Shown here one piece after another: positions 1 through 64,000 of a stretch of DNA of 64,000 nt; position 1 is the first letter of the stretch; each line of letters opens with the position of its first letter. A program made the translations under genes and the position numbers. The notes below the pieces were generated by a model. The model was not told the DNA's origin. It did not search any database and saw only the letters and a program-made list of their open reading frames with translations. Source of the DNA: Streptomyces sp. NBC_00525 (GTDB taxonomy: Bacteria > Actinomycetota > Actinomycetes > Streptomycetales > Streptomycetaceae); the NCBI RefSeq assembly GCF_036346595.1, contig NZ_CP107834.1, positions 5,146,001-5,210,000 of the forward strand, written 5' to 3'.

Positions 1-5
1 CCGCT

Positions 6-710
6 TCAGGGCCCCTCGGGCCAGAGCCGCGGGGCGACGTCGAAATCGGCGCTCCCCATGACGGCCACGGACACGGCCCAGCCGTCGTCGAACGGTACGT
101 CGCGCAGGCGGCGTACGGCACCGGTATCCGTACCGTCGCCGCGCCCCGGCCGCCGACCGGGGCGCGGGGCGAGAACAGGCATGTGCAGGACGTCCAGCAG
201 CCGGTGTCCGGAAGCCTTGGCGTACGCCTCCTTGCGCGTCCAGAGCCGGGTCGCCTCGGCCTCGCGCCCGGCCGGGGCGAACCCGCGTACGTACCGCGCC
301 TCGTCCGGGTGGAAGAAGCGTTCCACCAGCCGCTCGGCACGTCCGCCCACCACCCGTTCGATGTCCGCCCCCACCTCCCGGCGACCGTTCCGCAGCACGG
401 CGAGCACGGCGACGGCACCGCAGTGGCTCAGATTGAACGCCGGTACCGGCGCGGTGTCCTGGCGGAGCTCCACGTACGGTTTGCCCCACTGCCCCACACG
501 CCAGACCAGGCCCTTCGGCTCCACACCGGTGTAGCCGGACAGAATCTCCCGAGTGGCTCCGCGCGCGACGACGAACCGGCCGCGCCGCGGGGGCGCGAGG
601 CCGTCCGCCCGCGCCGATTCACGGCAGTCCAGGTGCGGCGCCGTGCGCGTCTCGTCTCCCGGCCGGTCCAGCGGGATGACCCACAGGTCGACCGTGTCCA
701 CGGGGGTCAC
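6..710 (-). CDS. Sfp-type 4'-phosphopantetheinyl transferase
   Basis: A 234-residue protein that would transfer phosphopantetheine from CoA to the serine of carrier proteins, here most likely the two ACPs of this operon. Visible motifs are GKP at residues 76-78, FNLSH at 92-96, the Mg-binding GADIE at 114-118 and WTRKEA at 157-162, which together are diagnostic of the Sfp/Gsp class. The GTG start at 710 overlaps the stop of the condensation-like gene by 3 bases, so it is translationally coupled. An open frame runs further upstream, but that part is the antisense-like shadow of the preceding gene. It is the last complete gene before the left edge. Family assignment is secure; its carrier-protein partners are inferred from position. 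Confidence 0.93.
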   Translation of the reverse strand: MTPVDTVDLWVIPLDRPGDETRTAPHLDCRESARADGLAPPRRGRFVVARGATREILSGYTGVEPKGLVWRVGQWGKPYVELRQDTAPVPAFNLSHCGAVAVLAVLRNGRREVGADIERVVGGRAERLVERFFHPDEARYVRGFAPAGREAEATRLWTRKEAYAKASGHRLLDVLHMPVLAPRPGRRPGRGDGTDTGAVRRLRDVPFDDGWAVSVAVMGSADFDVAPRLWPEGP

Positions 711-711
711 G

Positions 712-2217
712 TCACCCCGATTCCGCCGGACGCAGAGCGATCCGCCAGGAGGAGGCGGTCTCCGGCCCGGACGCGGCGGGTTCGCCCTCCGCCGGGTCGT
801 CGCACAGCGCGGCGACGTCCGTCGTGCGGATGTCGCCGTCCACAGCGGCGGTGACCAGCAGGCGCTCGACGGCTCGCAGGACGACCGGTATCCGGTGGGC
901 CGGGAGTTGCAGGGTGTCCGCGTAGAGCGAGAGCCGCAGCGCGTCGGGACGTTCGCGGACGTCGAACACCTCGAAGAAGACCGTGACCGCGTCCCAGTCG
1001 ACCTTCTCCTCCCAGCGGAAGGAGCTCTCCTCCAGGGCCCGGCGCAGCCGGCCGGGAGCGGCCACGGCCACCGCGGGGCCGGCCGCGAGGTCTCGGGTGT
1101 CGTTGAAGTAGCAAGCCAGGTCGCGTCCTTCGCCGACACCACCCTCGCCCCGGATCGCCTCGTCCACCACGCGCGGGTCGAACCGGCCGTGCCGGTAGGC
1201 CCTCAGCGCCTCCATGCCGGCCTGCCGGGCGATGGCGGAGAAGGTCTCCCCTCCGAGGTCCACGGCCAGCGGCAGGTCCTGGGTCGCCGTCACAGCCGTG
1301 TGCCGCAGGGTCTCCCCGATGCGGTTGCCGACGATGAGGTGCCAGCCGAACCGGGGCAGCCGCGCCCCGCCGGAGGTGGCCGCCTCGGTGGCGAGTACGG
1401 TCGCCGCCGCGGTCATGAAGAGGGTCGTGCCCGATACCTTCCACCGTTCCGAGAGCACGGCGACGGCCCGGGGCACCGCCGTGGACACCAGCCCTCCACG
1501 CCAGAAACGCGGCCGGTCCGCCGTCCGGTCCGCCGGTACGGGGAAGACCCGTGCCGGGAAGCGGCTCACCTGCGTCACCGCGTGCCGGACCGCTCGACGG
1601 GTCGTCGCCCGGCCCCGCTCGGAGCCCTCGTCGCGGGCGATGTCGACGGGCTGCGCGGGCGACAGGGGCGGCGGCCATGGCCGCCCCTCCGTACGCGCGT
1701 CCAGCAAGGCCCGCAGGTCGCGCACCACGAGCCGGCTGCCCTGGAGGTCCACGGCCAGCTTGGCCACACCGATGAGGACCGCGACCACGCCGTCGCCGCC
1801 GACCGCCACCGCCGCGCGGAACGCGGGCTCGCCGGACGTGTCGAAGACGGTGCCCCGCAGGCGCGGCTCGGCCGAGGCCACGAACCGGGCGACGGCCTCC
1901 GGGCCCCCGTCCGGCAGCCGGTGTACTTCGACCGTCACCTCGCCGCGGGCCAGCACCCGTTGCCGCAGACCGCCGCTCGCGTCCTCGGCCCAGACGGTAC
2001 GCAGCGCCTCGTGCCGGGAGAGCAGGGCGCCCAGCGCGTCCACAACGTCCTCGGTCCCCAGACCAGGCGGCACCAGAGTGCCGTTGGTCTCGTTGTAGGG
2101 GGTGCCCGGCGCCATGCCGCTCATGTCCCGCCACACCAGCGACTGTCCCCAGGTGGCCCGTTCGTCGGCCTCGCGCGCACCGATGAAGGGAATCCGCCGG
2201 ATCTCATTCCGATTCAC
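712..2217 (-). CDS. Condensation-domain-like protein lacking the HHxxxDG motif
   Basis: A stand-alone 501-residue protein with the length and general pattern of an NRPS condensation domain (conserved N-terminal segment around residues 20-75 with RHEALRTVW, and a long second lobe). In active condensation domains HHxxxDG carries the general base. The equivalent stretch here, at about residues 150-158, reads GVAKLAVDL, so both histidines are replaced (Ala152, Lys153) and only Asp157 remains. It starts at GTG 2217, overlapping the MATE gene by 14 bases, and is followed immediately by the phosphopantetheinyl transferase. In this operon it would be the natural amide-forming or acyl-transferring step between two ACP-bound groups, or a non-catalytic docking protein. 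Membership of the C-domain superfamily is likely; the reaction is unknown. Confidence 0.72.
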   Translation of the reverse strand: MNRNEIRRIPFIGAREADERATWGQSLVWRDMSGMAPGTPYNETNGTLVPPGLGTEDVVDALGALLSRHEALRTVWAEDASGGLRQRVLARGEVTVEVHRLPDGGPEAVARFVASAEPRLRGTVFDTSGEPAFRAAVAVGGDGVVAVLIGVAKLAVDLQGSRLVVRDLRALLDARTEGRPWPPPLSPAQPVDIARDEGSERGRATTRRAVRHAVTQVSRFPARVFPVPADRTADRPRFWRGGLVSTAVPRAVAVLSERWKVSGTTLFMTAAATVLATEAATSGGARLPRFGWHLIVGNRIGETLRHTAVTATQDLPLAVDLGGETFSAIARQAGMEALRAYRHGRFDPRVVDEAIRGEGGVGEGRDLACYFNDTRDLAAGPAVAVAAPGRLRRALEESSFRWEEKVDWDAVTVFFEVFDVRERPDALRLSLYADTLQLPAHRIPVVLRAVERLLVTAAVDGDIRTTDVAALCDDPAEGEPAASGPETASSWRIALRPAESG

Positions 2218-3556
2218 TCATGGCCTCCCGTTGTGCGAACGACGAAGATGTGGGCACGTGGAGTGATCTGGCCGCCCGCACCACGAAGAGCACGGCCGCC
2301 GCACCACCCACGTTGCCCGCGGACACCACCCAGTAGAGTCCCGAAGGGGTGTCGAAATGGCGGGCGGCGTACAGTCCCGACACCGCCAGGACGGTGAAGA
2401 AACCGGCGTTCAGCAGCAGCGCGGTCCGGCCTCTGCCGATCTGCTCCAGCACGGTGAAGGCAGCCAGGGTGACGCCCATCATCAGATAGCTGGGGCCGAC
2501 CACCCGCAGGTAGTGCGCGGCCTCGCGGGCGGCGGTCTCGTCGCCGGTCGCCAGGGCCGCGACCGGACCCGCGAGGGCCCAGACCGCCAGCGCCAGCGGC
2601 AGGTACGCCAGAGCGGTCAGCTCCAGCCCGGAGCGCAGGATGCGGTGCAGACGCTCGGTCCGGCCCGCTCCGCGCCGTTGGTTCATGAGGATGGCGGTGG
2701 CCGTGCCGAGGGCCAGTGCGGGCTGGATGACCACGCCCTGCAGGGTCACGGCCAGCGAGAAGCCGGAGACCACCCCCTCGCCGAACGGCCCCACGATCCA
2801 CAGCTGCGCCAGGCTGAAACAGAACAGCACGAGGAACGTCCCGGCGACCGGCAGACCGACACTCCGCAGGTGGCCGGTCACCTCGCGGACGGCGTGGCCG
2901 CCCCGCCCCGGCGGCAGCGGCCCGCCCCCTCTCAGCGCGTGCCACGCGAGTCCGGCGCCGGCCACGCACCCCACCGTGATGCCGAGCGGGACCGACCACA
3001 GGCCCAGGTCCGCGCCGAAACCGAACACGGCGACGCACGCCACCTCCAGCACGGCCGTCGTGAGGACGATGGCGGCGGCCCGTGAAGGCCGGCCGGCACC
3101 GCGCAGACACGCGGCGCACACCACCGGTACGACGTGCAGCACCGATGCCGCCGCCGTCCAGCGGAGGAACGACATGAACGTCCCACGCGCGTCGGCGGGC
3201 ACGCTGAGCAGTTCGGCCAGCAGCGGCGCCGTCGTGAAGAGCACCAGGAACAGGCCGATCCCGCCGGCGAGCCCGAGGACGAGCGCGCTCCGCAGCAGCG
3301 CAGGTACGTCCTTGAGCCGCTGCCGGCCGGCGGCCAGGGCGACCGCGGTCTGGGCACTGGTCTCGAAAGCGAGGAGCAGTGCTACGAAGAGCTGCGACAA
3401 CGGGATGTAGAGGGACCGGACGTACAGGGCGTCCGAACTCATCCAGCCGAGCATGGCGAAGGACAGAAACGGCAGGGTGACATTGCCCGTCATCGACAGC
3501 GTGATGGGCAGGCCCAACCGCAGGATTTCCCGGCGTTCGCACGCCGTTTCAGCCAC
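2204..3556 (-). CDS. MATE family efflux transporter
   Basis: A 450-residue polytopic membrane protein with about twelve hydrophobic segments in two similar halves, as expected for MATE (multidrug and toxic compound extrusion) antiporters that export small molecules with Na+ or H+ influx. The N-terminal RREILRLGLPITLSM stretch is typical of family members. It starts at GTG 3556, overlapping the stop of the acyl-CoA dehydrogenase gene, and its own end overlaps the next gene by 14 bases, so it is embedded in the biosynthetic operon. The likely role is export of the cluster product or self-protection, which is inferred from context. The substrate cannot be read from the sequence. Confidence 0.88.
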   Translation of the reverse strand: MAETACERREILRLGLPITLSMTGNVTLPFLSFAMLGWMSSDALYVRSLYIPLSQLFVALLLAFETSAQTAVALAAGRQRLKDVPALLRSALVLGLAGGIGLFLVLFTTAPLLAELLSVPADARGTFMSFLRWTAAASVLHVVPVVCAACLRGAGRPSRAAAIVLTTAVLEVACVAVFGFGADLGLWSVPLGITVGCVAGAGLAWHALRGGGPLPPGRGGHAVREVTGHLRSVGLPVAGTFLVLFCFSLAQLWIVGPFGEGVVSGFSLAVTLQGVVIQPALALGTATAILMNQRRGAGRTERLHRILRSGLELTALAYLPLALAVWALAGPVAALATGDETAAREAAHYLRVVGPSYLMMGVTLAAFTVLEQIGRGRTALLLNAGFFTVLAVSGLYAARHFDTPSGLYWVVSAGNVGGAAAVLFVVRAARSLHVPTSSSFAQREAMSESE

Positions 3557-4703
3557 GTCCGACCTCGCCCCGTATGAGCCCCTGGAACAGGTTCAGCCGG
3601 TGGATGTTGCTGGTGCCCTCCATGAACTCCACCCCGCGCGCGTCGCGGTCGAGCTTGTCGAGCAGCGGATGCTCGTACCGCGCCCCCGGACCGAACAGAC
3701 CGAGCGCCTGTTGCGTCGCGTCCTCGGCGAGGTGCGTGGCACGGGCCTTGGCCGCCGAGGCGAGGTAGCCGCCCTCCCGCGCATGGTCGACGGCGACCGC
3801 GGCCCGGTGCAGCAGGGCGCGGGTGGCGTCGATGCGCTGGGCCGTGCGGTCCAGGTCGTGCCGCTGCCAGGCGGTCGGGGCGGAGCGGTGGCGGAGCGCG
3901 TAGGCGTGAGCGGCCCGTGCGATGCCGAGGGCGAGGGCGCCGACACCGGGACGGAACGTGTTGAGCGCCCGCAGGGCGCCCCACATGCCCCGCTGGGTCC
4001 CGGTGAGCCCCTGTCCGAGTACGTTCTCCTCCCGTACCTCGACGTTCGTGAGCCGGATGTCGCATATCTGGTTGGCCCGCAGCCCCAGGGTGGGGATCGG
4101 CTCCGCGACGAAGCCCGGTTGGTCGGTTTCCACCAGAACCGATGTCACACCGAGCGGTCCGGGTGCCGTCCGGGCGAACACCACGCCCAGACGCGCGCGG
4201 GCGGCGTTGCCGCAGTACCGTTTCGCCCCGTTGAGCAGGAGTTTCCCGTCCCGCCGGGTCAGGGTGGTGGTCATCGCGCCGACGTCCGAGCCGCGATCGG
4301 GTTCGGTGAGACCGAAGAAGGTCCAGGTGGGGCGGGAGAACAACGCGTCGTAGAAGCGTTTTTTCTGGTCGTCGTTGCCGAGCGCCAGCAGCAGGCCGCC
4401 GGAGAGGGAAGGGCCGGGGGCGCCCAGCAGGAGGCCCGGATCGCCCACCGCCAGCTCCTCGATGAAGACCACACGTTCCAGGGTGCTCATGCCGGAGAAG
4501 CGGTGGCCGTCGACGGTGATCGGAGTGGGTACGTACTCCTCCGGCACCGGGCTGGTCGCCAGGTACGCCATGCAGCTCAGATGCAGCAGTTCGCGCACCG
4601 CGTCGGGATCGCGGTCGGCGGCCAGAGCGTGCTCGGCCATCTCGGCGGCCCAGTCCGCCGCGATTCCCCGTGCCGTGAGCAGTCGGTCGTCGAGCAGTGT
4701 CAT
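3549..4703 (-). CDS. Acyl-CoA (acyl-ACP) dehydrogenase family protein
   Basis: A 384-residue flavoprotein of normal length for acyl-CoA dehydrogenases, which oxidise the alpha-beta bond of acyl thioesters using FAD. TEPDRGSD at residues 133-140 is the FAD/substrate-binding signature, and FMEGTSNIH near 360-368 carries the catalytic glutamate (Glu362) in its usual position. This is the only dehydrogenase of the operon with an obviously intact catalytic base. The ATG at 4703 overlaps the preceding stop (ATGA); a longer frame upstream is only the shadow of the neighbouring gene. In this cluster it probably introduces a double bond into an ACP-bound acyl chain. Substrate and position of desaturation are unknown. 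Confidence 0.9.
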   Translation of the reverse strand: MTLLDDRLLTARGIAADWAAEMAEHALAADRDPDAVRELLHLSCMAYLATSPVPEEYVPTPITVDGHRFSGMSTLERVVFIEELAVGDPGLLLGAPGPSLSGGLLLALGNDDQKKRFYDALFSRPTWTFFGLTEPDRGSDVGAMTTTLTRRDGKLLLNGAKRYCGNAARARLGVVFARTAPGPLGVTSVLVETDQPGFVAEPIPTLGLRANQICDIRLTNVEVREENVLGQGLTGTQRGMWGALRALNTFRPGVGALALGIARAAHAYALRHRSAPTAWQRHDLDRTAQRIDATRALLHRAAVAVDHAREGGYLASAAKARATHLAEDATQQALGLFGPGARYEHPLLDKLDRDARGVEFMEGTSNIHRLNLFQGLIRGEVGRG

Positions 4704-5359
4704 GCGGCCACCTCTTCGGGGTCGGGCCGGCGCACATAGGCATCGGCGACGAGGGCGGAAGCGTGTGCGCAGGCGCCGGGCCCGTCGGCGCGATAGCCGA
4801 AGGCGCCCAGCAGCCGCAGCAGCGCACGATCGCATCCGGTGAGGGTGTCATGGGCGTACGCGAGAGTGGCCTCGGAGAGTTCACCGGGCTCCGCGCCACT
4901 GATCAGGGTCTCCACGGTGAGCTGGTCGGCCTTCGCATCGGCGAGCCCGCCCTTCACCATCTGCTGCATCAGCAACGCCGCCCCGCCGACCGTGCGGCCT
5001 CGCAGGTACTCCAGGCAGGCGTCGAGCAGTCGGCAGGACTGGCCCAGGCGCACCCAGACGAGGCCGAGGTCCCAGGCCCCGCCGGTGGCTTCGGCGGCGC
5101 CGGATGTGGCGGAGGCGAGGCGACCGAACCTGATCGCTCCGTCCGGGGTCGAGAGGACCGTCGTGCTCCTCGCGGCGCCTTCCTCGCTCTCCAGCATCCG
5201 GGTCGGCAGGGCGACATGCCCCGCCGGGCCGTGGGGGACACGGTCGGGGCAGACCTCTGCCCGCAGGTCCTCCAGGGCGGTCGGCAACCCGTGGTTCCGA
5301 GCCGCGGCCGCGGCCCGGCACCACGGTGGGAGGCCGCCCGGTTCGGCGGTGTCGGTCAT
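4700..5359 (-). CDS. Acyl-CoA dehydrogenase C-terminal-domain-like protein (half-size)
   Basis: A 219-residue protein resembling only the C-terminal helical domain of acyl-CoA dehydrogenases: the helix DLGLVWVRLGQSCRLLDAC and the following RGRTVGGAALLMQ segment look like the RLGLA...QFG..Q signature. The N-terminal and middle FAD-contact domains are absent. It starts at ATG 5359, overlaps the upstream KAS-like gene by 4 bases and the downstream full-length dehydrogenase by 4 bases. A plausible role is as partner subunit of the adjacent full-length enzyme, as in heteromeric acyl-CoA dehydrogenases; this is inference. It could also be a decayed duplicate, but tight coupling on both sides argues that it is maintained. 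Confidence 0.65.
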   Translation of the reverse strand: MTDTAEPGGLPPWCRAAAAARNHGLPTALEDLRAEVCPDRVPHGPAGHVALPTRMLESEEGAARSTTVLSTPDGAIRFGRLASATSGAAEATGGAWDLGLVWVRLGQSCRLLDACLEYLRGRTVGGAALLMQQMVKGGLADAKADQLTVETLISGAEPGELSEATLAYAHDTLTGCDRALLRLLGAFGYRADGPGACAHASALVADAYVRRPDPEEVAA

Positions 5360-6318
5360 GAGACGCACTCCTCGTGTTCTGTGGGAACGGCGACGTGGCT
5401 GCCGGAGGAGGTTTCCGCGACCACTCCGGACAGATCGAGCAGAGCCAGGGACAGCACACCCTGCCCGGGGGCGAGATCGAGCAGGGCGGCATAGGGCGGC
5501 AGCCCGCCCCGTGCCAGGCGGTCCAGCAGCGCGACCCAGCCGCCCGTGCAGGGCATGCCGGGCTCGACGAGGACCGCTCCGCCCGCGGCGTCCGGCACCG
5601 CCCCCGGGTCGATGCCGGGCCCGAGGACGACGAAGGTGGAACGCAGCGGAACGGCAAGCCGCTCCAGCAGGGCCGGAACGGCGCGGGCCACGGACCCGGC
5701 GGACACGAGCGAGGTGGCCACCGGCCCTCCGCCGTTCCGGGGCCCCGCCTCGACCAGCAGTGCCGCCATGGCGTCGCCCGCGATCCGGTGCTCGGGACGC
5801 AGCGGGACATCGTAGGGCAGGTCCGCCTGGTCCGCTGCCAGCACCAGCGCCCGCCGGGGCCCGGCGGCCGCCGACAGGTACGCCGCCGCCAGTCGCAACG
5901 CCGTGAACGGAGCTGCCGACCCCTGGTCCGAAACGGCGAACGGCATGGGGGAACCGGGCAGCAGGTCGTTCAGACGGCATGTCGCGGACCTGCGGAAGTC
6001 GGCGTCAGGGGCCTGGTGCGCGAGCGCCACCACGTCCATCGGCCGATCCGCGCCGCCGAGCAGCGGCACCAGCGCCTCGGCCATTTCGACGAAGGTGGTG
6101 CGCCGCGCGGTCGACAGGTCGAAGCCGGCACGCAGACCCACACCGTGGAGATCCGCGAGGTCCCGCAGATACTCCCGCAGCGGTGGGTGCAGCGGATCGG
6201 GCTCGTACGGCAGCCCCCGGCCGAACTCCCGGTACGCGCCTCGGAGCACGCGCAGCGGCGTGATCCGAGGCGGGGTGTCCGTCGCGGTCGCGACGACCGG
6301 TGGTTGAGCGGTGTACAC
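5356..6318 (-). CDS. KAS III-like thiolase-fold protein without the catalytic cysteine
   Basis: A 320-residue protein of about the length of FabH/KAS III enzymes, with the alternating hydrophobic pattern of the duplicated thiolase fold (VALAHQAPDAD, PRRALVLAADQ, STFVVLGPGI). At the nucleophile position, where the second homologue in this operon has TEQACASG, this one reads SDQGSAA (residues 130-136), so cysteine is replaced by Ser134. A GMPCTGG segment near residue 270 stands where the Asn-containing loop should be. It starts at GTG 6318 directly after the ACP gene. It may be a non-catalytic partner of the active KAS III-like protein, or an acyltransferase or hydrolase with a serine nucleophile. 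The fold is fairly sure, the function unknown. Confidence 0.62.
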   Translation of the reverse strand: MYTAQPPVVATATDTPPRITPLRVLRGAYREFGRGLPYEPDPLHPPLREYLRDLADLHGVGLRAGFDLSTARRTTFVEMAEALVPLLGGADRPMDVVALAHQAPDADFRRSATCRLNDLLPGSPMPFAVSDQGSAAPFTALRLAAAYLSAAAGPRRALVLAADQADLPYDVPLRPEHRIAGDAMAALLVEAGPRNGGGPVATSLVSAGSVARAVPALLERLAVPLRSTFVVLGPGIDPGAVPDAAGGAVLVEPGMPCTGGWVALLDRLARGGLPPYAALLDLAPGQGVLSLALLDLSGVVAETSSGSHVAVPTEHEECVS

Positions 6319-6321
6319 CGG

Positions 6322-6627
6322 TCAGCTCCCGGCCGACTGTTCGACGACATACCCGGCGAGGGAGCCGACCGACTCGAAGTGGTGCTGTTCGAGCGTGTCG
6401 GTGTCGAACTCCAGGGACAGCTCGTCCTCGATGGCCATCAGCAACTCCAGCACACTCGTGGAGTCCAGACCGAGGTCGTCGAACAGACGGGTGTCCCCGT
6501 TCGCTTCGGGCAGGTCCCGCTTCAGCACTTGGGTGAGCGCGGCGATGATGTGGGCGGTGATCCGGTCCGGTTCGGCGCCGGAGGACGCGGCGGCGGTGGC
6601 GGGCGGCTCGATCGTTTCGTGGGTCAT
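6322..6627 (-). CDS. Acyl carrier protein 1
   Basis: A 101-residue free-standing carrier protein. The phosphopantetheine attachment site is GLDS at residues 53-56 (Ser56), followed by a helix-II pattern with acidic residues (ELLMAIEDEL). The start at ATG 6627 is set by GGAG 8-9 bases upstream; a longer open frame merges with the decarboxylase gene on the other reading frame and is not coding. It lies just downstream of the decarboxylase and ATP-grasp genes, the same neighbourhood as the BtrI carrier in butirosin biosynthesis, so it may carry the amino-acid unit. The alternative is that it carries the fatty acyl chain and ACP 2 the amino acid. Confidence 0.92.
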   Translation of the reverse strand: MTHETIEPPATAAASSGAEPDRITAHIIAALTQVLKRDLPEANGDTRLFDDLGLDSTSVLELLMAIEDELSLEFDTDTLEQHHFESVGSLAGYVVEQSAGS

Positions 6628-6671
6628 GGTTCTTCTCCAGCTGGTAGGGGCGGATACGGACGGGTGGGGGT

Positions 6672-7991
6672 TCAGGGAGCGGCGGTCTCGGCCGTTTCCG
6701 GCCGGGCGAAGTCGGGAAGGCGCTGCTTGCGCATGAGGTCCTCCGGCAGGTCGCGCTCGCGCACGAGATGGGAGCGGCCCTCGTGCACGACGATCTCCGC
6801 GGGATGACCGTGGCTGAGGAAGAGGACCGGTGACGCGCTGGGGCCGTAGGCGCCGGAGCGCCGCACACCCAGCAGATCGCCCGGACGCAACGGCGGGAGC
6901 TCGGCCTTCTTGGCCAGGACGTCGTTGGGGGTGCACAGCGGGCCGGTCACGTTCCAGGCCGCCGCGGCGTCGTCGGAGACCCGGCTCAACAGCTCGACCG
7001 GGAAGTTGCGCTTGACGAACGAGCCGATACCCACTGCCGCCATGTGGTGGTGGGTGCCTCCGTCGGTCACCGCGAAGTTCTCGTCCATGGAGGTCTTCAC
7101 GTCCCGGACGCGCACGACGTAGGTGCCGCACCGGCCGGTGAGGTAGCGGCCCAGCTCCATGATCATGCGGGTTCCGGGGTGTCGTCGGGCGAATGCCTCG
7201 ACGACCGGATTCGTCAGCTCGGCCAGCCGCCTCGGGTCCAGATCGCGCTCGCCCGCGAAGTACGCGACGCCCAGACCCCCTCCGACGTCCACCAGATCCA
7301 GCGGGAACCCCAGCCGGTCGGCCAGGCGTTCGGCCATGTCGAGAATGTAGGCCGTGTTCCGGGCCACGACCTCCTCGTCCAGGATGCGGGTCCCCATGTA
7401 GGCGTGGATGCCCATCAGCCGGACGGAGGGGTACTGCTTGGCGAGGTCTTCCCGGCCGAGGAGCTGAGCCTCGTCGATGCCGAACTGCCGGGGCTTGCCG
7501 CCCATGGTCAGGCCGGAGCCCTTGACGGAGAACTCGGGATTCACCCGCAGGGACACCGGGGCGGTGACGCCGAGGCCGTGCGCCAGCCGGTCCAGCGTGG
7601 CGATCTCCCCGAACGACTCGCACACGACGCTGTGCACGCCGGCTTCCAGGCAGGCGGCGAGCTCCTCGGGAGACTTGCCCGGACCGAGGAAGATGATGTC
7701 GTTGGGCGACACCCCGGCCCGCAGCGCGGTGCGCAGTTCCACCAGGGAGGAGACCTCCGCGCGAGCGCCGCGCCGGGCGAGCAGCGCGCACACCGCGACG
7801 TTCGGGTTGGACTTCAGGGAGTAGAAGATCTCCAGCCGCCGGGGGAGCAGTTCGCGCAACGTGTCGAACGTTTCCGCCAGGACGCCGGCGTCGTAGGCGT
7901 AGAACGGGGTGCCGTACTGTCCGGCGAGTTCGGTGACGGGTATGCCCTGGATCAGCTCCACGCCGTCGGGGTTGCGCTCTGGTCCTGTCAT
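6672..7991 (-). CDS. Fold-type III PLP-dependent decarboxylase (LysA/BtrK-like)
   Basis: A 439-residue enzyme of the diaminopimelate/ornithine decarboxylase family with an alanine-racemase-type barrel. The PLP lysine is in YSLKSNPN (Lys60); GGGLG at 237-241 binds the phosphate, ELGRYL lies at 279-284, GPLCTPND at 350-357 supplies the catalytic cysteine (Cys353) from the partner subunit, and GAYG is at 380-383. It is coupled (ATGA) to the ATP-grasp gene and precedes an ACP gene. The set decarboxylase + ATP-grasp ligase + ACP recalls butirosin BtrK/BtrJ/BtrI, where glutamate is loaded on an ACP and decarboxylated to 4-aminobutyryl-ACP. The family is sure; an ACP-bound substrate is inferred and a free amino acid is possible. 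Confidence 0.9.
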   Translation of the reverse strand: MTGPERNPDGVELIQGIPVTELAGQYGTPFYAYDAGVLAETFDTLRELLPRRLEIFYSLKSNPNVAVCALLARRGARAEVSSLVELRTALRAGVSPNDIIFLGPGKSPEELAACLEAGVHSVVCESFGEIATLDRLAHGLGVTAPVSLRVNPEFSVKGSGLTMGGKPRQFGIDEAQLLGREDLAKQYPSVRLMGIHAYMGTRILDEEVVARNTAYILDMAERLADRLGFPLDLVDVGGGLGVAYFAGERDLDPRRLAELTNPVVEAFARRHPGTRMIMELGRYLTGRCGTYVVRVRDVKTSMDENFAVTDGGTHHHMAAVGIGSFVKRNFPVELLSRVSDDAAAAWNVTGPLCTPNDVLAKKAELPPLRPGDLLGVRRSGAYGPSASPVLFLSHGHPAEIVVHEGRSHLVRERDLPEDLMRKQRLPDFARPETAETAAP

Positions 7992-9367
7992 GACTGTGTC
8001 TCCCGGGCGATCATGTCGAGGCGGTGGGCGATGCGTTCGTCGAGCTGGTGCAGCGTGCGGTCGTCGGGGGCCACCACGACGCCGTACAGACGGCCGTCGA
8101 AGGAGGCGCGGGAGGCGTCGCGCGCCGCGTTGACGGTGGCGAAGGCGTTGACGAGCAGACCGCTGCCGTTCTCCGGTGTCCAGGCGAGGTCGCCGATGGC
8201 GTCGCGCAGATTCTTGTAGGCGAGCGGCCGGCCCAGGGTGAGCGGGTACTCGCGGACCAGGCCGACACTTCCCGCGGGAAGTATCCGGTCCTGCACGGAG
8301 GACAGATAGGTCGCCATGTTGTTGCGGGCGTTGATCTCCACCACCGGGTACAGGGTGTCGTCCTGGCCGGTCATCGCATCGACGCCCACGACGCCGAACC
8401 AGCCGTCGGCGGCCAGCTCCCGCCCGATCGTCCGGGCCGCGGCCCGGATCTCGTCCAACTGCCCGGCGTCCAGACCGGACGGAATGAGGTGGCCCTTGTG
8501 CACGCCGTCACGGGTCAGGGCGCGCTTGACGCCGTCGAAGTGCGCCGACCCGTCGCGCCGTACGGTCAGCTGGTAGTTGTAGTCCGCCTTCTTGGCCACC
8601 CACTCCTCGATGACCAGGCCCAGGCGGGCGTCGGGCCGCTTGCGCGCCAGGGCCGTGACCTTGCGGTGCAGCTTTTCCAGGCGTGCCGGGTCCGTGACGA
8701 CGGCGATGCCCTTCCCGGAGACGCCGTAGGCGTCCTTGAGTACGACCGTGCGTCCCTCGCGCAGCAGGGCGGATGCCCGGTCGACCGCGTCGTCCAGCTC
8801 CGCCAGGTCCGAGCAGGCCCATCCGAGGGGCTGCCGCAGCCCCGTACGTTCCGCCAGCCGTCGGCTGTAGACCTTGCTGTTGACCTCCTTGCACACGGCC
8901 GCGGGCGGGGTCGCGAGCGGGATGCCGCCGGTCGTCGCCAGCCGCTCCTCGCCCTCGGAGGTGCCGTGGGGGAGCAGGTGGAATCCCCGGTCGCCCAGCC
9001 GGGCGAGTTCGGCGAGCAGCGCCGGGTCGCGCAGCGCGTCGTCCGTCACCGTGGCGGCGGGATTCTGCCGGTCGGGTGTCACGACACGCGGCAGGGCGAA
9101 ACCGAGTTCCGTCAGGTGCTGGAGGTGATCCGGGTCCGGAGCCTCCTTCATCAGTACGCAGTCACCGGGTCCGGCGAGCAGCAGAGCGAGCTCGTCCATC
9201 CGGTTGACGACGGGCGAGGCGGAGCCGAAGGCCAGCCGGGGCAGGCCGATCTCGTTCCGCGCCCATCTGTCCTCGACCTCGAAGTTGCCCATGAGCACCA
9301 GGGCGTGACCGTCCGCGACCCCATTGCGCAGTCGGGCCATGAAGGGCGGGTCGGGTGGAGCGAGCAT
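7988..9367 (-). CDS. ATP-grasp ligase (BtrJ-like, probable amino acid-ACP ligase)
   Basis: A 459-residue ATP-grasp protein. The nucleotide-binding half includes VVLKDAYGVSGKGIAVV (about residues 200-215, lysine plus glycine-rich loop), LVIEEWV for the adenine contact, and VVEINARNN with the metal-binding Glu/Asn near residue 350. ATP-grasp enzymes join a carboxylate to an amine or thiol through an acyl phosphate. Coupling to a LysA-type decarboxylase and an ACP suggests it loads an amino acid such as glutamate onto the carrier thiol, as BtrJ does. It is far too long for a D-Ala ligase. Family assignment is strong, the substrate is inferred from neighbours only. Confidence 0.85.
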   Translation of the reverse strand: MLAPPDPPFMARLRNGVADGHALVLMGNFEVEDRWARNEIGLPRLAFGSASPVVNRMDELALLLAGPGDCVLMKEAPDPDHLQHLTELGFALPRVVTPDRQNPAATVTDDALRDPALLAELARLGDRGFHLLPHGTSEGEERLATTGGIPLATPPAAVCKEVNSKVYSRRLAERTGLRQPLGWACSDLAELDDAVDRASALLREGRTVVLKDAYGVSGKGIAVVTDPARLEKLHRKVTALARKRPDARLGLVIEEWVAKKADYNYQLTVRRDGSAHFDGVKRALTRDGVHKGHLIPSGLDAGQLDEIRAAARTIGRELAADGWFGVVGVDAMTGQDDTLYPVVEINARNNMATYLSSVQDRILPAGSVGLVREYPLTLGRPLAYKNLRDAIGDLAWTPENGSGLLVNAFATVNAARDASRASFDGRLYGVVVAPDDRTLHQLDERIAHRLDMIARETQS

Positions 9368-9433
9368 GGTGAATGCCTCTCGGTTCTTCGGACGCGGGCA
9401 GAGGGCGTCGCGGGGGCCGGGAACGGGCTCGGG

Positions 9434-10366
9434 TCAGTGGCGGAAGGCCATGGCGGAGAAGGTGGCGCCCAGGCCGACCGTGGCCATGAGGTACAGGTCC
9501 CCCGGCCGCAGCCGCCCCGCCCTGCGGGCGGCGACGAGGTTGACGAACGGGTCGGCGCAGAAGGAGTGGCCGGTCAGGGCCATGTTGTCGAGGAACAGCC
9601 GGTCGAGCGGTATGCCGAGGTGCTTGGCGATACGCGTCCAGGAGATGCGGTTCACGTTGTGCGGCAGCACCAGCGCGATCCCCGACAGGTCGGTGCCGGC
9701 CTGCTCGGCGGCGCTGTGCAGCACCTCGCCGAGCGCCTCGGCGTAGATCCGCTGGAACTCCAGCACGGACTCCTTGTCCCGCGACTGGAACTCGTAGAAC
9801 CTGCCGTAGGTGCGCGTGGCGTACCCGAGGAGGACGTCCCGGTCGCCGTCGGCCCCCACCAGCACGGCGGCGGCCGCCTCGCCGTTGACGCTGGCGCCGG
9901 GCACCTGAAGAGCCGCTTGGGTGAAGGCCTTCTCACCCACCAGGACGAGCGCGAGGCCGTCCGGGTCACCGTCCTCGGCCAGCAGCCTGCCGCACACGTC
10001 GACCGCGAACAGACCCGACGCGCAGGCCTGTTCGGTGAGCGCGAAGGGAACGGCGTTCGGGAACTCGCCCTTCGCCAGGATGCCGTCCAGCGGGCTGTGC
10101 GGATAGGGGGAGACCTCCGGCATGGTCCTGGCCTGCACGATGTACCTGACGCGCTCGCGCACACCGGCCGGCGAGGTCAGCCCGCCGATCGCGGACAGCA
10201 GCAGGTCACCGGGCAGTGCGTCGAGCCCGTGACGTACCTCCCGCAGCCCGAACACCCTGCGGTACACCTTGATTTCCGCGTCGGTGAGACCGAGCCTGCT
10301 CTGGAGGCTGCCGATGTCGATGCGATCCGGCGGCAGGTAGGCGGAGACTTCACGCAGCGCGGTCAC
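9434..10366 (-). CDS. KAS III-like (FabH family) condensing enzyme or acyltransferase
   Basis: A 310-residue thiolase-fold protein of FabH length. TEQACASG at residues 111-118 carries the nucleophile Cys115, and LVLPHNVNR carries His236. The third catalytic residue, Asn in FabH (GNTxxAS), is replaced: the loop reads TGHSFCAD, with His267 at that site. KAS III relatives with an altered third residue (for example CerJ with Asp) transfer acyl groups to O or N rather than condense carbons, so the activity here is open. GTG start at 10366 overlaps the ACP 2 stop. It probably works with ACP 2 and may pair with the cysteine-less homologue encoded at 5356-6318. Confidence 0.84.
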   Translation of the reverse strand: MTALREVSAYLPPDRIDIGSLQSRLGLTDAEIKVYRRVFGLREVRHGLDALPGDLLLSAIGGLTSPAGVRERVRYIVQARTMPEVSPYPHSPLDGILAKGEFPNAVPFALTEQACASGLFAVDVCGRLLAEDGDPDGLALVLVGEKAFTQAALQVPGASVNGEAAAAVLVGADGDRDVLLGYATRTYGRFYEFQSRDKESVLEFQRIYAEALGEVLHSAAEQAGTDLSGIALVLPHNVNRISWTRIAKHLGIPLDRLFLDNMALTGHSFCADPFVNLVAARRAGRLRPGDLYLMATVGLGATFSAMAFRH

Positions 10367-10686
10367 GAACCGGCTCCGCTGTGATCCTTCGCGGAGCCGA
10401 GGCCGCTCCGCTCCGGCCCGTCGCGCAGGTCCAGTTGGCCTCGCAGGTACTGTGCGAGGGCCCGCACCGTCGGATGGTCCCACGCCGCGGTCGGCTCTAT
10501 GGCCAGGTCCAGATACGTCTCTATGTCCCCGCACAGCACGAAGGCGGACACCGATTCCAGTCCGTGGTCGGCGAAGTCGACATCGGGCAGGATCTGACCG
10601 GACGGGACACCGACATGCGTGGCGATCTGTTCGGCGAGCCACGCCTCCAGCCCTTCCTGGCTGTGCGGATGGATGTTGCTCGACAA
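10363..10686 (-). CDS. Acyl carrier protein 2
   Basis: A 107-residue carrier protein with the attachment site HGLES at residues 41-45 (Ser45). The likely start is TTG at 10686 because a perfect AAGGAGG sits 8 bases upstream and no ATG or GTG fits; TTG starts are uncommon and may lower expression relative to ACP 1. The stop overlaps the KAS III-like start. It is preceded by the two long acyl-CoA dehydrogenases and the fatty acyl-AMP ligase, so it is the best candidate for the carrier that holds the activated fatty acid. Confidence 0.88.
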   Translation of the reverse strand: MSSNIHPHSQEGLEAWLAEQIATHVGVPSGQILPDVDFADHGLESVSAFVLCGDIETYLDLAIEPTAAWDHPTVRALAQYLRGQLDLRDGPERSGLGSAKDHSGAGS

Positions 10687-10731
10687 CGTCGCAGCCTCCT
10701 TGGTCGTTGGTTCGGGGGTCGGGTCGGTGAT

Positions 10732-12453
10732 TCACATGCCGAGCGGGCGGGGGCTGAGCTCCAGTGACAGTCCCGCCTCCCACCGGTTCGTCAGCTCTTC
10801 GAAGAACCGGTCGGCGACAGCGGGGTCGAGCGGCGGCGCGGCTGCCCCGAACGCGCGGGTCAGGACACCGGTCAGCCAGGCCGGGTCCGACAGGAACGGG
10901 TCGGCGGTGCCCTGCCGGGCGTGCCGCGCCACCCCCGCGCACGCTCCGGCGGCCAGGCAGACGCTGTACGCCTCGGCGAGGTCCGCCGGTCCGGCACCGC
11001 CGCCCGGCCCGACGTCCCGAGCGCCCAGGTGTGCGAGCCCTTCGTGGGCCCGGTCGAGGAGGGCGACCGCCGCTCGGTGCGCACGGCCCGGCGCGCCGGT
11101 GCCGTCCGGGCCGGCGCGCAGCGCGTCGGCCAGGGATTCGTTCTGGCCGACGCGCAGAGTCAGGCGGCCGAAGTCGAGCGGCGGGAGCGGCGCATGAAGG
11201 TCGAACAGGTCGGCGTCGCCGTCCCCGGCCACCCGGTGCCGCGTACCGGACCGCCGGATGTTGCGGGACAGCACCGTGAGCAGCGGTAGTGCGGCGGCGA
11301 GGCAGGCGGCCCGTCCGGTGTGGCCGAATCCGACCGGTGCGAGGTCCCGCAGGTGTTTCTGGAACAGCGCGTGCTCGCCGTCGCGTACGTAGAAGTGCGC
11401 GCCGAGGACACGGGACAGACGGTCCATGACGTTCAGCAGCCGCCCGGAGACGTACTGCTTGGTGAGCGGGGCGAGGATGGCAGTCTGGTCCGGACGCACG
11501 TGCAGTGCTCTCGCCGCCACCGACACCAGAGCCTCGCAGAGCATCAGGTCCGCGAAGCACTCGGCCAGCTCCCGCCGCACGAGCGGGATGTCGACCGCTC
11601 GGCGGCCGTAGAGCCGCCGGTCGGACACGAAGCGCAGAACGGTGACGAGCCCTGCCTCCACGCCGCCCGCCCACATGCCCGGCAACGCCGTCCTGCTCAC
11701 TTGGAACGAGCGCATCGCCGTCTCGATGCCCATGCCCACGTCCCCGAGCACGCTCTCCGCGGGCACGGGGCACTCGGCGAACTCCACACCGCCGAGCTGC
11801 ACGCCGCGCAGACCCGATGTGCGGAACCTCGGCACGTCCTTCAGGCGCCCGCCGTCCAGTGCCGTGCGGGACACGAGGAACTGGCTGTGGCCGCGGGCGC
11901 CCGGAGCGTCGCCGGTACGCGCGAAGAGGACGAAGGCGTCGGCCCTGCGGGCGTTGGCTATGACCTCCTTCCTGCCCGTCAGCCGCCAGTCCCCGCCGGG
12001 AAGGCGGACCGCGCGGAAGGAGGCGCGTGAGAAGTCGTTGCCGTGCGGCAGCTCGTGGTAGGCGGTCGCCACCTTTCCTCCGGCCAGCAGCAGGTCGGCC
12101 AGGCTCCGGCGCTGCCGCTCGTCACCGGCCGTCCATACGTTCACGGACGCCATGAGCGCGCTCGCGCCGTAGCCGAGCCCGAGGCAGGCGTCCCGCCCGT
12201 AGACCACGCGCATGACGCGGACGAGCTCGGGTACATCGTTCAGCCTGCCGCCGAGGGCGGTGGGCACGAACTCCGCGTTCAACCCGAAGGAGTCGAGCAG
12301 GCGTTCTCCCTCCGCGTGCATGGCCCCGGCCTCGTCCGCGTCCAGCAGCGCACGGGCCCCCGTGGCGCCGGTGGTGTCCTGGAGCGGCCCGAAGAGGCGG
12401 GCCAGGGCCGTACCTCTGTCCTCGGCCGTTCTCGGAGTGTCGGGGTGTCTCAT
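10732..12453 (-). CDS. Long acyl-CoA dehydrogenase-like protein (573 aa)
   Basis: A 573-residue relative of acyl-CoA dehydrogenases with a C-terminal extension beyond the usual ~380 residues. The N-terminal part has the family pattern, including HELPHGNDFSRASF (the usual TEPxxGSD region, about residues 130-145) and TGRKEVIANARRAD. At the place of the catalytic YEGT motif there is GFGHTGRAA, so I see no Glu base. Paired long dehydrogenases next to a fatty acyl-AMP ligase and ACP occur in ramoplanin- and enduracidin-type clusters, where they make 2,4-dienoyl chains; I infer a similar role here. ATG 12453 overlaps the preceding stop (ATGA). Confidence 0.82.
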   Translation of the reverse strand: MRHPDTPRTAEDRGTALARLFGPLQDTTGATGARALLDADEAGAMHAEGERLLDSFGLNAEFVPTALGGRLNDVPELVRVMRVVYGRDACLGLGYGASALMASVNVWTAGDERQRRSLADLLLAGGKVATAYHELPHGNDFSRASFRAVRLPGGDWRLTGRKEVIANARRADAFVLFARTGDAPGARGHSQFLVSRTALDGGRLKDVPRFRTSGLRGVQLGGVEFAECPVPAESVLGDVGMGIETAMRSFQVSRTALPGMWAGGVEAGLVTVLRFVSDRRLYGRRAVDIPLVRRELAECFADLMLCEALVSVAARALHVRPDQTAILAPLTKQYVSGRLLNVMDRLSRVLGAHFYVRDGEHALFQKHLRDLAPVGFGHTGRAACLAAALPLLTVLSRNIRRSGTRHRVAGDGDADLFDLHAPLPPLDFGRLTLRVGQNESLADALRAGPDGTGAPGRAHRAAVALLDRAHEGLAHLGARDVGPGGGAGPADLAEAYSVCLAAGACAGVARHARQGTADPFLSDPAWLTGVLTRAFGAAAPPLDPAVADRFFEELTNRWEAGLSLELSPRPLGM

Positions 12454-14291
12454 GTCGTTCTCTCCGGGGTGAGTTCCGGTTGGGCCGTACCGTCGCGGGG
12501 TACCGAGCCGGGCACACCGGCCTCCCGCGTCCCGGCGCGGACCCGTCGCACCGACGTGAGCAGCCGCTCGAAGACGTCACCGGCACCGCCGGGCACCGGG
12601 TCCGACGCCTCGCCCGGCAGTACGGGGCGGTGGACCCGAGGCAGCGCCAGGGTCAGGACCGCCTCCAGCCGCAGGTCCTCGTCGCCGTACGGGGCCGGCC
12701 GCGGCCCCGCCTCGCCGGGGCTGTCGTCCCGGCCGGCCGACCACAGGTGGACGGCTGCCGCGGCGGTGAAACACCACTCGTATCGCCGGGCCAGGTCGAA
12801 GGCGTGCGGCGGCACGTCCTTGCCCGCGAGACCGCCGAGCGCGGCCATCTCCTCGTGCAGCGCGTCACGGGCGCTCAGGAGGGACCGGGCCAGTTCCGTC
12901 AGCCGGAGTCCGGCCGGCCGGTCGGCGGCCCGTTCGCGCAGCCGGGCCACGGCCGCACCGAGTCCCTGCACGATGCCGCACCCGCCGGAGGAGACGAGGC
13001 CGAGCCGGGTGAGGTCAAGGTCCGGCATCGGGGCGGAGGGGTCGGTGATTGCCGCGAGGGCCGGGGCGTCGACGGTCCCGTTCCCGTGCGCACGGACCAG
13101 GGTCGGGAACTGCCGGATGAGGGCGTGCCGGTTGACGACCGTGCTGCCGTCGAAGATGCCGACGATGCGGTGGTCACGTTCCAGCTTCTGGAACCGCCCG
13201 TCCGCGTAGGCGCCGTCCAGGAAGCTCCGGGCGCCGAGGACCTCGGCGCAGTGGCCGATGAGCTCGTCCACCGCGGACGGCACCACGGCCTTCGCGACGG
13301 CCGACATCACCGGGAGCTCTCGGGGAAGGCACTGCGCCGCCCGTCCCAGGACACGGCTGACCGCCTCACCGGCGTACGCCAGGGCATACGCCTGCCCGAG
13401 CAGCCGGGCGGGTCGGCCGAGTTCGACCACACGGCGGCCGTAGAGCTCTCGTTCCTCGGCGAACTCCGTCGCCAGATCGAGGGCGTGGTCGGCCGCGCCC
13501 AGGGAGAGGGCCGTGCACACCGCGCGGGTGACCGGCAGGACCCTCAGCACGGTCTCCAGGCCCGTGCCCTCGGCGCCGACGAGCGCGCCGGGCAGAGCGC
13601 GTGCCCGGCGGCAGGTGAAGCCGCTGATGTCGGCGCCGCGAATCCCGTGGGTGGGGATCTTCGGCGTGCTCCGGACGGCGCCGGGCTCGTTGCGGCGCTT
13701 GTCGAGCAGGAGCAGGCTCAGGTCGCGGGGGCCCCTCCCCTCACCGGTGCGTGCCAGCAGACAGACCAGATCCGACCGGGTGCCGTTGTTGATCAGCCAC
13801 TTCTCCCCGTCCAGGGTGTAGCCGCCGTCCCCGGTGCGCACCGCGGAGAACTCGTCCGCCGTCAGGTCGCTCCCGTGCGGCCGTTCCGTGAGCCCCCAGG
13901 CGACGGGAGCGCCCGCCAGCACGTGCCCGGCGAGGGCGCGGGTCTGCTCAGGGGTGCCCGCCGCCCAGACGCACACGCTTCCCAGGAACGTCTTCGTGTG
14001 TGCGACGGCCACGGTCAGGTCCCTGCGGGCCACCACCCGTACGAGGTCCAGCAGCACGTCGAGCCGGCTGAGCGATCCGCCGTGCGCGGCGGGTACGTAG
14101 TGACGGCCGAGTCCCCACTCGTCCAGGGTCCGGACGGCGGCGGCGGGGAACTCCTCCGCCCGGTCCCAGCGGGCACTGGCCGCGTACGAGAAGGGCCGGG
14201 ACGGATCGCGGGGGTCGCCGAGCCATTCGCCGAGAGACGCGGCCGGGCCGTCCGCAGGCGCCGGGGGCAGGGGCGTGGCGGGGGCGTTCAC
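12450..14291 (-). CDS. Long acyl-CoA dehydrogenase-like protein (613 aa)
   Basis: A 613-residue paralogue of the next gene, again longer than typical acyl-CoA dehydrogenases. GLTERPHGSD and GEKWLINNGTRSD mark the flavin-binding half; IFDGSTVVNRH stands where YEGTxxINR normally lies, giving Asp in place of the catalytic Glu. GTG start at 14291 overlaps the fatty acyl-AMP ligase stop (GTGA); the longer upstream frame is shadow. With the ligase, ACP 2 and its paralogue it forms a cassette that probably activates and dehydrogenates a fatty acid while it is bound to the carrier. The Asp could still act as base, or the protein could be a structural partner. Confidence 0.85.
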   Translation of the reverse strand: MNAPATPLPPAPADGPAASLGEWLGDPRDPSRPFSYAASARWDRAEEFPAAAVRTLDEWGLGRHYVPAAHGGSLSRLDVLLDLVRVVARRDLTVAVAHTKTFLGSVCVWAAGTPEQTRALAGHVLAGAPVAWGLTERPHGSDLTADEFSAVRTGDGGYTLDGEKWLINNGTRSDLVCLLARTGEGRGPRDLSLLLLDKRRNEPGAVRSTPKIPTHGIRGADISGFTCRRARALPGALVGAEGTGLETVLRVLPVTRAVCTALSLGAADHALDLATEFAEERELYGRRVVELGRPARLLGQAYALAYAGEAVSRVLGRAAQCLPRELPVMSAVAKAVVPSAVDELIGHCAEVLGARSFLDGAYADGRFQKLERDHRIVGIFDGSTVVNRHALIRQFPTLVRAHGNGTVDAPALAAITDPSAPMPDLDLTRLGLVSSGGCGIVQGLGAAVARLRERAADRPAGLRLTELARSLLSARDALHEEMAALGGLAGKDVPPHAFDLARRYEWCFTAAAAVHLWSAGRDDSPGEAGPRPAPYGDEDLRLEAVLTLALPRVHRPVLPGEASDPVPGGAGDVFERLLTSVRRVRAGTREAGVPGSVPRDGTAQPELTPERTT

Positions 14292-16120
14292 GCGGTCGTT
14301 CCGGCGGCCGGCGCCGCGTCCAGGGCGGGCCCGGAGGCCGCGGACGGCATGCCGGAGGCGGTGCCCGTACGGCTGTCGAGCACCACGCCGCGCAGTGTTC
14401 CGTCCCGCAGCGCCCGTGCCATGGCGCCGCGCTGGATCTTGCCGCTCGTGGTGCGCTCCACCGTGCCGGGCCGTACGAGGACGACGGCGGCCAGCGCCAC
14501 GGCGAACTCCTCCCGGACACGTCGGCGGACCGCGCCGGCCACCGCCTCCGCCCCCTCGGAACCGATGAGGCCGCCGCGGCACTCCTGCACGACGGCGATC
14601 TCGTCGGGCGTTTCGGGCCCGCTTTCCTCAAGCCGGAAGGCCGCGCCCACGCCCGCCGCGAGCGACGGGTGCGCCGTACGCACCACGTCCTCGATGTCCT
14701 GCGGATACAGCTTGCGGCCATGGGCGATCAGCATTTCCTTGATCCGCCCGGTGACGTACAACTGCCCGTCCCACACGCTGCCGAGGTCCCCGGTGCGCAA
14801 GAAGCCTCCGGTGCCGTCGGCGGTCACGGCGTCGAAGACGCCTGCGGTGGCCTCGGGGTCGTTCCAGTAGCCCGGTGACACGCTCGCGCCCCGCACCCAG
14901 ATCTCGCCGACGTGGCCGTCCGGGACCACGGCCGCGGTGTGCGGATCGACGACGACGCCCCTCTCGGACGACCAGAATCCGCTCGCCACGACCCGGCGAA
15001 CCGCCCCGGCGTCGCCGGCCGCGGTGCCGGTCAGTGGCACGAAGCGGTGCCGGGCGAGCGCGCCGGCGTCGACCTGTGTGACGACCGGTCGTTCACCTCT
15101 GGGGGAGAGCGTGGCCGCCAAGGTGGTCTCGGCGAGCCCGTAGCCGGGAGACATGGCCTCCGGACGGAAACCCGCCGCCGCGAACCGGTCGGTGAACGCG
15201 GCGAGGACGGACGCGCGTATCGGCTCCGAGCCGTTCACCGCGTGCCGCCAGCGCGAGAGATCCAGGGCCGCGATCTGCTCGTCCGTGATCTTGCGCAGGC
15301 AGAGGTCGTAGGCGAAGTCGGGGCCACCGGACAGATGGAGGTCGTACCGGTCGACCGCCGTCAGCCACCGCACGGGGTGGCGAAGGAAGACGGACGGTGC
15401 CATCAGCACGGACGTGCCGCCGAGGAACAGGGGGACGGCGAGGTGCGCGATGAGCCCGAAGTCGTGGTACATGGGCAGCCACCCACCGCAGCGCGTTCCC
15501 TCCCCGGCGTCGACGCATGCGGCGAAGTGGGCCACATTGCTCATCAGGTTCCGGTGGGTGATGATCACCCCCTTCGGCCTGCCCGTACTGCCCGAGGTGT
15601 ACTGGAGGTACGCGGGGTCCTCGGCCCTCGCAGCGGACACGGATGCGGGCACCCGGTCCCCGGAGGCCGGGAACGACTCCGGCACCAGCAGGTCCGTACC
15701 GGCCAGTCCGTTGTCTGCGAGCCAGTCGGCGACGTCCGGCCGGTGCGAGGCGTCGCACAGCACCGCGTGCGCGCCGCTGTGCCGTACGATCCCGGCGAGT
15801 CGGCTCTGCTGGCGCCGGTAGCCGGCCGGCGAGGGCGCCGGAACCGCGACCAGCCCGGCCAGCAGGCACCCGAGGAAAGCGGTGGCGAAGGACACCCCGG
15901 ACTCGTGGACGATCAGGATTCGGGAGCCGGCCGGGTACCGGGCCGACAGGGCCGCCGCGACGCCCTGCGCGTCCTGCAGCAACCCCGCGTACGTCGACTC
16001 CGCCCGGACGGCGCGGTCCTCACCGGGCGAGATCTCCAGAACCGCCTGACGCCCGGGGTGCCGCTCAGCCCGGTCGGCCAGCAGCTCGGGGAATCCTCTA
16101 AAGCCCTGCGCCACACGCAT
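14288..16120 (-). CDS. Fatty acyl-AMP ligase (FAAL), first gene of the operon
   Basis: A 610-residue adenylate-forming enzyme of the FAAL branch. YTSGSTGRPKG is the P-loop (about residues 173-183), GWLPMYHDFGLI is a FAAL-specific motif, SPGYGLAETTL follows, and LRTGDLG and a C-terminal TTSGKIQR with the adenylation lysine are present. FAALs activate a fatty acid as acyl-AMP and pass it to an ACP rather than to CoA. The start at ATG 16120 has GAGG 8 bases upstream. It is the promoter-proximal gene of the minus-strand operon; the 146-bp gap to azlC must hold the operon promoter, though I cannot point to -35/-10 boxes with confidence. Confidence 0.93.
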   Translation of the reverse strand: MRVAQGFRGFPELLADRAERHPGRQAVLEISPGEDRAVRAESTYAGLLQDAQGVAAALSARYPAGSRILIVHESGVSFATAFLGCLLAGLVAVPAPSPAGYRRQQSRLAGIVRHSGAHAVLCDASHRPDVADWLADNGLAGTDLLVPESFPASGDRVPASVSAARAEDPAYLQYTSGSTGRPKGVIITHRNLMSNVAHFAACVDAGEGTRCGGWLPMYHDFGLIAHLAVPLFLGGTSVLMAPSVFLRHPVRWLTAVDRYDLHLSGGPDFAYDLCLRKITDEQIAALDLSRWRHAVNGSEPIRASVLAAFTDRFAAAGFRPEAMSPGYGLAETTLAATLSPRGERPVVTQVDAGALARHRFVPLTGTAAGDAGAVRRVVASGFWSSERGVVVDPHTAAVVPDGHVGEIWVRGASVSPGYWNDPEATAGVFDAVTADGTGGFLRTGDLGSVWDGQLYVTGRIKEMLIAHGRKLYPQDIEDVVRTAHPSLAAGVGAAFRLEESGPETPDEIAVVQECRGGLIGSEGAEAVAGAVRRRVREEFAVALAAVVLVRPGTVERTTSGKIQRGAMARALRDGTLRGVVLDSRTGTASGMPSAASGPALDAAPAAGTTA

Positions 16121-16253
16121 ATGCGTTCCTCAGCGGTCGGAGTACCTGTCCCCGGAATCCTGCCGAGGCAGTCCGCTCGCGGCCACGAGCACACGGGCGC
16201 ACGTCTGGCTGACTGATTGGGTAGGGTCCGGCGCCGGTCCGGAGCGGTCCCGG

Positions 16254-16259
16254 TAGCGT
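16254..16259 (+). promoter_or_regulatory. Putative -10 hexamer of azlC (leaderless)
   Basis: TAGCGT ends 7 bases before GTG 16267, and no Shine-Dalgarno fits; this spacing predicts transcription starting at the start codon. Confidence 0.45.
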
Positions 16260-16266
16260 GCGGAGC

Positions 16267-17064
16267 GTGGCAGAACAGACAGCACCCCTTCGCACCACCG
16301 GCGAACCGGCCGACGGCAGCACCCTCGCGGCCGGAACCAAACCGGACGCGGCCGTCGTACGCGACGCGCTCGGCGTCGGCATAGCCGTCGGCCTCTCCGG
16401 CTTCGCCTTCGGCGTCACCTCGGCCGGCTCGGGCCTGAGCCTGCTCCAGACCTGCGCGCTCAGCCTGCTCGTCTTCACCGGAGCCTCCCAGTTCGCCCTG
16501 GTCGGCGCGCTCTCCGCCGGGGGCAACCCGTACACCGCGGCCGCCGGTGCCTTCTTCCTCGGCGTACGCAACGCCTTCTACGGGCTGCGCCTCTCCCAGC
16601 TGCTCGCCCTGCCGCGCCCCCTGCGCCCGCTCGCCGCCCAGTGGGTCATCGACGAGACGACCGCTGTGACGCTGCCGCAGCCCACCCGGCGGGCCGCGCG
16701 GATCGGCTTCACCGTCACCGGGCTCACCCTCTACGTGCTGTGGAACCTGACCACCCTGGTGGGCGCCCTGGGGGCCGAGGCGCTCGGCGACACCGACGCC
16801 TGGGGGCTCGACGCGGCGAGCCCGGCCGTCTTCCTGGCCCTGCTCGCCCCGATGCTGAAGTCCACGACGGAGCGTGTGACCGCCGCGCTCGCCGTCCTGC
16901 TCGCCCTGGGCCTGCTGCCGGTGCTGCCGGCCGGGGTGCCCGTACTGCTGTCGGCGCTCGCCGCGCCCGTCGTCCTGTTCCTGATGGGACGCGTGAAGGG
17001 CGGCGGAACGGGGAAGAGCGATGCGTCGGACGCCGCCCCGGCACGGACGGAGGACGGCCGGTGA
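16267..17064 (+). CDS. azlC: AzlC family branched-chain amino acid exporter, large subunit
   Basis: A 265-residue integral membrane protein with about seven hydrophobic segments. The N-terminal core (GIAVGLSGFAFG, LVFTGASQFA, FFLGVRNAFYGL) is typical of AzlC/BrnF, the large subunit of two-component exporters of branched-chain amino acids and azaleucine. I chose GTG 16267 because a -10-like hexamer lies 7 bases upstream; GTG 16258 in the same frame would add three residues. The stop overlaps the azlD start. It is divergent from the fatty acyl-AMP ligase operon and marks the border with conserved chromosome. Confidence 0.9.
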   Translation: MAEQTAPLRTTGEPADGSTLAAGTKPDAAVVRDALGVGIAVGLSGFAFGVTSAGSGLSLLQTCALSLLVFTGASQFALVGALSAGGNPYTAAAGAFFLGVRNAFYGLRLSQLLALPRPLRPLAAQWVIDETTAVTLPQPTRRAARIGFTVTGLTLYVLWNLTTLVGALGAEALGDTDAWGLDAASPAVFLALLAPMLKSTTERVTAALAVLLALGLLPVLPAGVPVLLSALAAPVVLFLMGRVKGGGTGKSDASDAAPARTEDGR

Positions 17065-17366
17065 ACGTCTGGATCGCCATCGCCCTGACCTTCGTCGGCT
17101 GCTACCTCGCCAAGCTCCTCGGACTCCTGGTCCCGGCCGGAGCCCTGGAACGCCCGCTCGTACAGCGCCTCGCCGCCCTGCTGCCCGTGGCCCTGCTGGC
17201 GGCCCTCACCGCCCAGCAGACCTTCGGCGACGGACAGCAGCTGACCCTGGACGCCAGGGGCGCGGGGCTGGCCGCGGCGGCGCTCGCCCTCGTCCTGCGC
17301 GCCCCCTTCCTGGTGGTCGTGGGCGCGGCCGTGGCCGTCACCGCCGGGGTGCGCGCGCTGGGATGA
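17061..17366 (+). CDS. azlD: AzlD family small subunit of amino acid exporter
   Basis: A 101-residue protein with three to four hydrophobic segments and the family features of AzlD/BrnE (ALLPVALLAALTAQQTF in the middle). GTG 17061 overlaps the azlC stop, so the two subunits are made in step. Both subunits are normally required for export of branched-chain amino acids. Its stop lies only 9 bases from the convergent stop of the next gene and I see no clear terminator in between. Confidence 0.9.
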   Translation: MNVWIAIALTFVGCYLAKLLGLLVPAGALERPLVQRLAALLPVALLAALTAQQTFGDGQQLTLDARGAGLAAAALALVLRAPFLVVVGAAVAVTAGVRALG

Positions 17367-17375
17367 TCCCGCGGT

Positions 17376-18290
17376 TCAGTCCAGCGCGCGGCCGTGGGCC
17401 CGCAGCGTCTCCAGCGCCCGCAGGGTCACCAGGGGCCGCCCCTCCAGCGCCGTACCGGGGGCCCACTGCCGCCAGGTGACGGGCCAGCCGCCGTCCGCCT
17501 CCTGCGCGGCGGCGAGATGGTCGAGCGCGCGCTCCATCTCGGCATCGGAGAACCACCGCCGGGCGAGTGATTCGGGTGTACGGGCGTAGTCGTACGGGAA
17601 GTGCTGCTCGCCCGGCGCGTACCCGGCGGCCACCGGATACTCCGCACGCCGTTCCGGATCGAGCACGGCCAGGCGCTGGTCGCGCACCAGCCGCCCCAGC
17701 CGTTCGGCGGCGGCTTCGGCCCGCGGCCGGTCCGGCACCCCGTCCAGGAAGGCGACCGCCGCCTCGATCTCGTACGGGTGCGAGACCTCCAGGGCGTCCA
17801 CGGCCGACCAGCAGAAGTCGGTCGCCCGGAAGAGCCAGGCATGCCACACGGCGTTGCGGTGCAGCAGTCCGACGACGGGGCCGGTGGCCAGCAGTTCGGG
17901 CGGCGGCTCGTCGATGATCGGGATGAAGGGCGCCGCCGGGTAGCCGCGCTGCGAGGTGAGCAGTGCGGGCAGGGCGCCCTCCTTGGTCGACACGTCGGTC
18001 AGATAGCGGCAGATCCGCTCCACCCGCAGACCGCCGCAGCGGCCGATGGAGTCGAGGACGCTGAGCGCGTGGGCGGTGTGCAGCGGCTGACTGACCGGGC
18101 CGCGCAGATCGGGTTCGAGCGCGTGGCCGTATCCGCCGTCCTCGTTGGCGTACGCGGACAGGGCCGTCTCCACGGGGTCCGCGCCTCCCGCCAGGTATTG
18201 ATGGGCGAACCGTCGCTGTTCGAGGACTCGGGCCGTGAGCCAGATGAACTGCTCGGCACGGTCGAGGGGACTTGTTCCAGTTGCAGCCAT
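17376..18290 (-). CDS. Prenyltransferase/squalene-oxidase-repeat-like protein of unknown function
   Basis: A 304-residue soluble protein. Repeats such as ANEDGGYGHALEPDLRGP and AAQEADGGWPVTWRQWAPG resemble the DGGW/QW repeats of the alpha/alpha toroid fold found in squalene cyclases and protein prenyltransferase beta subunits, but no full catalytic motif (DXDD) is visible. ATG 18290 is chosen as the first Met of the conserved part. It sits convergent to azlCD and upstream of recA, a place where streptomycetes commonly have it. No function can be assigned from the sequence; a glycan- or lipid-binding role is a guess only. Confidence 0.8.
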   Translation of the reverse strand: MAATGTSPLDRAEQFIWLTARVLEQRRFAHQYLAGGADPVETALSAYANEDGGYGHALEPDLRGPVSQPLHTAHALSVLDSIGRCGGLRVERICRYLTDVSTKEGALPALLTSQRGYPAAPFIPIIDEPPPELLATGPVVGLLHRNAVWHAWLFRATDFCWSAVDALEVSHPYEIEAAVAFLDGVPDRPRAEAAAERLGRLVRDQRLAVLDPERRAEYPVAAGYAPGEQHFPYDYARTPESLARRWFSDAEMERALDHLAAAQEADGGWPVTWRQWAPGTALEGRPLVTLRALETLRAHGRALD

Positions 18291-18358
18291 GGGACCGACC
18301 GTAGGGCTCGGGCGTCCCGAGCAGGGCCGGGGCGGCCCGGCTGCACTCTCAGGAGCGG

Positions 18359-18364
18359 GATACT
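18359..18364 (+). promoter_or_regulatory. Putative -10 hexamer of the DUF3046 gene (leaderless)
   Basis: GATACT ends 6 bases before ATG 18371, with no Shine-Dalgarno between. Confidence 0.4.
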
Positions 18365-18370
18365 GAGGGC

Positions 18371-18565
18371 ATGCGGTTGACGATTTTCTGGGAACGGATG
18401 GCGGACCACTTCGGCGCGGCCTATGCGGACTCCTTCGCCCGCGACCACGTGATGGCCGAACTGGGCGGACGCACGGTCCACCAGGCGCTGGCCGCAGGCT
18501 GGGAGGCGAAGGACGTGTGGCGCGGGGTCTGCACCGCGATGGACGTTCCCGCCGACAAGCGCTGA
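18371..18565 (+). CDS. DUF3046 family protein
   Basis: A 64-residue acidic/aromatic small protein starting MRLTIFWERM, with HVMAELGGRTVHQAL and a conserved W-x-x-K-DVWR segment. It belongs to the DUF3046 family, an actinobacterial family usually encoded just before recA, with no known function. A -10-like hexamer 6 bases before the ATG suggests a leaderless mRNA. The conserved link with recA makes a DNA-repair connection possible, but nothing in the sequence shows it. Confidence 0.88.
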   Translation: MRLTIFWERMADHFGAAYADSFARDHVMAELGGRTVHQALAAGWEAKDVWRGVCTAMDVPADKR

Positions 18566-18605
18566 CGCCCCCTGGGGCGGGGGACGGTTTGTCACCCACA
18601 TAGGC

Positions 18606-18611
18606 GAGACT
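18606..18611 (+). promoter_or_regulatory. Putative -10 hexamer of the AI-2E family transporter gene (leaderless)
   Basis: GAGACT ends 6 bases before GTG 18618. The same hexamer at the same distance precedes miaA. Confidence 0.35.
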
Positions 18612-18617
18612 TGCCCC

Positions 18618-19904
18618 GTGGCCCCCACAGACGAGACCGATCAGATCCAGCCGCCCCGTACCCCGCCGGCACCGCCCGCCCCGCCGTCCGGCGCCGGGCC
18701 CGCCCGGATGCCCTCGTGGCTGCCGCGCGCCATGGTCCTCGCCCTCGCGCTCTACGCCTGTTTCCGGCTCGGCAGCTGGGCCTTCGATCAGCTCATCGGC
18801 CTGCTGATCAACGTACTGATCGCCTTCTTCCTGGCGCTCGCCATCGAGCCCGCCGTGAGCCGGATGTCGGCTCGGGGCATGCGCCGGGGGCTCGCCACCT
18901 TCCTGGTCTTCCTCGTGGTGATGATCGCGGGGGCCGGTTTCGTCGTCCTGCTCGGCTCGATGCTCGCCGGCCAGATCGTGGACATGGTCGAGGACTTCCC
19001 GAAGTACCTCGACTCGGTGATCAACTGGGTCAACCAGACCTTCCACACGGAACTCTCCCGCGTCGAGGTCCAGGACAGCCTGCTGCACTCCGACTGGCTG
19101 CAGAAGTACGTCCAGAACAGCGCGACCGGTGTCCTCGACGTGTCGGCGACGGTCCTCGGCGGCCTGTTCCGGCTGCTGACGATCTTCCTGTTCTCGTTCT
19201 ACTTCGCGGCGGACGGGCCCAGGCTGCGCCGGGGGCTGTGCTCGGTGCTGCCGCCGGCCCGCCAGGCCGAGGTGCTGCGGGCCTGGGAGATCGCGGTCGA
19301 CAAGACGGGCGGCTACCTCTACTCGCGCGGCCTGATGGCGCTCATCTCCGGCATCGCGCACTACATCCTGCTGGCCGCGCTCGGCGTGCCCTACGCACCG
19401 GCGCTCGCGGTCTGGGTCGGCCTCGTCTCCCAGTTCATCCCCACGATCGGCACCTACCTCGCCGGTGCCCTGCCGATGCTGATCGCCTTCACCGTCGACC
19501 CCTGGTACGCGCTCTGGGTGCTGGGCTTCGTCGTGGTGTATCAGCAGTTCGAGAACTACATGCTCCAGCCGAAGCTGACCGCGAGGACGGTGGACATCCA
19601 CCCCGCCGTGGCGTTCGGCTCGGTCATCGCGGGCACGGCGCTGATGGGCGCCGTGGGCGCGCTGATCGCGATCCCGGCCGTGGCCACGCTCCAGGCGTTC
19701 CTCGGCGCGTACGTGAAGCGGTACGACGTGACGGACGACCCGCGCGTCCACGGCAGCCGCCCCGGAGTACGCGGAGAACCGCTCTGGTCGCGGCTGCGGC
19801 GGATGCGGGCCGCCCTCGCGGGCGAGAACGGCACGGAGCCCGGCACGGGGCCCGGCACGGGGCCGGGCGGGGCACCGGACGAACCCACGGAGCCGCGCGA
19901 CTGA
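18618..19904 (+). CDS. AI-2E family (PerM-like) transporter
   Basis: A 428-residue membrane protein with about eight hydrophobic segments in the layout of the AI-2E/PerM/TqsA family: a first pair near residues 35-85, then [16 protein letters not shown], an extracytoplasmic loop at about 125-175, and a C-terminal cluster with [16 protein letters not shown] and [11 protein letters not shown], both family signatures. A disordered Pro-rich N-terminus ([14 protein letters not shown]) and a Gly-Thr-Pro repeat tail ([10 protein letters not shown]) are species-level decoration. Members export varied substrates (autoinducer, Na+), so the substrate is unknown. Start GTG 18618; recA follows after 206 bases. 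Confidence 0.88.
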
Positions 19905-19943
19905 GCGGTCCTTCCCGAGCCACGGCGGGGCGGCGTGGTGCGC

Positions 19944-19969
19944 TTGACACTAAAATCGAACATCCATTC
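19944..19969 (+). promoter_or_regulatory. recA promoter with SOS (LexA) box
   Basis: TTGACA at 19944-19949 is a good -35 hexamer. Overlapping the spacer is GAACATCCATTC at 19958-19969, preceded by TC, which matches the actinobacterial LexA box TCGAAC-N4-GTTCGA perfectly in the first half and partly in the second. The same GAACATCCATTC sequence is, as I recall, the described Cheo-like box of Streptomyces recA. It places recA under LexA, encoded at 53434-54228. Confidence 0.75.
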
Positions 19970-20110
19970 TCATGGGATTCCGGCCGGGTTTTCCCGGACC
20001 CCGGCCGTGGAGTTGTCCACAGGCCGGGAGGACGTCGAGGCCCATTGTCAGTGGCAGGGGTTAGCGTCTTTGACGTGAAGCGATCGACACAAGCAAATCG
20101 GGTGGAACCC

Positions 20111-21226
<1,116 letters not shown>

Positions 21227-21230
21227 CCCC

Positions 21231-21872
21231 GTGACGCGTCGTACGGAGTGGCCGGAGGACACCGCCGGTCCCGGCCCGGCCCCCACCTCCGGTGCCGGAG
21301 CGGGACGCCGTTCCCGCTCGCGGTCCAGTGACAGCGGTTCCCCCTCCTCGTCGAGGGCCGAGAAGGGGGAGCCGCGCGACCCGGTCGAGCAGGCGCGCAA
21401 CATCTGCCTGCGCCTGCTCACCGGCACGCCGCGCACCCGCAAGCAGCTCGCGGACGCCCTGCGCAAGCGGGAGATCCCGGACGAGGCGGCCGAGGAAGTG
21501 CTGTCCCGGTTCGAGGATGTCGGGCTGATCGACGACGCCGCCTTCGCCGACGCCTGGGTGGAGTCCCGTCACCACGGCCGCGGGCTCGCCCGGCGCGCGC
21601 TGGTCCGTGAGCTGCGGACCAAGGGGGTGGCCCCCTCGGTGATCGACGAAGCGGTGGGGCAGCTCGATTCGGAGCAGGAGGAGCAGACCGCGCGGGAGCT
21701 CGTCGCCCGCAAGCTCCGGTCCACGCGGGGGTTGGACCGGGACAAGCGGCTGCGCCGCCTCGCGGGCATGCTCGCCCGCAAGGGGTACGGCGAGGGCATG
21801 GCCCTGCGCGTGGTGCGCCGGGCGCTGGAGGAGGAAGGGGAGGACACGGAGGGGCTGGACGAGCCGTTCTGA
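21231..21872 (+). CDS. recX: Regulatory protein RecX
   Basis: A 213-residue RecX, the small modulator that binds RecA filaments and inhibits strand exchange. Three-helix repeats are visible (NICLRLLTGTPRTRKQLADAL; VLSRFEDVGLIDDAAFADAWV; RALVRELRTKGVAPSVIDEAV). The first 50 or so residues form a Ser/Arg/Pro-rich extension, longer than in enterobacteria but usual in Streptomyces. GTG 21231 is 4 bases after recA, so it is co-transcribed with recA and shares its SOS control. Confidence 0.96.
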   Translation: MTRRTEWPEDTAGPGPAPTSGAGAGRRSRSRSSDSGSPSSSRAEKGEPRDPVEQARNICLRLLTGTPRTRKQLADALRKREIPDEAAEEVLSRFEDVGLIDDAAFADAWVESRHHGRGLARRALVRELRTKGVAPSVIDEAVGQLDSEQEEQTARELVARKLRSTRGLDRDKRLRRLAGMLARKGYGEGMALRVVRRALEEEGEDTEGLDEPF

Positions 21873-21908
21873 CCACCGGGGTCGGCAGGGGTCGGCGGGG
21901 GCCGGTGG
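21873..21908. terminator. Weak hairpin between convergent recX and DUF6197 gene
   Basis: CCACCGG (21873-21879) pairs with CCGGTGG (21902-21908) around a 22-base loop made of near-tandem GGGGTCGGC units. It is a weak candidate, supported mainly by its place between convergent genes. Confidence 0.3.
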
Positions 21909-21965
21909 GCGATCGAGGCCGGCCGCGGACCTGGGCGGCCAGGGCGTCAGGGGCGCGGCCTGCGC

Positions 21966-22610
21966 CTACTGACCGGCTCGGGCCGCGCGGCCGATGGTGG
22001 CGTCGATCAGCGCGAAGGCGTCCGCCGCGGTGCGTCCGGGGTAGCGGTTCCAGGGGCCGATAAGACCGGTCCAGCCCTGCGAGCGAAGCTCGGCGATCAG
22101 CCAGGCCCCGGCCCGGTCGACCGTCTCCGCCGAGCCGTAACCCAGCCGGTGCGCGGTGAGCATGGCACCACAGATGCAGCGTGCGCCCCGGATGTTGCGC
22201 AGCCGGTACGGGGTGTTCTGCCAGCCCCACGCGGTCAGGATCTGACGGGCATGGGCGAGATGGACGGACGGCGGCACGTCGGACCGCCCGATGCGGCGCC
22301 ACACGTGGAGCCGGTCGGGCAGCATCGCCCCGATCCGGCCGGGCAGCGGGCGCTCGCGCGGCGCGGCGGGCGGCAGCGAGCCGACCGTGTCGGCGATGAG
22401 CCGGTCCACCGGTACGGAGAGCAGGGCGCGCCAGTCGGCGACGGGGGCGGGTGCGCCCGATGTGCCGCCGGCGGCGGCGGGCCGGGGGGCTTCGGCGGGC
22501 TCGGGGGCGGTCCGGTCCCAGCCGGTGATGATCTGCTGCCAGGCGTCCGTGTCGTGGAGGCGCGCGGCCTGGGCGTCGAGTTCGTCGGGGGTGAGGGCGG
22601 TGGTCGGCAT
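21966..22610 (-). CDS. DUF6197-like hypothetical protein
   Basis: A 214-residue protein in two parts: an Ala/Pro-rich first half and a conserved C-terminal part (HLAHARQILTAWGWQNTP, ARCICGAMLTAHRLGYG, GPWNRYPGRTAADAFALID) that matches what I recall of the DUF6197 family in Streptomyces, where it often concerns small accessory proteins. CxC in ARCICGA could be a metal or redox site but stands alone. ATG 22610 is the first Met of the conserved frame. Function unknown. Confidence 0.72.
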   Translation of the reverse strand: MPTTALTPDELDAQAARLHDTDAWQQIITGWDRTAPEPAEAPRPAAAGGTSGAPAPVADWRALLSVPVDRLIADTVGSLPPAAPRERPLPGRIGAMLPDRLHVWRRIGRSDVPPSVHLAHARQILTAWGWQNTPYRLRNIRGARCICGAMLTAHRLGYGSAETVDRAGAWLIAELRSQGWTGLIGPWNRYPGRTAADAFALIDATIGRAARAGQ

Positions 22611-22961
22611 CGGTGCGTGCTCCCCGTCGTAGCGGCGGTCCGGCGCCCTGACGGCGCTTCGGCGTTGCGGCGGCCGGTTCCGTGGGGCCGTGCGAGAGGC
22701 CCGCGCCCGCCGTGAGCCGAATGTCCGTCGGGCGGCCGGATCGCGCCGCCGGAGCGATGCCATACGGGTGTGTCGCGGCGCATTCCGGTAGAGGCGAAGC
22801 CCCTCTACGACCGGGGGCCGGTGAGGGGCCGCCCTCACGAGCAGCCCCTTGCCGGCCTCCTCACGAGCAGGCCCAAGCCGGTCCTTTCACCGGGCCCTCA
22901 CGAACTGCCCCTCACTGGGCCACCGGGTCCCAGGGCCTCCGGGCCCCACTGGCCCCTCGGC
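22611..22961. other. 351-bp intergenic region with short direct repeats
   Basis: No gene is visible between the DUF6197 gene and the rhodanese gene. The stretch contains CCTCACGAGCAG at 22833-22844 and 22859-22870 and a variant CCTCACGAACTG at 22896-22907, with a GC-rich imperfect inverted repeat near 22917-22957 (GGGCCA...TGGCCC) that could end the rhodanese transcript. Confidence 0.5.
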
Positions 22962-23351
22962 TCAGCCCCGGACCGGCAGGCCCGCCGCGCGCCATGCCTG
23001 GAAGCCGCCCGCCAGATCCGTCGCCCGGTGCAGACCGAGCCGGTGCAGGGAGTCGGCTGCCAGGCTCGACGCGTAGCCCTCGTCGCAGATCACCACCACC
23101 CGCAGATCATGGTCCACCGCCTCCGGGACACGGTGGCTTCCCCGTGGGTCCAGCCGCCATTCCAGCTCATTGCGCTCGATGACCAGCGCGCCCGGAATCA
23201 GCCCGTCCCGCGCCCGCAGTTCCGCGTACCGGATGTCCACCAGCAGGGCGCCCGCTCGGAACGCCGCCCATGCCTCCTGCGGGTCGAGCCGTACATAACC
23301 GGATCTGATCCGCTCCAGCAACTCGTCGATCCCGGGCCGGTCGCCGCTCAC
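22962..23351 (-). CDS. Rhodanese-like domain protein
   Basis: A 129-residue single rhodanese domain, a family that moves sulfane sulfur through a persulfide on a loop cysteine. The active loop is CDEGYAS, with the cysteine at about residue 88 after the VVVI strand, and the terminal GGFQAWRAAGLPV is typical. GTG 23351 overlaps the cysteine dioxygenase stop, so the two are coupled; together with the leader peptide upstream this is a cysteine/sulfur catabolic operon. A longer frame running to 24041 is not coding. Confidence 0.9.
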   Translation of the reverse strand: MSGDRPGIDELLERIRSGYVRLDPQEAWAAFRAGALLVDIRYAELRARDGLIPGALVIERNELEWRLDPRGSHRVPEAVDHDLRVVVICDEGYASSLAADSLHRLGLHRATDLAGGFQAWRAAGLPVRG

Positions 23352-23893
23352 TGCCAGTCCTCCGGCCCCTCGGTCTGCTCCAGGCGGAGCAGCGCGCCGC
23401 TGCGGCTGTAGCGCCGGATGCGCGGCAGCGGCGGGTAGTAGGCGTGGACGGAGACGGCGTGCTCCGTGGCGGACTCGTTCAGCACCTCGTGGACGTGGTG
23501 ACGGCCGAAGGCCCGGCCCTGACCGGTGGTCAGCTCCCGGGTGCGGTCGAGGTCGGCGGCCAGCTCCAGGGTCTTCCAGCCCTCGGTGGGCAGCCGGGCC
23601 GCGAGGGAGTGCTCCCGCAGCGTGCCGGCGGCGGTGAGGAAGGCGCCGACCGAGTCGGCGTGGTCGTGCCAGCCGGTGCCGGTGCCCGGCGGCCAGCCGA
23701 TCAGCCACGCCTCGCTGCCGCCCGGACCGTCGAGCCGGAGCCAGGTCCGGCCCTCGGGATCGAGGGGAAGGGAAGCGACGAGTGCGGTGTCCGCGGCGAC
23801 GCGGCGGACGAAGTCGAGCAGATGCGCCGCGGTCGGGGCCGGGGCGGACGTGCGCATGGGCACGGGAACGACGGGGAACGAAGAGGCAGACAC
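23348..23893 (-). CDS. Cysteine dioxygenase (CDO type I) family protein
   Basis: A 181-residue cupin that would oxidise L-cysteine to cysteine sulfinate with a mononuclear iron. The metal histidines are seen in GTGWHDHADSVGAF and, further on, FGRHHVHEVLN; AVSVHAYYPPL provides the distal substrate-site histidine and tyrosines. GTG 23893 is chosen because AGGA lies 8 bases upstream; an internal ATG some 16 codons later is an alternative. It is the first enzyme gene after the cysteine-rich leader peptide and is coupled to the rhodanese gene, giving a consistent sulfur-amino-acid operon. Confidence 0.87.
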   Translation of the reverse strand: MSASSFPVVPVPMRTSAPAPTAAHLLDFVRRVAADTALVASLPLDPEGRTWLRLDGPGGSEAWLIGWPPGTGTGWHDHADSVGAFLTAAGTLREHSLAARLPTEGWKTLELAADLDRTRELTTGQGRAFGRHHVHEVLNESATEHAVSVHAYYPPLPRIRRYSRSGALLRLEQTEGPEDWQ

Positions 23894-23967
23894 GGAGACC
23901 GTCCTGAGAGTACGCGCGGACGCCCCGCCGCACGGCACAGCGCACGGCGGGAGCAGGTGAAGGCGAT

Positions 23968-24015
23968 TCAGCAGGACGGACGACACACGCAGCCCGCATA
24001 GCGGAGCAGGTCCAT
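23968..24015 (-). CDS. Cysteine-rich leader peptide (15 aa) upstream of cysteine dioxygenase
   Basis: The peptide MDLLRYAGCVCRPSC has three cysteines in 15 residues and ends in Cys before TGA. It has a strong Shine-Dalgarno (GGAGGG about 7 bases before ATG 24015) and lies 74 bases upstream of the cysteine dioxygenase start. Short actinobacterial upstream peptides ending in cysteine are known to sense cysteinyl-tRNA and control downstream sulfur genes by attenuation. A translating ribosome would stall when cysteine is low, so expression of a cysteine-degrading operon could be matched to cysteine supply. The ORF and ribosome site are seen directly; the attenuation role is inference. Confidence 0.7.
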   Translation of the reverse strand: MDLLRYAGCVCRPSC

Positions 24016-24086
24016 ATGGACCCTCCGCCACAGGCGCACATCGGTGCCGGTCATGATCGGGAGTAGACCACGCGCACCGACTCCGG

Positions 24087-25703
24087 TCAATTGACGTCAG
24101 CGGTCCGGTCGTCGCGCACCGAGGTGCCGGCCGTGCCGCCGCGCACCGCGTCCGCCGCCGCGAACAGCTCGGCCGGCCGCACCCCGCCGAACGCCTCGAC
24201 GAGATGGCCGTCCGGCCTGACCAGCAGCACCGTGTGCGCGGAGGCCCCCGGATAGCTCTCGGCCACCAGCAGCTCGGCCGGTGCGGGCAGCGCCTCGACG
24301 GCCTCCGCCAGCCGGGGCATCACCCCGGCGCGCATCCAGTGCCGCCGGTCCCACACCCCGGTCCCCGGCGCCACGAGCACCACCAGCAACTGCCCGCGCC
24401 CCAGCCGTTCGCGCAGCCGCACAGCGGTGCCGTCGGGCGCCATCACCCGTACATCGGCCACCGGCGCACCGGGGGGCGTACCGACCGCGGTGTGCGCCTC
24501 GGCGCGCGGGGGCGCAAGGGGGGACAGGGCGTAGGAAGGGGGCGCACCGAGGGGGCCGCAGCCCAGATGCCCGTCCGTGAGCAGTGAGTCGTGCCCCCGT
24601 GCGCTCCCCGGTACGAGGGTCCGCAGGCCCCCGCCGCCGCGCAGTATCGGCAGCGACTGGTCGGCGGCGCGCAGCCGGGCGGCCACGGCGGCCCGGCGTT
24701 CGGCCTGGTAGCTGTCGAGGAGCGCGTCGGACGCGTCGTCGTGCCAGGCCAGGGCCAGCTTCCAGGCCAGGTTCTCCGCGTCGCGCAGCCCCTCGTCCAG
24801 GCCCTGGGTGCCCAGCGCGCCGAGGAGATGGGCGGCATCCCCGGCGAGGAAGGCCCGCTTCACACGCCAGCGGCGGGCGAGCCGGTGGTGGAGCGTGTAG
24901 ACGCCGGTGTCCAGCAACTCGTACGGGGGCGTCTCGCCGCACCAGCCGGCCAGGGTGTCCCGGACCCTGGTGACCAGGGCGTCCGGCGTGACCAGCTCGC
25001 CGCGCGCGGGCAGCAGCCAGTCCAGCCGCCACACGTCGTCCGGCAGCGGCCTGGCGGTCACCTCGGCGCCGCCCGTCCGCCACGGCGGCGACCGGTGCAG
25101 GACGGCCTCGCCGGGCCGGGGCAGCTCGGCGCGCAGCGCGGCCACGGCGTGCCGTTCCACCGCGGTGCGGCCGGGAAACCTGATGTCGAGGAGTTTGCGC
25201 ACGGTGGACCGGGCGCCGTCGCAGCCGACCAGGTAGCTCCCCCGCCACCAGGTCGAACCGGGTTCCCTGGTGTGCACGGTGACCCCGGCCGGGTCCTGCT
25301 CCAGCGTGTCGATGCGGCTCGGCCCCGCCGTGCGTACCAGCTCCTGCGCGGCCACCGCGTCCCGCAGGCCGCGTACCAGCGCGTGCTGCGGGACGTGGAC
25401 GGGGGCGGCCGGTGCGCCGCTGCCGGGGTCCGGGTCCTCGCCGAGCGGCAGCTCGCGCACCAGCTGCTTGCGCCGCACGGACCGCCAGCCGGTCCAGCGC
25501 AGCCCCTCGTCGGCCAGCGTCTTGCAGCCGAGGCGTTCCAGGAAGGCGGCGGTGTCCTCGCGCAGGACGACCGTGCGGGCGGGGCGGGTCTCGTTCCTGG
25601 CCGGGTCCTCGTCGAGCAGGATGGACGGCACGCCCTGTGCGGCGAGGGCGAGCGAGAGGGCCAGGCCGACGGGCCCGGCGCCGACGACGATCACCGGGTC
25701 CAC
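24087..25703 (-). CDS. FAD-dependent monooxygenase (aromatic hydroxylase family)
   Basis: A 538-residue class A flavoprotein monooxygenase. The N-terminal dinucleotide fold is VIVVGAGPVGLALSLAL (GxGxxG near residue 8), the DG motif is YLVGCDGARSTVRK, and the second FAD motif is AFLAGDAAHLLGALGTQGLDEGL (GDAAH). The C-terminal ~120 residues form a thioredoxin-like domain without catalytic cysteines, as in PgaE/MhpA-type polyketide and phenol hydroxylases. GTG 25703 is preceded by a GGGGGA stretch. It stands alone between the sulfur operon and the glutamate transporter, so the substrate is not indicated. It may be a detoxifying or tailoring hydroxylase. Confidence 0.9.
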   Translation of the reverse strand: MDPVIVVGAGPVGLALSLALAAQGVPSILLDEDPARNETRPARTVVLREDTAAFLERLGCKTLADEGLRWTGWRSVRRKQLVRELPLGEDPDPGSGAPAAPVHVPQHALVRGLRDAVAAQELVRTAGPSRIDTLEQDPAGVTVHTREPGSTWWRGSYLVGCDGARSTVRKLLDIRFPGRTAVERHAVAALRAELPRPGEAVLHRSPPWRTGGAEVTARPLPDDVWRLDWLLPARGELVTPDALVTRVRDTLAGWCGETPPYELLDTGVYTLHHRLARRWRVKRAFLAGDAAHLLGALGTQGLDEGLRDAENLAWKLALAWHDDASDALLDSYQAERRAAVAARLRAADQSLPILRGGGGLRTLVPGSARGHDSLLTDGHLGCGPLGAPPSYALSPLAPPRAEAHTAVGTPPGAPVADVRVMAPDGTAVRLRERLGRGQLLVVLVAPGTGVWDRRHWMRAGVMPRLAEAVEALPAPAELLVAESYPGASAHTVLLVRPDGHLVEAFGGVRPAELFAAADAVRGGTAGTSVRDDRTADVN

Positions 25704-25850
25704 GGCGCGTCCCCCGTCGGGAGTCCGGTGAAACGGAGCGGAGGGTGCGCGGGGGGCGAAGGGGGTGCGGCGGCGTAGGGGACTCGGTGCGCGATCACAG
25801 AACGTATGCAACCTACTGCCGGTGCCCGCGTCAAGCGACGCCGGAACGCG

Positions 25851-25886
25851 GCGAGGGGCGGTGGCAGCTGCGCCACCGCCCCTCGC
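25851..25886 (-). terminator. Terminator of the gluABCD operon
   Basis: A perfect 15-bp stem, 25851-25865 paired with 25872-25886, with a 6-base loop, lies 21 bases beyond the gluD stop. No U-tract, as is usual in Streptomyces. Confidence 0.8.
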
Positions 25887-25906
25887 GGACGTGTTTCGAC
25901 GGCTCG

Positions 25907-26818
25907 TCAGGCGGCGCTTCCGTCGTCCGTCTTGAGCGCCGGCGCACCGACTGCCTCCGGACCGCCCCCCGGCCCGTTGGTCACGACCGCGCCCGTGCTC
26001 TTCTTCCCGCGCCGCAGCCACCGCTCCAGCCAGCTCGCGAAGGACGTCAGGGCGAAGTTCAGCGCGAGGTAGATCAGCGCGATGATCGTGAAGCACGCGA
26101 TGGTGTTCGAACCGTAGTTCGCGGACATCGGCCGGACGGAGGCCAGCAGTTCCGGGTAGCTGAGGACGGCACCGCCCAGGGCGGTGTCCTTCACGATCAC
26201 CACGAGTTGGCTGACGATGGCCGGCAGCATGGCGGTGACCGCCTGCGGCAGCAGTACGAAGACCATCGTCTGGCCCTTGCGCATCCCGATCGCCTTGGCG
26301 GCGTCCGTCTGCCCGCGGGGGAGCGTCAGGATGCCGGCCCGCACGATCTCGGCGAGCACCGAGGCGTTGTAGAGCACCAGACCCGTCACCACGGCGTACA
26401 GCAGACGGGTGTCGGGGTCGAAGTCGGCGTACTCGGAGTACGCGGCGTTGGCGATGATCATCAGGAGCAGTACGGGGATGGCGCGGAAGAACTCCACGAC
26501 CACACCGCTCGGCACGCGTACCCAGCGGTGGTCCGAGAGCCGCCCGATCCCGAAGAGCGCGCCCAGCGGCAGCGCGATGAGCAGCGAGTAGAACGCCGCC
26601 TTGATGGTGTTCTGGAAGCCCGGCCAGATATACGTCTCCCACGCCTGGGTTCCGACGAAGAATGGCTTCCACTTGACCCAGTCGAGCTGATGCTTCTCGG
26701 CGAGACCGTCGTACACCCACCACACCGCCGCCGCGGCGGCCAGCACGAACAGCACGGTGTACAGGACGTTGCGCCGCTTGGCGCGGGGCCCCTGCGCGTC
26801 GTAGAGAACGGAACTCAT
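25907..26818 (-). CDS. gluD: Glutamate ABC transporter permease GluD
   Basis: A 303-residue permease of the polar amino acid family with one early transmembrane segment (near residues 18-38) and five more in the conserved domain. The EAA-like loop IGMRKGQTMVFVLLPQAV contacts the ATPase. Start ATG 26818 overlaps the gluC stop by 4 bases. A Gly/Pro-rich C-terminal tail is present. With GluC it forms the heterodimeric channel for glutamate uptake. The assignment rests on the family motifs and on the intact gluABCD order. Confidence 0.93.
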   Translation of the reverse strand: MSSVLYDAQGPRAKRRNVLYTVLFVLAAAAAVWWVYDGLAEKHQLDWVKWKPFFVGTQAWETYIWPGFQNTIKAAFYSLLIALPLGALFGIGRLSDHRWVRVPSGVVVEFFRAIPVLLLMIIANAAYSEYADFDPDTRLLYAVVTGLVLYNASVLAEIVRAGILTLPRGQTDAAKAIGMRKGQTMVFVLLPQAVTAMLPAIVSQLVVIVKDTALGGAVLSYPELLASVRPMSANYGSNTIACFTIIALIYLALNFALTSFASWLERWLRRGKKSTGAVVTNGPGGGPEAVGAPALKTDDGSAA

Positions 26819-27483
26819 CGCTTCACCGCCACCTTCTTGGCCACCCAGCCGAGGATCAGACCGGTCGGGAGGGTCAGGACGACGAAGCCGAGGACGAAGA
26901 CACCCGAGATCAGCAGCAGCTGGGCCTCGTTCTCGACCATTTCCTTCATCAGGTACGAGGCTTCGGCGACCCCGATCGCTGCTGCGACGGTGGTGTTCTT
27001 CGTCAGCGCGATGAGCACGTTGGACAGCGGGTTGACCACCGACCGGAACGCCTGCGGGAGCACGATCAGCCGCAGCACCTGGGTGAAGCTGAGCCCGAGC
27101 GCCCGCGCCGCCTCCGCCTGGCCCACCGGGACCGTGTTGATGCCCGAACGCAGGGCCTCGCACACGAACGAGGCGGTGTAGACGATGAAGGCGAGCACCG
27201 CGAGCCGGAAGTTGATGACCTTGAAGTCACCATCGCCACCGAGCGTGATCTGCAGGGTCTGGAAGAGGCCCAGCGAGGCGAAGACGATGATCACGGTCAG
27301 CGGAATGTTCCGGATCACGTTCACGTAGGCGGTCGCGAAACCGCGCATCAGGGGGACCGGGCTGACCCTCATGCCGGCCAGCAGCGTTCCCCATATGAGG
27401 GAGCCGAGGGCGGAGAAGACGGTGAGTTTCACCGTGACCCAGAAGGCCCCCAGCAGGTCATAACCATCAAGAAAGTCGAACAC
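26815..27483 (-). CDS. gluC: Glutamate ABC transporter permease GluC
   Basis: A 222-residue permease with about five transmembrane segments; the conserved cytoplasmic loop EAARALGLSFTQVLRLIVLPQAFR is the site of contact with GluA. RNIPLTVIIVF and TKNTTVAAAIG are typical of amino acid (HisM/GlnP-type) permeases. It follows gluB after a 74-base gap with a strong hairpin, so it may be expressed at a lower level than the binding protein, as is common for such operons. Coupled to gluD by a 4-base overlap. Confidence 0.93.
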   Translation of the reverse strand: MFDFLDGYDLLGAFWVTVKLTVFSALGSLIWGTLLAGMRVSPVPLMRGFATAYVNVIRNIPLTVIIVFASLGLFQTLQITLGGDGDFKVINFRLAVLAFIVYTASFVCEALRSGINTVPVGQAEAARALGLSFTQVLRLIVLPQAFRSVVNPLSNVLIALTKNTTVAAAIGVAEASYLMKEMVENEAQLLLISGVFVLGFVVLTLPTGLILGWVAKKVAVKR

Positions 27484-27514
27484 GATCTCCCGCGCTTCCG
27501 CGTGTAGAGGGCGC

Positions 27515-27543
27515 GGCGCGCCGCCGGTCAGCGGCGGCGCGCC
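27515..27543 (-). terminator. Intercistronic hairpin between gluB and gluC
   Basis: A perfect 12-bp GC-only stem, 27515-27526 with 27532-27543, and a 5-base loop, just after the gluB stop. It could stabilise the gluB message or partly terminate before the permease genes. Confidence 0.6.
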
Positions 27544-27557
27544 CGGTCAGCCCTGCT

Positions 27558-28400
27558 TCACTTGACGACGTTGCCGATCTTCGGGGCGGGCTCGTTCTTG
27601 TAGCCGGCCGGACCGAAGTTGGCCTCGACCGCCTTGTCCCAGGAGCCGTCCTCGACCATCTTGGTCAGCGCGTCGTTGACCTTCTTCTTGAGGTCGGCGT
27701 CGCCCTTCTTCAGGCCGATGCCGTAGTTCTCGTTGGTCATCTTGAAGCCGGCCAGCTTGAACTTGCCCTTGTTGGCGTCCTGCGAGGCGTAGCCGGCCAG
27801 GATGCTGTCGTCCGTGGTCAGCGCGTCGACGGCCTTGTTCTCGAGGCCGGTCAGGCACTCGGAGTAGCCGCCGTACTCCAGCAGCTGCGCCTTCGGGGCC
27901 AGCTTGTCATGGACGTTCTGCGCGGAGGTCGAACCGGCGACCGAGCAGAGCTTCTTGTTGTTCAGGTCCTCGGGCTTCTTGAACGAGTCGTCGTCCGCGC
28001 GGACCAGGATGTCCTGGTGGGCCAGCAGGTACGGACCGGCGAAGTCGACCTTCTGCAGGCGCTCGTCGGTGATCGAGTAGGAGGCGACGATGAACTTGAC
28101 GTCACCGCGCGAGATCGCCGTCTCGCGGTCGGCGCTCTTCGTCTCCTTGAACTCGATGTTCTTGGCGTCGTAGCCGAGCTCCTTGGCGACGTACGTGGCG
28201 ACGTCGACGTCGAAGCCGGTGAACTTGCCGTCCGGGGTCTTCAGGCCGATACCCGGCTGGTCGATCTTGATGCCGATGGTGATCTTCTTGCCGTCGCCGG
28301 AGCCGGCCGCGTCGTCCTTGTCGTCGGAGCCGCAGGCGGTGGCGGTGAGGGCGAGAGCGAGCACGGCGGCCGAGGCGGCGGTGACCTTACGAAGCTGCAT
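27558..28400 (-). CDS. gluB: Glutamate-binding lipoprotein GluB
   Basis: A 280-residue periplasmic-type binding protein (SBP family 3). The signal peptide ends in the lipobox LTATAC, so the mature protein is lipid-anchored at Cys23. The two-lobed domain has FTGFDVDVATYVAKELGY and DALTTDDSILAGYAS; RETAISRGDVKFIVA is the ligand-contact region. It delivers glutamate to GluCD. Start ATG 28400 with GGGGAA upstream. A 71-base gap separates it from gluA, with no evident terminator. Confidence 0.94.
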   Translation of the reverse strand: MQLRKVTAASAAVLALALTATACGSDDKDDAAGSGDGKKITIGIKIDQPGIGLKTPDGKFTGFDVDVATYVAKELGYDAKNIEFKETKSADRETAISRGDVKFIVASYSITDERLQKVDFAGPYLLAHQDILVRADDDSFKKPEDLNNKKLCSVAGSTSAQNVHDKLAPKAQLLEYGGYSECLTGLENKAVDALTTDDSILAGYASQDANKGKFKLAGFKMTNENYGIGLKKGDADLKKKVNDALTKMVEDGSWDKAVEANFGPAGYKNEPAPKIGNVVK

Positions 28401-28471
28401 GGTGAGATTCCCCTGGGGTTGACGCGATGTGAGTGATCAGCAGATACGGAAGCCCGGTGCTGAAGGCTCCA

Positions 28472-29260
28472 TCAGTGGTGAAGGATCTTCGAAAGGAAGT
28501 CCTTGGCCCGGTCGCTGCGCGGGTTGCTGAAGAACTGGTCGGGCGTGGCCTCTTCGACGATCTTCCCGTCCGCCATGAAGACGACCCGGTTGGCCGCGGA
28601 GCGGGCGAAGCCCATCTCGTGGGTGACGACGACCATCGTCATGCCCTCGCGGGCGAGCTGCTGCATGACCTCCAGCACCTCGTTGATCATCTCCGGGTCG
28701 AGCGCCGAGGTCGGCTCGTCGAAGAGCATGACCTTCGGGTCCATCGCCAGGGCCCGCGCGATCGCCACGCGCTGCTGCTGGCCGCCGGACAGCTGGGAGG
28801 GGTACTTGTCGGCCTGGGTGCCGACGCCCACCCGGTCGAGCAGCGCACGCGCCTTGTCCTCGGCCGCCTTCTTGTCCGCCTTGCGGACCTTCAGCTGGCC
28901 GAGCGTCACGTTCTCCAGGACCGTCTTGTGGGCGAAGAGGTTGAACGACTGGAAGACCATGCCGACATCGGCCCGCAGCCGCGCCAGCTCCCGGCCCTCG
29001 TCGGGCAGCGGCTTCCCGTCGATCGAGATCGAGCCCGAGTCGATCGTCTCCAGCCGGTTGATCGTGCGGCACAGCGTGGACTTCCCGGACCCGGACGGCC
29101 CGATGACGACCACGACCTCGCCGCGGGCGATCGTCAGGTCGATGTCCTGGAGCACATGCAGTGCGCCGAAGTGCTTGTTGACGTTGCTCAGCACGACCAG
29201 ATCGCCGGCGGGCGCGGGTGCAGCGTCCTCGGCGCCCTTGGTCACTGAAACTCCGCTCAT
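28472..29260 (-). CDS. gluA: Glutamate ABC transporter ATPase GluA
   Basis: A 262-residue ABC ATPase: Walker [11 protein letters not shown]-loop FQSFNLF, signature LSGGQQQR, Walker [13 protein letters not shown], and the switch histidine in VVVTHEMG. It energises glutamate uptake with GluBCD. A ~20-residue N-terminal extension precedes the conserved domain. First gene of the operon; an AGGAGGACGG ribosome site lies upstream of ATG 29260, somewhat farther than usual. The promoter must lie in the 338-bp region shared with the divergent response regulator gene. Confidence 0.95.
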
Positions 29261-29598
29261 CGGCTTCTAGCTCCGTCCTCCTCGATTGGGAAGGACCCTA
29301 GTGACGCAGTGCTACCAGCGTCATTACATCTGAGCGGAAATTGAGCATAACGATCCGGCGGCAACCGGACACTCCGTGTGAAGGGGACGTCACGCCAGTC
29401 GTACCGGGCGTACCGGGTGCATAACAGAAACCCGGATGTATCGGGCAGGCCCTTGACTGTCCACCCCTCATCGGCGTGGATTCCCTGGTACACCCCTATG
29501 GGGAACACCCCGGAACGGGGAAGTGACCAGGGGCGTACACGACCGTACGCACACACCGACACACACCCGGCACACGCCACCGTCGGAGAGGGGGTTCC
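29261..29598. other. 338-bp divergent regulatory region between gluA and a two-component system
   Basis: No gene is visible. A 9-bp tandem repeat (GTACCGGGC at 29401-29409, GTACCGGGT at 29410-29418) and a TTGACT hexamer at 29453-29458 oriented toward the response regulator are present, but I find no convincing -10 partner. Direct repeats near a response-regulator gene could be its own binding site. Confidence 0.4.
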
Positions 29599-30291
29599 AT
29601 GAGACTGCTGCTCGTCGAGGACGACAACCATGTCGCCGCCGCCCTGTCCGCGATCCTCGCCCGGCATGGCTTCCAGGTGGTCCACGCACGCAGCGGCGAC
29701 GAGGCCCTCCAGGCCCTCCTGCCCACCGACACCGAGCCGTTCGGCGTCGTGCTCCTCGACCTCGGGCTGCCCGACCAGGACGGCTACGAGGTGTGCGGCA
29801 AGATCCGCAAGCGCAGCTCGGTGCCCGTGATCATGGTGACCGCCCGCGCCGACGTACGCTCCCGCATCCACGGGCTCAACCTCGGCGCCGACGACTACGT
29901 GACCAAGCCGTACGACACCGGCGAACTGCTCGCCCGCATCCACGCGGTCAGCCGCCGCAAGACGAGCAACGAGGACACCGTGTCCACCCCCGCCGCCGCA
30001 CTGCGCCTCGGCCACGTCAGCATCGAGCTGCCGACCCGCCGGGTCAGCGTCGACGGCGCCGAGGTCCAGCTCACCCGCAAGGAGTTCGACCTGCTCGCCC
30101 TGCTCGCACAGCGGCCCGGCGTGGTCTTCCGCCGCGAACAGATCATCAGCGAGGTGTGGCGCACCAGCTGGGAGGGAACAGGGCGCACGCTGGAGGTGCA
30201 CGTCGCCTCGCTGCGCTCCAAACTCCGGCTGCCCGCACTCATCGAGACGGTGCGCGGGGTCGGCTACCGCCTCGTCTCCCCGCACGCGTAA
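29599..30291 (+). CDS. OmpR/PhoB-family response regulator
   Basis: A 230-residue regulator. The receiver domain (residues 1-115) has the acidic pair EDD at 7-9, phosphoacceptor Asp54 in VVLLDLGLP, Thr81 and Lys103 in VTKPYD. The C-terminal winged-helix domain (about 130-228) contains RKEFDLLALLAQRPG and a TLEVHVASLRSKL recognition helix. It pairs with the histidine kinase 15 bases downstream. Divergent to the glutamate transporter, which it could regulate, though nothing in the sequence proves this. ATG 29599 is preceded by GGAGAGGGG. Confidence 0.95.
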   Translation: MRLLLVEDDNHVAAALSAILARHGFQVVHARSGDEALQALLPTDTEPFGVVLLDLGLPDQDGYEVCGKIRKRSSVPVIMVTARADVRSRIHGLNLGADDYVTKPYDTGELLARIHAVSRRKTSNEDTVSTPAAALRLGHVSIELPTRRVSVDGAEVQLTRKEFDLLALLAQRPGVVFRREQIISEVWRTSWEGTGRTLEVHVASLRSKLRLPALIETVRGVGYRLVSPHA

Positions 30292-30306
30292 AGGCGTTCG
30301 TCCCCG

Positions 30307-31701
30307 GTGCGTACCCGGCTGCTTCCGCTGCTCATCGTCCTGATGGCGAGCGTGCTGCTCGCGCTCGGCTTCCCGCTCGCCGTCAGCGTGGCGGCCGCCG
30401 AGCAGCAACGCGTCGTGATCGACCGGATCGACGACACGGCCCGCTTCGCCGCACTCGCCCAGTTCATCACCGAGCGCACCAACGGCTACGACGAGCGGCG
30501 CCGTACCCTCCAGACCGAACTGGAAACGTACGACTCCGTGTACGGCATCCGGGCCGGCGTCTTCTACCGCGACGACTCCGCCATGGCCAAGGCCCCGGCC
30601 TCCTGGCGGCTGCCCGTCGAGGGCGAGGGCCGCGCCGCGTTCAACGAGGCACTGCTCGGCCGCCGCAGCCACGACCCGCCGCAGGTCTGGCCCTGGCAGG
30701 ACGGCCGCGTGGTCGTAGCCTCGCCCGTCGTACGCGACGGAGACGTCATCGCCGTCGTCGTCATCGACTCGCCGACCGGCCAGATGCGCGCCGACACCCT
30801 GCGCGGCTGGCTCCTCGTCGCGGCCGGCGAGGCCATCGCGATGCTGGTCGCCGTAGGCGCCGCCATCCGCCTCACCGGCTGGGTGCTGCTCCCCGTCAAG
30901 ACCCTGGACGCCGCCGCCCACGACATCGCCAGCGGCCGGATGCGCTCCCGCGTCGTGGCCTCCGGCGGCCCCCCGGAACTCCGGCGGCTGGCCCGCTCGT
31001 TCAACGAGATGGCCGACAACGTCGAGGACGTGCTGGAGCAGCAGCGCGCCTTCGTCGCCGACGCCTCCCACCAGCTGCGCAACCCGCTGGCCGCGCTGCT
31101 CCTGCGCATCGAACTGCTCGCCCTCGAACTCCCCGAGGGCAACGAGGAGATCGCCTCCGTACGCACCGAGGGCCGCCGCCTCGGACAGGTCCTCGACGAC
31201 CTGCTCGACCTGGCACTCGCCGAGCACGCCGAGAGCGACCTCCAGCTCACCGACATCGGCGCGCTCACCGCCGAACGGGTCGCGTCCTGGCGCCCGGTCG
31301 CCGAGGAGAAGGGCGTCCGGCTGCGCGCCGGAGGGCCGCCCGCCGTCACCGCATGGGCCGACCCCATCGCCCTGTCCAGCGCCCTCGACGCCATCATCGA
31401 CAACGCCCTCAAGTTCACCCCGGCCGGCGAGGAGGTCGACGTCACTGTCGCCTCCGGCAGCCGGCACGTCACCGTCGTCGTCGCGGACGGCGGTCCCGGC
31501 CTCACCGACCAGGAACTCGAACGGGTCGGCGACCGCTTCTGGCGCAGCTCCCAGCACCAGAACATCCAGGGCTCGGGCCTCGGCCTCTCCATCTCCCGGA
31601 CGCTCCTGGCGGCCGGCGGCGGCTCGCTGTCGTACGCGCGCAAGGAGCCGTACGGACTGAGCGTGACGGTCTCCGTGCCGCGCCACGACCCGAAGGGCTG
31701 A
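30307..31701 (+). CDS. Sensor histidine kinase
   Basis: A 464-residue transmembrane kinase. TM1 is at residues 5-30, an extracytoplasmic sensor of about 130 residues follows, TM2 is near 168-190, then HAMP, the H-box FVADASHQLRNPLA with His255, an N-box (IIDNALKFTPAG), G1 VVVADGGPGL and G2 GSGLGLSI. It probably phosphorylates the adjacent regulator. GTG 30307 begins 15 bases after the regulator stop. Neither the sensor loop nor its neighbours name the signal. Confidence 0.94.
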   Translation: MRTRLLPLLIVLMASVLLALGFPLAVSVAAAEQQRVVIDRIDDTARFAALAQFITERTNGYDERRRTLQTELETYDSVYGIRAGVFYRDDSAMAKAPASWRLPVEGEGRAAFNEALLGRRSHDPPQVWPWQDGRVVVASPVVRDGDVIAVVVIDSPTGQMRADTLRGWLLVAAGEAIAMLVAVGAAIRLTGWVLLPVKTLDAAAHDIASGRMRSRVVASGGPPELRRLARSFNEMADNVEDVLEQQRAFVADASHQLRNPLAALLLRIELLALELPEGNEEIASVRTEGRRLGQVLDDLLDLALAEHAESDLQLTDIGALTAERVASWRPVAEEKGVRLRAGGPPAVTAWADPIALSSALDAIIDNALKFTPAGEEVDVTVASGSRHVTVVVADGGPGLTDQELERVGDRFWRSSQHQNIQGSGLGLSISRTLLAAGGGSLSYARKEPYGLSVTVSVPRHDPKG

Positions 31702-31713
31702 GGCGCGGAGCCG

Positions 31714-32712
31714 TTACGGCTTGACCGAGCGGTAGTAGCGCTTGGCGCCCTCGTGCAGCGGAAGCGGATCGGTGTAGATCGCCGTCCGCAGGTCCACCAG
31801 CTGGGCCGCGTGCACCTCGCGCCCGATGCGGTCCCGGCTGTCGATGACGGTACGGGTGAACGCCTCCGTCATCGCCGCGTCCGTGCGGTCCGTGGTGACC
31901 AGCACATTGGCGACCGCCACCGTGGGAACGGCCTGACCCTGCTGCGCCTTGCGGTACGCGTCGGCCGGCATCACGGCCGAACGGTAGTAGCGCGTCGGGC
32001 CGCCCGCCGCCTGGAGCCGCTTGATCAGGGCGTCCTCCAGCGGTACGAGCCGCACCGGGAACCGGTCCGACAGATCGGCCACCGCCGTCGTCGGCAGCCC
32101 GCCGGACCAGAAGAACGCGTCGAGCTCGCCCTCCTCCAGCAGCTTCGGCATGGTGTCGATGCCCACCGACAGCGGCGTCACATCCTCGACGGGGTCGAGC
32201 CCCGCCGCCGTCATCAGCCGGTCCGCGACCAGCTTCACCCCGGACCCCGGCTGCCCCACCGCGACCCTGCGGCCCCGCAGATCCGCCACGCTCCCGATGT
32301 CCGAATCCCGCTTCACGACCAGCTGTATGTAGTCGTCGTACAGCCGCACACAGCCGCGCAGCCGCTCGTAGCCGGGCTTGCGGGCACGCAGATAGGTGGC
32401 GACGGCGTCGGTGGTGGCGATGGTGAAGTCCGCCTCGCCGGCCGCGACCCTGGCGAGGTTCTGTTGCGAACCCTCGCTGGTCTGGAGCTTTATCGACACG
32501 CGGGGAAGATCCTTGGCCAGGGCACCCTTCAGCCGCTCCCCGTACCGCTGGTAGACGCCGCTGCGCACCCCCGTACTGAACGACAGGCTGCCCTTGGGCT
32601 CCGGATCGCCGAGCGGGAACAGCCACCAGAGCAGCGTGCCGAGCACGACGGCGAGAGCGGCGCCCGCCCGGACGGAGCGGCGCCGGCCGATTCGGGACAG
32701 GGCCGGGAGCAT
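31714..32712 (-). CDS. TAXI-family TRAP transporter solute-binding protein
   Basis: A 332-residue protein with an Arg-rich N-terminus and one hydrophobic anchor ([17 protein letters not shown], about residues 16-32), followed by a type II binding-protein fold of the TAXI class ([43 protein letters not shown]). TAXI proteins normally bring dicarboxylates or amino acids to a TRAP DctM-type permease. No permease gene is nearby, so either the partner lies elsewhere or the protein acts as a sensor beside the two-component system encoded convergently 12 bases away. Confidence 0.88.
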
Positions 32713-32760
32713 GGCGGCGATCCTGCCAGGTGGCCACCGGCCCTGGCCAGGGCCGTCCGC

Positions 32761-32819
32761 CGGATCACCCCCGGATCACCCCCGGCTCGCCCACCGGACC
32801 GCCTGCCGGATCGCCCGCC
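32761..32819. repeat. Degenerate 11-12 bp tandem repeat upstream of miaB
   Basis: CGGATCACCCC occurs twice in tandem at 32761-32782 and then decays through about three more units (CGGCTCGCCCA, CCGGACCGCCTG, CCGGATCGCCCG). It lies between the divergent TAXI and miaB genes and may be variable in copy number. Confidence 0.7.
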
Positions 32820-32846
32820 CGAGGCGGACGGGTGCCGGGCAGCGCC

Positions 32847-32852
32847 TACCCT
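32847..32852 (+). promoter_or_regulatory. Putative -10 hexamer of miaB (leaderless)
   Basis: TACCCT ends 6 bases before ATG 32859; no Shine-Dalgarno is present. Confidence 0.45.
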
Positions 32853-32858
32853 TGTCGC

Positions 32859-34379
32859 ATGAGCAGCGGCAACCGGAGCGAAGCAGTGGACGTCAGAAGA
32901 AGCTATGAGGTGCGCACCTACGGGTGCCAGATGAACGTCCACGACTCCGAGCGCTTGTCGGGGCTCCTGGAGGACGCCGGATACGTCCGGGCGCCCGAGG
33001 GCTCCGACGGCGACGCCGACGTCGTCGTCTTCAACACCTGCGCCGTCCGCGAGAACGCCGACAACAAGCTGTACGGCAACCTCGGCCGGCTCGCCCCGAT
33101 GAAGACCAAGCGCCCCGGCATGCAGATCGCCGTCGGCGGCTGCCTCGCCCAGAAGGACCGCGACACCATCGTCCGGCGCGCCCCCTGGGTCGACGTCGTC
33201 TTCGGCACGCACAACATCGGCAAGCTGCCCGTGCTGCTGGAGCGCGCCCGCGTCCAGGAGGAGGCGCAGGTCGAGATCGCCGAGTCCCTGGAGGCCTTCC
33301 CCTCCACGCTGCCCACCCGCCGCGAGTCCGCGTACGCCGCGTGGGTCTCCATCTCCGTGGGCTGCAACAACACCTGCACCTTCTGCATCGTCCCGGCCCT
33401 GCGCGGGAAGGAGAAGGACCGCCGCACCGGCGACATCCTCGCCGAGATCGAGGCCCTGGTCGCCGAAGGCGTCTCCGAGATCACCCTCCTCGGACAGAAC
33501 GTCAACGCGTACGGCTCCGACATCGGCGACCGGGAGGCGTTCTCCAAGCTGCTGCGCGCCTGCGGGAAGATCGAGGGCCTGGAGCGCGTCCGCTTCACCT
33601 CGCCGCACCCCCGCGACTTCACCGACGACGTCATCGCCGCCATGGCCGAGACGCCCAACGTGATGCCGCAGCTGCACATGCCGATGCAGTCCGGATCGGA
33701 CAAGGTCCTCAAGGCGATGCGCCGCTCGTACCGGCAGGAACGCTTCCTCGGCATCATCGAGAAGGTCCGCGCCGCGATGCCCGACGCCGCCATCTCCACC
33801 GACATCATCGTCGGCTTCCCCGGCGAGACCGAGGAGGACTTCGGGCAGACCATGCACGCGGTCCGCGAGGCCCGCTTCGCGAACGCCTTCACCTTCCAGT
33901 ACTCCAAGCGGCCCGGCACCCCCGCCGCCGACATGGAGGGGCAGATCCCCAAGGAGGTCGTCCAGGAACGCTACATGCGCCTGTCCGCCCTCCAGGAGTC
34001 GATCTCCTGGGACGAGAACAAGAAGCAGATCGGCCGCACCCTGGAGGTCATGGTCGCCGAGGGCGAGGGCCGCAAGGACGGCGCCACCCACCGGCTGTCC
34101 GGCCGCGCCCCCGACAACCGCCTGGTCCACTTCACCAAGCCGGACCAGGACGTGCGCCCCGGCGACGTGGTGACCGTCGAGATCACCTACGCCGCCCCGC
34201 ACCACCTGCTCGCCGAGGGCGCCCCGGTCGCGGTGCGCAGGACCCGCTCGGGCGACGCCTGGGAGAAGCGCAACGCGGCCGAGGCCGCCAAGCCGGCCGG
34301 CGTCATGCTCGGCCTGCCCGGCATCGGCGCCCCGGCGCCCCTGCCCGCGACGGCCGCGCCGGGCTGCGGCTGCGACTGA
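32859..34379 (+). CDS. miaB: tRNA-2-methylthio-N6-isopentenyladenosine synthase MiaB
   Basis: A 506-residue radical-SAM methylthiotransferase that adds a methylthio group to i6A37 of tRNA. The auxiliary cluster cysteines are Cys23 ([10 protein letters not shown]), Cys61 (NTCAVREN) and Cys95 (GGCLAQK); the radical SAM motif CNNTCTFC gives Cys169, Cys173 and Cys176. A C-terminal TRAM domain follows (about residues 390-455). Start ATG 32859 is chosen over an upstream frame because of the -10-like element 6 bases before it. Its substrate is made by MiaA, encoded 1.2 kb downstream. Confidence 0.97.
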
Positions 34380-34444
34380 GCCCTCGGTACGGGGACGGGC
34401 GCGCGGCCCGGTACGCGACCGGGGCGGGCAGGGGCGCCGGGCAG

Positions 34445-34450
34445 TACGCT
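34445..34450 (+). promoter_or_regulatory. Putative -10 hexamer of the extradiol-like gene (leaderless)
   Basis: TACGCT ends 7 bases before ATG 34458. Confidence 0.45.
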
Positions 34451-34457
34451 GCCGACC

Positions 34458-35171
34458 ATGCTTGTCGCCGCCGCAGTCTGCCCCTGTCCGCCGCTGCTCG
34501 TCCCCGATGTGGCCGCCGGTGCCGCGCCCGAACTGGACGCCGCCCGCACGGCGTGCACCGACGCCCTGGGCGTCCTCGCGGCCTCCCGGCCCGACCTGCT
34601 CGTGGTGATCGGCCCGGCCGCGCAGGCCGGGCGCGGCCCCCACCCGGAAGGGGCCGCCGGCGACTTCCGGGAATTCGGCGTCGACGTGGAGGTTCGGCTC
34701 GGCCGGGACCGGGGAACACCGCCGGACCGCCCGCTGCCGCCGTCGCTCGCCGTGGGCGCCTGGCTCCTCGCCCGCACCGGCTGGGCGGACGCGCCCGTCG
34801 AGGGCCTCGGCGTGGGCGAACCGCTGGAGACCGCCCGCTGCGTGGAGACCGGGCGGGAGCTGGCCCGTCGCGCGGACCGGGTCGCCCTGCTGGTGATGGG
34901 CGACGGCAGCGCCTGCCGCACCGTGAAGGCTCCGGGCTACCTGGACGAGCGCGCCGCCGACTTCGACGCGGCCGCCGCACGGGCCCTCGGCGCCGCCGAC
35001 CCGGAGGCGCTGACCGCGCTGGACGAGGCCCTGGCGTACGAACTCAAGGCCGCCGGGCGCGCGCCCTGGCAGGTGCTCGCCGGGGCGGCCGAGGGCGCCG
35101 GCCTCGACGGGCGGCTGCTGTACGAGGACGCGCCGTACGGGGTGGGCTACCTGGTCGCCGCCTGGTCCTGA
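34458..35171 (+). CDS. Class III extradiol dioxygenase LigB-like protein
   Basis: A 237-residue protein that starts MLVAAAVCPCPPLLVP and continues LLVVIGPAA, resembling the LigB-fold (class III extradiol dioxygenase) proteins present between miaB and miaA in streptomycetes. In genuine LigB enzymes two histidines and a glutamate bind iron; here the expected early histidine position is CPCPPLL, so iron binding is doubtful. Late conserved parts are VMGDGSACRT and LLYEDAPYGVGYLVA. Function unknown; it is probably a non-dioxygenase member. Leaderless start proposed. Confidence 0.78.
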   Translation: MLVAAAVCPCPPLLVPDVAAGAAPELDAARTACTDALGVLAASRPDLLVVIGPAAQAGRGPHPEGAAGDFREFGVDVEVRLGRDRGTPPDRPLPPSLAVGAWLLARTGWADAPVEGLGVGEPLETARCVETGRELARRADRVALLVMGDGSACRTVKAPGYLDERAADFDAAAARALGAADPEALTALDEALAYELKAAGRAPWQVLAGAAEGAGLDGRLLYEDAPYGVGYLVAAWS

Positions 35172-35189
35172 ACGGACCGCCCCACGGCG

Positions 35190-35223
35190 AAGGGCCCCGG
35201 AGCGGTCGCGCTCCGGGGCCCTT
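35190..35223. terminator. Bidirectional terminator
   Basis: A perfect 15-bp stem, 35190-35204 with 35209-35223, loop GTCG, lies between two convergent genes and can serve both. Confidence 0.88.
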
Positions 35224-35244
35224 CCGCGTCTACGCCGCAGCGCG

Positions 35245-35484
35245 TCAGGCGGCCGGCGGCGGCGTCGTGCCGTCGTTCTTGTTCGCCAGCTTGTCCACCG
35301 CGTCCTTGGCCTTCTGCCGGCCGGTCACGATCTTGTCGCTGTACTTGCCCTTGGTCTTCTGGTCCACCGTACGGGCGGCCTTCTCCAGGCCCTGGTCGAT
35401 CTTGTCCCCGTGCTGCTGCGCGAGGTCGCTGACCTTCTCCTTCGCCGGGGCCAGCTTCGCCTTCACACTGTCCATGAAGCCCAT
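35245..35484 (-). CDS. Small antitoxin-like protein (Rv0909/MT0933 family)
   Basis: A 79-residue, highly charged helical protein beginning MGFMDSVKAKLAPAKEKV with KADKxx-type repeats (GDKIDQGLEKAARTVDQKT, GKYSDKI). It matches the family annotated as antitoxin Rv0909/MT0933 in actinobacteria, where the toxin gene is often next door. No toxin gene is visible on either side, so it may be an orphan or serve another role, such as a stress-response CsbD-like protein. ATG 35484 has AGAAGG upstream at good spacing. Confidence 0.8.
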   Translation of the reverse strand: MGFMDSVKAKLAPAKEKVSDLAQQHGDKIDQGLEKAARTVDQKTKGKYSDKIVTGRQKAKDAVDKLANKNDGTTPPPAA

Positions 35485-35617
35485 CGGGCACCTTCTCCGC
35501 TCGGAAATTGTGAGAAATAACCCATATGTACATCCAGTGTACGGGTATGCCCGCACTGTTGCGTCACCTTCCCCGTCCGAGCTTCGCTCATTCGGGATGC
35601 GAGCCGGAGGTTTGGGG

Positions 35618-35623
35618 GAGACT
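35618..35623 (+). promoter_or_regulatory. Putative -10 hexamer of miaA (leaderless)
   Basis: GAGACT ends 6 bases before GTG 35630, identical in sequence and distance to that before the AI-2E transporter gene at 18618. Confidence 0.35.
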
Positions 35624-35629
35624 GGGCCG

Positions 35630-36568
35630 GTGACAAGCTCAGCTCCCGCACCCCGGGTCATCACCGTCGTCGGTCCCACCGCAGCAGGAAAGTCCGACCT
35701 GGGCGTGTACCTCGCCCAGCAGCTCGACGGCGAGGTGGTCAACGCCGACTCCATGCAGCTCTACCGGGGGATGGACATCGGCACCGCCAAGCTGACGCTC
35801 GCCGAGCGCGCGGCCGTCCCGCACCGGCTGCTGGACATCTGGGACGTCACCGAGACCGCAAGCGTCGCCGAGTACCAGCGCCTCGCCCGCGCCGAGATCG
35901 ACCGGCTGCTCGCCGAGGGCCGCACCCCCATCCTGGTCGGCGGCTCCGGCCTGTACGTGAAGGGCGCCATCGACGCCCTGGAGTTCCCCGGCACCGACCC
36001 CGGCATCCGGGCCGCGCTGGAGGAGGAACTGGCCGAACACGGCTCCGGGGTCCTGCACGCACGCCTCGCCGCCGCCGACCCCGAGGCCGCCCGCGCGATC
36101 CTCCCGAGCAACGGCCGGCGCATCGTCCGGGCCCTGGAGGTCATCGAGATCACCGGCAAGCCGTTCACCGCCAACCTCCCCGGCGACGACGCGGTCTACG
36201 ACGCCGTCCAGATCGGCGTCGACGTGGAGCGCCCCGAACTCGACGAGCGCATCGCCCGCCGTGTCGACCGCATGTGGGACGACGGACTCGTGGACGAGGT
36301 GCGCGACCTGGAGACACGGGGGCTGCGCGAGGGGCGCACCGCCTCCCGCGCCCTCGGCTACCAGCAGGTGCTTTCCGCACTCGCCGGTGAGTGCAGCGAG
36401 GACCAGGCGCGCACCGAGACGGTGCGCGCCACCAAACGCTTCGCGCGCCGTCAGGACTCCTGGTTCCGCCGCGACCCGCGTGTCCAATGGCTCAGCGGTG
36501 CGGCGGAGCACCGGGGGGAACTCCCGCACCTGGCCCTGGCGTTGGTCGAACGAGCGGTTACAGCCTGA
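35630..36568 (+). CDS. miaA: tRNA dimethylallyltransferase MiaA
   Basis: A 312-residue enzyme that transfers the isopentenyl group of DMAPP to A37 of tRNAs reading UNN codons, making the substrate of MiaB. P-loop GPTAAGKSDL near residue 15, then DSMQLYRGMDIGTAK, GGSGLYVKGAID, and ASRALGYQQ near residue 240. GTG 35630 is preferred because a -10-like hexamer sits 6 bases before it; open sequence upstream carries no family similarity. In Streptomyces miaA influences translation of TTA and other UNN codons and so development. Confidence 0.97.
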   Translation: MTSSAPAPRVITVVGPTAAGKSDLGVYLAQQLDGEVVNADSMQLYRGMDIGTAKLTLAERAAVPHRLLDIWDVTETASVAEYQRLARAEIDRLLAEGRTPILVGGSGLYVKGAIDALEFPGTDPGIRAALEEELAEHGSGVLHARLAAADPEAARAILPSNGRRIVRALEVIEITGKPFTANLPGDDAVYDAVQIGVDVERPELDERIARRVDRMWDDGLVDEVRDLETRGLREGRTASRALGYQQVLSALAGECSEDQARTETVRATKRFARRQDSWFRRDPRVQWLSGAAEHRGELPHLALALVERAVTA

Positions 36569-36672
36569 TCACGTGATGGCATCGGGACGCTCCGCCCGTC
36601 ATTTCGGCGACGCCGGGCGTGCCATCATCGAGCATCGATCGACTGGAGTCCGAGTTGGGAGGGCGCGTGGCG

Positions 36673-37155
36673 ATGGAGGCCGGCCCTCGCGACACGGAAC
36701 AAGACACACCGGAACAAGGCGTACCGGGACAAGGCCTGCCGGAACGCGGCACGTCGGACAGCGGCCGCGAGGCCGCGGGCCTCAGCCCGGACGGGCCCGA
36801 CGAGCTGGACGTGGCCCCCGAGGTCGAGGTGGAGCTGCGCCCCGCCCGTCGGCTGCGCATCTGGCAGCTCGCGCCCATCGTCACGCTCGCCGCGGTCGGC
36901 TCGCTGATGTTCGCCTTCCCGCTCGCCTTCGAGTTCGGCGACGGCGGCGCGGTCGTCGCCATGCTCGGCCTGCTCATCAGCTGCTGCGCCGCCGGCTGGT
37001 CCATGATGGCCGCCCGCCGCGTCGGCCACACCTGGCCGGGACTGCCGCCCAGGGGCGCGCCCCAGCGCCCCGACTGGCGGGTGGTCGCGCTCTACGCCGG
37101 CATCTGCGCCGTGCTCGTCGCACTCGCCGTCTGGCGCGTGGCCCGGCTGCGCTGA
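36673..37155 (+). CDS. Membrane protein of unknown function between miaA and dapF
   Basis: A 160-residue protein: an acidic, Gly/Glu/Pro-rich first 60 residues predicted disordered, then three hydrophobic segments (LAPIVTLAAVGSLMFAFPLAF, VVAMLGLLISCCAAGWSMM, VVALYAGICAVLVALAVW). ATG 36673 has GGGAGGG 9 bases upstream; GTG 36667 in the same frame is an alternative. It is found in this position in other streptomycetes but I know no function. No motif beyond the membrane segments is visible. Confidence 0.8.
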   Translation: MEAGPRDTEQDTPEQGVPGQGLPERGTSDSGREAAGLSPDGPDELDVAPEVEVELRPARRLRIWQLAPIVTLAAVGSLMFAFPLAFEFGDGGAVVAMLGLLISCCAAGWSMMAARRVGHTWPGLPPRGAPQRPDWRVVALYAGICAVLVALAVWRVARLR

Positions 37156-37240
37156 CCGGCTCCCCGGACCCCCTTCCGTACGCAGTCCCGTACGCCGTCC
37201 GCGTGCCGGGACGGTTTGCCGTGCCACCGGTGGCGCCTCG

Positions 37241-37246
37241 TACAGT
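37241..37246 (+). promoter_or_regulatory. Putative -10 hexamer of dapF (leaderless)
   Basis: TACAGT ends 6 bases before GTG 37253; no Shine-Dalgarno is present. Confidence 0.5.
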
Positions 37247-37252
37247 TGTCCC

Positions 37253-38125
37253 GTGACCACCTCGCAGATCGCCTTCCTCAAGGGCCACGGCACCGAGAAC
37301 GACTTCGTGATCGTTCCCGACCCGGACAACGCCGTCGCCCTGCCCGCCCCCGTCGTCGCCCGGCTCTGCGACCGCCGCGCCGGCATCGGCGGCGACGGCC
37401 TGCTGCACGTCGTACGCTCCGCCGCGCACCCCGAGGCGCGGGACATGGCGTCGGACGCCGAGTGGTTCATGGACTACCGCAACGCGGACGGCTCCGTCGC
37501 CGAGATGTGCGGCAACGGCGTACGGGTCTTCGCCCGCTACCTCCAGCGCGCCGGACTCGTCGAAGCGGGCGACCTCGCCGTCGCCACACGCGGCGGCGTG
37601 AAGCAGGTCCACCTCGCCAAGAACGGCGACGTCACCGTCTCCATGGGCCGCGCCCTGCTGCCCGCCGACGGGGTCACCGTCAGCGTCGGCGGCCGCGACT
37701 GGACCGCCCGCAACGTCAACATGGGCAACCCGCACGCCGTCGCCTTCGTGGCGGACCTGGCCCACGCCGGCGACCTGCTCGCCGAGCCCGCCTTCGCCCC
37801 CGCCGCCGTCTACCCGGACGGCGTCAACATCGAGTTCGTCGTGGACCGGGGCCCCCGCCACGTCGCCATGCGGGTCCACGAGCGCGGCTCCGGCGAGACC
37901 CGCTCCTGCGGCACCGGAGCCTGCGCGGTCGCGGTCGCGGCGGCCCGCCGGGACGGCGCCGACCCCGCGGAGACCGGCGAGCCGGTCACGTACACCGTCG
38001 ATCTGCCGGGCGGCAGCCTCGTCATCACCGAGCACCCGGACGGCGGGATCGAGATGACCGGACCGGCCGTCATCGTCGCCGAGGGCACGATCGACCCCGC
38101 CTGGCTCGAAACGCCGAACGGCTAA
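37253..38125 (+). CDS. dapF: Diaminopimelate epimerase
   Basis: A 290-residue cofactor-independent epimerase converting LL- to meso-diaminopimelate for lysine and (in Streptomyces, LL-DAP walls) for the lysine route. The two active-site cysteines are Cys86 in EMCGNGVR and Cys219 in SCGTGACA; GHGTENDF at the N-terminus binds substrate. Start GTG 37253 with a -10-like element 6 bases before it. A run of rshA follows after 140 bases. Confidence 0.97.
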   Translation: MTTSQIAFLKGHGTENDFVIVPDPDNAVALPAPVVARLCDRRAGIGGDGLLHVVRSAAHPEARDMASDAEWFMDYRNADGSVAEMCGNGVRVFARYLQRAGLVEAGDLAVATRGGVKQVHLAKNGDVTVSMGRALLPADGVTVSVGGRDWTARNVNMGNPHAVAFVADLAHAGDLLAEPAFAPAAVYPDGVNIEFVVDRGPRHVAMRVHERGSGETRSCGTGACAVAVAAARRDGADPAETGEPVTYTVDLPGGSLVITEHPDGGIEMTGPAVIVAEGTIDPAWLETPNG

Positions 38126-38265
38126 CCCTTCGCTCGAATGGGTGATCCGTTTCACGCTCGGCGAGAGCGGGACTCCGCCACGTGGTGGGCTCGGTAGCAT
38201 CAAGCACCGGCCCGGAGGCGCGCCGCACCTCCCCACCGCCGGTCGACGTCGCCGGAGGTGCCCCC

Positions 38266-40476
38266 ATGAGTGCAGAGGCCACGAGCCCAGGTACTCCCAT
38301 CCGCAGGCGGGGCCGCCCCCGGATCGACCTCCGCAGGATCGGCAGGGCCGCCCTGTTCGGGCCGGTCTCCCGGGACGGCCTCCCCGACGCCATCGCGCAC
38401 GTCGCCGAGGCGCACCGGGCCCACCACCCCGACGCCGACCTCACCGTCCTGCACCGCGCCTACCTCCTCGCCGAGACCTCGCACCGGGGCCAGATGCGCA
38501 AGAGCGGCGAGCCCTACATCACCCACCCCCTCGCCGTCACCCTGATCCTCGCCGAGCTGGGCGCGGAGACCACGACGCTCACCGCCTCCCTGCTGCACGA
38601 CACGGTCGAGGACACCGAGGTCACCCTCGACCAGGTACGGGAACAGTTCGGCGAAGAGGTCTGCTACCTCGTCGACGGCGTCACCAAACTCGAAAAGGTG
38701 GACTACGGGGCCGCCGCCGAACCCGAGACCTTCCGCAAGATGCTGGTCGCCACCGGGGACGACGTACGCGTCATGTCCATCAAGCTCGCCGACCGGCTGC
38801 ACAACATGCGCACCCTCGGCGTGATGCGCCCCGAGAAACAGGCCAGAATCGCCAAGGTCACCCGCGACGTACTCATCCCCCTCGCGGAACGGCTCGGCGT
38901 CCAGGCCCTCAAGACCGAGCTGGAGGACCTGGTCTTCGCCATCCTCCACCCCGAGGAGTACGCCCGCACCAGCGAGCTGATCACCGGCGCGGCCCAAGGG
39001 CCCGACCCCCTCGGCACCATGGCGGGCCAGATCGCCTCGGTGCTGCGCGAGGCGGGCATCTCCGCCGAGGTCCAGGTCAGACCCCGCCACTTCGTCTCCG
39101 TCCACCGCGCCCGCATCAAGCGCGGCGAACTGCGCGGCAGCGACTTCGGACGCGTCCTGGTGCTCGTCGGGGAGGACGCCGACTGCTACGCCGTCCTCGG
39201 CGAGCTGCACACCTGCTTCACGCCGGTGATCTCCGAGTTCAAGGACTTCATCGCCGCCCCCAAGTTCAACCTGTACCAGTCGCTGCACACCGCGGTCGTC
39301 GGCCCGGACGGCGAGGTCGCCGAGATCCTCATCCGCACCCACCGCATGCACAAGGTCGCCGAGGCCGGCGTCGTCGCGCTCGGCAATCCGTACGCCCCCG
39401 ACCCCGCCCCCCGGAGCGCCGAGGGCCCCCGGAGCGCCGAAACCCCCCAGCCCGCCGAACCGGCCGACGGGGAGCGCGCCGACCCCACCCGCCCCGGCTG
39501 GCTCTCCCGGCTCCTGCAGTGGCAGCGGTCCGCGCCCGACCCCGACACCTTCTGGACCACCCTGCGCGCCGACCTCGCCCAGGACCGCGAGATCACCGTC
39601 TTCCGCACGGACGGCGGCACGCTCGGCCTGCCCGCCGGGGCCAGCTGCGTAGACGCCGCCTACGCCCAGCACGGAAACGCCGCCCACGCCTGCATCGGCG
39701 CACGCGTGAACGGCCGGCTGGCCACCCTCAGCACCGTCCTCAAGGACGGTGACACCGTGCAGCCGCTGATCGCCGAGGACGCCGCGTCCGGCCCCTCGCC
39801 CCGCTGGCTCGACCACGCGCGCACGCCCGCCGCCCGCATCGCCATCACCGGCTGGCTCGAAGCCCATCCCCAGGCGGCCGAGGCCCACCCCCCGGCCGCC
39901 GAAGTCCACCCCCGCGCCGCCGACAGCCGTCCCCGGACCGGCGCGGGACAGCAGGCCGCGCCCGCGGACCGCGACCCGCGACCGGCCCCGCCCGCCGCGC
40001 CCAGGACCGCCAGGGCCCACACCGCGACCGCCGTCGCCGGCCGGCCGGACGCCTTCGTACGGCTCGCCGGCTGCTGCACCCCCGTACCCCCCGACGAGGT
40101 CACCGGCTTCCCCGTACGCGGCGGCGCCGCCGTCACCGTGCACCGCCTGGAGTGTCCGGCGGTCGCCCGTATGAACGCGGCGGGGCGGACCCCCGTCGCG
40201 GTGAGCTGGGGCGACGAGCAGGCGTGCCGGGTGACCCTGGTCGCCGAATCGTTCGGCCGCCCCCGGCTCCTCGCCGACCTCACCGAGGCCATCGCGGGCG
40301 CCGACGCGGCGGTCATCTCCGCCACCGTGGAGCCCCCGAGCGAACAGCGCGTACGGCACACCTACACGCTGCGGCTCCCGGACGCGGCCGGACTGCCCGC
40401 GCTGATGCGGGCCATGCGCGAGGTGCCCGGCGTGTACGACGTGAGCCGCGCCAAGGGCCTGTCCGGCACGCACTGA
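38266..40476 (+). CDS. rshA: RelA/SpoT homologue, RshA type
   Basis: A 736-residue long RSH protein, the second RelA/SpoT homologue of streptomycetes (location matches rshA). The HD hydrolase domain has HRGQMRKSGEPYITHP and HDTVEDT (His111-Asp112), so (p)ppGpp hydrolysis looks intact. The synthetase domain is recognisable (CYAVLGELHTCFTPV, EFKDFIAAPKFNLYQSLH) but the strand that normally reads DLVGVRVLV is DFGRVLVLV, which may weaken synthesis. A TGS domain, a linker with Ala-His-Pro repeats (about residues 525-560), a CC region and a terminal ACT domain follow. Start ATG 38266 with GGAGGTG upstream. Confidence 0.93.
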   Translation: MSAEATSPGTPIRRRGRPRIDLRRIGRAALFGPVSRDGLPDAIAHVAEAHRAHHPDADLTVLHRAYLLAETSHRGQMRKSGEPYITHPLAVTLILAELGAETTTLTASLLHDTVEDTEVTLDQVREQFGEEVCYLVDGVTKLEKVDYGAAAEPETFRKMLVATGDDVRVMSIKLADRLHNMRTLGVMRPEKQARIAKVTRDVLIPLAERLGVQALKTELEDLVFAILHPEEYARTSELITGAAQGPDPLGTMAGQIASVLREAGISAEVQVRPRHFVSVHRARIKRGELRGSDFGRVLVLVGEDADCYAVLGELHTCFTPVISEFKDFIAAPKFNLYQSLHTAVVGPDGEVAEILIRTHRMHKVAEAGVVALGNPYAPDPAPRSAEGPRSAETPQPAEPADGERADPTRPGWLSRLLQWQRSAPDPDTFWTTLRADLAQDREITVFRTDGGTLGLPAGASCVDAAYAQHGNAAHACIGARVNGRLATLSTVLKDGDTVQPLIAEDAASGPSPRWLDHARTPAARIAITGWLEAHPQAAEAHPPAAEVHPRAADSRPRTGAGQQAAPADRDPRPAPPAAPRTARAHTATAVAGRPDAFVRLAGCCTPVPPDEVTGFPVRGGAAVTVHRLECPAVARMNAAGRTPVAVSWGDEQACRVTLVAESFGRPRLLADLTEAIAGADAAVISATVEPPSEQRVRHTYTLRLPDAAGLPALMRAMREVPGVYDVSRAKGLSGTH
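39859..39930 (+). repeat. 7-residue tandem repeat in the RshA linker
   Basis: Units EAHPQAA, EAHPPAA, EVHPRAA and a decayed DSRPRTG are encoded by 21-base near-repeats within the region between TGS and ACT domains. Confidence 0.7.
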
Positions 40477-40566
40477 CCGGGCGCGGCACCCGGCGGCGCG
40501 TTCTCATTCGGGTGGCACGGCGCGCGCCGCCCCCTGCGGGCAGGGCGGCGCTGATAGCCGTAGTCC

Positions 40567-42021
40567 ATGCCGTTCCTCACCCGCCGCTCGCGGGCCGTCA
40601 CGCTGGCCGCCGCCTCGGCCGCGCTCGTCGCCGCCACCCTGCCCTCCGCCTCGGTGCCCCTCGGCATCGGCGACCCGCTCTTCCCGCATCTCGGCAACCC
40701 CGGATACGACGTCCTCGCGTACGACATCGGCCTCACCTACGAGGGCCGCAACGACGAGCCGCTGGAGGCCGTCACCACCATCGACGCGCGGACCACCGAG
40801 CCGCTGGAGCGGATCAACCTCGACTTCACGCGCGGCACCGTCCGCTCCGTCACCGTCAACGGACTGCGGGCCGGCTTCGAGAGCAGGGGCGAGGACCTCG
40901 TCGTCAGCCCGGCGGCCCGCATCCCGGCCGGCATCCCCCTGCGCATCACCGTCCGCCACACCAGCGACCCCACCGGCGAACGCGACAGCGGGGGCTGGGT
41001 ACGGACGGCGGACGGGCTCGCCATGGCCAACCAGGCGGACGCCGGACACCGCGTCTTCCCCGGCAACGACCACCCCGCCGACAAGGCGTACTTCACCTTC
41101 CGCGTCACCGCGCCCGACGACCTGACCGTCGTGGCCAACGGCTTCCCCACCGGCCGCAGCCGCCACGGCGCCACGACCACCTGGACCTATCGCACCACGC
41201 ACCCCATGGCCACCGAACTCGCCCAGGTCAGCATCGGCACCTCCGCCGTGGTGCACCGCACCGGACCGCACGGCCTGCCCGTACGCGACGTCGTCCCGGC
41301 GGCCGACCGGGAGCGCCTGGAGCCATGGCTGCGCAAGACCCCCGGCCAGCTGGAGTGGATGGAGCGACAGGTCGGCCGCTACCCCTTCGAGACGTACGGC
41401 GTTCTCGTCGCCGACACGGAGACCGGGTTCGAGCTGGAGACCCAGACCCTGTCCCTCTTCGAGAAGCGCCTCTTCACCGACCCCCGCTACCCCGAGTGGT
41501 ACGTCGACTCGGTCATGGTCCACGAACTGGCCCACCAGTGGTTCGGCGACAGCGTCTCGCCGCGCACCTGGTCCGACCTCTGGCTGAACGAGGGCCACGC
41601 CAGCTGGTACGAGGCGCGGTACGCCGAGGACCACGCCGACAAGCCGCTGGAGGCGCGCATGCGCAGCGCCTACACCTGGTCGGACACCTGGCGCGCCGCC
41701 GGCGGCCCGCCCGCCGGGCCCGACGCACCCGCGCCCGGCGAGAAGATCAGCCTGTTCCGGCCGGTCGTGTACGACGGCAGCGCCCTCGTCCTGTACGCGC
41801 TGCGCCAGGAGATCGGCCACGACGCCTTCGACCGGCTGGAACGCCTCTGGGTCCGCGAGCACCGCGACTCCAACGCCGCCACGGCCGACTTCGTGCGGCT
41901 CGCCTCACAGGTCGCCGGACGCGACCTGACCGCGTTCTTCGACGGCTGGCTGTACGCGGAGAAGACCCCGCCCATGCCGGGACACCCCGACTGGCACAGC
42001 AACGCGCCGGCCGGTGCGTAA
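40567..42021 (+). CDS. Secreted M1-family metallopeptidase
   Basis: A 484-residue exported protein. The signal peptide has an RRSR n-region and an Ala-rich core ending near residue 30. The zinc site is HELAHQWFGD (His319, Glu320, His323) and the third ligand is in WLNEG (Glu342). The exopeptidase motif GAMEN is replaced by TGFELETQT (287-294), as in several secreted bacterial members. The length lacks the long C-terminal helical domain of PepN, so this is a short secreted aminopeptidase. It sits alone between rshA and hflX. Confidence 0.92.
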   Translation: MPFLTRRSRAVTLAAASAALVAATLPSASVPLGIGDPLFPHLGNPGYDVLAYDIGLTYEGRNDEPLEAVTTIDARTTEPLERINLDFTRGTVRSVTVNGLRAGFESRGEDLVVSPAARIPAGIPLRITVRHTSDPTGERDSGGWVRTADGLAMANQADAGHRVFPGNDHPADKAYFTFRVTAPDDLTVVANGFPTGRSRHGATTTWTYRTTHPMATELAQVSIGTSAVVHRTGPHGLPVRDVVPAADRERLEPWLRKTPGQLEWMERQVGRYPFETYGVLVADTETGFELETQTLSLFEKRLFTDPRYPEWYVDSVMVHELAHQWFGDSVSPRTWSDLWLNEGHASWYEARYAEDHADKPLEARMRSAYTWSDTWRAAGGPPAGPDAPAPGEKISLFRPVVYDGSALVLYALRQEIGHDAFDRLERLWVREHRDSNAATADFVRLASQVAGRDLTAFFDGWLYAEKTPPMPGHPDWHSNAPAGA

Positions 42022-42173
42022 ACCCGCGTGACGCCCCGCGCGGACCGTGCCACTATCGACGAGTCGCCGCGACGCCCGCAGCGGAGGATTTCCCCGGATT
42101 TCGCCGGTGGGAATCTTCCGGACAGGTCACGCGTTGTGACTGATACACCCACTCCTTTCGACGTAAGGATCAA

Positions 42174-43694
42174 ATGACCTCCTCTTCTTCCCTTCCCCAG
42201 GACGCGTACAACGCGCAGAGCGCCACGGAGAACACGACCGGGAGCCTCACCGAGGGCCTTCGGGCCGACGCCCTGATGGAAGAGGACGTCGCCTGGAGCC
42301 ACGAGATCGACGGGGAGCGCGACGGCGACCAGCTCGACCGCTCGGAACGTGCCGCGCTGCGGCGCGTGGCCGGACTCTCCACCGAGCTGGAGGACGTCAC
42401 CGAGGTCGAGTACCGACAGCTCCGCCTGGAGCGTGTGGTGCTCGTCGGTGTCTGGACCTCGGGGACCGTGCAGGACGCCGAGAACTCGCTCGCCGAGCTG
42501 GCGGCGCTCGCCGAGACAGCCGGTGCCGAGGTGCTCGAAGCGGTCTTCCAGCGCCGTGACAAGCCCGACCCGGCCACCTACATCGGTTCCGGCAAGGCGC
42601 TCGAACTGCGCGACCTCGTCATCGAAACCGGTGCCGACACCGTCGTCTGCGACGGTGAGCTGAGCCCCGGCCAGCTGATCCACCTGGAAGACGTCGTCAA
42701 GGTCAAGGTCGTCGACCGCACCGCCCTGATCCTCGACATCTTCGCCCAGCACGCCAAGTCCCGTGAGGGCAAGGCGCAGGTCTCCCTCGCGCAGATGCAG
42801 TACATGCTGCCCAGGCTGCGCGGCTGGGGTCAGTCGCTGTCCCGCCAGATGGGCGGTGGCGGCACGAGCGGTGGCGGCGGTATGGCCACCCGAGGCCCCG
42901 GTGAGACCAAGATCGAGACCGACCGGCGCCGCATCCGCGAGAAGATGGCGAAGATGCGCCGGGAGATCGCGGAGATGAAGACCGGCCGGGAACTCAAGCG
43001 CCAGGAACGCCGACGCAACAAGGTCCCCTCGGTCGCCATCGCCGGCTACACCAACGCGGGCAAGTCCTCGCTGCTCAACCGCCTCACCGGGGCGGGCGTG
43101 CTCGTGGAGAACGCCCTGTTCGCCACCCTCGACCCGACCGTGCGCCGGGCCGAGACGCCGAGCGGCCGGGTCTACACCCTCGCCGACACCGTCGGGTTCG
43201 TACGGCATCTGCCGCACCACCTGGTCGAGGCGTTCCGCTCCACCATGGAGGAGGTCGGCGAGTCCGATCTCATCCTGCACGTGGTGGACGGCGCGCACCC
43301 GGTGCCGGAGGAGCAGCTCGCGGCCGTGCGCGAGGTGATCCGCGAGGTCGGCGCGACGGACGTGCCCGAGATCGTCGTGATCAACAAGGCGGACGCCGCG
43401 GACCCGCTGGTCCTCCAGCGCCTGCTGCGCAACGAGAAGCACGCGATCGCGGTGTCGGCGCGCACCGGCGCCGGGATCGACGAGCTGCTCGCCCTGATCG
43501 ACAGCGAGCTGCCCCGGCCGTCCGTGTCGATCGAGGCGCTCGTGCCGTACACCCAGGGGGCTCTCGTCTCCCGGGTGCACGCCGAGGGCGAGGTCCTCTC
43601 CGAGGAGCACACCTCGGAAGGCACGCTGATCAAGGCACGGGTGAACGAGGAGCTGGCCTCCGAGCTCTCCTCGTTCGTCCCCGCGGTGCACTGA
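42174..43694 (+). CDS. hflX: Ribosome-associated GTPase HflX
   Basis: A 506-residue GTPase that binds the large ribosomal subunit and rescues stalled or heat-damaged ribosomes. The N-terminal nucleotide-binding domain has TYIGSGKALEL and the Gly-rich RQMGGGGTSGGGGMATRGPGE stretch (residue region 220-245); GTPase motifs are GYTNAGKSS (G1), DTVGFV (G3) and NKAD (G4). ATG 42174 is preceded by AAGGA. A strong terminator follows 20 bases after the stop. Confidence 0.96.
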   Translation: MTSSSSLPQDAYNAQSATENTTGSLTEGLRADALMEEDVAWSHEIDGERDGDQLDRSERAALRRVAGLSTELEDVTEVEYRQLRLERVVLVGVWTSGTVQDAENSLAELAALAETAGAEVLEAVFQRRDKPDPATYIGSGKALELRDLVIETGADTVVCDGELSPGQLIHLEDVVKVKVVDRTALILDIFAQHAKSREGKAQVSLAQMQYMLPRLRGWGQSLSRQMGGGGTSGGGGMATRGPGETKIETDRRRIREKMAKMRREIAEMKTGRELKRQERRRNKVPSVAIAGYTNAGKSSLLNRLTGAGVLVENALFATLDPTVRRAETPSGRVYTLADTVGFVRHLPHHLVEAFRSTMEEVGESDLILHVVDGAHPVPEEQLAAVREVIREVGATDVPEIVVINKADAADPLVLQRLLRNEKHAIAVSARTGAGIDELLALIDSELPRPSVSIEALVPYTQGALVSRVHAEGEVLSEEHTSEGTLIKARVNEELASELSSFVPAVH

Positions 43695-43714
43695 GCGCCA
43701 CCGCACCGGAACAA

Positions 43715-43750
43715 CCGAAGGCCCGTCCCCCTCGGGGGACGGGCCTTCGG
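43715..43750. terminator. Terminator between convergent hflX and peptidase genes
   Basis: A perfect 16-bp stem, 43715-43730 with 43735-43750, and a 4-base loop, serving both strands. Confidence 0.9.
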
Positions 43751-43777
43751 CCGTCGTGGGCTCGGCGCCCCCGGCCC

Positions 43778-45010
43778 CTACTTGTCCGCGTACTTGTCGC
43801 TGACCGCGTCGTAGACGCCCTTGGCCTCCTTGCCGAGGCGCGGTCCGGCCAGCCAGCCGGCCGTCACCGGACCGATGGAGGTGTTGGAGACCAGCGCGGG
43901 CTTGCCGTCCTGGCCGGTGGCGATCCATCCGCCGCCGGAGGAACCGCCGGTCATCGTGCAGCCGATGCGGTACATCGTCGGGTCGCCCTGGGCCAGCGAG
44001 AGCCGGCCCGGCTTGTCCTTGCACTGGAACATCTTCTGGCCGTCGTACGGGGCCGCCGCCGGGAAGCCGGTCGCCGTCATGGCCGTGATCTTGGGCACCG
44101 CTGGGGCGTTGAACTCGACCGGCAGGGCCGAACCGACCGTCTCCTCCAGGGACTTGCCGCCGGCGCCCTCCTCGGGCGTGACGTGCAGCACGGCGAAGTC
44201 GTACGGGGCGCCCAGGCCGCCGACCGACGCGCCCTGGTCGATCCACTGCTGCGAGGTCTGCGCCCAGGTGCCCCACCAGATGCCGTAGGGGGCGACCTTC
44301 TCCTTCGGCGGCTTGTTGCGCAGGTCGGCCGTCGACATCCCGCTGTTGTTGTACGAGGGGACGAAGGCGATGTTGCGGTACCAGCCGCCCTTCTTGCCCG
44401 CGTGCACGCAGTGGCCGGCGGTCCACACCATGTTGGACTTGCCGGGGTGCGCCGGGTCCTTCACCACGGTCGCCGAGCAGACCATCGAGCCCTCGGGGCC
44501 GTCGAAGAAGAGCTTGCCCGCCTCGGGCGCGTTCTCGTGGTACTCCGTCTGCACGCCCACGGCCCGGACCGGCGCGGGAGTCGGGTCCGTCACACCCTCG
44601 TCGCCCGAGATGTCGTTGTCGACCGGCTGCTCGGGCGCCTTGTCGGCGTCCCGCATGCGGTCGGGGTCCCAGAGGCCCTCGATGATCGGGTTGATGTAGT
44701 CCTTGGCCTCACGCAGCCACTTGTCCTTGTCCCAGTTCTTCCAGTCGCCGTTCCTCCACTTGTCGATGTCTATCCCGTGTTCCTTGAGACGGTCCTTGAG
44801 GTCGTCCGGGATGGAGATCTTGCCGTCCGACGTCGCGCCGGCGGAGGTGCTGCTGCTCGGCTCGGCGCTCGCGTCGTCCTCGGTGGGCCCGCAGGCGGTG
44901 GCCGTCAGGGCAAGGACCGCGACGGCGGCGGCGGTGGCGAACGCGGGGGAGGAGGCGCGGCGCCCGCTTCCCCCGCGGCGTGCGGTGATTCCTGGTCGAA
45001 CGAGACGCAT
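43778..45010 (-). CDS. Exported trypsin-like serine peptidase (probable lipoprotein)
   Basis: A 410-residue protein with an Arg-rich n-region, hydrophobic core and ALTATAC lipobox-like site near residue 57, suggesting lipid anchoring. After an Asp/Lys/Trp-rich segment (about residues 85-150) comes a chymotrypsin-fold domain: TAGHC gives the His, YDFAVL the Asp, and GGSSGGGW the Ser. It would act outside the membrane. Start ATG 45010; an upstream in-frame extension is less likely. The family contains regulatory or cell-wall-associated proteases; substrate unknown. Confidence 0.85.
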   Translation of the reverse strand: MRLVRPGITARRGGSGRRASSPAFATAAAVAVLALTATACGPTEDDASAEPSSSTSAGATSDGKISIPDDLKDRLKEHGIDIDKWRNGDWKNWDKDKWLREAKDYINPIIEGLWDPDRMRDADKAPEQPVDNDISGDEGVTDPTPAPVRAVGVQTEYHENAPEAGKLFFDGPEGSMVCSATVVKDPAHPGKSNMVWTAGHCVHAGKKGGWYRNIAFVPSYNNSGMSTADLRNKPPKEKVAPYGIWWGTWAQTSQQWIDQGASVGGLGAPYDFAVLHVTPEEGAGGKSLEETVGSALPVEFNAPAVPKITAMTATGFPAAAPYDGQKMFQCKDKPGRLSLAQGDPTMYRIGCTMTGGSSGGGWIATGQDGKPALVSNTSIGPVTAGWLAGPRLGKEAKGVYDAVSDKYADK

Positions 45011-45337
45011 GTGCTGATCCCCCTGGGACGTTCGTAACTCAAAGCTTCTGTACTGCCGTTGTGCGCGGCGCGCCGCGCGGTGTTCCGAACGGGCCGGTGA
45101 CACCGAGGCATTCGGGGCGTGTCCGTGCCGGACGCGGCCCCCACTATGCCTGTGCCGCTGCCGGTGGTGTCCGGCAGGGTTGCGCTCCGCAAGGATCTTC
45201 GGATTTACCCGTGATCCTTCGGCCCCTCGGTCGTTGGTACGTCCGGGGGCACGGAGACAGCGTTCACCCTCGCAGGCCGTCCTTGCGAAATCGTACTGAC
45301 GTGCAACGCAACTGTTACAGCGGGAGGATCAAGAGCC
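45011..45337. other. 327-bp divergent region before the siderophore operon
   Basis: Divergent starts of the peptidase and the aminotransferase gene. I looked for the palindromic TTAGGTTAGGCTAACCTAA-like iron box of DmdR/IdeR and do not see one by eye. GGGAGGAT precedes GTG 45338 as ribosome site. Confidence 0.4.
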
Positions 45338-46717
45338 GTGGCCGTGACCGAACCAGCTCCGGCACCACCCCTCGCCGCCCACGAAGGCATCCTCCGGCGC
45401 CAGTCACTGCGTGAATCGGCGGCCCGCACCTATGCCAGGTCGCTGCCGATCGTGCCGGTGCGGGCGCGCGGGCTGACCATCGAGGGCGCGGACGGGCGGC
45501 GCTATCTCGACTGCCTCTCCGGGGCGGGGACACTGGCGCTCGGCCACAACCACCCGGTCGTCCTGGAGGCGATCAAGAAGGTCATCGACTCGGGCGCCCC
45601 GCTGCACATCCTGGACCTGGCCACGCCGGTCAAGGACGCCTTCGTCACCGAGCTGTTCGCCACGCTGCCCCGGCGGCTGGCCGAGGACGCCCGCGTCCAG
45701 TTCTGCGGCCCGGCCGGCACGGACGCCGTCGAGGCGGCGCTCAAGCTCGTCCGCAACGCGACCGGCCGCAGCGGCCTGCTCGCGTTCACCGGCGCGTACC
45801 ACGGCATGACGGCGGGCGCGCTGGCCGCTTCGGGCGGCGCCCAGGACGTACGGGTGACCCGGCTGCCCTTCCCGCAGGACTACCGCTGCCCCTTCGGCAT
45901 CGGCGGCGAGGCCGGGGCCAGGACCGCCGCCCGCTGGACCGAGACCCTGCTGGACGATCCCAAGAGCGGCACCCCCGCACCCGCCGGCATGATCCTCGAA
46001 CCGGTCCAGGGCGAGGGCGGCGTCAACCCCGCGCCGGACGGCTGGATGCGCCGGATGCGGGAGATCACCGAGGACCGGTCCATCCCCCTGATCGCCGACG
46101 AGGTCCAGACCGGCGTCGGCCGGACCGGCGCCTTCTGGGCCGTCGAGCACAGCGGGATCGTGCCCGATGTGATGGTGCTGTCCAAGGCCATCGGCGGCTC
46201 CCTCCCGCTCGCCGTGATCGTCTACCGCTCGGAACTCGACACCTGGCGGCCCGGCGCCCACGCCGGCACCTTCCGGGGCAACCAGCTCGCCATGGCCGCC
46301 GGTACCGCCACCCTCGCGTACGTCAGGGCCAACGGACTCGCCGAGCGCGCCGGAGACCTCGGCGCCCGCATGCTGGCGAGCCTGCGTTCGCTCGCCGCCG
46401 ACCACCCGTGCGTCGGCGACGTCCGGGGGAGGGGCCTGATGATCGGCGTGGAGATCGTGGACCCCGAGGCCCGCCCCGCGGGCACCGGCACCGAGGCGCC
46501 GCCCGACCCGCTGCTCGCCGCGGCCGTCCAGCAGGAGTGCCTGCGCCGCGGGCTCATCGTCGAACTCGGCGGACGCCACTCCTGCGTCGTCCGCCTCCTC
46601 CCGCCCCTCACGCTCACCGACGAACAGGCGACCGCGGTCATCGACCGCCTCGCCGACGCCCTGGCAGCCGCCGAGCGCTCACCGCGCCGCCGCCTGCCGA
46701 CCGGATCGATCCGCTGA
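45338..46717 (+). CDS. Class III aminotransferase (diaminobutyrate-2-oxoglutarate type) of the siderophore operon
   Basis: A 459-residue PLP enzyme of the diaminobutyrate-2-oxoglutarate transaminase group. FCGPAGTDAVEAALKL, GAYHGMTAGALAASG and LIADEVQTGVGRTG are class III signatures, and VLSKAIGG carries the PLP lysine. It begins an operon with two NIS synthetases and an acetyltransferase, the same role set as RhbA in rhizobactin 1021 synthesis, where it makes diaminobutyrate. GTG 45338 has GGGAGGAT upstream. The amine donor and product are inferred. Confidence 0.9.
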   Translation: MAVTEPAPAPPLAAHEGILRRQSLRESAARTYARSLPIVPVRARGLTIEGADGRRYLDCLSGAGTLALGHNHPVVLEAIKKVIDSGAPLHILDLATPVKDAFVTELFATLPRRLAEDARVQFCGPAGTDAVEAALKLVRNATGRSGLLAFTGAYHGMTAGALAASGGAQDVRVTRLPFPQDYRCPFGIGGEAGARTAARWTETLLDDPKSGTPAPAGMILEPVQGEGGVNPAPDGWMRRMREITEDRSIPLIADEVQTGVGRTGAFWAVEHSGIVPDVMVLSKAIGGSLPLAVIVYRSELDTWRPGAHAGTFRGNQLAMAAGTATLAYVRANGLAERAGDLGARMLASLRSLAADHPCVGDVRGRGLMIGVEIVDPEARPAGTGTEAPPDPLLAAAVQQECLRRGLIVELGGRHSCVVRLLPPLTLTDEQATAVIDRLADALAAAERSPRRRLPTGSIR

Positions 46718-46745
46718 CCCCGGACACCAGTACAGGAAGACCGCC

Positions 46746-48746
46746 GTGAACCCCACCCCCGCGCCCGAGGCCGACGGCCCTCCCTCCAGCCACCTCCCGG
46801 AGCCCGCGGCCACCGGCTGCGTCGCCGTCGAGACGACGACCGTGCCGCGCCAGAAGGAGACGCCGGACGGACTGTGGCACGCGTCGAGGCCCACCGCCCC
46901 GGCCGCCCAGGTCCTCGCACCCCCGGCGCCCCCCGCCGAGGCCGCCCACGCCGCACCCTTGTCCGGCGCCTCCAGGGCTGCCGCGCTCCCGTCCGGCGCG
47001 TCCCCGGCCGCCGACGCCCCGGTCCGTCCCGACCCGCTCGACCACCCCGATCCGCTCCGGGCGGCCGACGCGGCGGGCACCGAGAACCTGCTGCGCTGCT
47101 GGGTCCGCGAAGGCGACCTCCCCCGTCCGGCGGGCGCCACCCTGCGCATCCCGCTCCCCGCCAGCGGCACCGCCCTCCTCGTCCCCGTGCTCCACTGGTC
47201 CGCCACCGGCTGGCACCGCTTCGGACCGCCCGCCCTGGAGCAGGCCCCCGCCACCGCGCCCCCCGCCGACGCCGTCACCGTCGCAGCGCTGCTCGGCCGG
47301 GAGGCCGACCACAACGACGGGGCGGACATGGCCGGCCGGGTCGCCGACTCCGTACGGCGCACCGCCGCGTTCATCGAGGAGCGCCGACGCCGACCCGGCG
47401 CCCCCGCAGACGCCGACCCCTTCCTCACCGCCGAACAGTCGCTCCTGCTCGGCCACCCCCTGCACCCCTCGCCCAAGAGCAGGGAAGGGCTCACCGACGC
47501 CGAGTCCCGCCGCTACTCACCCGAGCTGCACGGCTCCTTCCCGCTCCACTGGATGGCCGCCGACCGCTCCGTGCTCGCCCACGACTCCGCCTGGACGGAC
47601 CAGGGCCGCCCCGTGCCCGCCGCCGAACTCGTCGCCCGGCACACCGAGGGCCTGTCCTTCCCCGAGCACACCTCGCTCATTCCGCTCCACCCCTGGCAGG
47701 CCCGTGAGCTGCGGAGCCGGCCCGAGGTCGCCGCCCTGCTCGACGCCGGCCTCCTGCACGACCTCGGACCGTACGGCGCCCCCTGGCACCCCACCTCCTC
47801 CGTACGCACCGTGCACCGGCCGGGCGCCGACCTGATGCTCAAGCTCTCCCTCGGCGTCCGCATCACCAACTCCCGCCGGGAGAACCTCCGCAAGGAACTC
47901 CACCGGGGCGTCGAGGTCCACCGGCTGCTCCGCACCGGCCTCGCCCGCGAGTGGCACGCCGCGCACCCCGGCTTCGACATCGTCCGCGACCCCGCCTGGC
48001 TCGCCGTCGACACCCCGGACGGCGCGCCCGTGCACGGCCTCGACGTCATGCTCCGGCACAACCCCTTCGACCGGCACGACGACGCCGTATGCATCGCCGG
48101 ACTCACCGCCCCGCGCCCCTGGCCGGGCCGGTCCGGACTGCACTCCCGGCTCTCCGACATCGTCCACCGCCTCGCCGGAACCACCGGACGCACCACGACC
48201 GCCGTCGCCGCCGAGTGGTTCCTGCGCTACCTCGAACGCGTCGTGCACCCGGTCCTCTGGCTCGACGCCCACGCCGGGGTCGCGCTCGAAGCCCACCAGC
48301 AGAACACCCTCGTACTGCTCGACGCCGACGGCTGGCCCGCAGGCGGCCGTTACCGTGACAATCAGGGCTACTACTTCCGCTCCTCGCACCGCGCCGCACT
48401 CGAACACAGGCTCCCCGGCATCGGATCGGTCAGCGACACCTTCGTCTCCGACGCCGTCACCGACGAACGCTTCGCCTACTACCTGGGGATCAACAACGTA
48501 TTCGGACTGATCGGGGCATTCGGCGCCCAGCGACTCGCCGACGAGCAACTGCTCCTCGACGCCTTCCGGCGCTTCCTGAAATCCGCGAGCGAACTGGGCT
48601 CGCCCTTCCCGGCCCATCTGCTGTCGACACCGCGTCTGCGCTGCAAGGCCAACATGCTGACCCGGCTGCACGGACTCGACGAGCTGGTCGGCCCCGTGGA
48701 CACCCAGTCCGTCTACGTCACCATCACCAACCCGCTGCACGGCTGA
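46746..48746 (+). CDS. NIS siderophore synthetase (IucA/IucC family) 1
   Basis: A 666-residue NRPS-independent siderophore synthetase, which forms an amide or ester from a carboxylate such as citrate through an acyl-adenylate. GHPLHPSPKSREG is the ATP-binding motif, LIPLHPWQ and SSVRTV the citrate/ATP contacts, MLRHNPFDRHDD and LEAHQQNTLV the C-terminal domain. The first ~105 residues form an Ala/Pro-rich low-complexity extension not needed in the family; a later start may be correct, although no better ribosome site is clear. It follows the aminotransferase gene after 28 bases. Confidence 0.92.
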   Translation: MNPTPAPEADGPPSSHLPEPAATGCVAVETTTVPRQKETPDGLWHASRPTAPAAQVLAPPAPPAEAAHAAPLSGASRAAALPSGASPAADAPVRPDPLDHPDPLRAADAAGTENLLRCWVREGDLPRPAGATLRIPLPASGTALLVPVLHWSATGWHRFGPPALEQAPATAPPADAVTVAALLGREADHNDGADMAGRVADSVRRTAAFIEERRRRPGAPADADPFLTAEQSLLLGHPLHPSPKSREGLTDAESRRYSPELHGSFPLHWMAADRSVLAHDSAWTDQGRPVPAAELVARHTEGLSFPEHTSLIPLHPWQARELRSRPEVAALLDAGLLHDLGPYGAPWHPTSSVRTVHRPGADLMLKLSLGVRITNSRRENLRKELHRGVEVHRLLRTGLAREWHAAHPGFDIVRDPAWLAVDTPDGAPVHGLDVMLRHNPFDRHDDAVCIAGLTAPRPWPGRSGLHSRLSDIVHRLAGTTGRTTTAVAAEWFLRYLERVVHPVLWLDAHAGVALEAHQQNTLVLLDADGWPAGGRYRDNQGYYFRSSHRAALEHRLPGIGSVSDTFVSDAVTDERFAYYLGINNVFGLIGAFGAQRLADEQLLLDAFRRFLKSASELGSPFPAHLLSTPRLRCKANMLTRLHGLDELVGPVDTQSVYVTITNPLHG

Positions 48747-48829
48747 GAGCCGGGGGCGGGGGACCGGTCACCGCGCACCCGTGGCGGGACGCCGCTCCGC
48801 CGACAGCCGAGAGAGGAGCACCACCACCC

Positions 48830-49405
48830 GTGTCTCCCGCCGACGCGCGCACCCGCCCCTGGGCCCCCGTGGACACACCGGCCGGGACGTTCCAGCTCGT
48901 CCCGGCCGACCCGCAGCGCGACCTCGCGACACTCACCCGCTGGATGAACGACCCCGCCGTCGCCGCCTTCTGGGAGCTCGCCGGCGACGAGGGCGTCACG
49001 GCCGGACACCTCGCCCCCCAGCTCGCCGACGACAGCCACAGCACCCCCTGGATCGGGGTGCTTTCGGGCACCCCGATCAGCTACTGGGAGCTCTACCGCG
49101 CCGACCTCGACCGGCTCGCCCGGTACTACCCGGCCCGGCCCCACGACATGGGCGTCCACCTCCTCATCGGGGAAGCGGGCCACCGGGGTCGCGGCACGGG
49201 TACGGCGCTGCTGCGCGCCGTGACCGGCCTTGTGCTCGACCACATCCCCCGCTGCACCCGAGTGGTGGCCGAGCCCGACCTCCGCAACACCCCGTCCGTC
49301 CTCGCGTTCCTGCGCGCCGGCTTCCGCCTCTCCGCCGAGATCGACCTCCCGGAGAAGCGGGCCGCGCTGATGGTCCGCGACCGAACCCCCCGCACCCGCC
49401 CATGA
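48830..49405 (+). CDS. GNAT acetyltransferase of the siderophore operon
   Basis: A 191-residue GNAT of the IucB/RhbD (siderophore N-acyltransferase) type. RWMNDPAVAAFWEL, SYWELYRADLDRLARYY and the acetyl-CoA loop GHRGRGTGTALLRAV are typical. In hydroxamate pathways this enzyme acetylates the N-hydroxylated diamine. GTG 48830 follows the first synthetase after 83 bases. No hydroxylase is encoded nearby, so it may acylate an amine made elsewhere in the genome or act directly on a non-hydroxylated diamine. Confidence 0.88.
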   Translation: MSPADARTRPWAPVDTPAGTFQLVPADPQRDLATLTRWMNDPAVAAFWELAGDEGVTAGHLAPQLADDSHSTPWIGVLSGTPISYWELYRADLDRLARYYPARPHDMGVHLLIGEAGHRGRGTGTALLRAVTGLVLDHIPRCTRVVAEPDLRNTPSVLAFLRAGFRLSAEIDLPEKRAALMVRDRTPRTRP

Positions 49406-49465
49406 ACACATCGCCCATCCGTCCGCACCGCTCGAACCCCATCGGTTCCCTCCCGAGGAGTCCCC

Positions 49466-51313
49466 GTGCCCACATACCCAGCGCACCCCGACGCAATGGA
49501 GCCGCCCGCACCGCTGAGCACGCCCCCACTGAACCGGGCGGGCTGGGAACGGGCCGCCTCCCGGATGCTCGCGAAGATGCTCGGTGAATTCGCCTACGAG
49601 GAAATCATCGAGCCGGCTCCGCGAACCGCCGGCGGCAGCACGTACACCCTCCCCCTGGACGACGACAGCCATCTGACCTTCACCGCCCGGCGCGGCGTGT
49701 ACGGCGGCTGGCGCGTGGACCCCGCGTCGATCCGGGTCCAGGGCCCCGACCCCGCCGGGGACAGCGCCCCCTTCCACGACCCGCTGGCCTTCCTCACCCG
49801 CGCCCGCCGCCTCCTCGACCTGGACGGCACCACGCTCGGCCACCTCATCCGCGAGCTGACCGCGACCCTCGCCGCCGACGCCCGCCTCGACCACACCGCC
49901 CTCACCGCCGGCGAACTGGCCGCCCTCGACTACGCCGAACTGGAGGGCCACCAGACCGGCCACCCCTGGATCGTCGCCAACAAGGGCCGCCTCGGCTTCT
50001 CCGCCACCGACGCCGCCCGCTACGCCCCCGAAGCCCGCGAACCGGTCCGGCTGCCCTGGCTCGCCGTCTCCCACCGGATCGCCGACTACCGCGGCGTACC
50101 CTCGCTGGCCGACCCGGAGCGGCTCTACGCGCAGGAGCTGGACCCCGCGGTGCGCGCGGCCTTCGCCGGCGTCCTGCGCGACCGCGGGCTCGACCCGGCC
50201 GGCTACCACTACCTGCCCGTCCACCCCTGGCAGTGGGACGAGTGGATCGTGCCGCTGTTCGCGCCGGCCATCGCCGCCGGCGACATCGTGCCGCTGCCGG
50301 CCGACCCGGACGTACGGCTGCCGCAGCAGTCCATCCGCACCTTCGCCAACCTCGCCCGCCCCGACCGGCACATGGTCAAGCTGCCGCTGTCGATCCTCAA
50401 CACCCTGGTCTGGCGCGGCCTGCCCACCGAGCGCACCGTCGCCGCGCCCGCCGTCACCGGCTGGGTCCAGGGCCTCCGCGACAACGACCCCTTCCTGCGC
50501 GACACCTGCGGCGTGATCCTGCTCGGCGAGGTCGCCTCGGTCACCGTCGAACACCCGCTGTACGACCACCTCCCCGAAGCGCCGTACCAGTTCAAGGAGA
50601 TCCTGGGGGCGATCTGGCGCGAGCCCCTGACACCGCGCCTGGCACCGGGGGAGCGGGCCCGAACCCTCGCCTCCCTCCTCCACACCGACCCGCGCGGACG
50701 CGCCTTCACCGCCGAACTCATCGCCCGCTCCGGACTGACCCCGACCGTCTGGCTGTCCCGCCTGTTCGCGGCCCTGCTGCCGCCGCTGCTGCACTTCCTC
50801 TACCGCTACGGCACCGTGTTCTCGCCGCACGGCGAGAACGCCATCGTGGTCTTCGACGAGAACGATGTGCCGGTGCGCCTCGCCATCAAGGACTTCGTGG
50901 ACGACGTCAACGTCAGCGCGCAGCCGCTCCCCGAGCACGACACCATGCCGGCGGACGTGCGCCGCGTCCTGCTGACCGAGGAGCCCGCCTTCCTCACCCA
51001 GTTCATCCACTCCGGGCTGTTCACCGGCGTCTTCCGCTTCCTCTCCCCGCTCTGCGAGGAGCAGCTGGGCGTCCCCGAGAGCGAATTCTGGTCACTCGTC
51101 CGGGCGGAGATCCTGCGCCACCAGGCCCGGTTCCCCGAGCTGAAGGAGCGGTTCGAGATGTTCGACATGCTGACCCCGCGCATCGAGCGCCTCTGTCTGA
51201 ACCGCAACCGGCTGCATCTGGACGGCTATCGCGACCGGCCCGTGCGCCCGCACGCGGCGGTCCACGGCAGCGTGGCCAATCCCCTCCACCTGTCGGCGTG
51301 GGGCCGGGAGTGA
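49466..51313 (+). CDS. NIS siderophore synthetase (IucA/IucC family) 2
   Basis: A 615-residue second NIS synthetase, probably the one that closes or extends the siderophore. ELEGHQTGHPWIVANKGR is the ATP motif (GHP...), LPVHPWQWDEW and QSIRTF match family contacts, FSPHGENAIVVFDEND and RLAIKDFVDDV the active-site C-terminal domain. GTG 49466 has AGGAG nearby. Start variants within the first 11 residues are possible (ATG at residue 11). The dinG gene begins 38 bases later with its own leaderless-like start. Confidence 0.92.
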   Translation: MPTYPAHPDAMEPPAPLSTPPLNRAGWERAASRMLAKMLGEFAYEEIIEPAPRTAGGSTYTLPLDDDSHLTFTARRGVYGGWRVDPASIRVQGPDPAGDSAPFHDPLAFLTRARRLLDLDGTTLGHLIRELTATLAADARLDHTALTAGELAALDYAELEGHQTGHPWIVANKGRLGFSATDAARYAPEAREPVRLPWLAVSHRIADYRGVPSLADPERLYAQELDPAVRAAFAGVLRDRGLDPAGYHYLPVHPWQWDEWIVPLFAPAIAAGDIVPLPADPDVRLPQQSIRTFANLARPDRHMVKLPLSILNTLVWRGLPTERTVAAPAVTGWVQGLRDNDPFLRDTCGVILLGEVASVTVEHPLYDHLPEAPYQFKEILGAIWREPLTPRLAPGERARTLASLLHTDPRGRAFTAELIARSGLTPTVWLSRLFAALLPPLLHFLYRYGTVFSPHGENAIVVFDENDVPVRLAIKDFVDDVNVSAQPLPEHDTMPADVRRVLLTEEPAFLTQFIHSGLFTGVFRFLSPLCEEQLGVPESEFWSLVRAEILRHQARFPELKERFEMFDMLTPRIERLCLNRNRLHLDGYRDRPVRPHAAVHGSVANPLHLSAWGRE

Positions 51314-51351
51314 CCGCCGATGTCAGTGGCGCCCCGTAGGCTGGCCGGGCT

Positions 51352-53322
51352 ATGACGAAGCCATCCCTCCCTGAACTCCTGCACGCCGCCGTGACCGCCG
51401 TCGGCGGCATGGAGCGGCCCGGCCAGGCCGCGATGGCGGCAGCCGTCGCCGACGCCGTGGACGACCAATCGCACCTGCTGGTCCAGGCCGGCACGGGAAC
51501 GGGCAAGTCGCTCGGCTACCTGGTGCCGGCCCTGGCCCACGGCGAGCGGGTGGTCGTCGCCACGGCGACCCTGGCCCTCCAGCGCCAGCTCGTCGAGCGC
51601 GACCTGCCGCGCACGGTGGACGCGCTGCATCCGCTGCTGCGCCGCCGGCCCCAGTTCGCCATGCTCAAGGGCCGGTCGAACTACCTCTGTCTGCACCGGC
51701 TCCACGAGGGCGTCCCGCAGGACGAGGAGGAGGGGCTGTTCGACCAGTTCGAGGCGGCGGCCCCGTCCAGCAAGCTGGGACAGGACCTGCTGCGCATGCG
51801 CGACTGGGCCGACGAGACCGAGACGGGCGACCGGGACGACCTGACGCCCGGCGTCTCGGACCGGGCCTGGGCGCAGATCTCCGTCTCCTCGCGGGAGTGC
51901 CTGGGCGCGAGCAAGTGCGCGTACGGGGCGGAGTGCTTCGCCGAGCAGGCGCGGGAGCGGGCGAAGCTCGCCGATGTGGTGGTCACCAACCACGCCCTCC
52001 TGGCGATCGACGCCATCGAGGGCGCCCCGGTCCTCCCGCAGCACGAGGTGCTGATCGTGGACGAGGCGCACGAACTGGTCTCGCGGGTCACCGGTGTGGC
52101 CACCGGCGAGCTCACCCCGGGCCAGGTCAACCGCGCCGTGCGCCGCGCCGCGAAGTTGGTCAACGAGAAGGCGGCCGACGCGCTCCAGACCGCGTCCGAG
52201 GGCTTCGAGCGGGTGATGGAGCTGGCGCTGCCCGGCCGCCTGGAGGAGGTCCCGGAGGACCTGGGATACGCGCTGACGGCCCTGCGGGACGCCGCGCGTA
52301 CGGTGATCTCCGCCATCGGCGCCACGCGCGACAAGTCCGTCCAGGACGAGGACGCGGTCCGCAAGCAGGCGCTGGCCGCCGTCGAGTCGGTCCACGCCGT
52401 GGCGGAGCGCATCACCCAGGGGTCCGAGTACGACGTCGTCTGGTACGAGCGCCACGACCGGTTCGGCGCCTCGCTCCGCGTCGCCCCGCTCTCCGTCTCC
52501 GGGCTGCTGCGCGAGAAGCTGTTCACGGAGCGTTCCGTCGTCCTCACCTCGGCCACGCTCAAGCTCGGCGGTGACTTCAACGGTGTGGGCGCCTCGCTGG
52601 GCCTCGCCCCGGAGGGCACGGCCGGCGAGGACGTACCGCAGTGGAAGGGCCTGGACGTCGGCTCGCCGTTCGACTACCCGAAGCAGGGCATCCTGTACGT
52701 CGCCCGGCATCTGGCGACCCCCGGCCGGGAGGGCTCGCGCACGGACATGCTGGACGAGCTGTCCGAGCTGGTGGAGGCGGCCGGCGGGCGCACTCTGGGG
52801 CTGTTCTCCTCGATGAGGGCGGCGAAGGCGGCGGCCGAGGAGCTGCGCGGCCGGCTGGAGAAGCCGATCCTGCTCCAGGGCGAGGAAACCCTGGGCGAGC
52901 TGATCAAGAACTTCGCCGCCGACCCGGAGACCTGCCTCTTCGGCACGCTGTCGCTCTGGCAGGGCGTCGATGTGCCGGGGCCCAGCTGCCAGCTGGTGAT
53001 CATGGACCGCATCCCCTTCCCGCGCCCCGACGATCCGCTGATGAGCGCGCGCCAGAAGGCGGTCGAGGAGGGGGGCGGCAATGGCTTCATGGCGGTGGCG
53101 GCCACGCATGCCGCGCTGCTGATGGCCCAGGGAGCCGGCCGTCTCGTACGGGCCACGGGGGACAAGGGCGTCGTCGCGGTGCTCGACCCGCGGCTGGCCA
53201 ACGCGCGGTACGGCAGCTATCTGCGCGCCTCGCTCCCCGACTTCTGGTACACCACCGACCGCAACCAGGTCCGCCGCTCGCTCGCCGCGATCGACGCGGC
53301 CGCCAAGGCGGACGGACGCTGA
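51352..53322 (+). CDS. dinG: DinG/XPD-family ATP-dependent DNA helicase
   Basis: A 656-residue superfamily 2 helicase of the DinG class. Walker A is AGTGTGKS near residues 45-52 and the DEAH box is VDEAHEL. Four cysteines between motifs I and II (YLCLHRL, ECLGASKC, GAECF) form the likely 4Fe-4S cluster. VVLTSATLK, FGTLSLWQGVDV and QGAGRLVR are motifs III-VI. It unwinds DNA during repair or replication-fork processing. A TAGGCT hexamer at 51337-51342 ends 9 bases before ATG 51352. Convergent to lexA with a shared terminator. Confidence 0.92.
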   Translation: MTKPSLPELLHAAVTAVGGMERPGQAAMAAAVADAVDDQSHLLVQAGTGTGKSLGYLVPALAHGERVVVATATLALQRQLVERDLPRTVDALHPLLRRRPQFAMLKGRSNYLCLHRLHEGVPQDEEEGLFDQFEAAAPSSKLGQDLLRMRDWADETETGDRDDLTPGVSDRAWAQISVSSRECLGASKCAYGAECFAEQARERAKLADVVVTNHALLAIDAIEGAPVLPQHEVLIVDEAHELVSRVTGVATGELTPGQVNRAVRRAAKLVNEKAADALQTASEGFERVMELALPGRLEEVPEDLGYALTALRDAARTVISAIGATRDKSVQDEDAVRKQALAAVESVHAVAERITQGSEYDVVWYERHDRFGASLRVAPLSVSGLLREKLFTERSVVLTSATLKLGGDFNGVGASLGLAPEGTAGEDVPQWKGLDVGSPFDYPKQGILYVARHLATPGREGSRTDMLDELSELVEAAGGRTLGLFSSMRAAKAAAEELRGRLEKPILLQGEETLGELIKNFAADPETCLFGTLSLWQGVDVPGPSCQLVIMDRIPFPRPDDPLMSARQKAVEEGGGNGFMAVAATHAALLMAQGAGRLVRATGDKGVVAVLDPRLANARYGSYLRASLPDFWYTTDRNQVRRSLAAIDAAAKADGR

Positions 53323-53360
53323 CCGCTCGGGGCCGTACACCGGACTCGGGGACACACAGC

Positions 53361-53406
53361 AGAAAGGGCCCCGGTCCCGGCACGAACCGGGATCGGGGCC
53401 CTTTCT
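53361..53406. terminator. Bidirectional terminator between dinG and lexA
   Basis: A 20-bp stem, 53361-53380 with 53387-53406, with a single G-T pair and a 6-base loop; one arm ends in CTTTCT, so it works toward the plus strand best. Confidence 0.9.
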
Positions 53407-53433
53407 GCTTGTCCAGAGAGCGGAGGGTGGGTC

Positions 53434-54228
53434 TCAGACCCGGCGCAGCACCGCGACGACCTTGCCGAGGATGGTCGCCTCGTCGCCGGGGATCGGCTGG
53501 TAGGCGGCGTTGTGGGGGAGCAGCCAGACATGGCCGTCCTCGCGCTTGAAGCGCTTCACCGTGGCCTCGCCGTCCAGCATGGCGGCCACGATGTCGCCGT
53601 TCTCCGCGACGGGCTGGCGCCGGACGGTGACCCAGTCGCCGTCACAGATGGCCGCCTCGATCATCGAGTCGCCGACGACCTTGAGCACGAACAGCTCGCC
53701 GTCGCCGACCAGCTGGCGGGGGAGCGGGAAGACGTCCTCGACGGACTCCTCGGCGAGGATCGGGCCACCGGCGGCGATCCGGCCCACCAGCGGCACGTAC
53801 GAGGCGGCGGGCTTGCCCGTGGTGTCGGCGGGCTGGGTGCTCGGCTGGTCGGAGCCGCGGACCTCGTACGCGCGGGGGCGGTGCGGGTCGCGGCGCAGGA
53901 AGCCCTTGCGCTCCAGGGCCATCAGCTGGTGGGCGACGGACGAGGTGCTGGAGAGGCCCACCGCCTGTCCGATCTCCCGCATCGACGGCGGGTAGCCGCG
54001 CCGCTGGACGGAATCCCGGATGACCTCGATCACCCGCCGCTGCCGGTCCGTGAGCCCCGAGCTGTCCGCCCGGATTCCGGGAGGGCGTCCGGGGAGCGAG
54101 CGCGCTGGGCGGCCGGGCTCCGGGCCCTCCGTGTTCGTGACTGAGTCATTCATGGCATGCACCGGCTCGAGTCGGCTCTGGGAGCGGTCCTGGGCAGTGA
54201 TGATGGCACTGTCTGCGGTGGTGGTCAC
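53434..54228 (-). CDS. lexA: SOS repressor LexA
   Basis: A 264-residue LexA. After a ~60-residue disordered N-terminus comes the winged helix ([40 protein letters not shown]). The autocleavage site is the Ala-Gly bond in RIAAGGPI. The catalytic dyad is Ser in [11 protein letters not shown] and Lys in [12 protein letters not shown] 54228 is preferred since GAGAGGGG lies about 10 bases upstream; ATG 54153 would shorten it by 25 residues. It represses recA, itself and other SOS genes, and a LexA box lies about 65 bases upstream of its own start. Confidence 0.95.
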
Positions 54229-54292
54229 GTCGGCGGCCCCTCTCGAATGGTCTCCCTGGCTGGACAACGGTAGTAGCTTTCGAAAGGTTGCG

Positions 54293-54308
54293 CCAAACAC
54301 ACGTTCGA
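54293..54308 (-). promoter_or_regulatory. LexA box upstream of lexA
   Basis: Read on the minus strand this is TCGAACGTGTGTTTGG: the first half of the actinobacterial SOS box (TCGAAC-N4-GTTCGA) is perfect and the second half partial. It predicts autoregulation of lexA. Confidence 0.72.
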
Positions 54309-54575
54309 GTGAAAAACGAATAAAAGACTTCCGGGGCTTCGGCGCGAGGTGTATGAGCCTGCCTACGGAGTGCGACGACACGTGCCCGGCACTCGCCGTG
54401 CGAGGGGTGCCGGCGGCCTCCCCGACCGTAACGCGGCGTGTTCCGCCGACCGCGCGCGGGGTGCCCGCCCGGTCGTCCGTCGTCCGGGTGCTTCCCGTAC
54501 CCTCTTGCTCGGCCTTACGCTGCCTTCCGGCCGCCCTCCGGTGCGACACGCGCCCAGGGCTGAATGCGCGGCCGA

Positions 54576-54622
54576 ACCCAAGATCTAGTGGTTGGATTGC
54601 TCCGGCCGCCCAGAGGTAGTGG
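54576..54622 (+). promoter_or_regulatory. Tandem NrdR boxes upstream of nrdRJ
   Basis: ACCCAAGATCTAGTGG at 54576-54591 matches the NrdR consensus ACACWATATATWGTGT at 12 of 16 positions. A weaker copy, CGCCCAGAGGTAGTGG, lies at 54607-54622, 31 bp (three helix turns) from the first, the spacing normal for NrdR pairs. It predicts autoregulation of nrdRJ by the product of the next gene. Confidence 0.7.
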
Positions 54623-54732
54623 TCCCCGTGAATCGGGGGTGCGGTCATCGCCTATGCTTGAGACCGCTTCGAGGGCCCCGGAACGGGCCTGAAGAGGCTA
54701 TTCAGTCGTGCTGTGAAGGAGGGTTGGGAGCC

Positions 54733-55245
54733 ATGCACTGCCCCTTCTGCAGGCACCCCGACAGCCGGGTCGTCGACAGTCGCACCACCGACGACGGGAC
54801 CTCGATCCGACGGCGCCGCCAGTGCCCCGACTGCTCCCGCCGCTTCACCACGGTGGAGACCTGTTCACTCATGGTGGTCAAGCGGAGCGGCGTGACCGAA
54901 CCCTTCAGCCGCACGAAGGTCATCTCCGGAGTGCGCAAGGCGTGCCAGGGGCGGCCCGTCACCGAGGACGCCCTCGCCAAGCTCGGCCAGCGGGTCGAGG
55001 AGGCGGTGCGGGCGACCGGCAGCGCGGAGCTCACCACACACGATGTGGGCCTGGCCATCCTCGGCCCCCTGCGGGAACTCGACCTCGTCGCCTACCTGCG
55101 GTTCGCGTCCGTCTACCGGGCGTTCGACAGCCTCGAAGACTTCGAGGCCGCCATCGCGGAACTCCGTGAGCGGCGGCCCCTCGCGGAAGCAAGCGGGGGC
55201 GGCGAGACCCTTGAGGTCCCCGCGCCCGCCGTCGCCGCCGACTAG
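54733..55245 (+). CDS. nrdR: Transcriptional repressor NrdR
   Basis: A 170-residue repressor of ribonucleotide reductase genes. The zinc ribbon has Cys3, Cys6, Cys31 and Cys34 (MHCPFC...CPDC), with RRRRQ in between; the ATP-cone domain spans about residues 46-136 ([20 protein letters not shown]). ATP/dATP binding tells it when to repress. The last 25 residues form a Pro/Ala tail. ATG 54733 has GGGAG upstream. Directly followed by nrdJ, its main target. Confidence 0.97.
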
Positions 55246-55407
55246 CGGCAGCCGGCCGCGCCGATCCGGGGATCGGGCGCGGGGCCGGCACCTGGACCTT
55301 GCTCCGGGCGACGTATGACGAATGCGGCGCCCGAAGCATCAGACACACACTGTGCTGGGGAAGTTCTCGGCACTTCAGGGCGTTTTTGCCCACATATGGG
55401 AGGCGGC

Positions 55408-58314
<2,907 letters not shown>

Positions 58315-58326
58315 AACTGGGCGGAA

Positions 58327-58342
58327 TTGCGTCGGATGCAAC
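58327..58342. repeat. Copy 1 of 16-bp direct repeat
   Basis: TTGCGTCGGATGCAAC, 14 of 16 bases identical to the copy at 58870-58885. Both have TTGC and GCAA arms around a variable centre, as in recombinase core sites. Confidence 0.55.
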
Positions 58343-58378
58343 ATACGACGTAGCTGAACCCGAAGCGTGATCTCTGTG

Positions 58379-58415
58379 AGGGAGGGGCGTCGGCCCTGGG
58401 CTGGCGCCCCTCCCT
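58379..58415 (+). terminator. Probable nrdJ terminator
   Basis: 11-bp perfect stem (58379-58389 with 58405-58415) around a 15-base loop, 65 bases after the nrdJ stop. Confidence 0.65.
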
Positions 58416-58635
58416 TCTGCGGTCGGTACACCACGACTGCGTTCCGGGAACGCGCGTCGCGCCAAAGGCGCGAGAAGATCGTTCCGGGGGTGCAAGCTCC
58501 CTGGAATGACGAACGCCCAGCCTTGTGGGAGGCCGGGCGATCGTTGCAGTCAGGAACGTTGTGTCCTGCGCGGTGTAGGAGCCTGCATGACATCACGTCC
58601 TGGTCTGCGATGCAAAAGCAACCAGGAAGGGAGTG

Positions 58636-58785
58636 ATGAACATGGCGAACAAGCGTCAGACCAGCAAGAAGGTCGCCTCGAAGGCCAGCAAGCTGCTGAA
58701 CAGCCCGAAGGCAACCCCGGCGCAGAAGTCCGTGGCGGCCAGCGCGCTGTCGCAGACGAAGACCGGCAAGACCAAGAAGAAGTGA
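58636..58785 (+). CDS. Small basic protein of unknown function (49 aa)
   Basis: MNMANKRQTSKKVASKASKL and the rest contain 13 Lys/Arg in 49 residues and end in TKKK. Strong ribosome site GGAAGGGAG just upstream; ATG 58642 is an alternative start. A perfect 12-bp hairpin follows. I recall related MANKR(Q/P)-type small basic proteins in many bacteria, often near mobile DNA, but know no function; nucleic-acid binding is likely from charge. Too short for standard gene finders. It lies between the two 16-bp direct repeats. Confidence 0.75.
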   Translation: MNMANKRQTSKKVASKASKLLNSPKATPAQKSVAASALSQTKTGKTKKK

Positions 58786-58790
58786 TACCT

Positions 58791-58820
58791 GGCCGCCCCG
58801 GGCCTACACCCGGGGCGGCC
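58791..58820 (+). terminator. Terminator of the small basic protein gene
   Basis: Perfect 12-bp stem, 58791-58802 with 58809-58820, 6-base loop. Confidence 0.85.
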
Positions 58821-58858
58821 AGCCCTGTTTCTGCTGGTCAGGCGTGTCGCCGTAACCG

Positions 58859-58880
58859 ATTCAACGATGTTGCGTTGAAT
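58859..58880. other. Candidate recombinase site: inverted repeat before the integrase
   Basis: ATTCAACG (58859-58866) and CGTTGAAT (58873-58880) form a perfect inverted repeat around a 6-base centre, the geometry of a tyrosine recombinase core site. It ends 5 bases before the integrase start and overlaps the second 16-bp direct repeat. Confidence 0.4.
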
Positions 58881-58885
58881 GCAAC
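58870..58885. repeat. Copy 2 of 16-bp direct repeat
   Basis: TTGCGTTGAATGCAAC, abutting the integrase start codon. See copy 1 at 58327-58342. Confidence 0.55.
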
Positions 58886-60007
58886 GTGACTAAAGCGGCT
58901 GAATTGGCTGGATCGGCACGTCTGCTACTCGTCGACGGTGTGGTGCACCTTGACCCCGCCCCAGCGATGTTCGCGGCGATGCTGGATGGGTGGGCGACGC
59001 AGCAGAGGGCCCGCTTCCTGAAGGCGGACACGATCAAGGCGAGGATCGATCTCGTACGACGATTCGCACATTTCACCGGGCAGTACCCCTGGCAGTGGCA
59101 GGCCCAGGAGGCGGAGGAGTTCATCAGTCATCTCCGGTCTGGTCCGCGGCCGGTGATGGTGTCGACGGCCCGGGGATACCAGAACGGACTCCGGCTGTTC
59201 ATGTAGTACGTCACGGATGCGCGGTACTCCTGGCCAGCGGTATGCCAAGAGCGGTTCGACGCAGCCCCCACCCAAATCCTGCACGAATGGAACACGGTTG
59301 CGTACGCTTCAGAATACGAGGGGAACCCAGGCCGGCGGCCGTTGACGTACGACGAAGTGCAATCGCTGCTGGACGCTGCGGACGCAAGAGTCGAGGAGAT
59401 CCGAGCTCGCCGCCGGAAGGGGGCGGCAGCTGCCATGCGGGACGCCACACTGCTCAAGACCGTATACGCCTTCGGTCTCCGTCGAAGGGAAGCCTGGGGG
59501 CTGGACGTTGTTGACCTGCGGAGAAATCCGAGAGCCGCTGACTACGGCGCCTACGGGGCGTTGTTCGTCTGCTTCGGCAAGTCATCACGCGGCGGACAGC
59601 CCAAGCGCCGGACTGTACTCACCGTCCCCGAAATAGACTGGATTGTTCCCGTGCTTCAGCAGTGGGTGTCGGAGGCGCGTCCACTCCTTTCGCCGGGAAG
59701 TCACCCTGCGCTTTGGGTGACTGAACGCCGGGGCCGACTTTCCTGGCGAGGTATCAACGAAGCCTTCGAACAGGCTCGGAATGATGCTGGACTTCCCGAA
59801 GCGCTCGACCTGCACTCCCTCCGGCACTCGTATGTAACGCACTTGGTCGAGTTCGGCTACCCCGAGAAATTTGTGCAAGACCAGGTTGGGCATTCCCATG
59901 CTTCCACCACCGCGATTTACACAGGAGTCTCCGACGAGTTCCGCAATCGCTTAGTGCAGCAATCCTTGCAGCGGCGGCACGCATCACTCTGGGAGTCGCA
60001 GCAATGA
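58886..60007 (+). pseudogene. Tyrosine recombinase/integrase interrupted by an in-frame amber codon
   Basis: The frame from GTG 58886 to TGA 60007 encodes a complete tyrosine recombinase (373 codons) except for TAG at 59204-59206. The N-terminal part (SAM-like, core-binding) ends ...GLRLFM before the stop, and YVTDARYSWPAVC continues in the same frame; relatives I remember have Glu there (GAG to TAG, one base). The catalytic domain is intact: Arg in GLRRREAWGL, HSLRH, and Tyr in ASTTAIYTG. The regulator gene overlaps its stop (ATGA). Either the element is immobile, or amber readthrough or a restart (ATG is not close) is used. Confidence 0.85.
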
Positions 60008-60336
60008 TCAAAAAGATGGGTTATCGCTGGCACCTACGTCAGATCATAGCAAAGCAAGGAATGTTCCAGACCAGCGACCTGGTGCCGTTGCTCGCGGAGC
60101 GCGGTGTGCATCTGTCTCGCGAGCAGGTGTACCGCCTGGTCACTCAGCCGCCGCAACGCTTGTCCATGGACACGCTCGCAGCCTTGTGCGACATTCTTGG
60201 CTGCGGTGTTCAGGAGCTGATCGAAGTGACCACCGTTGAGCAATTGGTACGCAAGACCGGCACCGGGCCGTCGAGCGGCACCAGCGCACCTCCTCAACCA
60301 CGACGGGCCTCGATTCGGCGCCCGGACTTCTCGTGA
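60004..60336 (+). CDS. XRE/Cro-C1-type helix-turn-helix regulator of the cassette
   Basis: A 110-residue protein: a helix-turn-helix domain in residues 5-75 (TSDLVPLLAERGVHLSREQV, then LSMDTLAALCDILGCGVQEL) and a Pro/Ser/Arg tail. Starts at ATG 60004 overlapping the integrase stop, and its stop overlaps the next gene start (GTGA at 60333), so the three genes are translationally linked. It probably controls the cassette, acts as a directionality factor, or both. Intact, unlike its neighbours. Confidence 0.88.
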   Translation: MIKKMGYRWHLRQIIAKQGMFQTSDLVPLLAERGVHLSREQVYRLVTQPPQRLSMDTLAALCDILGCGVQELIEVTTVEQLVRKTGTGPSSGTSAPPQPRRASIRRPDFS

Positions 60337-61525
60337 AACGCCATGAGCGCGTGGGCGAGGTTGTTGCCCTCCTTGCCCCGCAATTACCTTCACTGTCATT
60401 GTCTGAGCTGCGTGCAGTCGTAGACCGAGTCGCGCCAGAAAAGGCTCTGTACTGGCTACAGGAACACGTTGTCGAGCACTCTGACGCCTTGACCAGTGGC
60501 AGCGCGAAGCTACCTATGGCCATGTTCCGGTTGCTAACGGAACTGGAGTCCGAAGGGTGCACAGAAGTGGTCGTCCCGCCATGCGCCAGCTGCGAAAAGC
60601 GCCGAGTGCTTCGCTTCACCAACGGCGAAGGAGCACGCATCTGTCAGATGTGCAAAGCCCGCAGCGACCGCACTTCCGTGCAGTCGCTGCGGGAAGACCG
60701 CACCAGTCAACGCCCGAGACGCCGGCGGCGCCATCTGCCGGAACTGCTACGGCAGCGACCCCGCACGGCATGAGGCGTGCACGGTCTGTGGGCGCGCGCC
60801 GAGTGGTGAACCGCGGCCCGGATGGGAAGCCCTTTTGTGAGGGCTGCTATTCCCGGCCTAAAAGGAAATGCGTCCGGTGTGGTGACACGCGGCCCGTTAA
60901 AGCAAACACTACGTCTGGCCCTGTGTGCTCCAGTTGCTACGTTCATCCTCAGCGCTTGTGTGGTTCCTGCGGCCGCATACGTCGCATCAAGACCCGTGCG
61001 CGAGATGGACATCCGGACCTTTGTGGCAACTGCGATCCAGGCCCGACCATGACGTGCTCTTCCTGCGGGCGCGAACGTCCTTGCCTCCGTGTCACGACTG
61101 ATACCCCGGTCTGTCGGAGCTGTCGAGACCGGCCGCAGCGGACGTGCGCACGGTGCGCTCGCCAGAGGCCGACAACAGCATGGTGGCCCATGGGTCCTGT
61201 CTGTGACGGTTGCTACCGCTACATCTGCGTGAACCCAGCTGAGTGTGTCATGTGCGGCGAACGACGTCCGCTGATCGGCATCGACGAACAGCAGCGCCAA
61301 GTCTGTGGCCCCTGTGTAGGCGTTGATCTGACCTATCCCTGTTCCACATGCGGCAACGCAGGCGATATTTATAGGAATGGAGAGTGTGCGCGATGTGTTC
61401 TCCGGGATCAGCTGAATGAGCAATTTGGGCCCACTGAAGGTACGCCGCTCCAGCCTCTCACCAGTGCTCTCGGCGCAGTAGAAAAACCGCGCCCGGTCTT
61501 GCTCTGGATGCCGGAGGGGGAATAG
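60333..61525 (+). pseudogene. Nine-zinc-ribbon protein, N-terminal part of a broken recombinase-like protein
   Basis: Reading frames must be joined to read this gene. GTG 60333 to about 60670 gives a helical ~80-residue N-terminus and the first zinc ribbon (CASC, CQMC). The second ribbon (CSRC at 60679, CRNC) and half of the third (CTVC at 60778) are in the next frame. The other half (CEGC at 60836) and ribbons four to nine are in the third frame, ending at TAG 61525. Nine ribbons of two CxxC knuckles each are thus seen, split by frameshifts near 60670 and 60800. A third shift near 61510 separates it from the C-terminal part at 61536. Confidence 0.7.
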
Positions 61526-61535
61526 CGGAGCAGCC

Positions 61536-62573
61536 ATGCTGCGGGACCTTCTCATCTCGGGATACTCGGTAACACACGAACTGCTCGACACGTTCCCGGG
61601 CCGTCAGGCGGCAGTTCACTTAAGGCAGTTGCTCGTCCATGTCGCTGTTCTCCCGGAGCGGGACGAACACGTGGCAGGAATGGAACGCTGGCTGCAGAGC
61701 TACTTGACCACCGTCGCAACCCAGCGCCGGAGTATCCTTCAGCCCTATGCGCAATGGGTTGTACTACGGCGAGTTCGACACCAGGCTAGCGCCAGAGGTA
61801 ACACGACTTCCACCATCAAGTACGCCCGCACGCAAGTCTCCGTGGCTCACGCATTTCTGGAGTGGATCGAAGGGCAGGGGCTCTCCTTGGCGGATGTTCG
61901 GCAGCCGCATTTGGACCAGCGGCTTGCTGCCGGCGCGAGCACACAGTGCAACCTGCGTGACTTCCTGCGATGGGCTCGGCGGTGCCGTCTCATCTCCGAC
62001 CTTCACGTCCCCTGGCGGCCCGATGGGGAGCCCTCCAATTTCCTGGACGAGGACGAGCATCTGGCCTTGCTCCACCGATGCGTTCATGACTCTGGCCTGC
62101 CACTGGACGTTCGGTCAGCGGGGGTCCTGACGCTGCTCTACGGCATGCCCATAACTCGCATCGCTCAACTGGTGCATCAGGACATCCAAGTCCGCGAGGG
62201 CAACGCCCATATTCAGATGGGCAGCCACCCGCTGCTGCTGCCGCCCGCATTGGCCAGACTGCTCAACGAGCAGATGGAAAAGGCGACATCGCGGTCCCTC
62301 GTGGGGCGCGTAACTCCCAGATCCGTTAGCTGGATCTTCCCAGGAGCTCTCGCTGGCCGTCCCATTGAGGGCCCCAAGCTCTCAGGGCGACTGCTGCGAC
62401 ACGGGATCGACGTCCGCGCCTCTCGCAACACTGCGCTGATGGCATTGGCCTCAGACCTGCCTGCACCGATCCTGAACGAGATGTTAGGCATCCACATCGA
62501 CACAGCCGTCGAGTGGGTTGGTCATGTGAAACGGGACTGGGCCGTCTACCTGGCTGCGCGGGGAGGGGGATGA
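61536..62573 (+). pseudogene. C-terminal degenerate recombinase-like part of the broken cassette protein
   Basis: An open frame of 345 codons from ATG 61536. The sequence immediately upstream in the same frame (GNSGAA before MLRDLL) looks like continuation of coding, and the preceding frame stops in a G-rich run at 61512-61525, so this was probably one protein with the zinc-ribbon part. The fold looks like a tyrosine recombinase (SAM-like part about residues 95-150; LLYGMPITRIAQLVHQD) but the catalytic histidines and Tyr are absent: RNTALMALA and DTAVEWVGH replace HxLRH and STTAIYTG. It may have been a DNA-binding partner of the integrase. GGAG before the ATG could also let it be translated alone. 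Confidence 0.6.
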
Positions 62574-62831
62574 CGACCTCGACATCCTCAGCCAGGGGAA
62601 TAGTGGACGTCGAGAATAGGTGCCCCGCCGCCAGGATTCTGGGCACCGCTGAGGCATAGGTTGCCTGGTCAGGGCGTGGAGTCGGTCTTGAGGCTCCACC
62701 GCCTTCGGCGCATGTGACGCCTGGCTGTTGTGTTTGACGCAGCGTGCCGCCGCGTCGAGGGCTTGTCGCTGCGATCGCTGTCATGGCATTCTTCGGGGCA
62801 TGATCAAGAGAATCGAGTCCCCCGTCCGCCG
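62574..62831. other. 258-bp non-coding stretch after the cassette
   Basis: No gene. Contains repeat copy 1 and the leader of the next gene. No clear terminator for the cassette is seen. Confidence 0.45.
62597..62634. repeat. Copy 1 of a diverged ~38-bp direct repeat
   Basis: Begins GGAATAGTGGACGTC and ends CCGCCAG. About 30 of 38 positions match the copy at 63944-63980, with one gap. Confidence 0.5.
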
Positions 62832-63950
62832 ATGAGCGGGACGACCGGGGTAGGACTGCCCGGATCACCGACAACACTGTTCGACCATGCCCTCCGGCTG
62901 CATCAGCTGGCTCCGGGGGAGCCGCTTCATCGCGACGGGGAGCCGTACCCCGACAACGGGGCGCACCGTCACCGGAAAGGCCCGCGAACACCTGAGGACC
63001 GGCACTCGGTCGGCAAGGACGCGGCGTTCATCCTCGATGCACATTTCGCGCGGGCCTCTGCCCTTCCGGATGCGTTGGCCGATGCCTTCCACGACGTCTA
63101 CATCCCAATCCACCCCAACGAGCACATCGCCGCTGCAGCCGAGAAGGCGGACAGAGAGCGCGTTCGCCAAACGGGCCGCTGGCTGGTGCGACAAGGCACC
63201 GACCGATGCTCGGTCACCGTGGGACTGGCCCTGCTCGCTGCCGTGGGAACAGCCGATGACATCCCGTTGATTCAAACGATCGGACTGCTCTCCAACCGCT
63301 TCGGGCCACTGGCGGCGCATGCTTTCGAGAGTCGGCCAGGAGGAGTGGAGGCCCTGCTCTGGCTTGCCGAGCGAGTCACCGGCTGGGGACGCGTCTATGT
63401 CGTCGAAGCTCTTTGCAGACTCGACGACCCGGCTGCCCGGCCATGGCTGCTTCGCAGGGCCTGCGACGGCGACTTCCTCAACGGATACTTCGCCGGCAAG
63501 GTCGCCACAGTCGCCAGACTCCATGAGGCGCTTGCAGACCTTGGTACCGACAGCGAGATGGTCGACCACATCGGTCGACTGCTCCATCTGATGAGCGACT
63601 GCGGGGGAATGGGGCTTACCCTCGCTCACTACCCCCATTCGAGAGCGGTTCTAGAAGCTTATGCTCGCCATGTGGGTTCGCTCAGCCCGACGAACGAGCG
63701 CTACTTCACGATCGCGGTGCTCGCTCAACACCTGACCACGGAGCCTCCCGAGGCTGCGGGGTGCACTGCGACTCAGCAGGAAGCGCTCCGAGACACGTAC
63801 CTCGAAGTCCTCGACCGAGAAGAGTGGACCGAGACGGCACGCGCCGGGTTCACTGCGGATGACAACCGGATGCGGTGGCTCGCCGACCACCGGGCGCCAC
63901 AGCTGAGGCTGCGTGCGTTCCCCGATCGAGAGTCGGATACCGAGGAATAG
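62832..63950 (+). CDS. Conserved hypothetical protein, helical-repeat-like
   Basis: A 372-residue acidic protein with no signal peptide or membrane segment. Much of it is alpha-helical with HEAT-like spacing (IPLIQTIGLLSNRFGPLAAHAF, GGVEALLWLAERVTGWGRVYVVEALCRLDDPAARPWLLRRACDGDF), so it may be a scaffold. The N-terminal LFDHALRLHQLAPGEPLHRDGEPYPD and the FHDVYIPIHPNEHI segment are striking conserved-looking blocks. I recall similar Streptomyces hypotheticals but know no function. Start ATG 62832 (MSGTTG); a longer frame from 62730 lacks support. Its stop codon is part of the second copy of the 38-bp repeat. Confidence 0.72.
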   Translation: MSGTTGVGLPGSPTTLFDHALRLHQLAPGEPLHRDGEPYPDNGAHRHRKGPRTPEDRHSVGKDAAFILDAHFARASALPDALADAFHDVYIPIHPNEHIAAAAEKADRERVRQTGRWLVRQGTDRCSVTVGLALLAAVGTADDIPLIQTIGLLSNRFGPLAAHAFESRPGGVEALLWLAERVTGWGRVYVVEALCRLDDPAARPWLLRRACDGDFLNGYFAGKVATVARLHEALADLGTDSEMVDHIGRLLHLMSDCGGMGLTLAHYPHSRAVLEAYARHVGSLSPTNERYFTIAVLAQHLTTEPPEAAGCTATQQEALRDTYLEVLDREEWTETARAGFTADDNRMRWLADHRAPQLRLRAFPDRESDTEE

Positions 63951-63980
63951 CGCACGTCAGGAATAAGTGCTCTCCGCCAG
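63944..63980. repeat. Copy 2 of a diverged ~38-bp direct repeat
   Basis: Begins GGAATAGCGCACGTC (its TAG is the stop of the gene at 62832-63950) and ends CCGCCAG; see copy 1 at 62597-62634. Confidence 0.5.
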
Positions 63981-64000
63981 TAGTGGTGAGCCCGGTGCGC

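What the first reader, a model, noticed from the sequence alone, without database searches (positions are those of the whole stretch)
6..16120. Uncharacterised ACP-based lipid-amide cluster joining a butirosin-like amino acid module to a fatty acid desaturation module
One 13-gene overlapping operon combines (a) a fatty acyl-AMP ligase, ACP and paired long acyl-CoA dehydrogenases as in ramoplanin/enduracidin dienoyl-chain synthesis, with (b) an ATP-grasp ligase, LysA-type decarboxylase and ACP as in butirosin 4-aminobutyryl-ACP synthesis, and (c) a stand-alone condensation-domain-like protein plus KAS III-like pair, exporter and PPTase. No modular NRPS or PKS is present. I infer a polyunsaturated acyl chain joined to an amine made by ACP-bound decarboxylation. 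I do not recognise it as a described cluster.
Basis: partly seen in the sequence, partly recalled or inferred. Interest (0 to 1): 0.8.

Follow-up and report, generated by a model that had tools for sequence, protein, structure and literature searches.

The report
Lipid-enamide cluster without assembly line
A Streptomyces gene cluster, one of a widespread family in actinobacteria for which no product was found, probably makes an unsaturated fatty chain joined through an unusual amino-acid link (dehydro-beta-alanine), perhaps to an amino sugar, without the giant enzymes normally used.

Summary
The operon is real: 14 minus-strand genes at 6-16120, 8 of 13 junctions overlapping. Two cassettes are joined. 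(1) FAAL-ACAD-ACAD-ACP, the unsaturated-chain cassette known from rotihibin and ramoplanin. (2) A conserved seven-gene module: KASIII, ATP-grasp ligase, BtrK-like decarboxylase, ACP, Cys-less KASIII partner, ACAD-C-terminal-like protein, ACAD. The module fits not butirosin GABA chemistry but the published logic for N-acyl-dehydro-beta-alanine (Dba). In one genome the whole module adjoins a diaminopropionate gene and an NRPS with four A, five condensation-family and one TE domain, as Dba lipopeptides of enamidonin type would need. A Tritonibacter homologue fuses decarboxylase and dehydrogenase. All seven genes are in 53 of 80 named loci kept; 15 of 80 carry the window-type FAAL plus two-ACAD version, in eight genera. 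The cluster probably extends left of the window (NodB-type deacetylase, predicted glycosyltransferase, inositol-phosphatase-family protein). I propose an unsaturated acyl-Dba amide, possibly on an amino sugar. Shown: gene content, conservation, active-site residues, predicted folds. Inferred: substrates, order of steps, acceptor, product. New variant of a known kind; eight searches of an open-access library found no such NRPS-free cluster.

The parts
14288..16120 (-). FAAL: fatty acyl-AMP ligase, 610 aa
   Evidence: PF00501 E 1e-62; the high-scoring NCBIfam matches include several fatty-acyl-AMP ligase models, none above its cut-off
12450..14291 (-). ACADL1: long acyl-CoA-dehydrogenase-like protein, 613 aa; Asp381 at the catalytic-base position in 19 of 19 rows
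   Evidence: PF02770/PF00441/PF02771; conservation
10732..12453 (-). ACADL2: second long ACAD-like protein, 573 aa; no acidic residue at the base position (His378 in 19 of 19 rows)
   Evidence: PF00441/PF02770; conservation
10363..10686 (-). ACP1, 107 aa, TTG start; phosphopantetheine Ser45 in 13 of 13 rows
   Evidence: PF00550 E 1.7e-12
9434..10366 (-). KASa: KASIII-family protein with Cys115-His236-His267 (His where FabH has Asn, by my recall)
   Evidence: PF08541; PDB profile hits FabH, CerJ, ChlB3, PqsC; Cys/His/His in 79 of 79 rows
7988..9367 (-). ATPg: PreATP-grasp/ATP-grasp ligase, proposed L-Asp to ACP2 ligase
   Evidence: PF18604 E 2e-16, PF02222; alignment A1
6672..7991 (-). DEC: PLP-dependent decarboxylase, closest solved structure BtrK
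   Evidence: PF02784/PF00278; BtrK 7ru7/2j66 282 bits against 179 for the next, a DAP decarboxylase
6322..6627 (-). ACP2: proposed aminoacyl carrier; Ser56 in 80 of 80 rows
   Evidence: PF00550 E 1.3e-10
5356..6318 (-). KASb: KASIII-fold protein without the catalytic Cys, proposed partner of KASa
   Evidence: PF08545 E 0.009, below cut-off; AF2 pLDDT 85, Foldseek best E 3e-9, FabH/ChlB3/PqsBC among hits; motif around DQG, Gly133 in 59 of 60 rows
4700..5359 (-). ACADc: short protein like the ACAD C-terminal domain, proposed partner of ACADs
   Evidence: PF00441 in 12 of 23 members, below cut-off in the window protein; PDB profile hits SCAD E 5e-5; hhalign to ACADs found nothing
3549..4703 (-). 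ACADs: full-length ACAD, proposed N-acyl-beta-alanyl-ACP desaturase; Glu362 at the base position in 75 of 76 rows
   Evidence: PF02770 E 3e-20
2204..3556 (-). MATE-family exporter
   Evidence: PF01554 E 1e-33
712..2217 (-). Condensation-like protein; HHxxxDG region reads KLAVDLQ, catalytic His replaced by Lys
   Evidence: PF00668 at its cut-off, 30.6 bits; alignment
6..710 (-). Phosphopantetheinyl transferase
   Evidence: PF01648 E 1.6e-13; best NCBIfam model HetI, below cut-off

Best explanation
An NRPS-free line that makes an unsaturated N-acyl-dehydro-beta-alanine (acyl-Dba) lipid and hands it to an amine. Proposed steps, all inferred: the PPTase arms both ACPs. FAAL loads a fatty acid on ACP1 and ACADL1/ACADL2 insert one or two double bonds. 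ATPg ligates the side-chain carboxyl of L-Asp to ACP2 and DEC removes the alpha-carboxyl, leaving beta-alanyl-ACP2. The KASa/KASb pair takes the acyl group onto Cys115 and transfers it to the amine, forming an amide rather than a C-C bond. ACADs with ACADc desaturates the product to acyl-Dba-ACP2 (the olenamidonin authors write the other order, acylation of an already desaturated ACP unit). The acyl-Dba is passed to an acceptor amine and the product leaves through MATE. Acceptor, much less certain (about 0.4): an amino sugar or aminocyclitol made with the deacetylase, glycosyltransferase-like and phosphatase genes just left of the window. The confidence below is for the acyl-Dba part.
For: Module: KASa+ATPg+DEC in 69 and all seven genes in 53 of 80 named loci. 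Published logic: bolN (BtrK-like) and bolQ (ACAD) deletions in bolagladin; KASIII homologues proposed to N-acylate beta-alanyl-ACP (PMC7756342, passages and section 7). AFC-BC11 uses a FAAL, a decarboxylase shown to act on carrier-bound Asp, and KASIII-like proteins, without C domains (PMC12186527, passages). Product link: in genome G015 (L038/L153) the complete module adjoins an SbnB over its NCBI cut-off, an SbnA-like protein of the family whose L154 member passes the SbnA cut-off, and an NRPS with 4 A, 5 condensation-family, 4 carrier and 1 TE domains; [quoted passage not shown]). Fusion: Tritonibacter L148 has DEC and ACADs in one 812-aa protein, with KASa, KASb, ACADc-like and ACP2 relatives and an adenylating enzyme instead of ATP-grasp, whose best stand-alone solved relative is 3wvn (VinN by my recall). 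KASa Cys-His-His in 79 of 79 rows. Acyl cassette: same order as rthH-I-J-K (PMC8552735, passages). Acceptor: glycosyltransferase-like gene in 11 of 20 FAAL-type genomes searched, each within 20 kb of the FAAL; deacetylase, aminotransferase and dehydrogenase genes.
Against: No characterised gene of such a pathway was matched by sequence except BtrK: I did not reach the bol, afc or aut sequences, so the match is of logic and gene content. Asp rather than Glu is not shown, and BtrK is a Glu enzyme. S. rimosus (G048; L036, L154) has SbnA, SbnB and an NRPS of the same make-up but no close ACADs anywhere in its genome (best 36% identity, other contigs), so its product may be saturated or the link may fail there. 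FAAL+ACADL clusters do not form one clade in a tree with weak backbone. The condensation-like protein lacks its catalytic His here. Nine of 20 FAAL-type genomes have no near-full-length glycosyltransferase-like gene, so the acceptor may differ or be absent. hhalign of ACADc to ACADs found nothing.
Confidence: 0.7

Rival explanations
1. Butirosin-like: ATPg loads L-Glu through its gamma-carboxyl, DEC gives GABA-ACP2, which is acylated; the ACADs desaturate something else.
For: DEC is closest to BtrK among solved structures; ATP-grasp activation is, by my recall, also BtrJ's way.
Against: The KASIII and ACAD pairs go with the module and butirosin has none by my recall; DEC is 68-69% identical to the DECs of the three loci with Dpr-type genes and NRPS (L035, L036, L038), whose likely product type carries dehydro-beta-alanine.
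Confidence: 0.12
2. Iterated variant as in AFC-BC11: ATPg and DEC add several beta-alanines on ACP2 before acylation, giving an oligo-Dba lipid.
For: AfcQ/AfcP iterate and AfcA acylates the trimer (PMC12186527 passages).
Confidence: 0.12
3. KASa/KASb makes a C-C bond (Claisen-type or PqsBC-like), so the product is a ketone or a heterocycle and not an amide.
For: KASa is a true KASIII relative with conserved Cys; a Cys-less partner resembles PqsB/PqsC.
Against: Third triad residue is His267, not Asn, in 79 of 79 rows; KASIII-like relatives without Asn are described as acyl transferases.
Confidence: 0.08
4. ATPg and DEC are metabolic enzymes acting on free amino acids, unrelated to the ACPs.
For: DEC belongs to the LysA superfamily.
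Against: ACP2 is found in 67 of 80 loci and keeps its Ser in 80 of 80 rows; DEC is below NCBI's LysA cut-off and closer to BtrK than to DAP decarboxylases.
Confidence: 0.03

Closest known systems
Bolagladin Dba starter genes (bolC, M, N, O, P, Q), Burkholderia gladioli
   Same: ACP, BtrK-like decarboxylase, two KASIII homologues, ACAD: ACP-bound Asp proposed to be decarboxylated, N-acylated, desaturated
   Different: bol uses a VinN-like adenylating enzyme and an NRPS; BolM/BolP have Ser/Thr for Cys. Here ATP-grasp ligase, Cys-His-His KASIII, extra ACADc, no NRPS
AFC-BC11 cluster (afc), Burkholderia cepacia complex
   Same: No C-domain NRPS; FAAL, one-protein-per-step carrier chemistry, KASIII-like acyl transfer, Dba
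   Different: [quoted passage not shown] here two ACPs, ATP-grasp, ACADL pair
Enamidonin/autucedine/olenamidonin, Streptomyces
   Same: Published as acyl-Dba peptides with a 3-oxoacyl-ACP synthase proposed to join acyl group and ACP-bound unit (PMC11204786 passages; the 2022 Org. Lett. autucedine paper was not read)
   Different: Those have an NRPS and two Dpr residues; the window has no NRPS or Dpr genes, but has FAAL and two long ACADs
Ramoplanin/enduracidin/rotihibin acyl cassette
   Same: FAAL-ACAD-ACAD-ACP order as in rthH-I-J-K
   Different: There the chain goes to an NRPS C domain; here, I propose, to a KASIII pair
Butirosin btrI-J-K
   Same: ATP-grasp ligase, BtrK-type decarboxylase, ACP (BtrJ being ATP-grasp is recalled)
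   Different: No KASIII or ACAD pairs there by my recall; GABA rather than Dba

Membership tests
N-acyl-Dba (bolagladin-type) module | BtrK-like decarboxylase beside a free-standing ACP | tested here: met
N-acyl-Dba (bolagladin-type) module | Two KASIII homologues | tested here: met
   KASa by sequence, KASb by predicted fold
N-acyl-Dba (bolagladin-type) module | Acyl-CoA-dehydrogenase-family desaturase with catalytic base | tested here: met
   ACADs Glu362 in 75 of 76 rows
N-acyl-Dba (bolagladin-type) module | VinN-like adenylating enzyme | tested here: not met
   No such gene in the operon besides the FAAL; ATP-grasp ligase at that place; adenylating enzyme present in the Tritonibacter homologue
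N-acyl-Dba (bolagladin-type) module | Asp is the loaded amino acid | not testable with these tools
   needs an assay
Enamidonin/autucedine cluster | NRPS and diaminopropionate genes | tested here: not met
   not among the operon genes and the six left-flank and three right-flank genes scanned
FAAL-ACAD-ACAD-ACP unsaturated-chain cassette | Four genes in this order | tested here: met
   published order
FAAL-ACAD-ACAD-ACP unsaturated-chain cassette | Sequence kinship with ram/end/rth ACADs | not tested
   sequences not reached
Canonical decarboxylating KASIII (FabH) | Cys-His-Asn triad | tested here: not met
   Cys-His-His in KASa, no conserved Cys in KASb
NRPS condensation domain | HHxxxDG with catalytic (second) His | tested here: not met
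   Lys in the window, L050 and L059; His in the other 15 of 18 rows with a residue there
Butirosin BtrI/J/K pathway | Glu loaded and GABA-ACP formed | not testable with these tools
   needs an assay
NodB chitooligosaccharide deacetylase (left flank) | Score above NCBIfam cut-off | tested here: not met
   156.8 bits against 240, though NodB is the best family

The most novel reading that the evidence does not exclude
A widespread actinobacterial class of lipids, unsaturated acyl-dehydro-beta-alanine amides of an amino sugar or aminocyclitol, made by an NRPS-free chain of separate enzymes in which a Cys/Cys-less KASIII pair with a Cys-His-His site is the amide synthase and an ATP-grasp ligase replaces the adenylating enzyme; in logic a counterpart of Nod factors (deacetylase, glycosyltransferase, unsaturated acyl transfer).
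Probability: 0.33. Interest if true: 0.8.

Novelty: new variant of a known kind. Interest (0 to 1): 0.6.

Why it matters
The same module stands beside NRPS, PKS, glycosyltransferase-like genes or none of these in many actinobacteria (242 encoding loci for the ATP-grasp ligase in genome contigs; 642 protein clusters at E <= 1e-60 for one relative), so it looks like a portable maker of enamide-linked lipids. If right, a gene signature (KASIII, ATP-grasp, BtrK-like decarboxylase) would predict an enamide in a new cluster, the Cys-His-His KASIII pair would be a new type of amide-forming enzyme to test, and the FAAL plus two-ACAD type, seen in eight genera among the 80 loci kept, would be a product-less cluster family directly open to expression.

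Tried and rejected
Considered and set aside: LysA/DAP decarboxylase (below the NCBI cut-off, nearer BtrK). GABA chemistry kept as a rival. Cispentacin: ACP2 hits the AmcB ACP model at 30 bits, cut-off 80. First protein search with KASb found only 3 relatives, a limit of word search; a BLAST family of 80 KASb members came out of the loci. hhalign ACADc against ACADs: nothing; KASb against KASa weak, probability 18%, so the KASb fold was predicted. A KASa+ATPg+DEC tree of 73 tips does not make FAAL+ACADL clusters one clade; midpoint rooting first gave a meaningless clade. S. olivaceus (autucedine) was looked for among ATPg relatives and is not among the 120 listed of 642. I first took S. rimosus as the product link; a check found no close ACADs in its genome, so the link now rests on G015. 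Plasmid searches with ACADs and ATPg gave 2 and 3 records. The glycosyltransferase reading of the left-flank protein rests on a relative's model with low TM-scores, about 0.33. Paper searches without a matching cluster.
Full report
Observation. The window lies in a 7.1 Mb genome at C1:5146001-5210000; the nearest named copy is in Streptomyces sp. AC1-42W. Fourteen minus-strand genes run from FAAL (start 16120) to a PPTase (end 6); see parts. With the starts I chose, 8 of 13 junctions overlap and the longest gap is 66 nt. Codon-position G+C supports the frames where plotted. AC1-42W carries the same fourteen genes at 92-99% identity (L050).

A conserved core. The ATP-grasp ligase has relatives in 25 of 246 genomes of the genus at E <= 1e-20, own genome included. 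Loci of 19 of the 24 others were returned and all 19 have KASa, ATPg and DEC together; of the remaining five, G235 was read later (L049) and lacks KASa, and four weak matches (E 1e-22 to 1e-35) were not read. In 20 larger stretches, 13 have KASa-ATPg-DEC-ACP2-KASb-ACADc-ACADs in that order as called. The seven others: L036 and L049 lack genes, L042 is a 7-kb contig, L045 has an uncalled short gene where ACADc is expected, and L034, L043 and L048 contain miscalled genes. Neighbours vary: NRPS, PKS, MMPL or MATE exporters. A scan of named genomes gave 242 encoding loci, the best 80 kept: 69 have KASa+ATPg+DEC, 53 all seven genes, 9 (all Amycolatopsis by title) ATPg alone. Some loci are cut by contig ends. 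Twenty-five have a FAAL at 40% identity or more, 14 of those both long ACADs; L092, whose FAAL is in pieces, makes 15. By title the 15 are Streptomyces, Streptosporangium, Actinomadura, Microbispora, Micromonospora, Actinoplanes, Nonomuraea and Glycomyces: eight genera. FAAL without the two ACADs adds Thermobifida, Cellulosimicrobium and Sphaerisporangium.

What the parts say. DEC: BtrK at 282 bits, next a DAP decarboxylase at 179. KASa: KASIII family with CerJ, ChlB3 and PqsC among profile hits; Cys115, His236 and His267 in 79 of 79 rows, where FabH has Asn for the last by my recall. KASb: KASIII fold by prediction (pLDDT 85; Foldseek best E 3e-9) without the Cys. ACADs keeps Glu at the base position in 75 of 76 rows; ACADL1 has Asp in 19 of 19 and ACADL2 His in 19 of 19, so ACADL1/ACADL2 may also be an active/inactive pair. 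ACADc resembles the ACAD C-terminal domain (12 of 23 members; SCAD, E 5e-5). The rows were kept by a length filter and a few genomes occur twice (for example L036 and L093).

Published logic. In bolagladin the BtrK-like BolN is needed for production and loss of the ACAD BolQ gives beta-alanine in place of Dba; KASIII homologues are proposed to N-acylate beta-alanyl-ACP (PMC7756342: passages and the whole of section 7). AFC-BC11 is made without C domains by FAAL, adenylating enzyme, decarboxylase and KASIII-like enzymes (PMC12186527, passages). [quoted passage not shown] a 3-oxoacyl-ACP synthase is proposed to ligate acyl-CoAs to the ACP-bound Dba (PMC11204786, passages), i.e. acylation after desaturation, the reverse of the order I give and of what the AFC-BC11 authors argue. 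The autucedine paper itself was not read.

Linking the module to Dba. In L035, L036 and L038 the module, or part of it, adjoins NRPS genes. Best case is G015 (L038, L153; its ATPg is identical to a protein named S. venezuelae): complete seven-gene module, ACADs at 50% identity, SbnB at 416.9 bits against a cut-off of 326.9, an SbnA-like protein of BLAST family F20, and an NRPS with 5 condensation-family, 4 AMP-binding, 4 carrier and 1 thioesterase stretches (the first 350 codons of the open frame were left off). In S. rimosus (G048; L036, L154) SbnA and SbnB pass their cut-offs and the two NRPS proteins together show 5, 4, 4 and 1 of the same (200 residues left off), but only the first five module genes are there and the genome's best ACADs match is 36% on another contig. 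Four modules with one epimerisation fit the enamidonin backbone; the product of neither cluster was shown. Tritonibacter mobilis L148 (plasmid) has DEC and ACADs in one 812-aa protein (45% and 34% identity), KASa relatives, KASb (E 2e-26), an ACADc-like protein (E 3e-11), ACP2 and MATE relatives, and an adenylating enzyme. That enzyme's best stand-alone solved match is 3wvn at 251 bits, against 160 for its best single gramicidin-synthase domain; 3wvn is VinN by my recall. This suggests that ATP-grasp and VinN-type enzymes do the same step.

Left flank. Beyond the window edge lie LuxR-type regulators (L009:12085-12978, 10731-12017), an unnamed-family protein (8922-10124), a polysaccharide deacetylase (7802-8944) and an inositol-phosphatase-family protein (6832-7809), in the same order in AC1-42W (L145). 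A relative of the unnamed protein (L058) models with pLDDT 79 and its best Foldseek matches are GT-A-type glycosyltransferases, E 5e-5, but TM about 0.33. Near-full-length relatives are in 11 of 20 FAAL-type genomes searched, each on the FAAL's contig within 20 kb, and in both PKS-type genomes. Some other loci add a class-III aminotransferase, a Gfo/Idh/MocA dehydrogenase and a sulfotransferase; L058 also has a myo-inositol-1-phosphate synthase, which may be a housekeeping gene. Hence the guess of an amino sugar or aminocyclitol acceptor. Against it: of the 15 window-type loci, 6 show neither MATE nor condensation-like gene in the stretch (L051, L052, L053, L067, L103, L115), though the wider flank of L115 has both (L134), and 9 of the 20 genomes lack the glycosyltransferase-like gene.

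Verdict. New variant of a known kind, interest 0.6. Inferred, not shown: Asp as substrate, the order of steps, amide formation by KASa/KASb, chain unsaturation, acceptor and product.

Noticed in passing
L092 (Streptomyces sp. AC1-42W): A second window-type cluster in the same genome with FAAL, DEC and condensation-like genes in pieces (one TAG in a FAAL match): looks like a decaying copy.
   Followed up: no
L057, L060, L071, L073, L080, L081, L084, L085, L090: Nine Amycolatopsis loci have the ATP-grasp ligase alone, without the rest of the module in the stretch held; perhaps another use of this enzyme.
   Followed up: no
L046, L047, L048: Module next to proteins that by eye look like a diiron oxygenase, an aminoacyl-tRNA-synthetase-like ligase, an extra ACP (L046, L047) and a methyltransferase.
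   Followed up: no
L043, L044: Module beside a PKS with ketosynthase, KR and DH domains (L044), with MATE, condensation-like and glycosyltransferase-like genes.
   Followed up: partly
G000:C1:2963465-2966844: A second FAAL and long-ACAD pair in the window's own genome (43% and 32% identity).
   Followed up: no
L147, Streptomyces sp. CA-256286 plasmid: A DEC relative (59%) beside an adenylating enzyme, a carrier protein and ectoine-type genes: the decarboxylase used with another loader.
   Followed up: no
L036/L154 (S. rimosus): Dpr-type NRPS cluster with the module's first five genes but no close ACADs in the genome: may make a saturated beta-alanine version.
   Followed up: partly
window 16258-17064 and 18618-19904: AzlC-family and AI-2E-family transporter genes on the other strand right of the operon; the operon seems to begin at the FAAL.
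   Followed up: no
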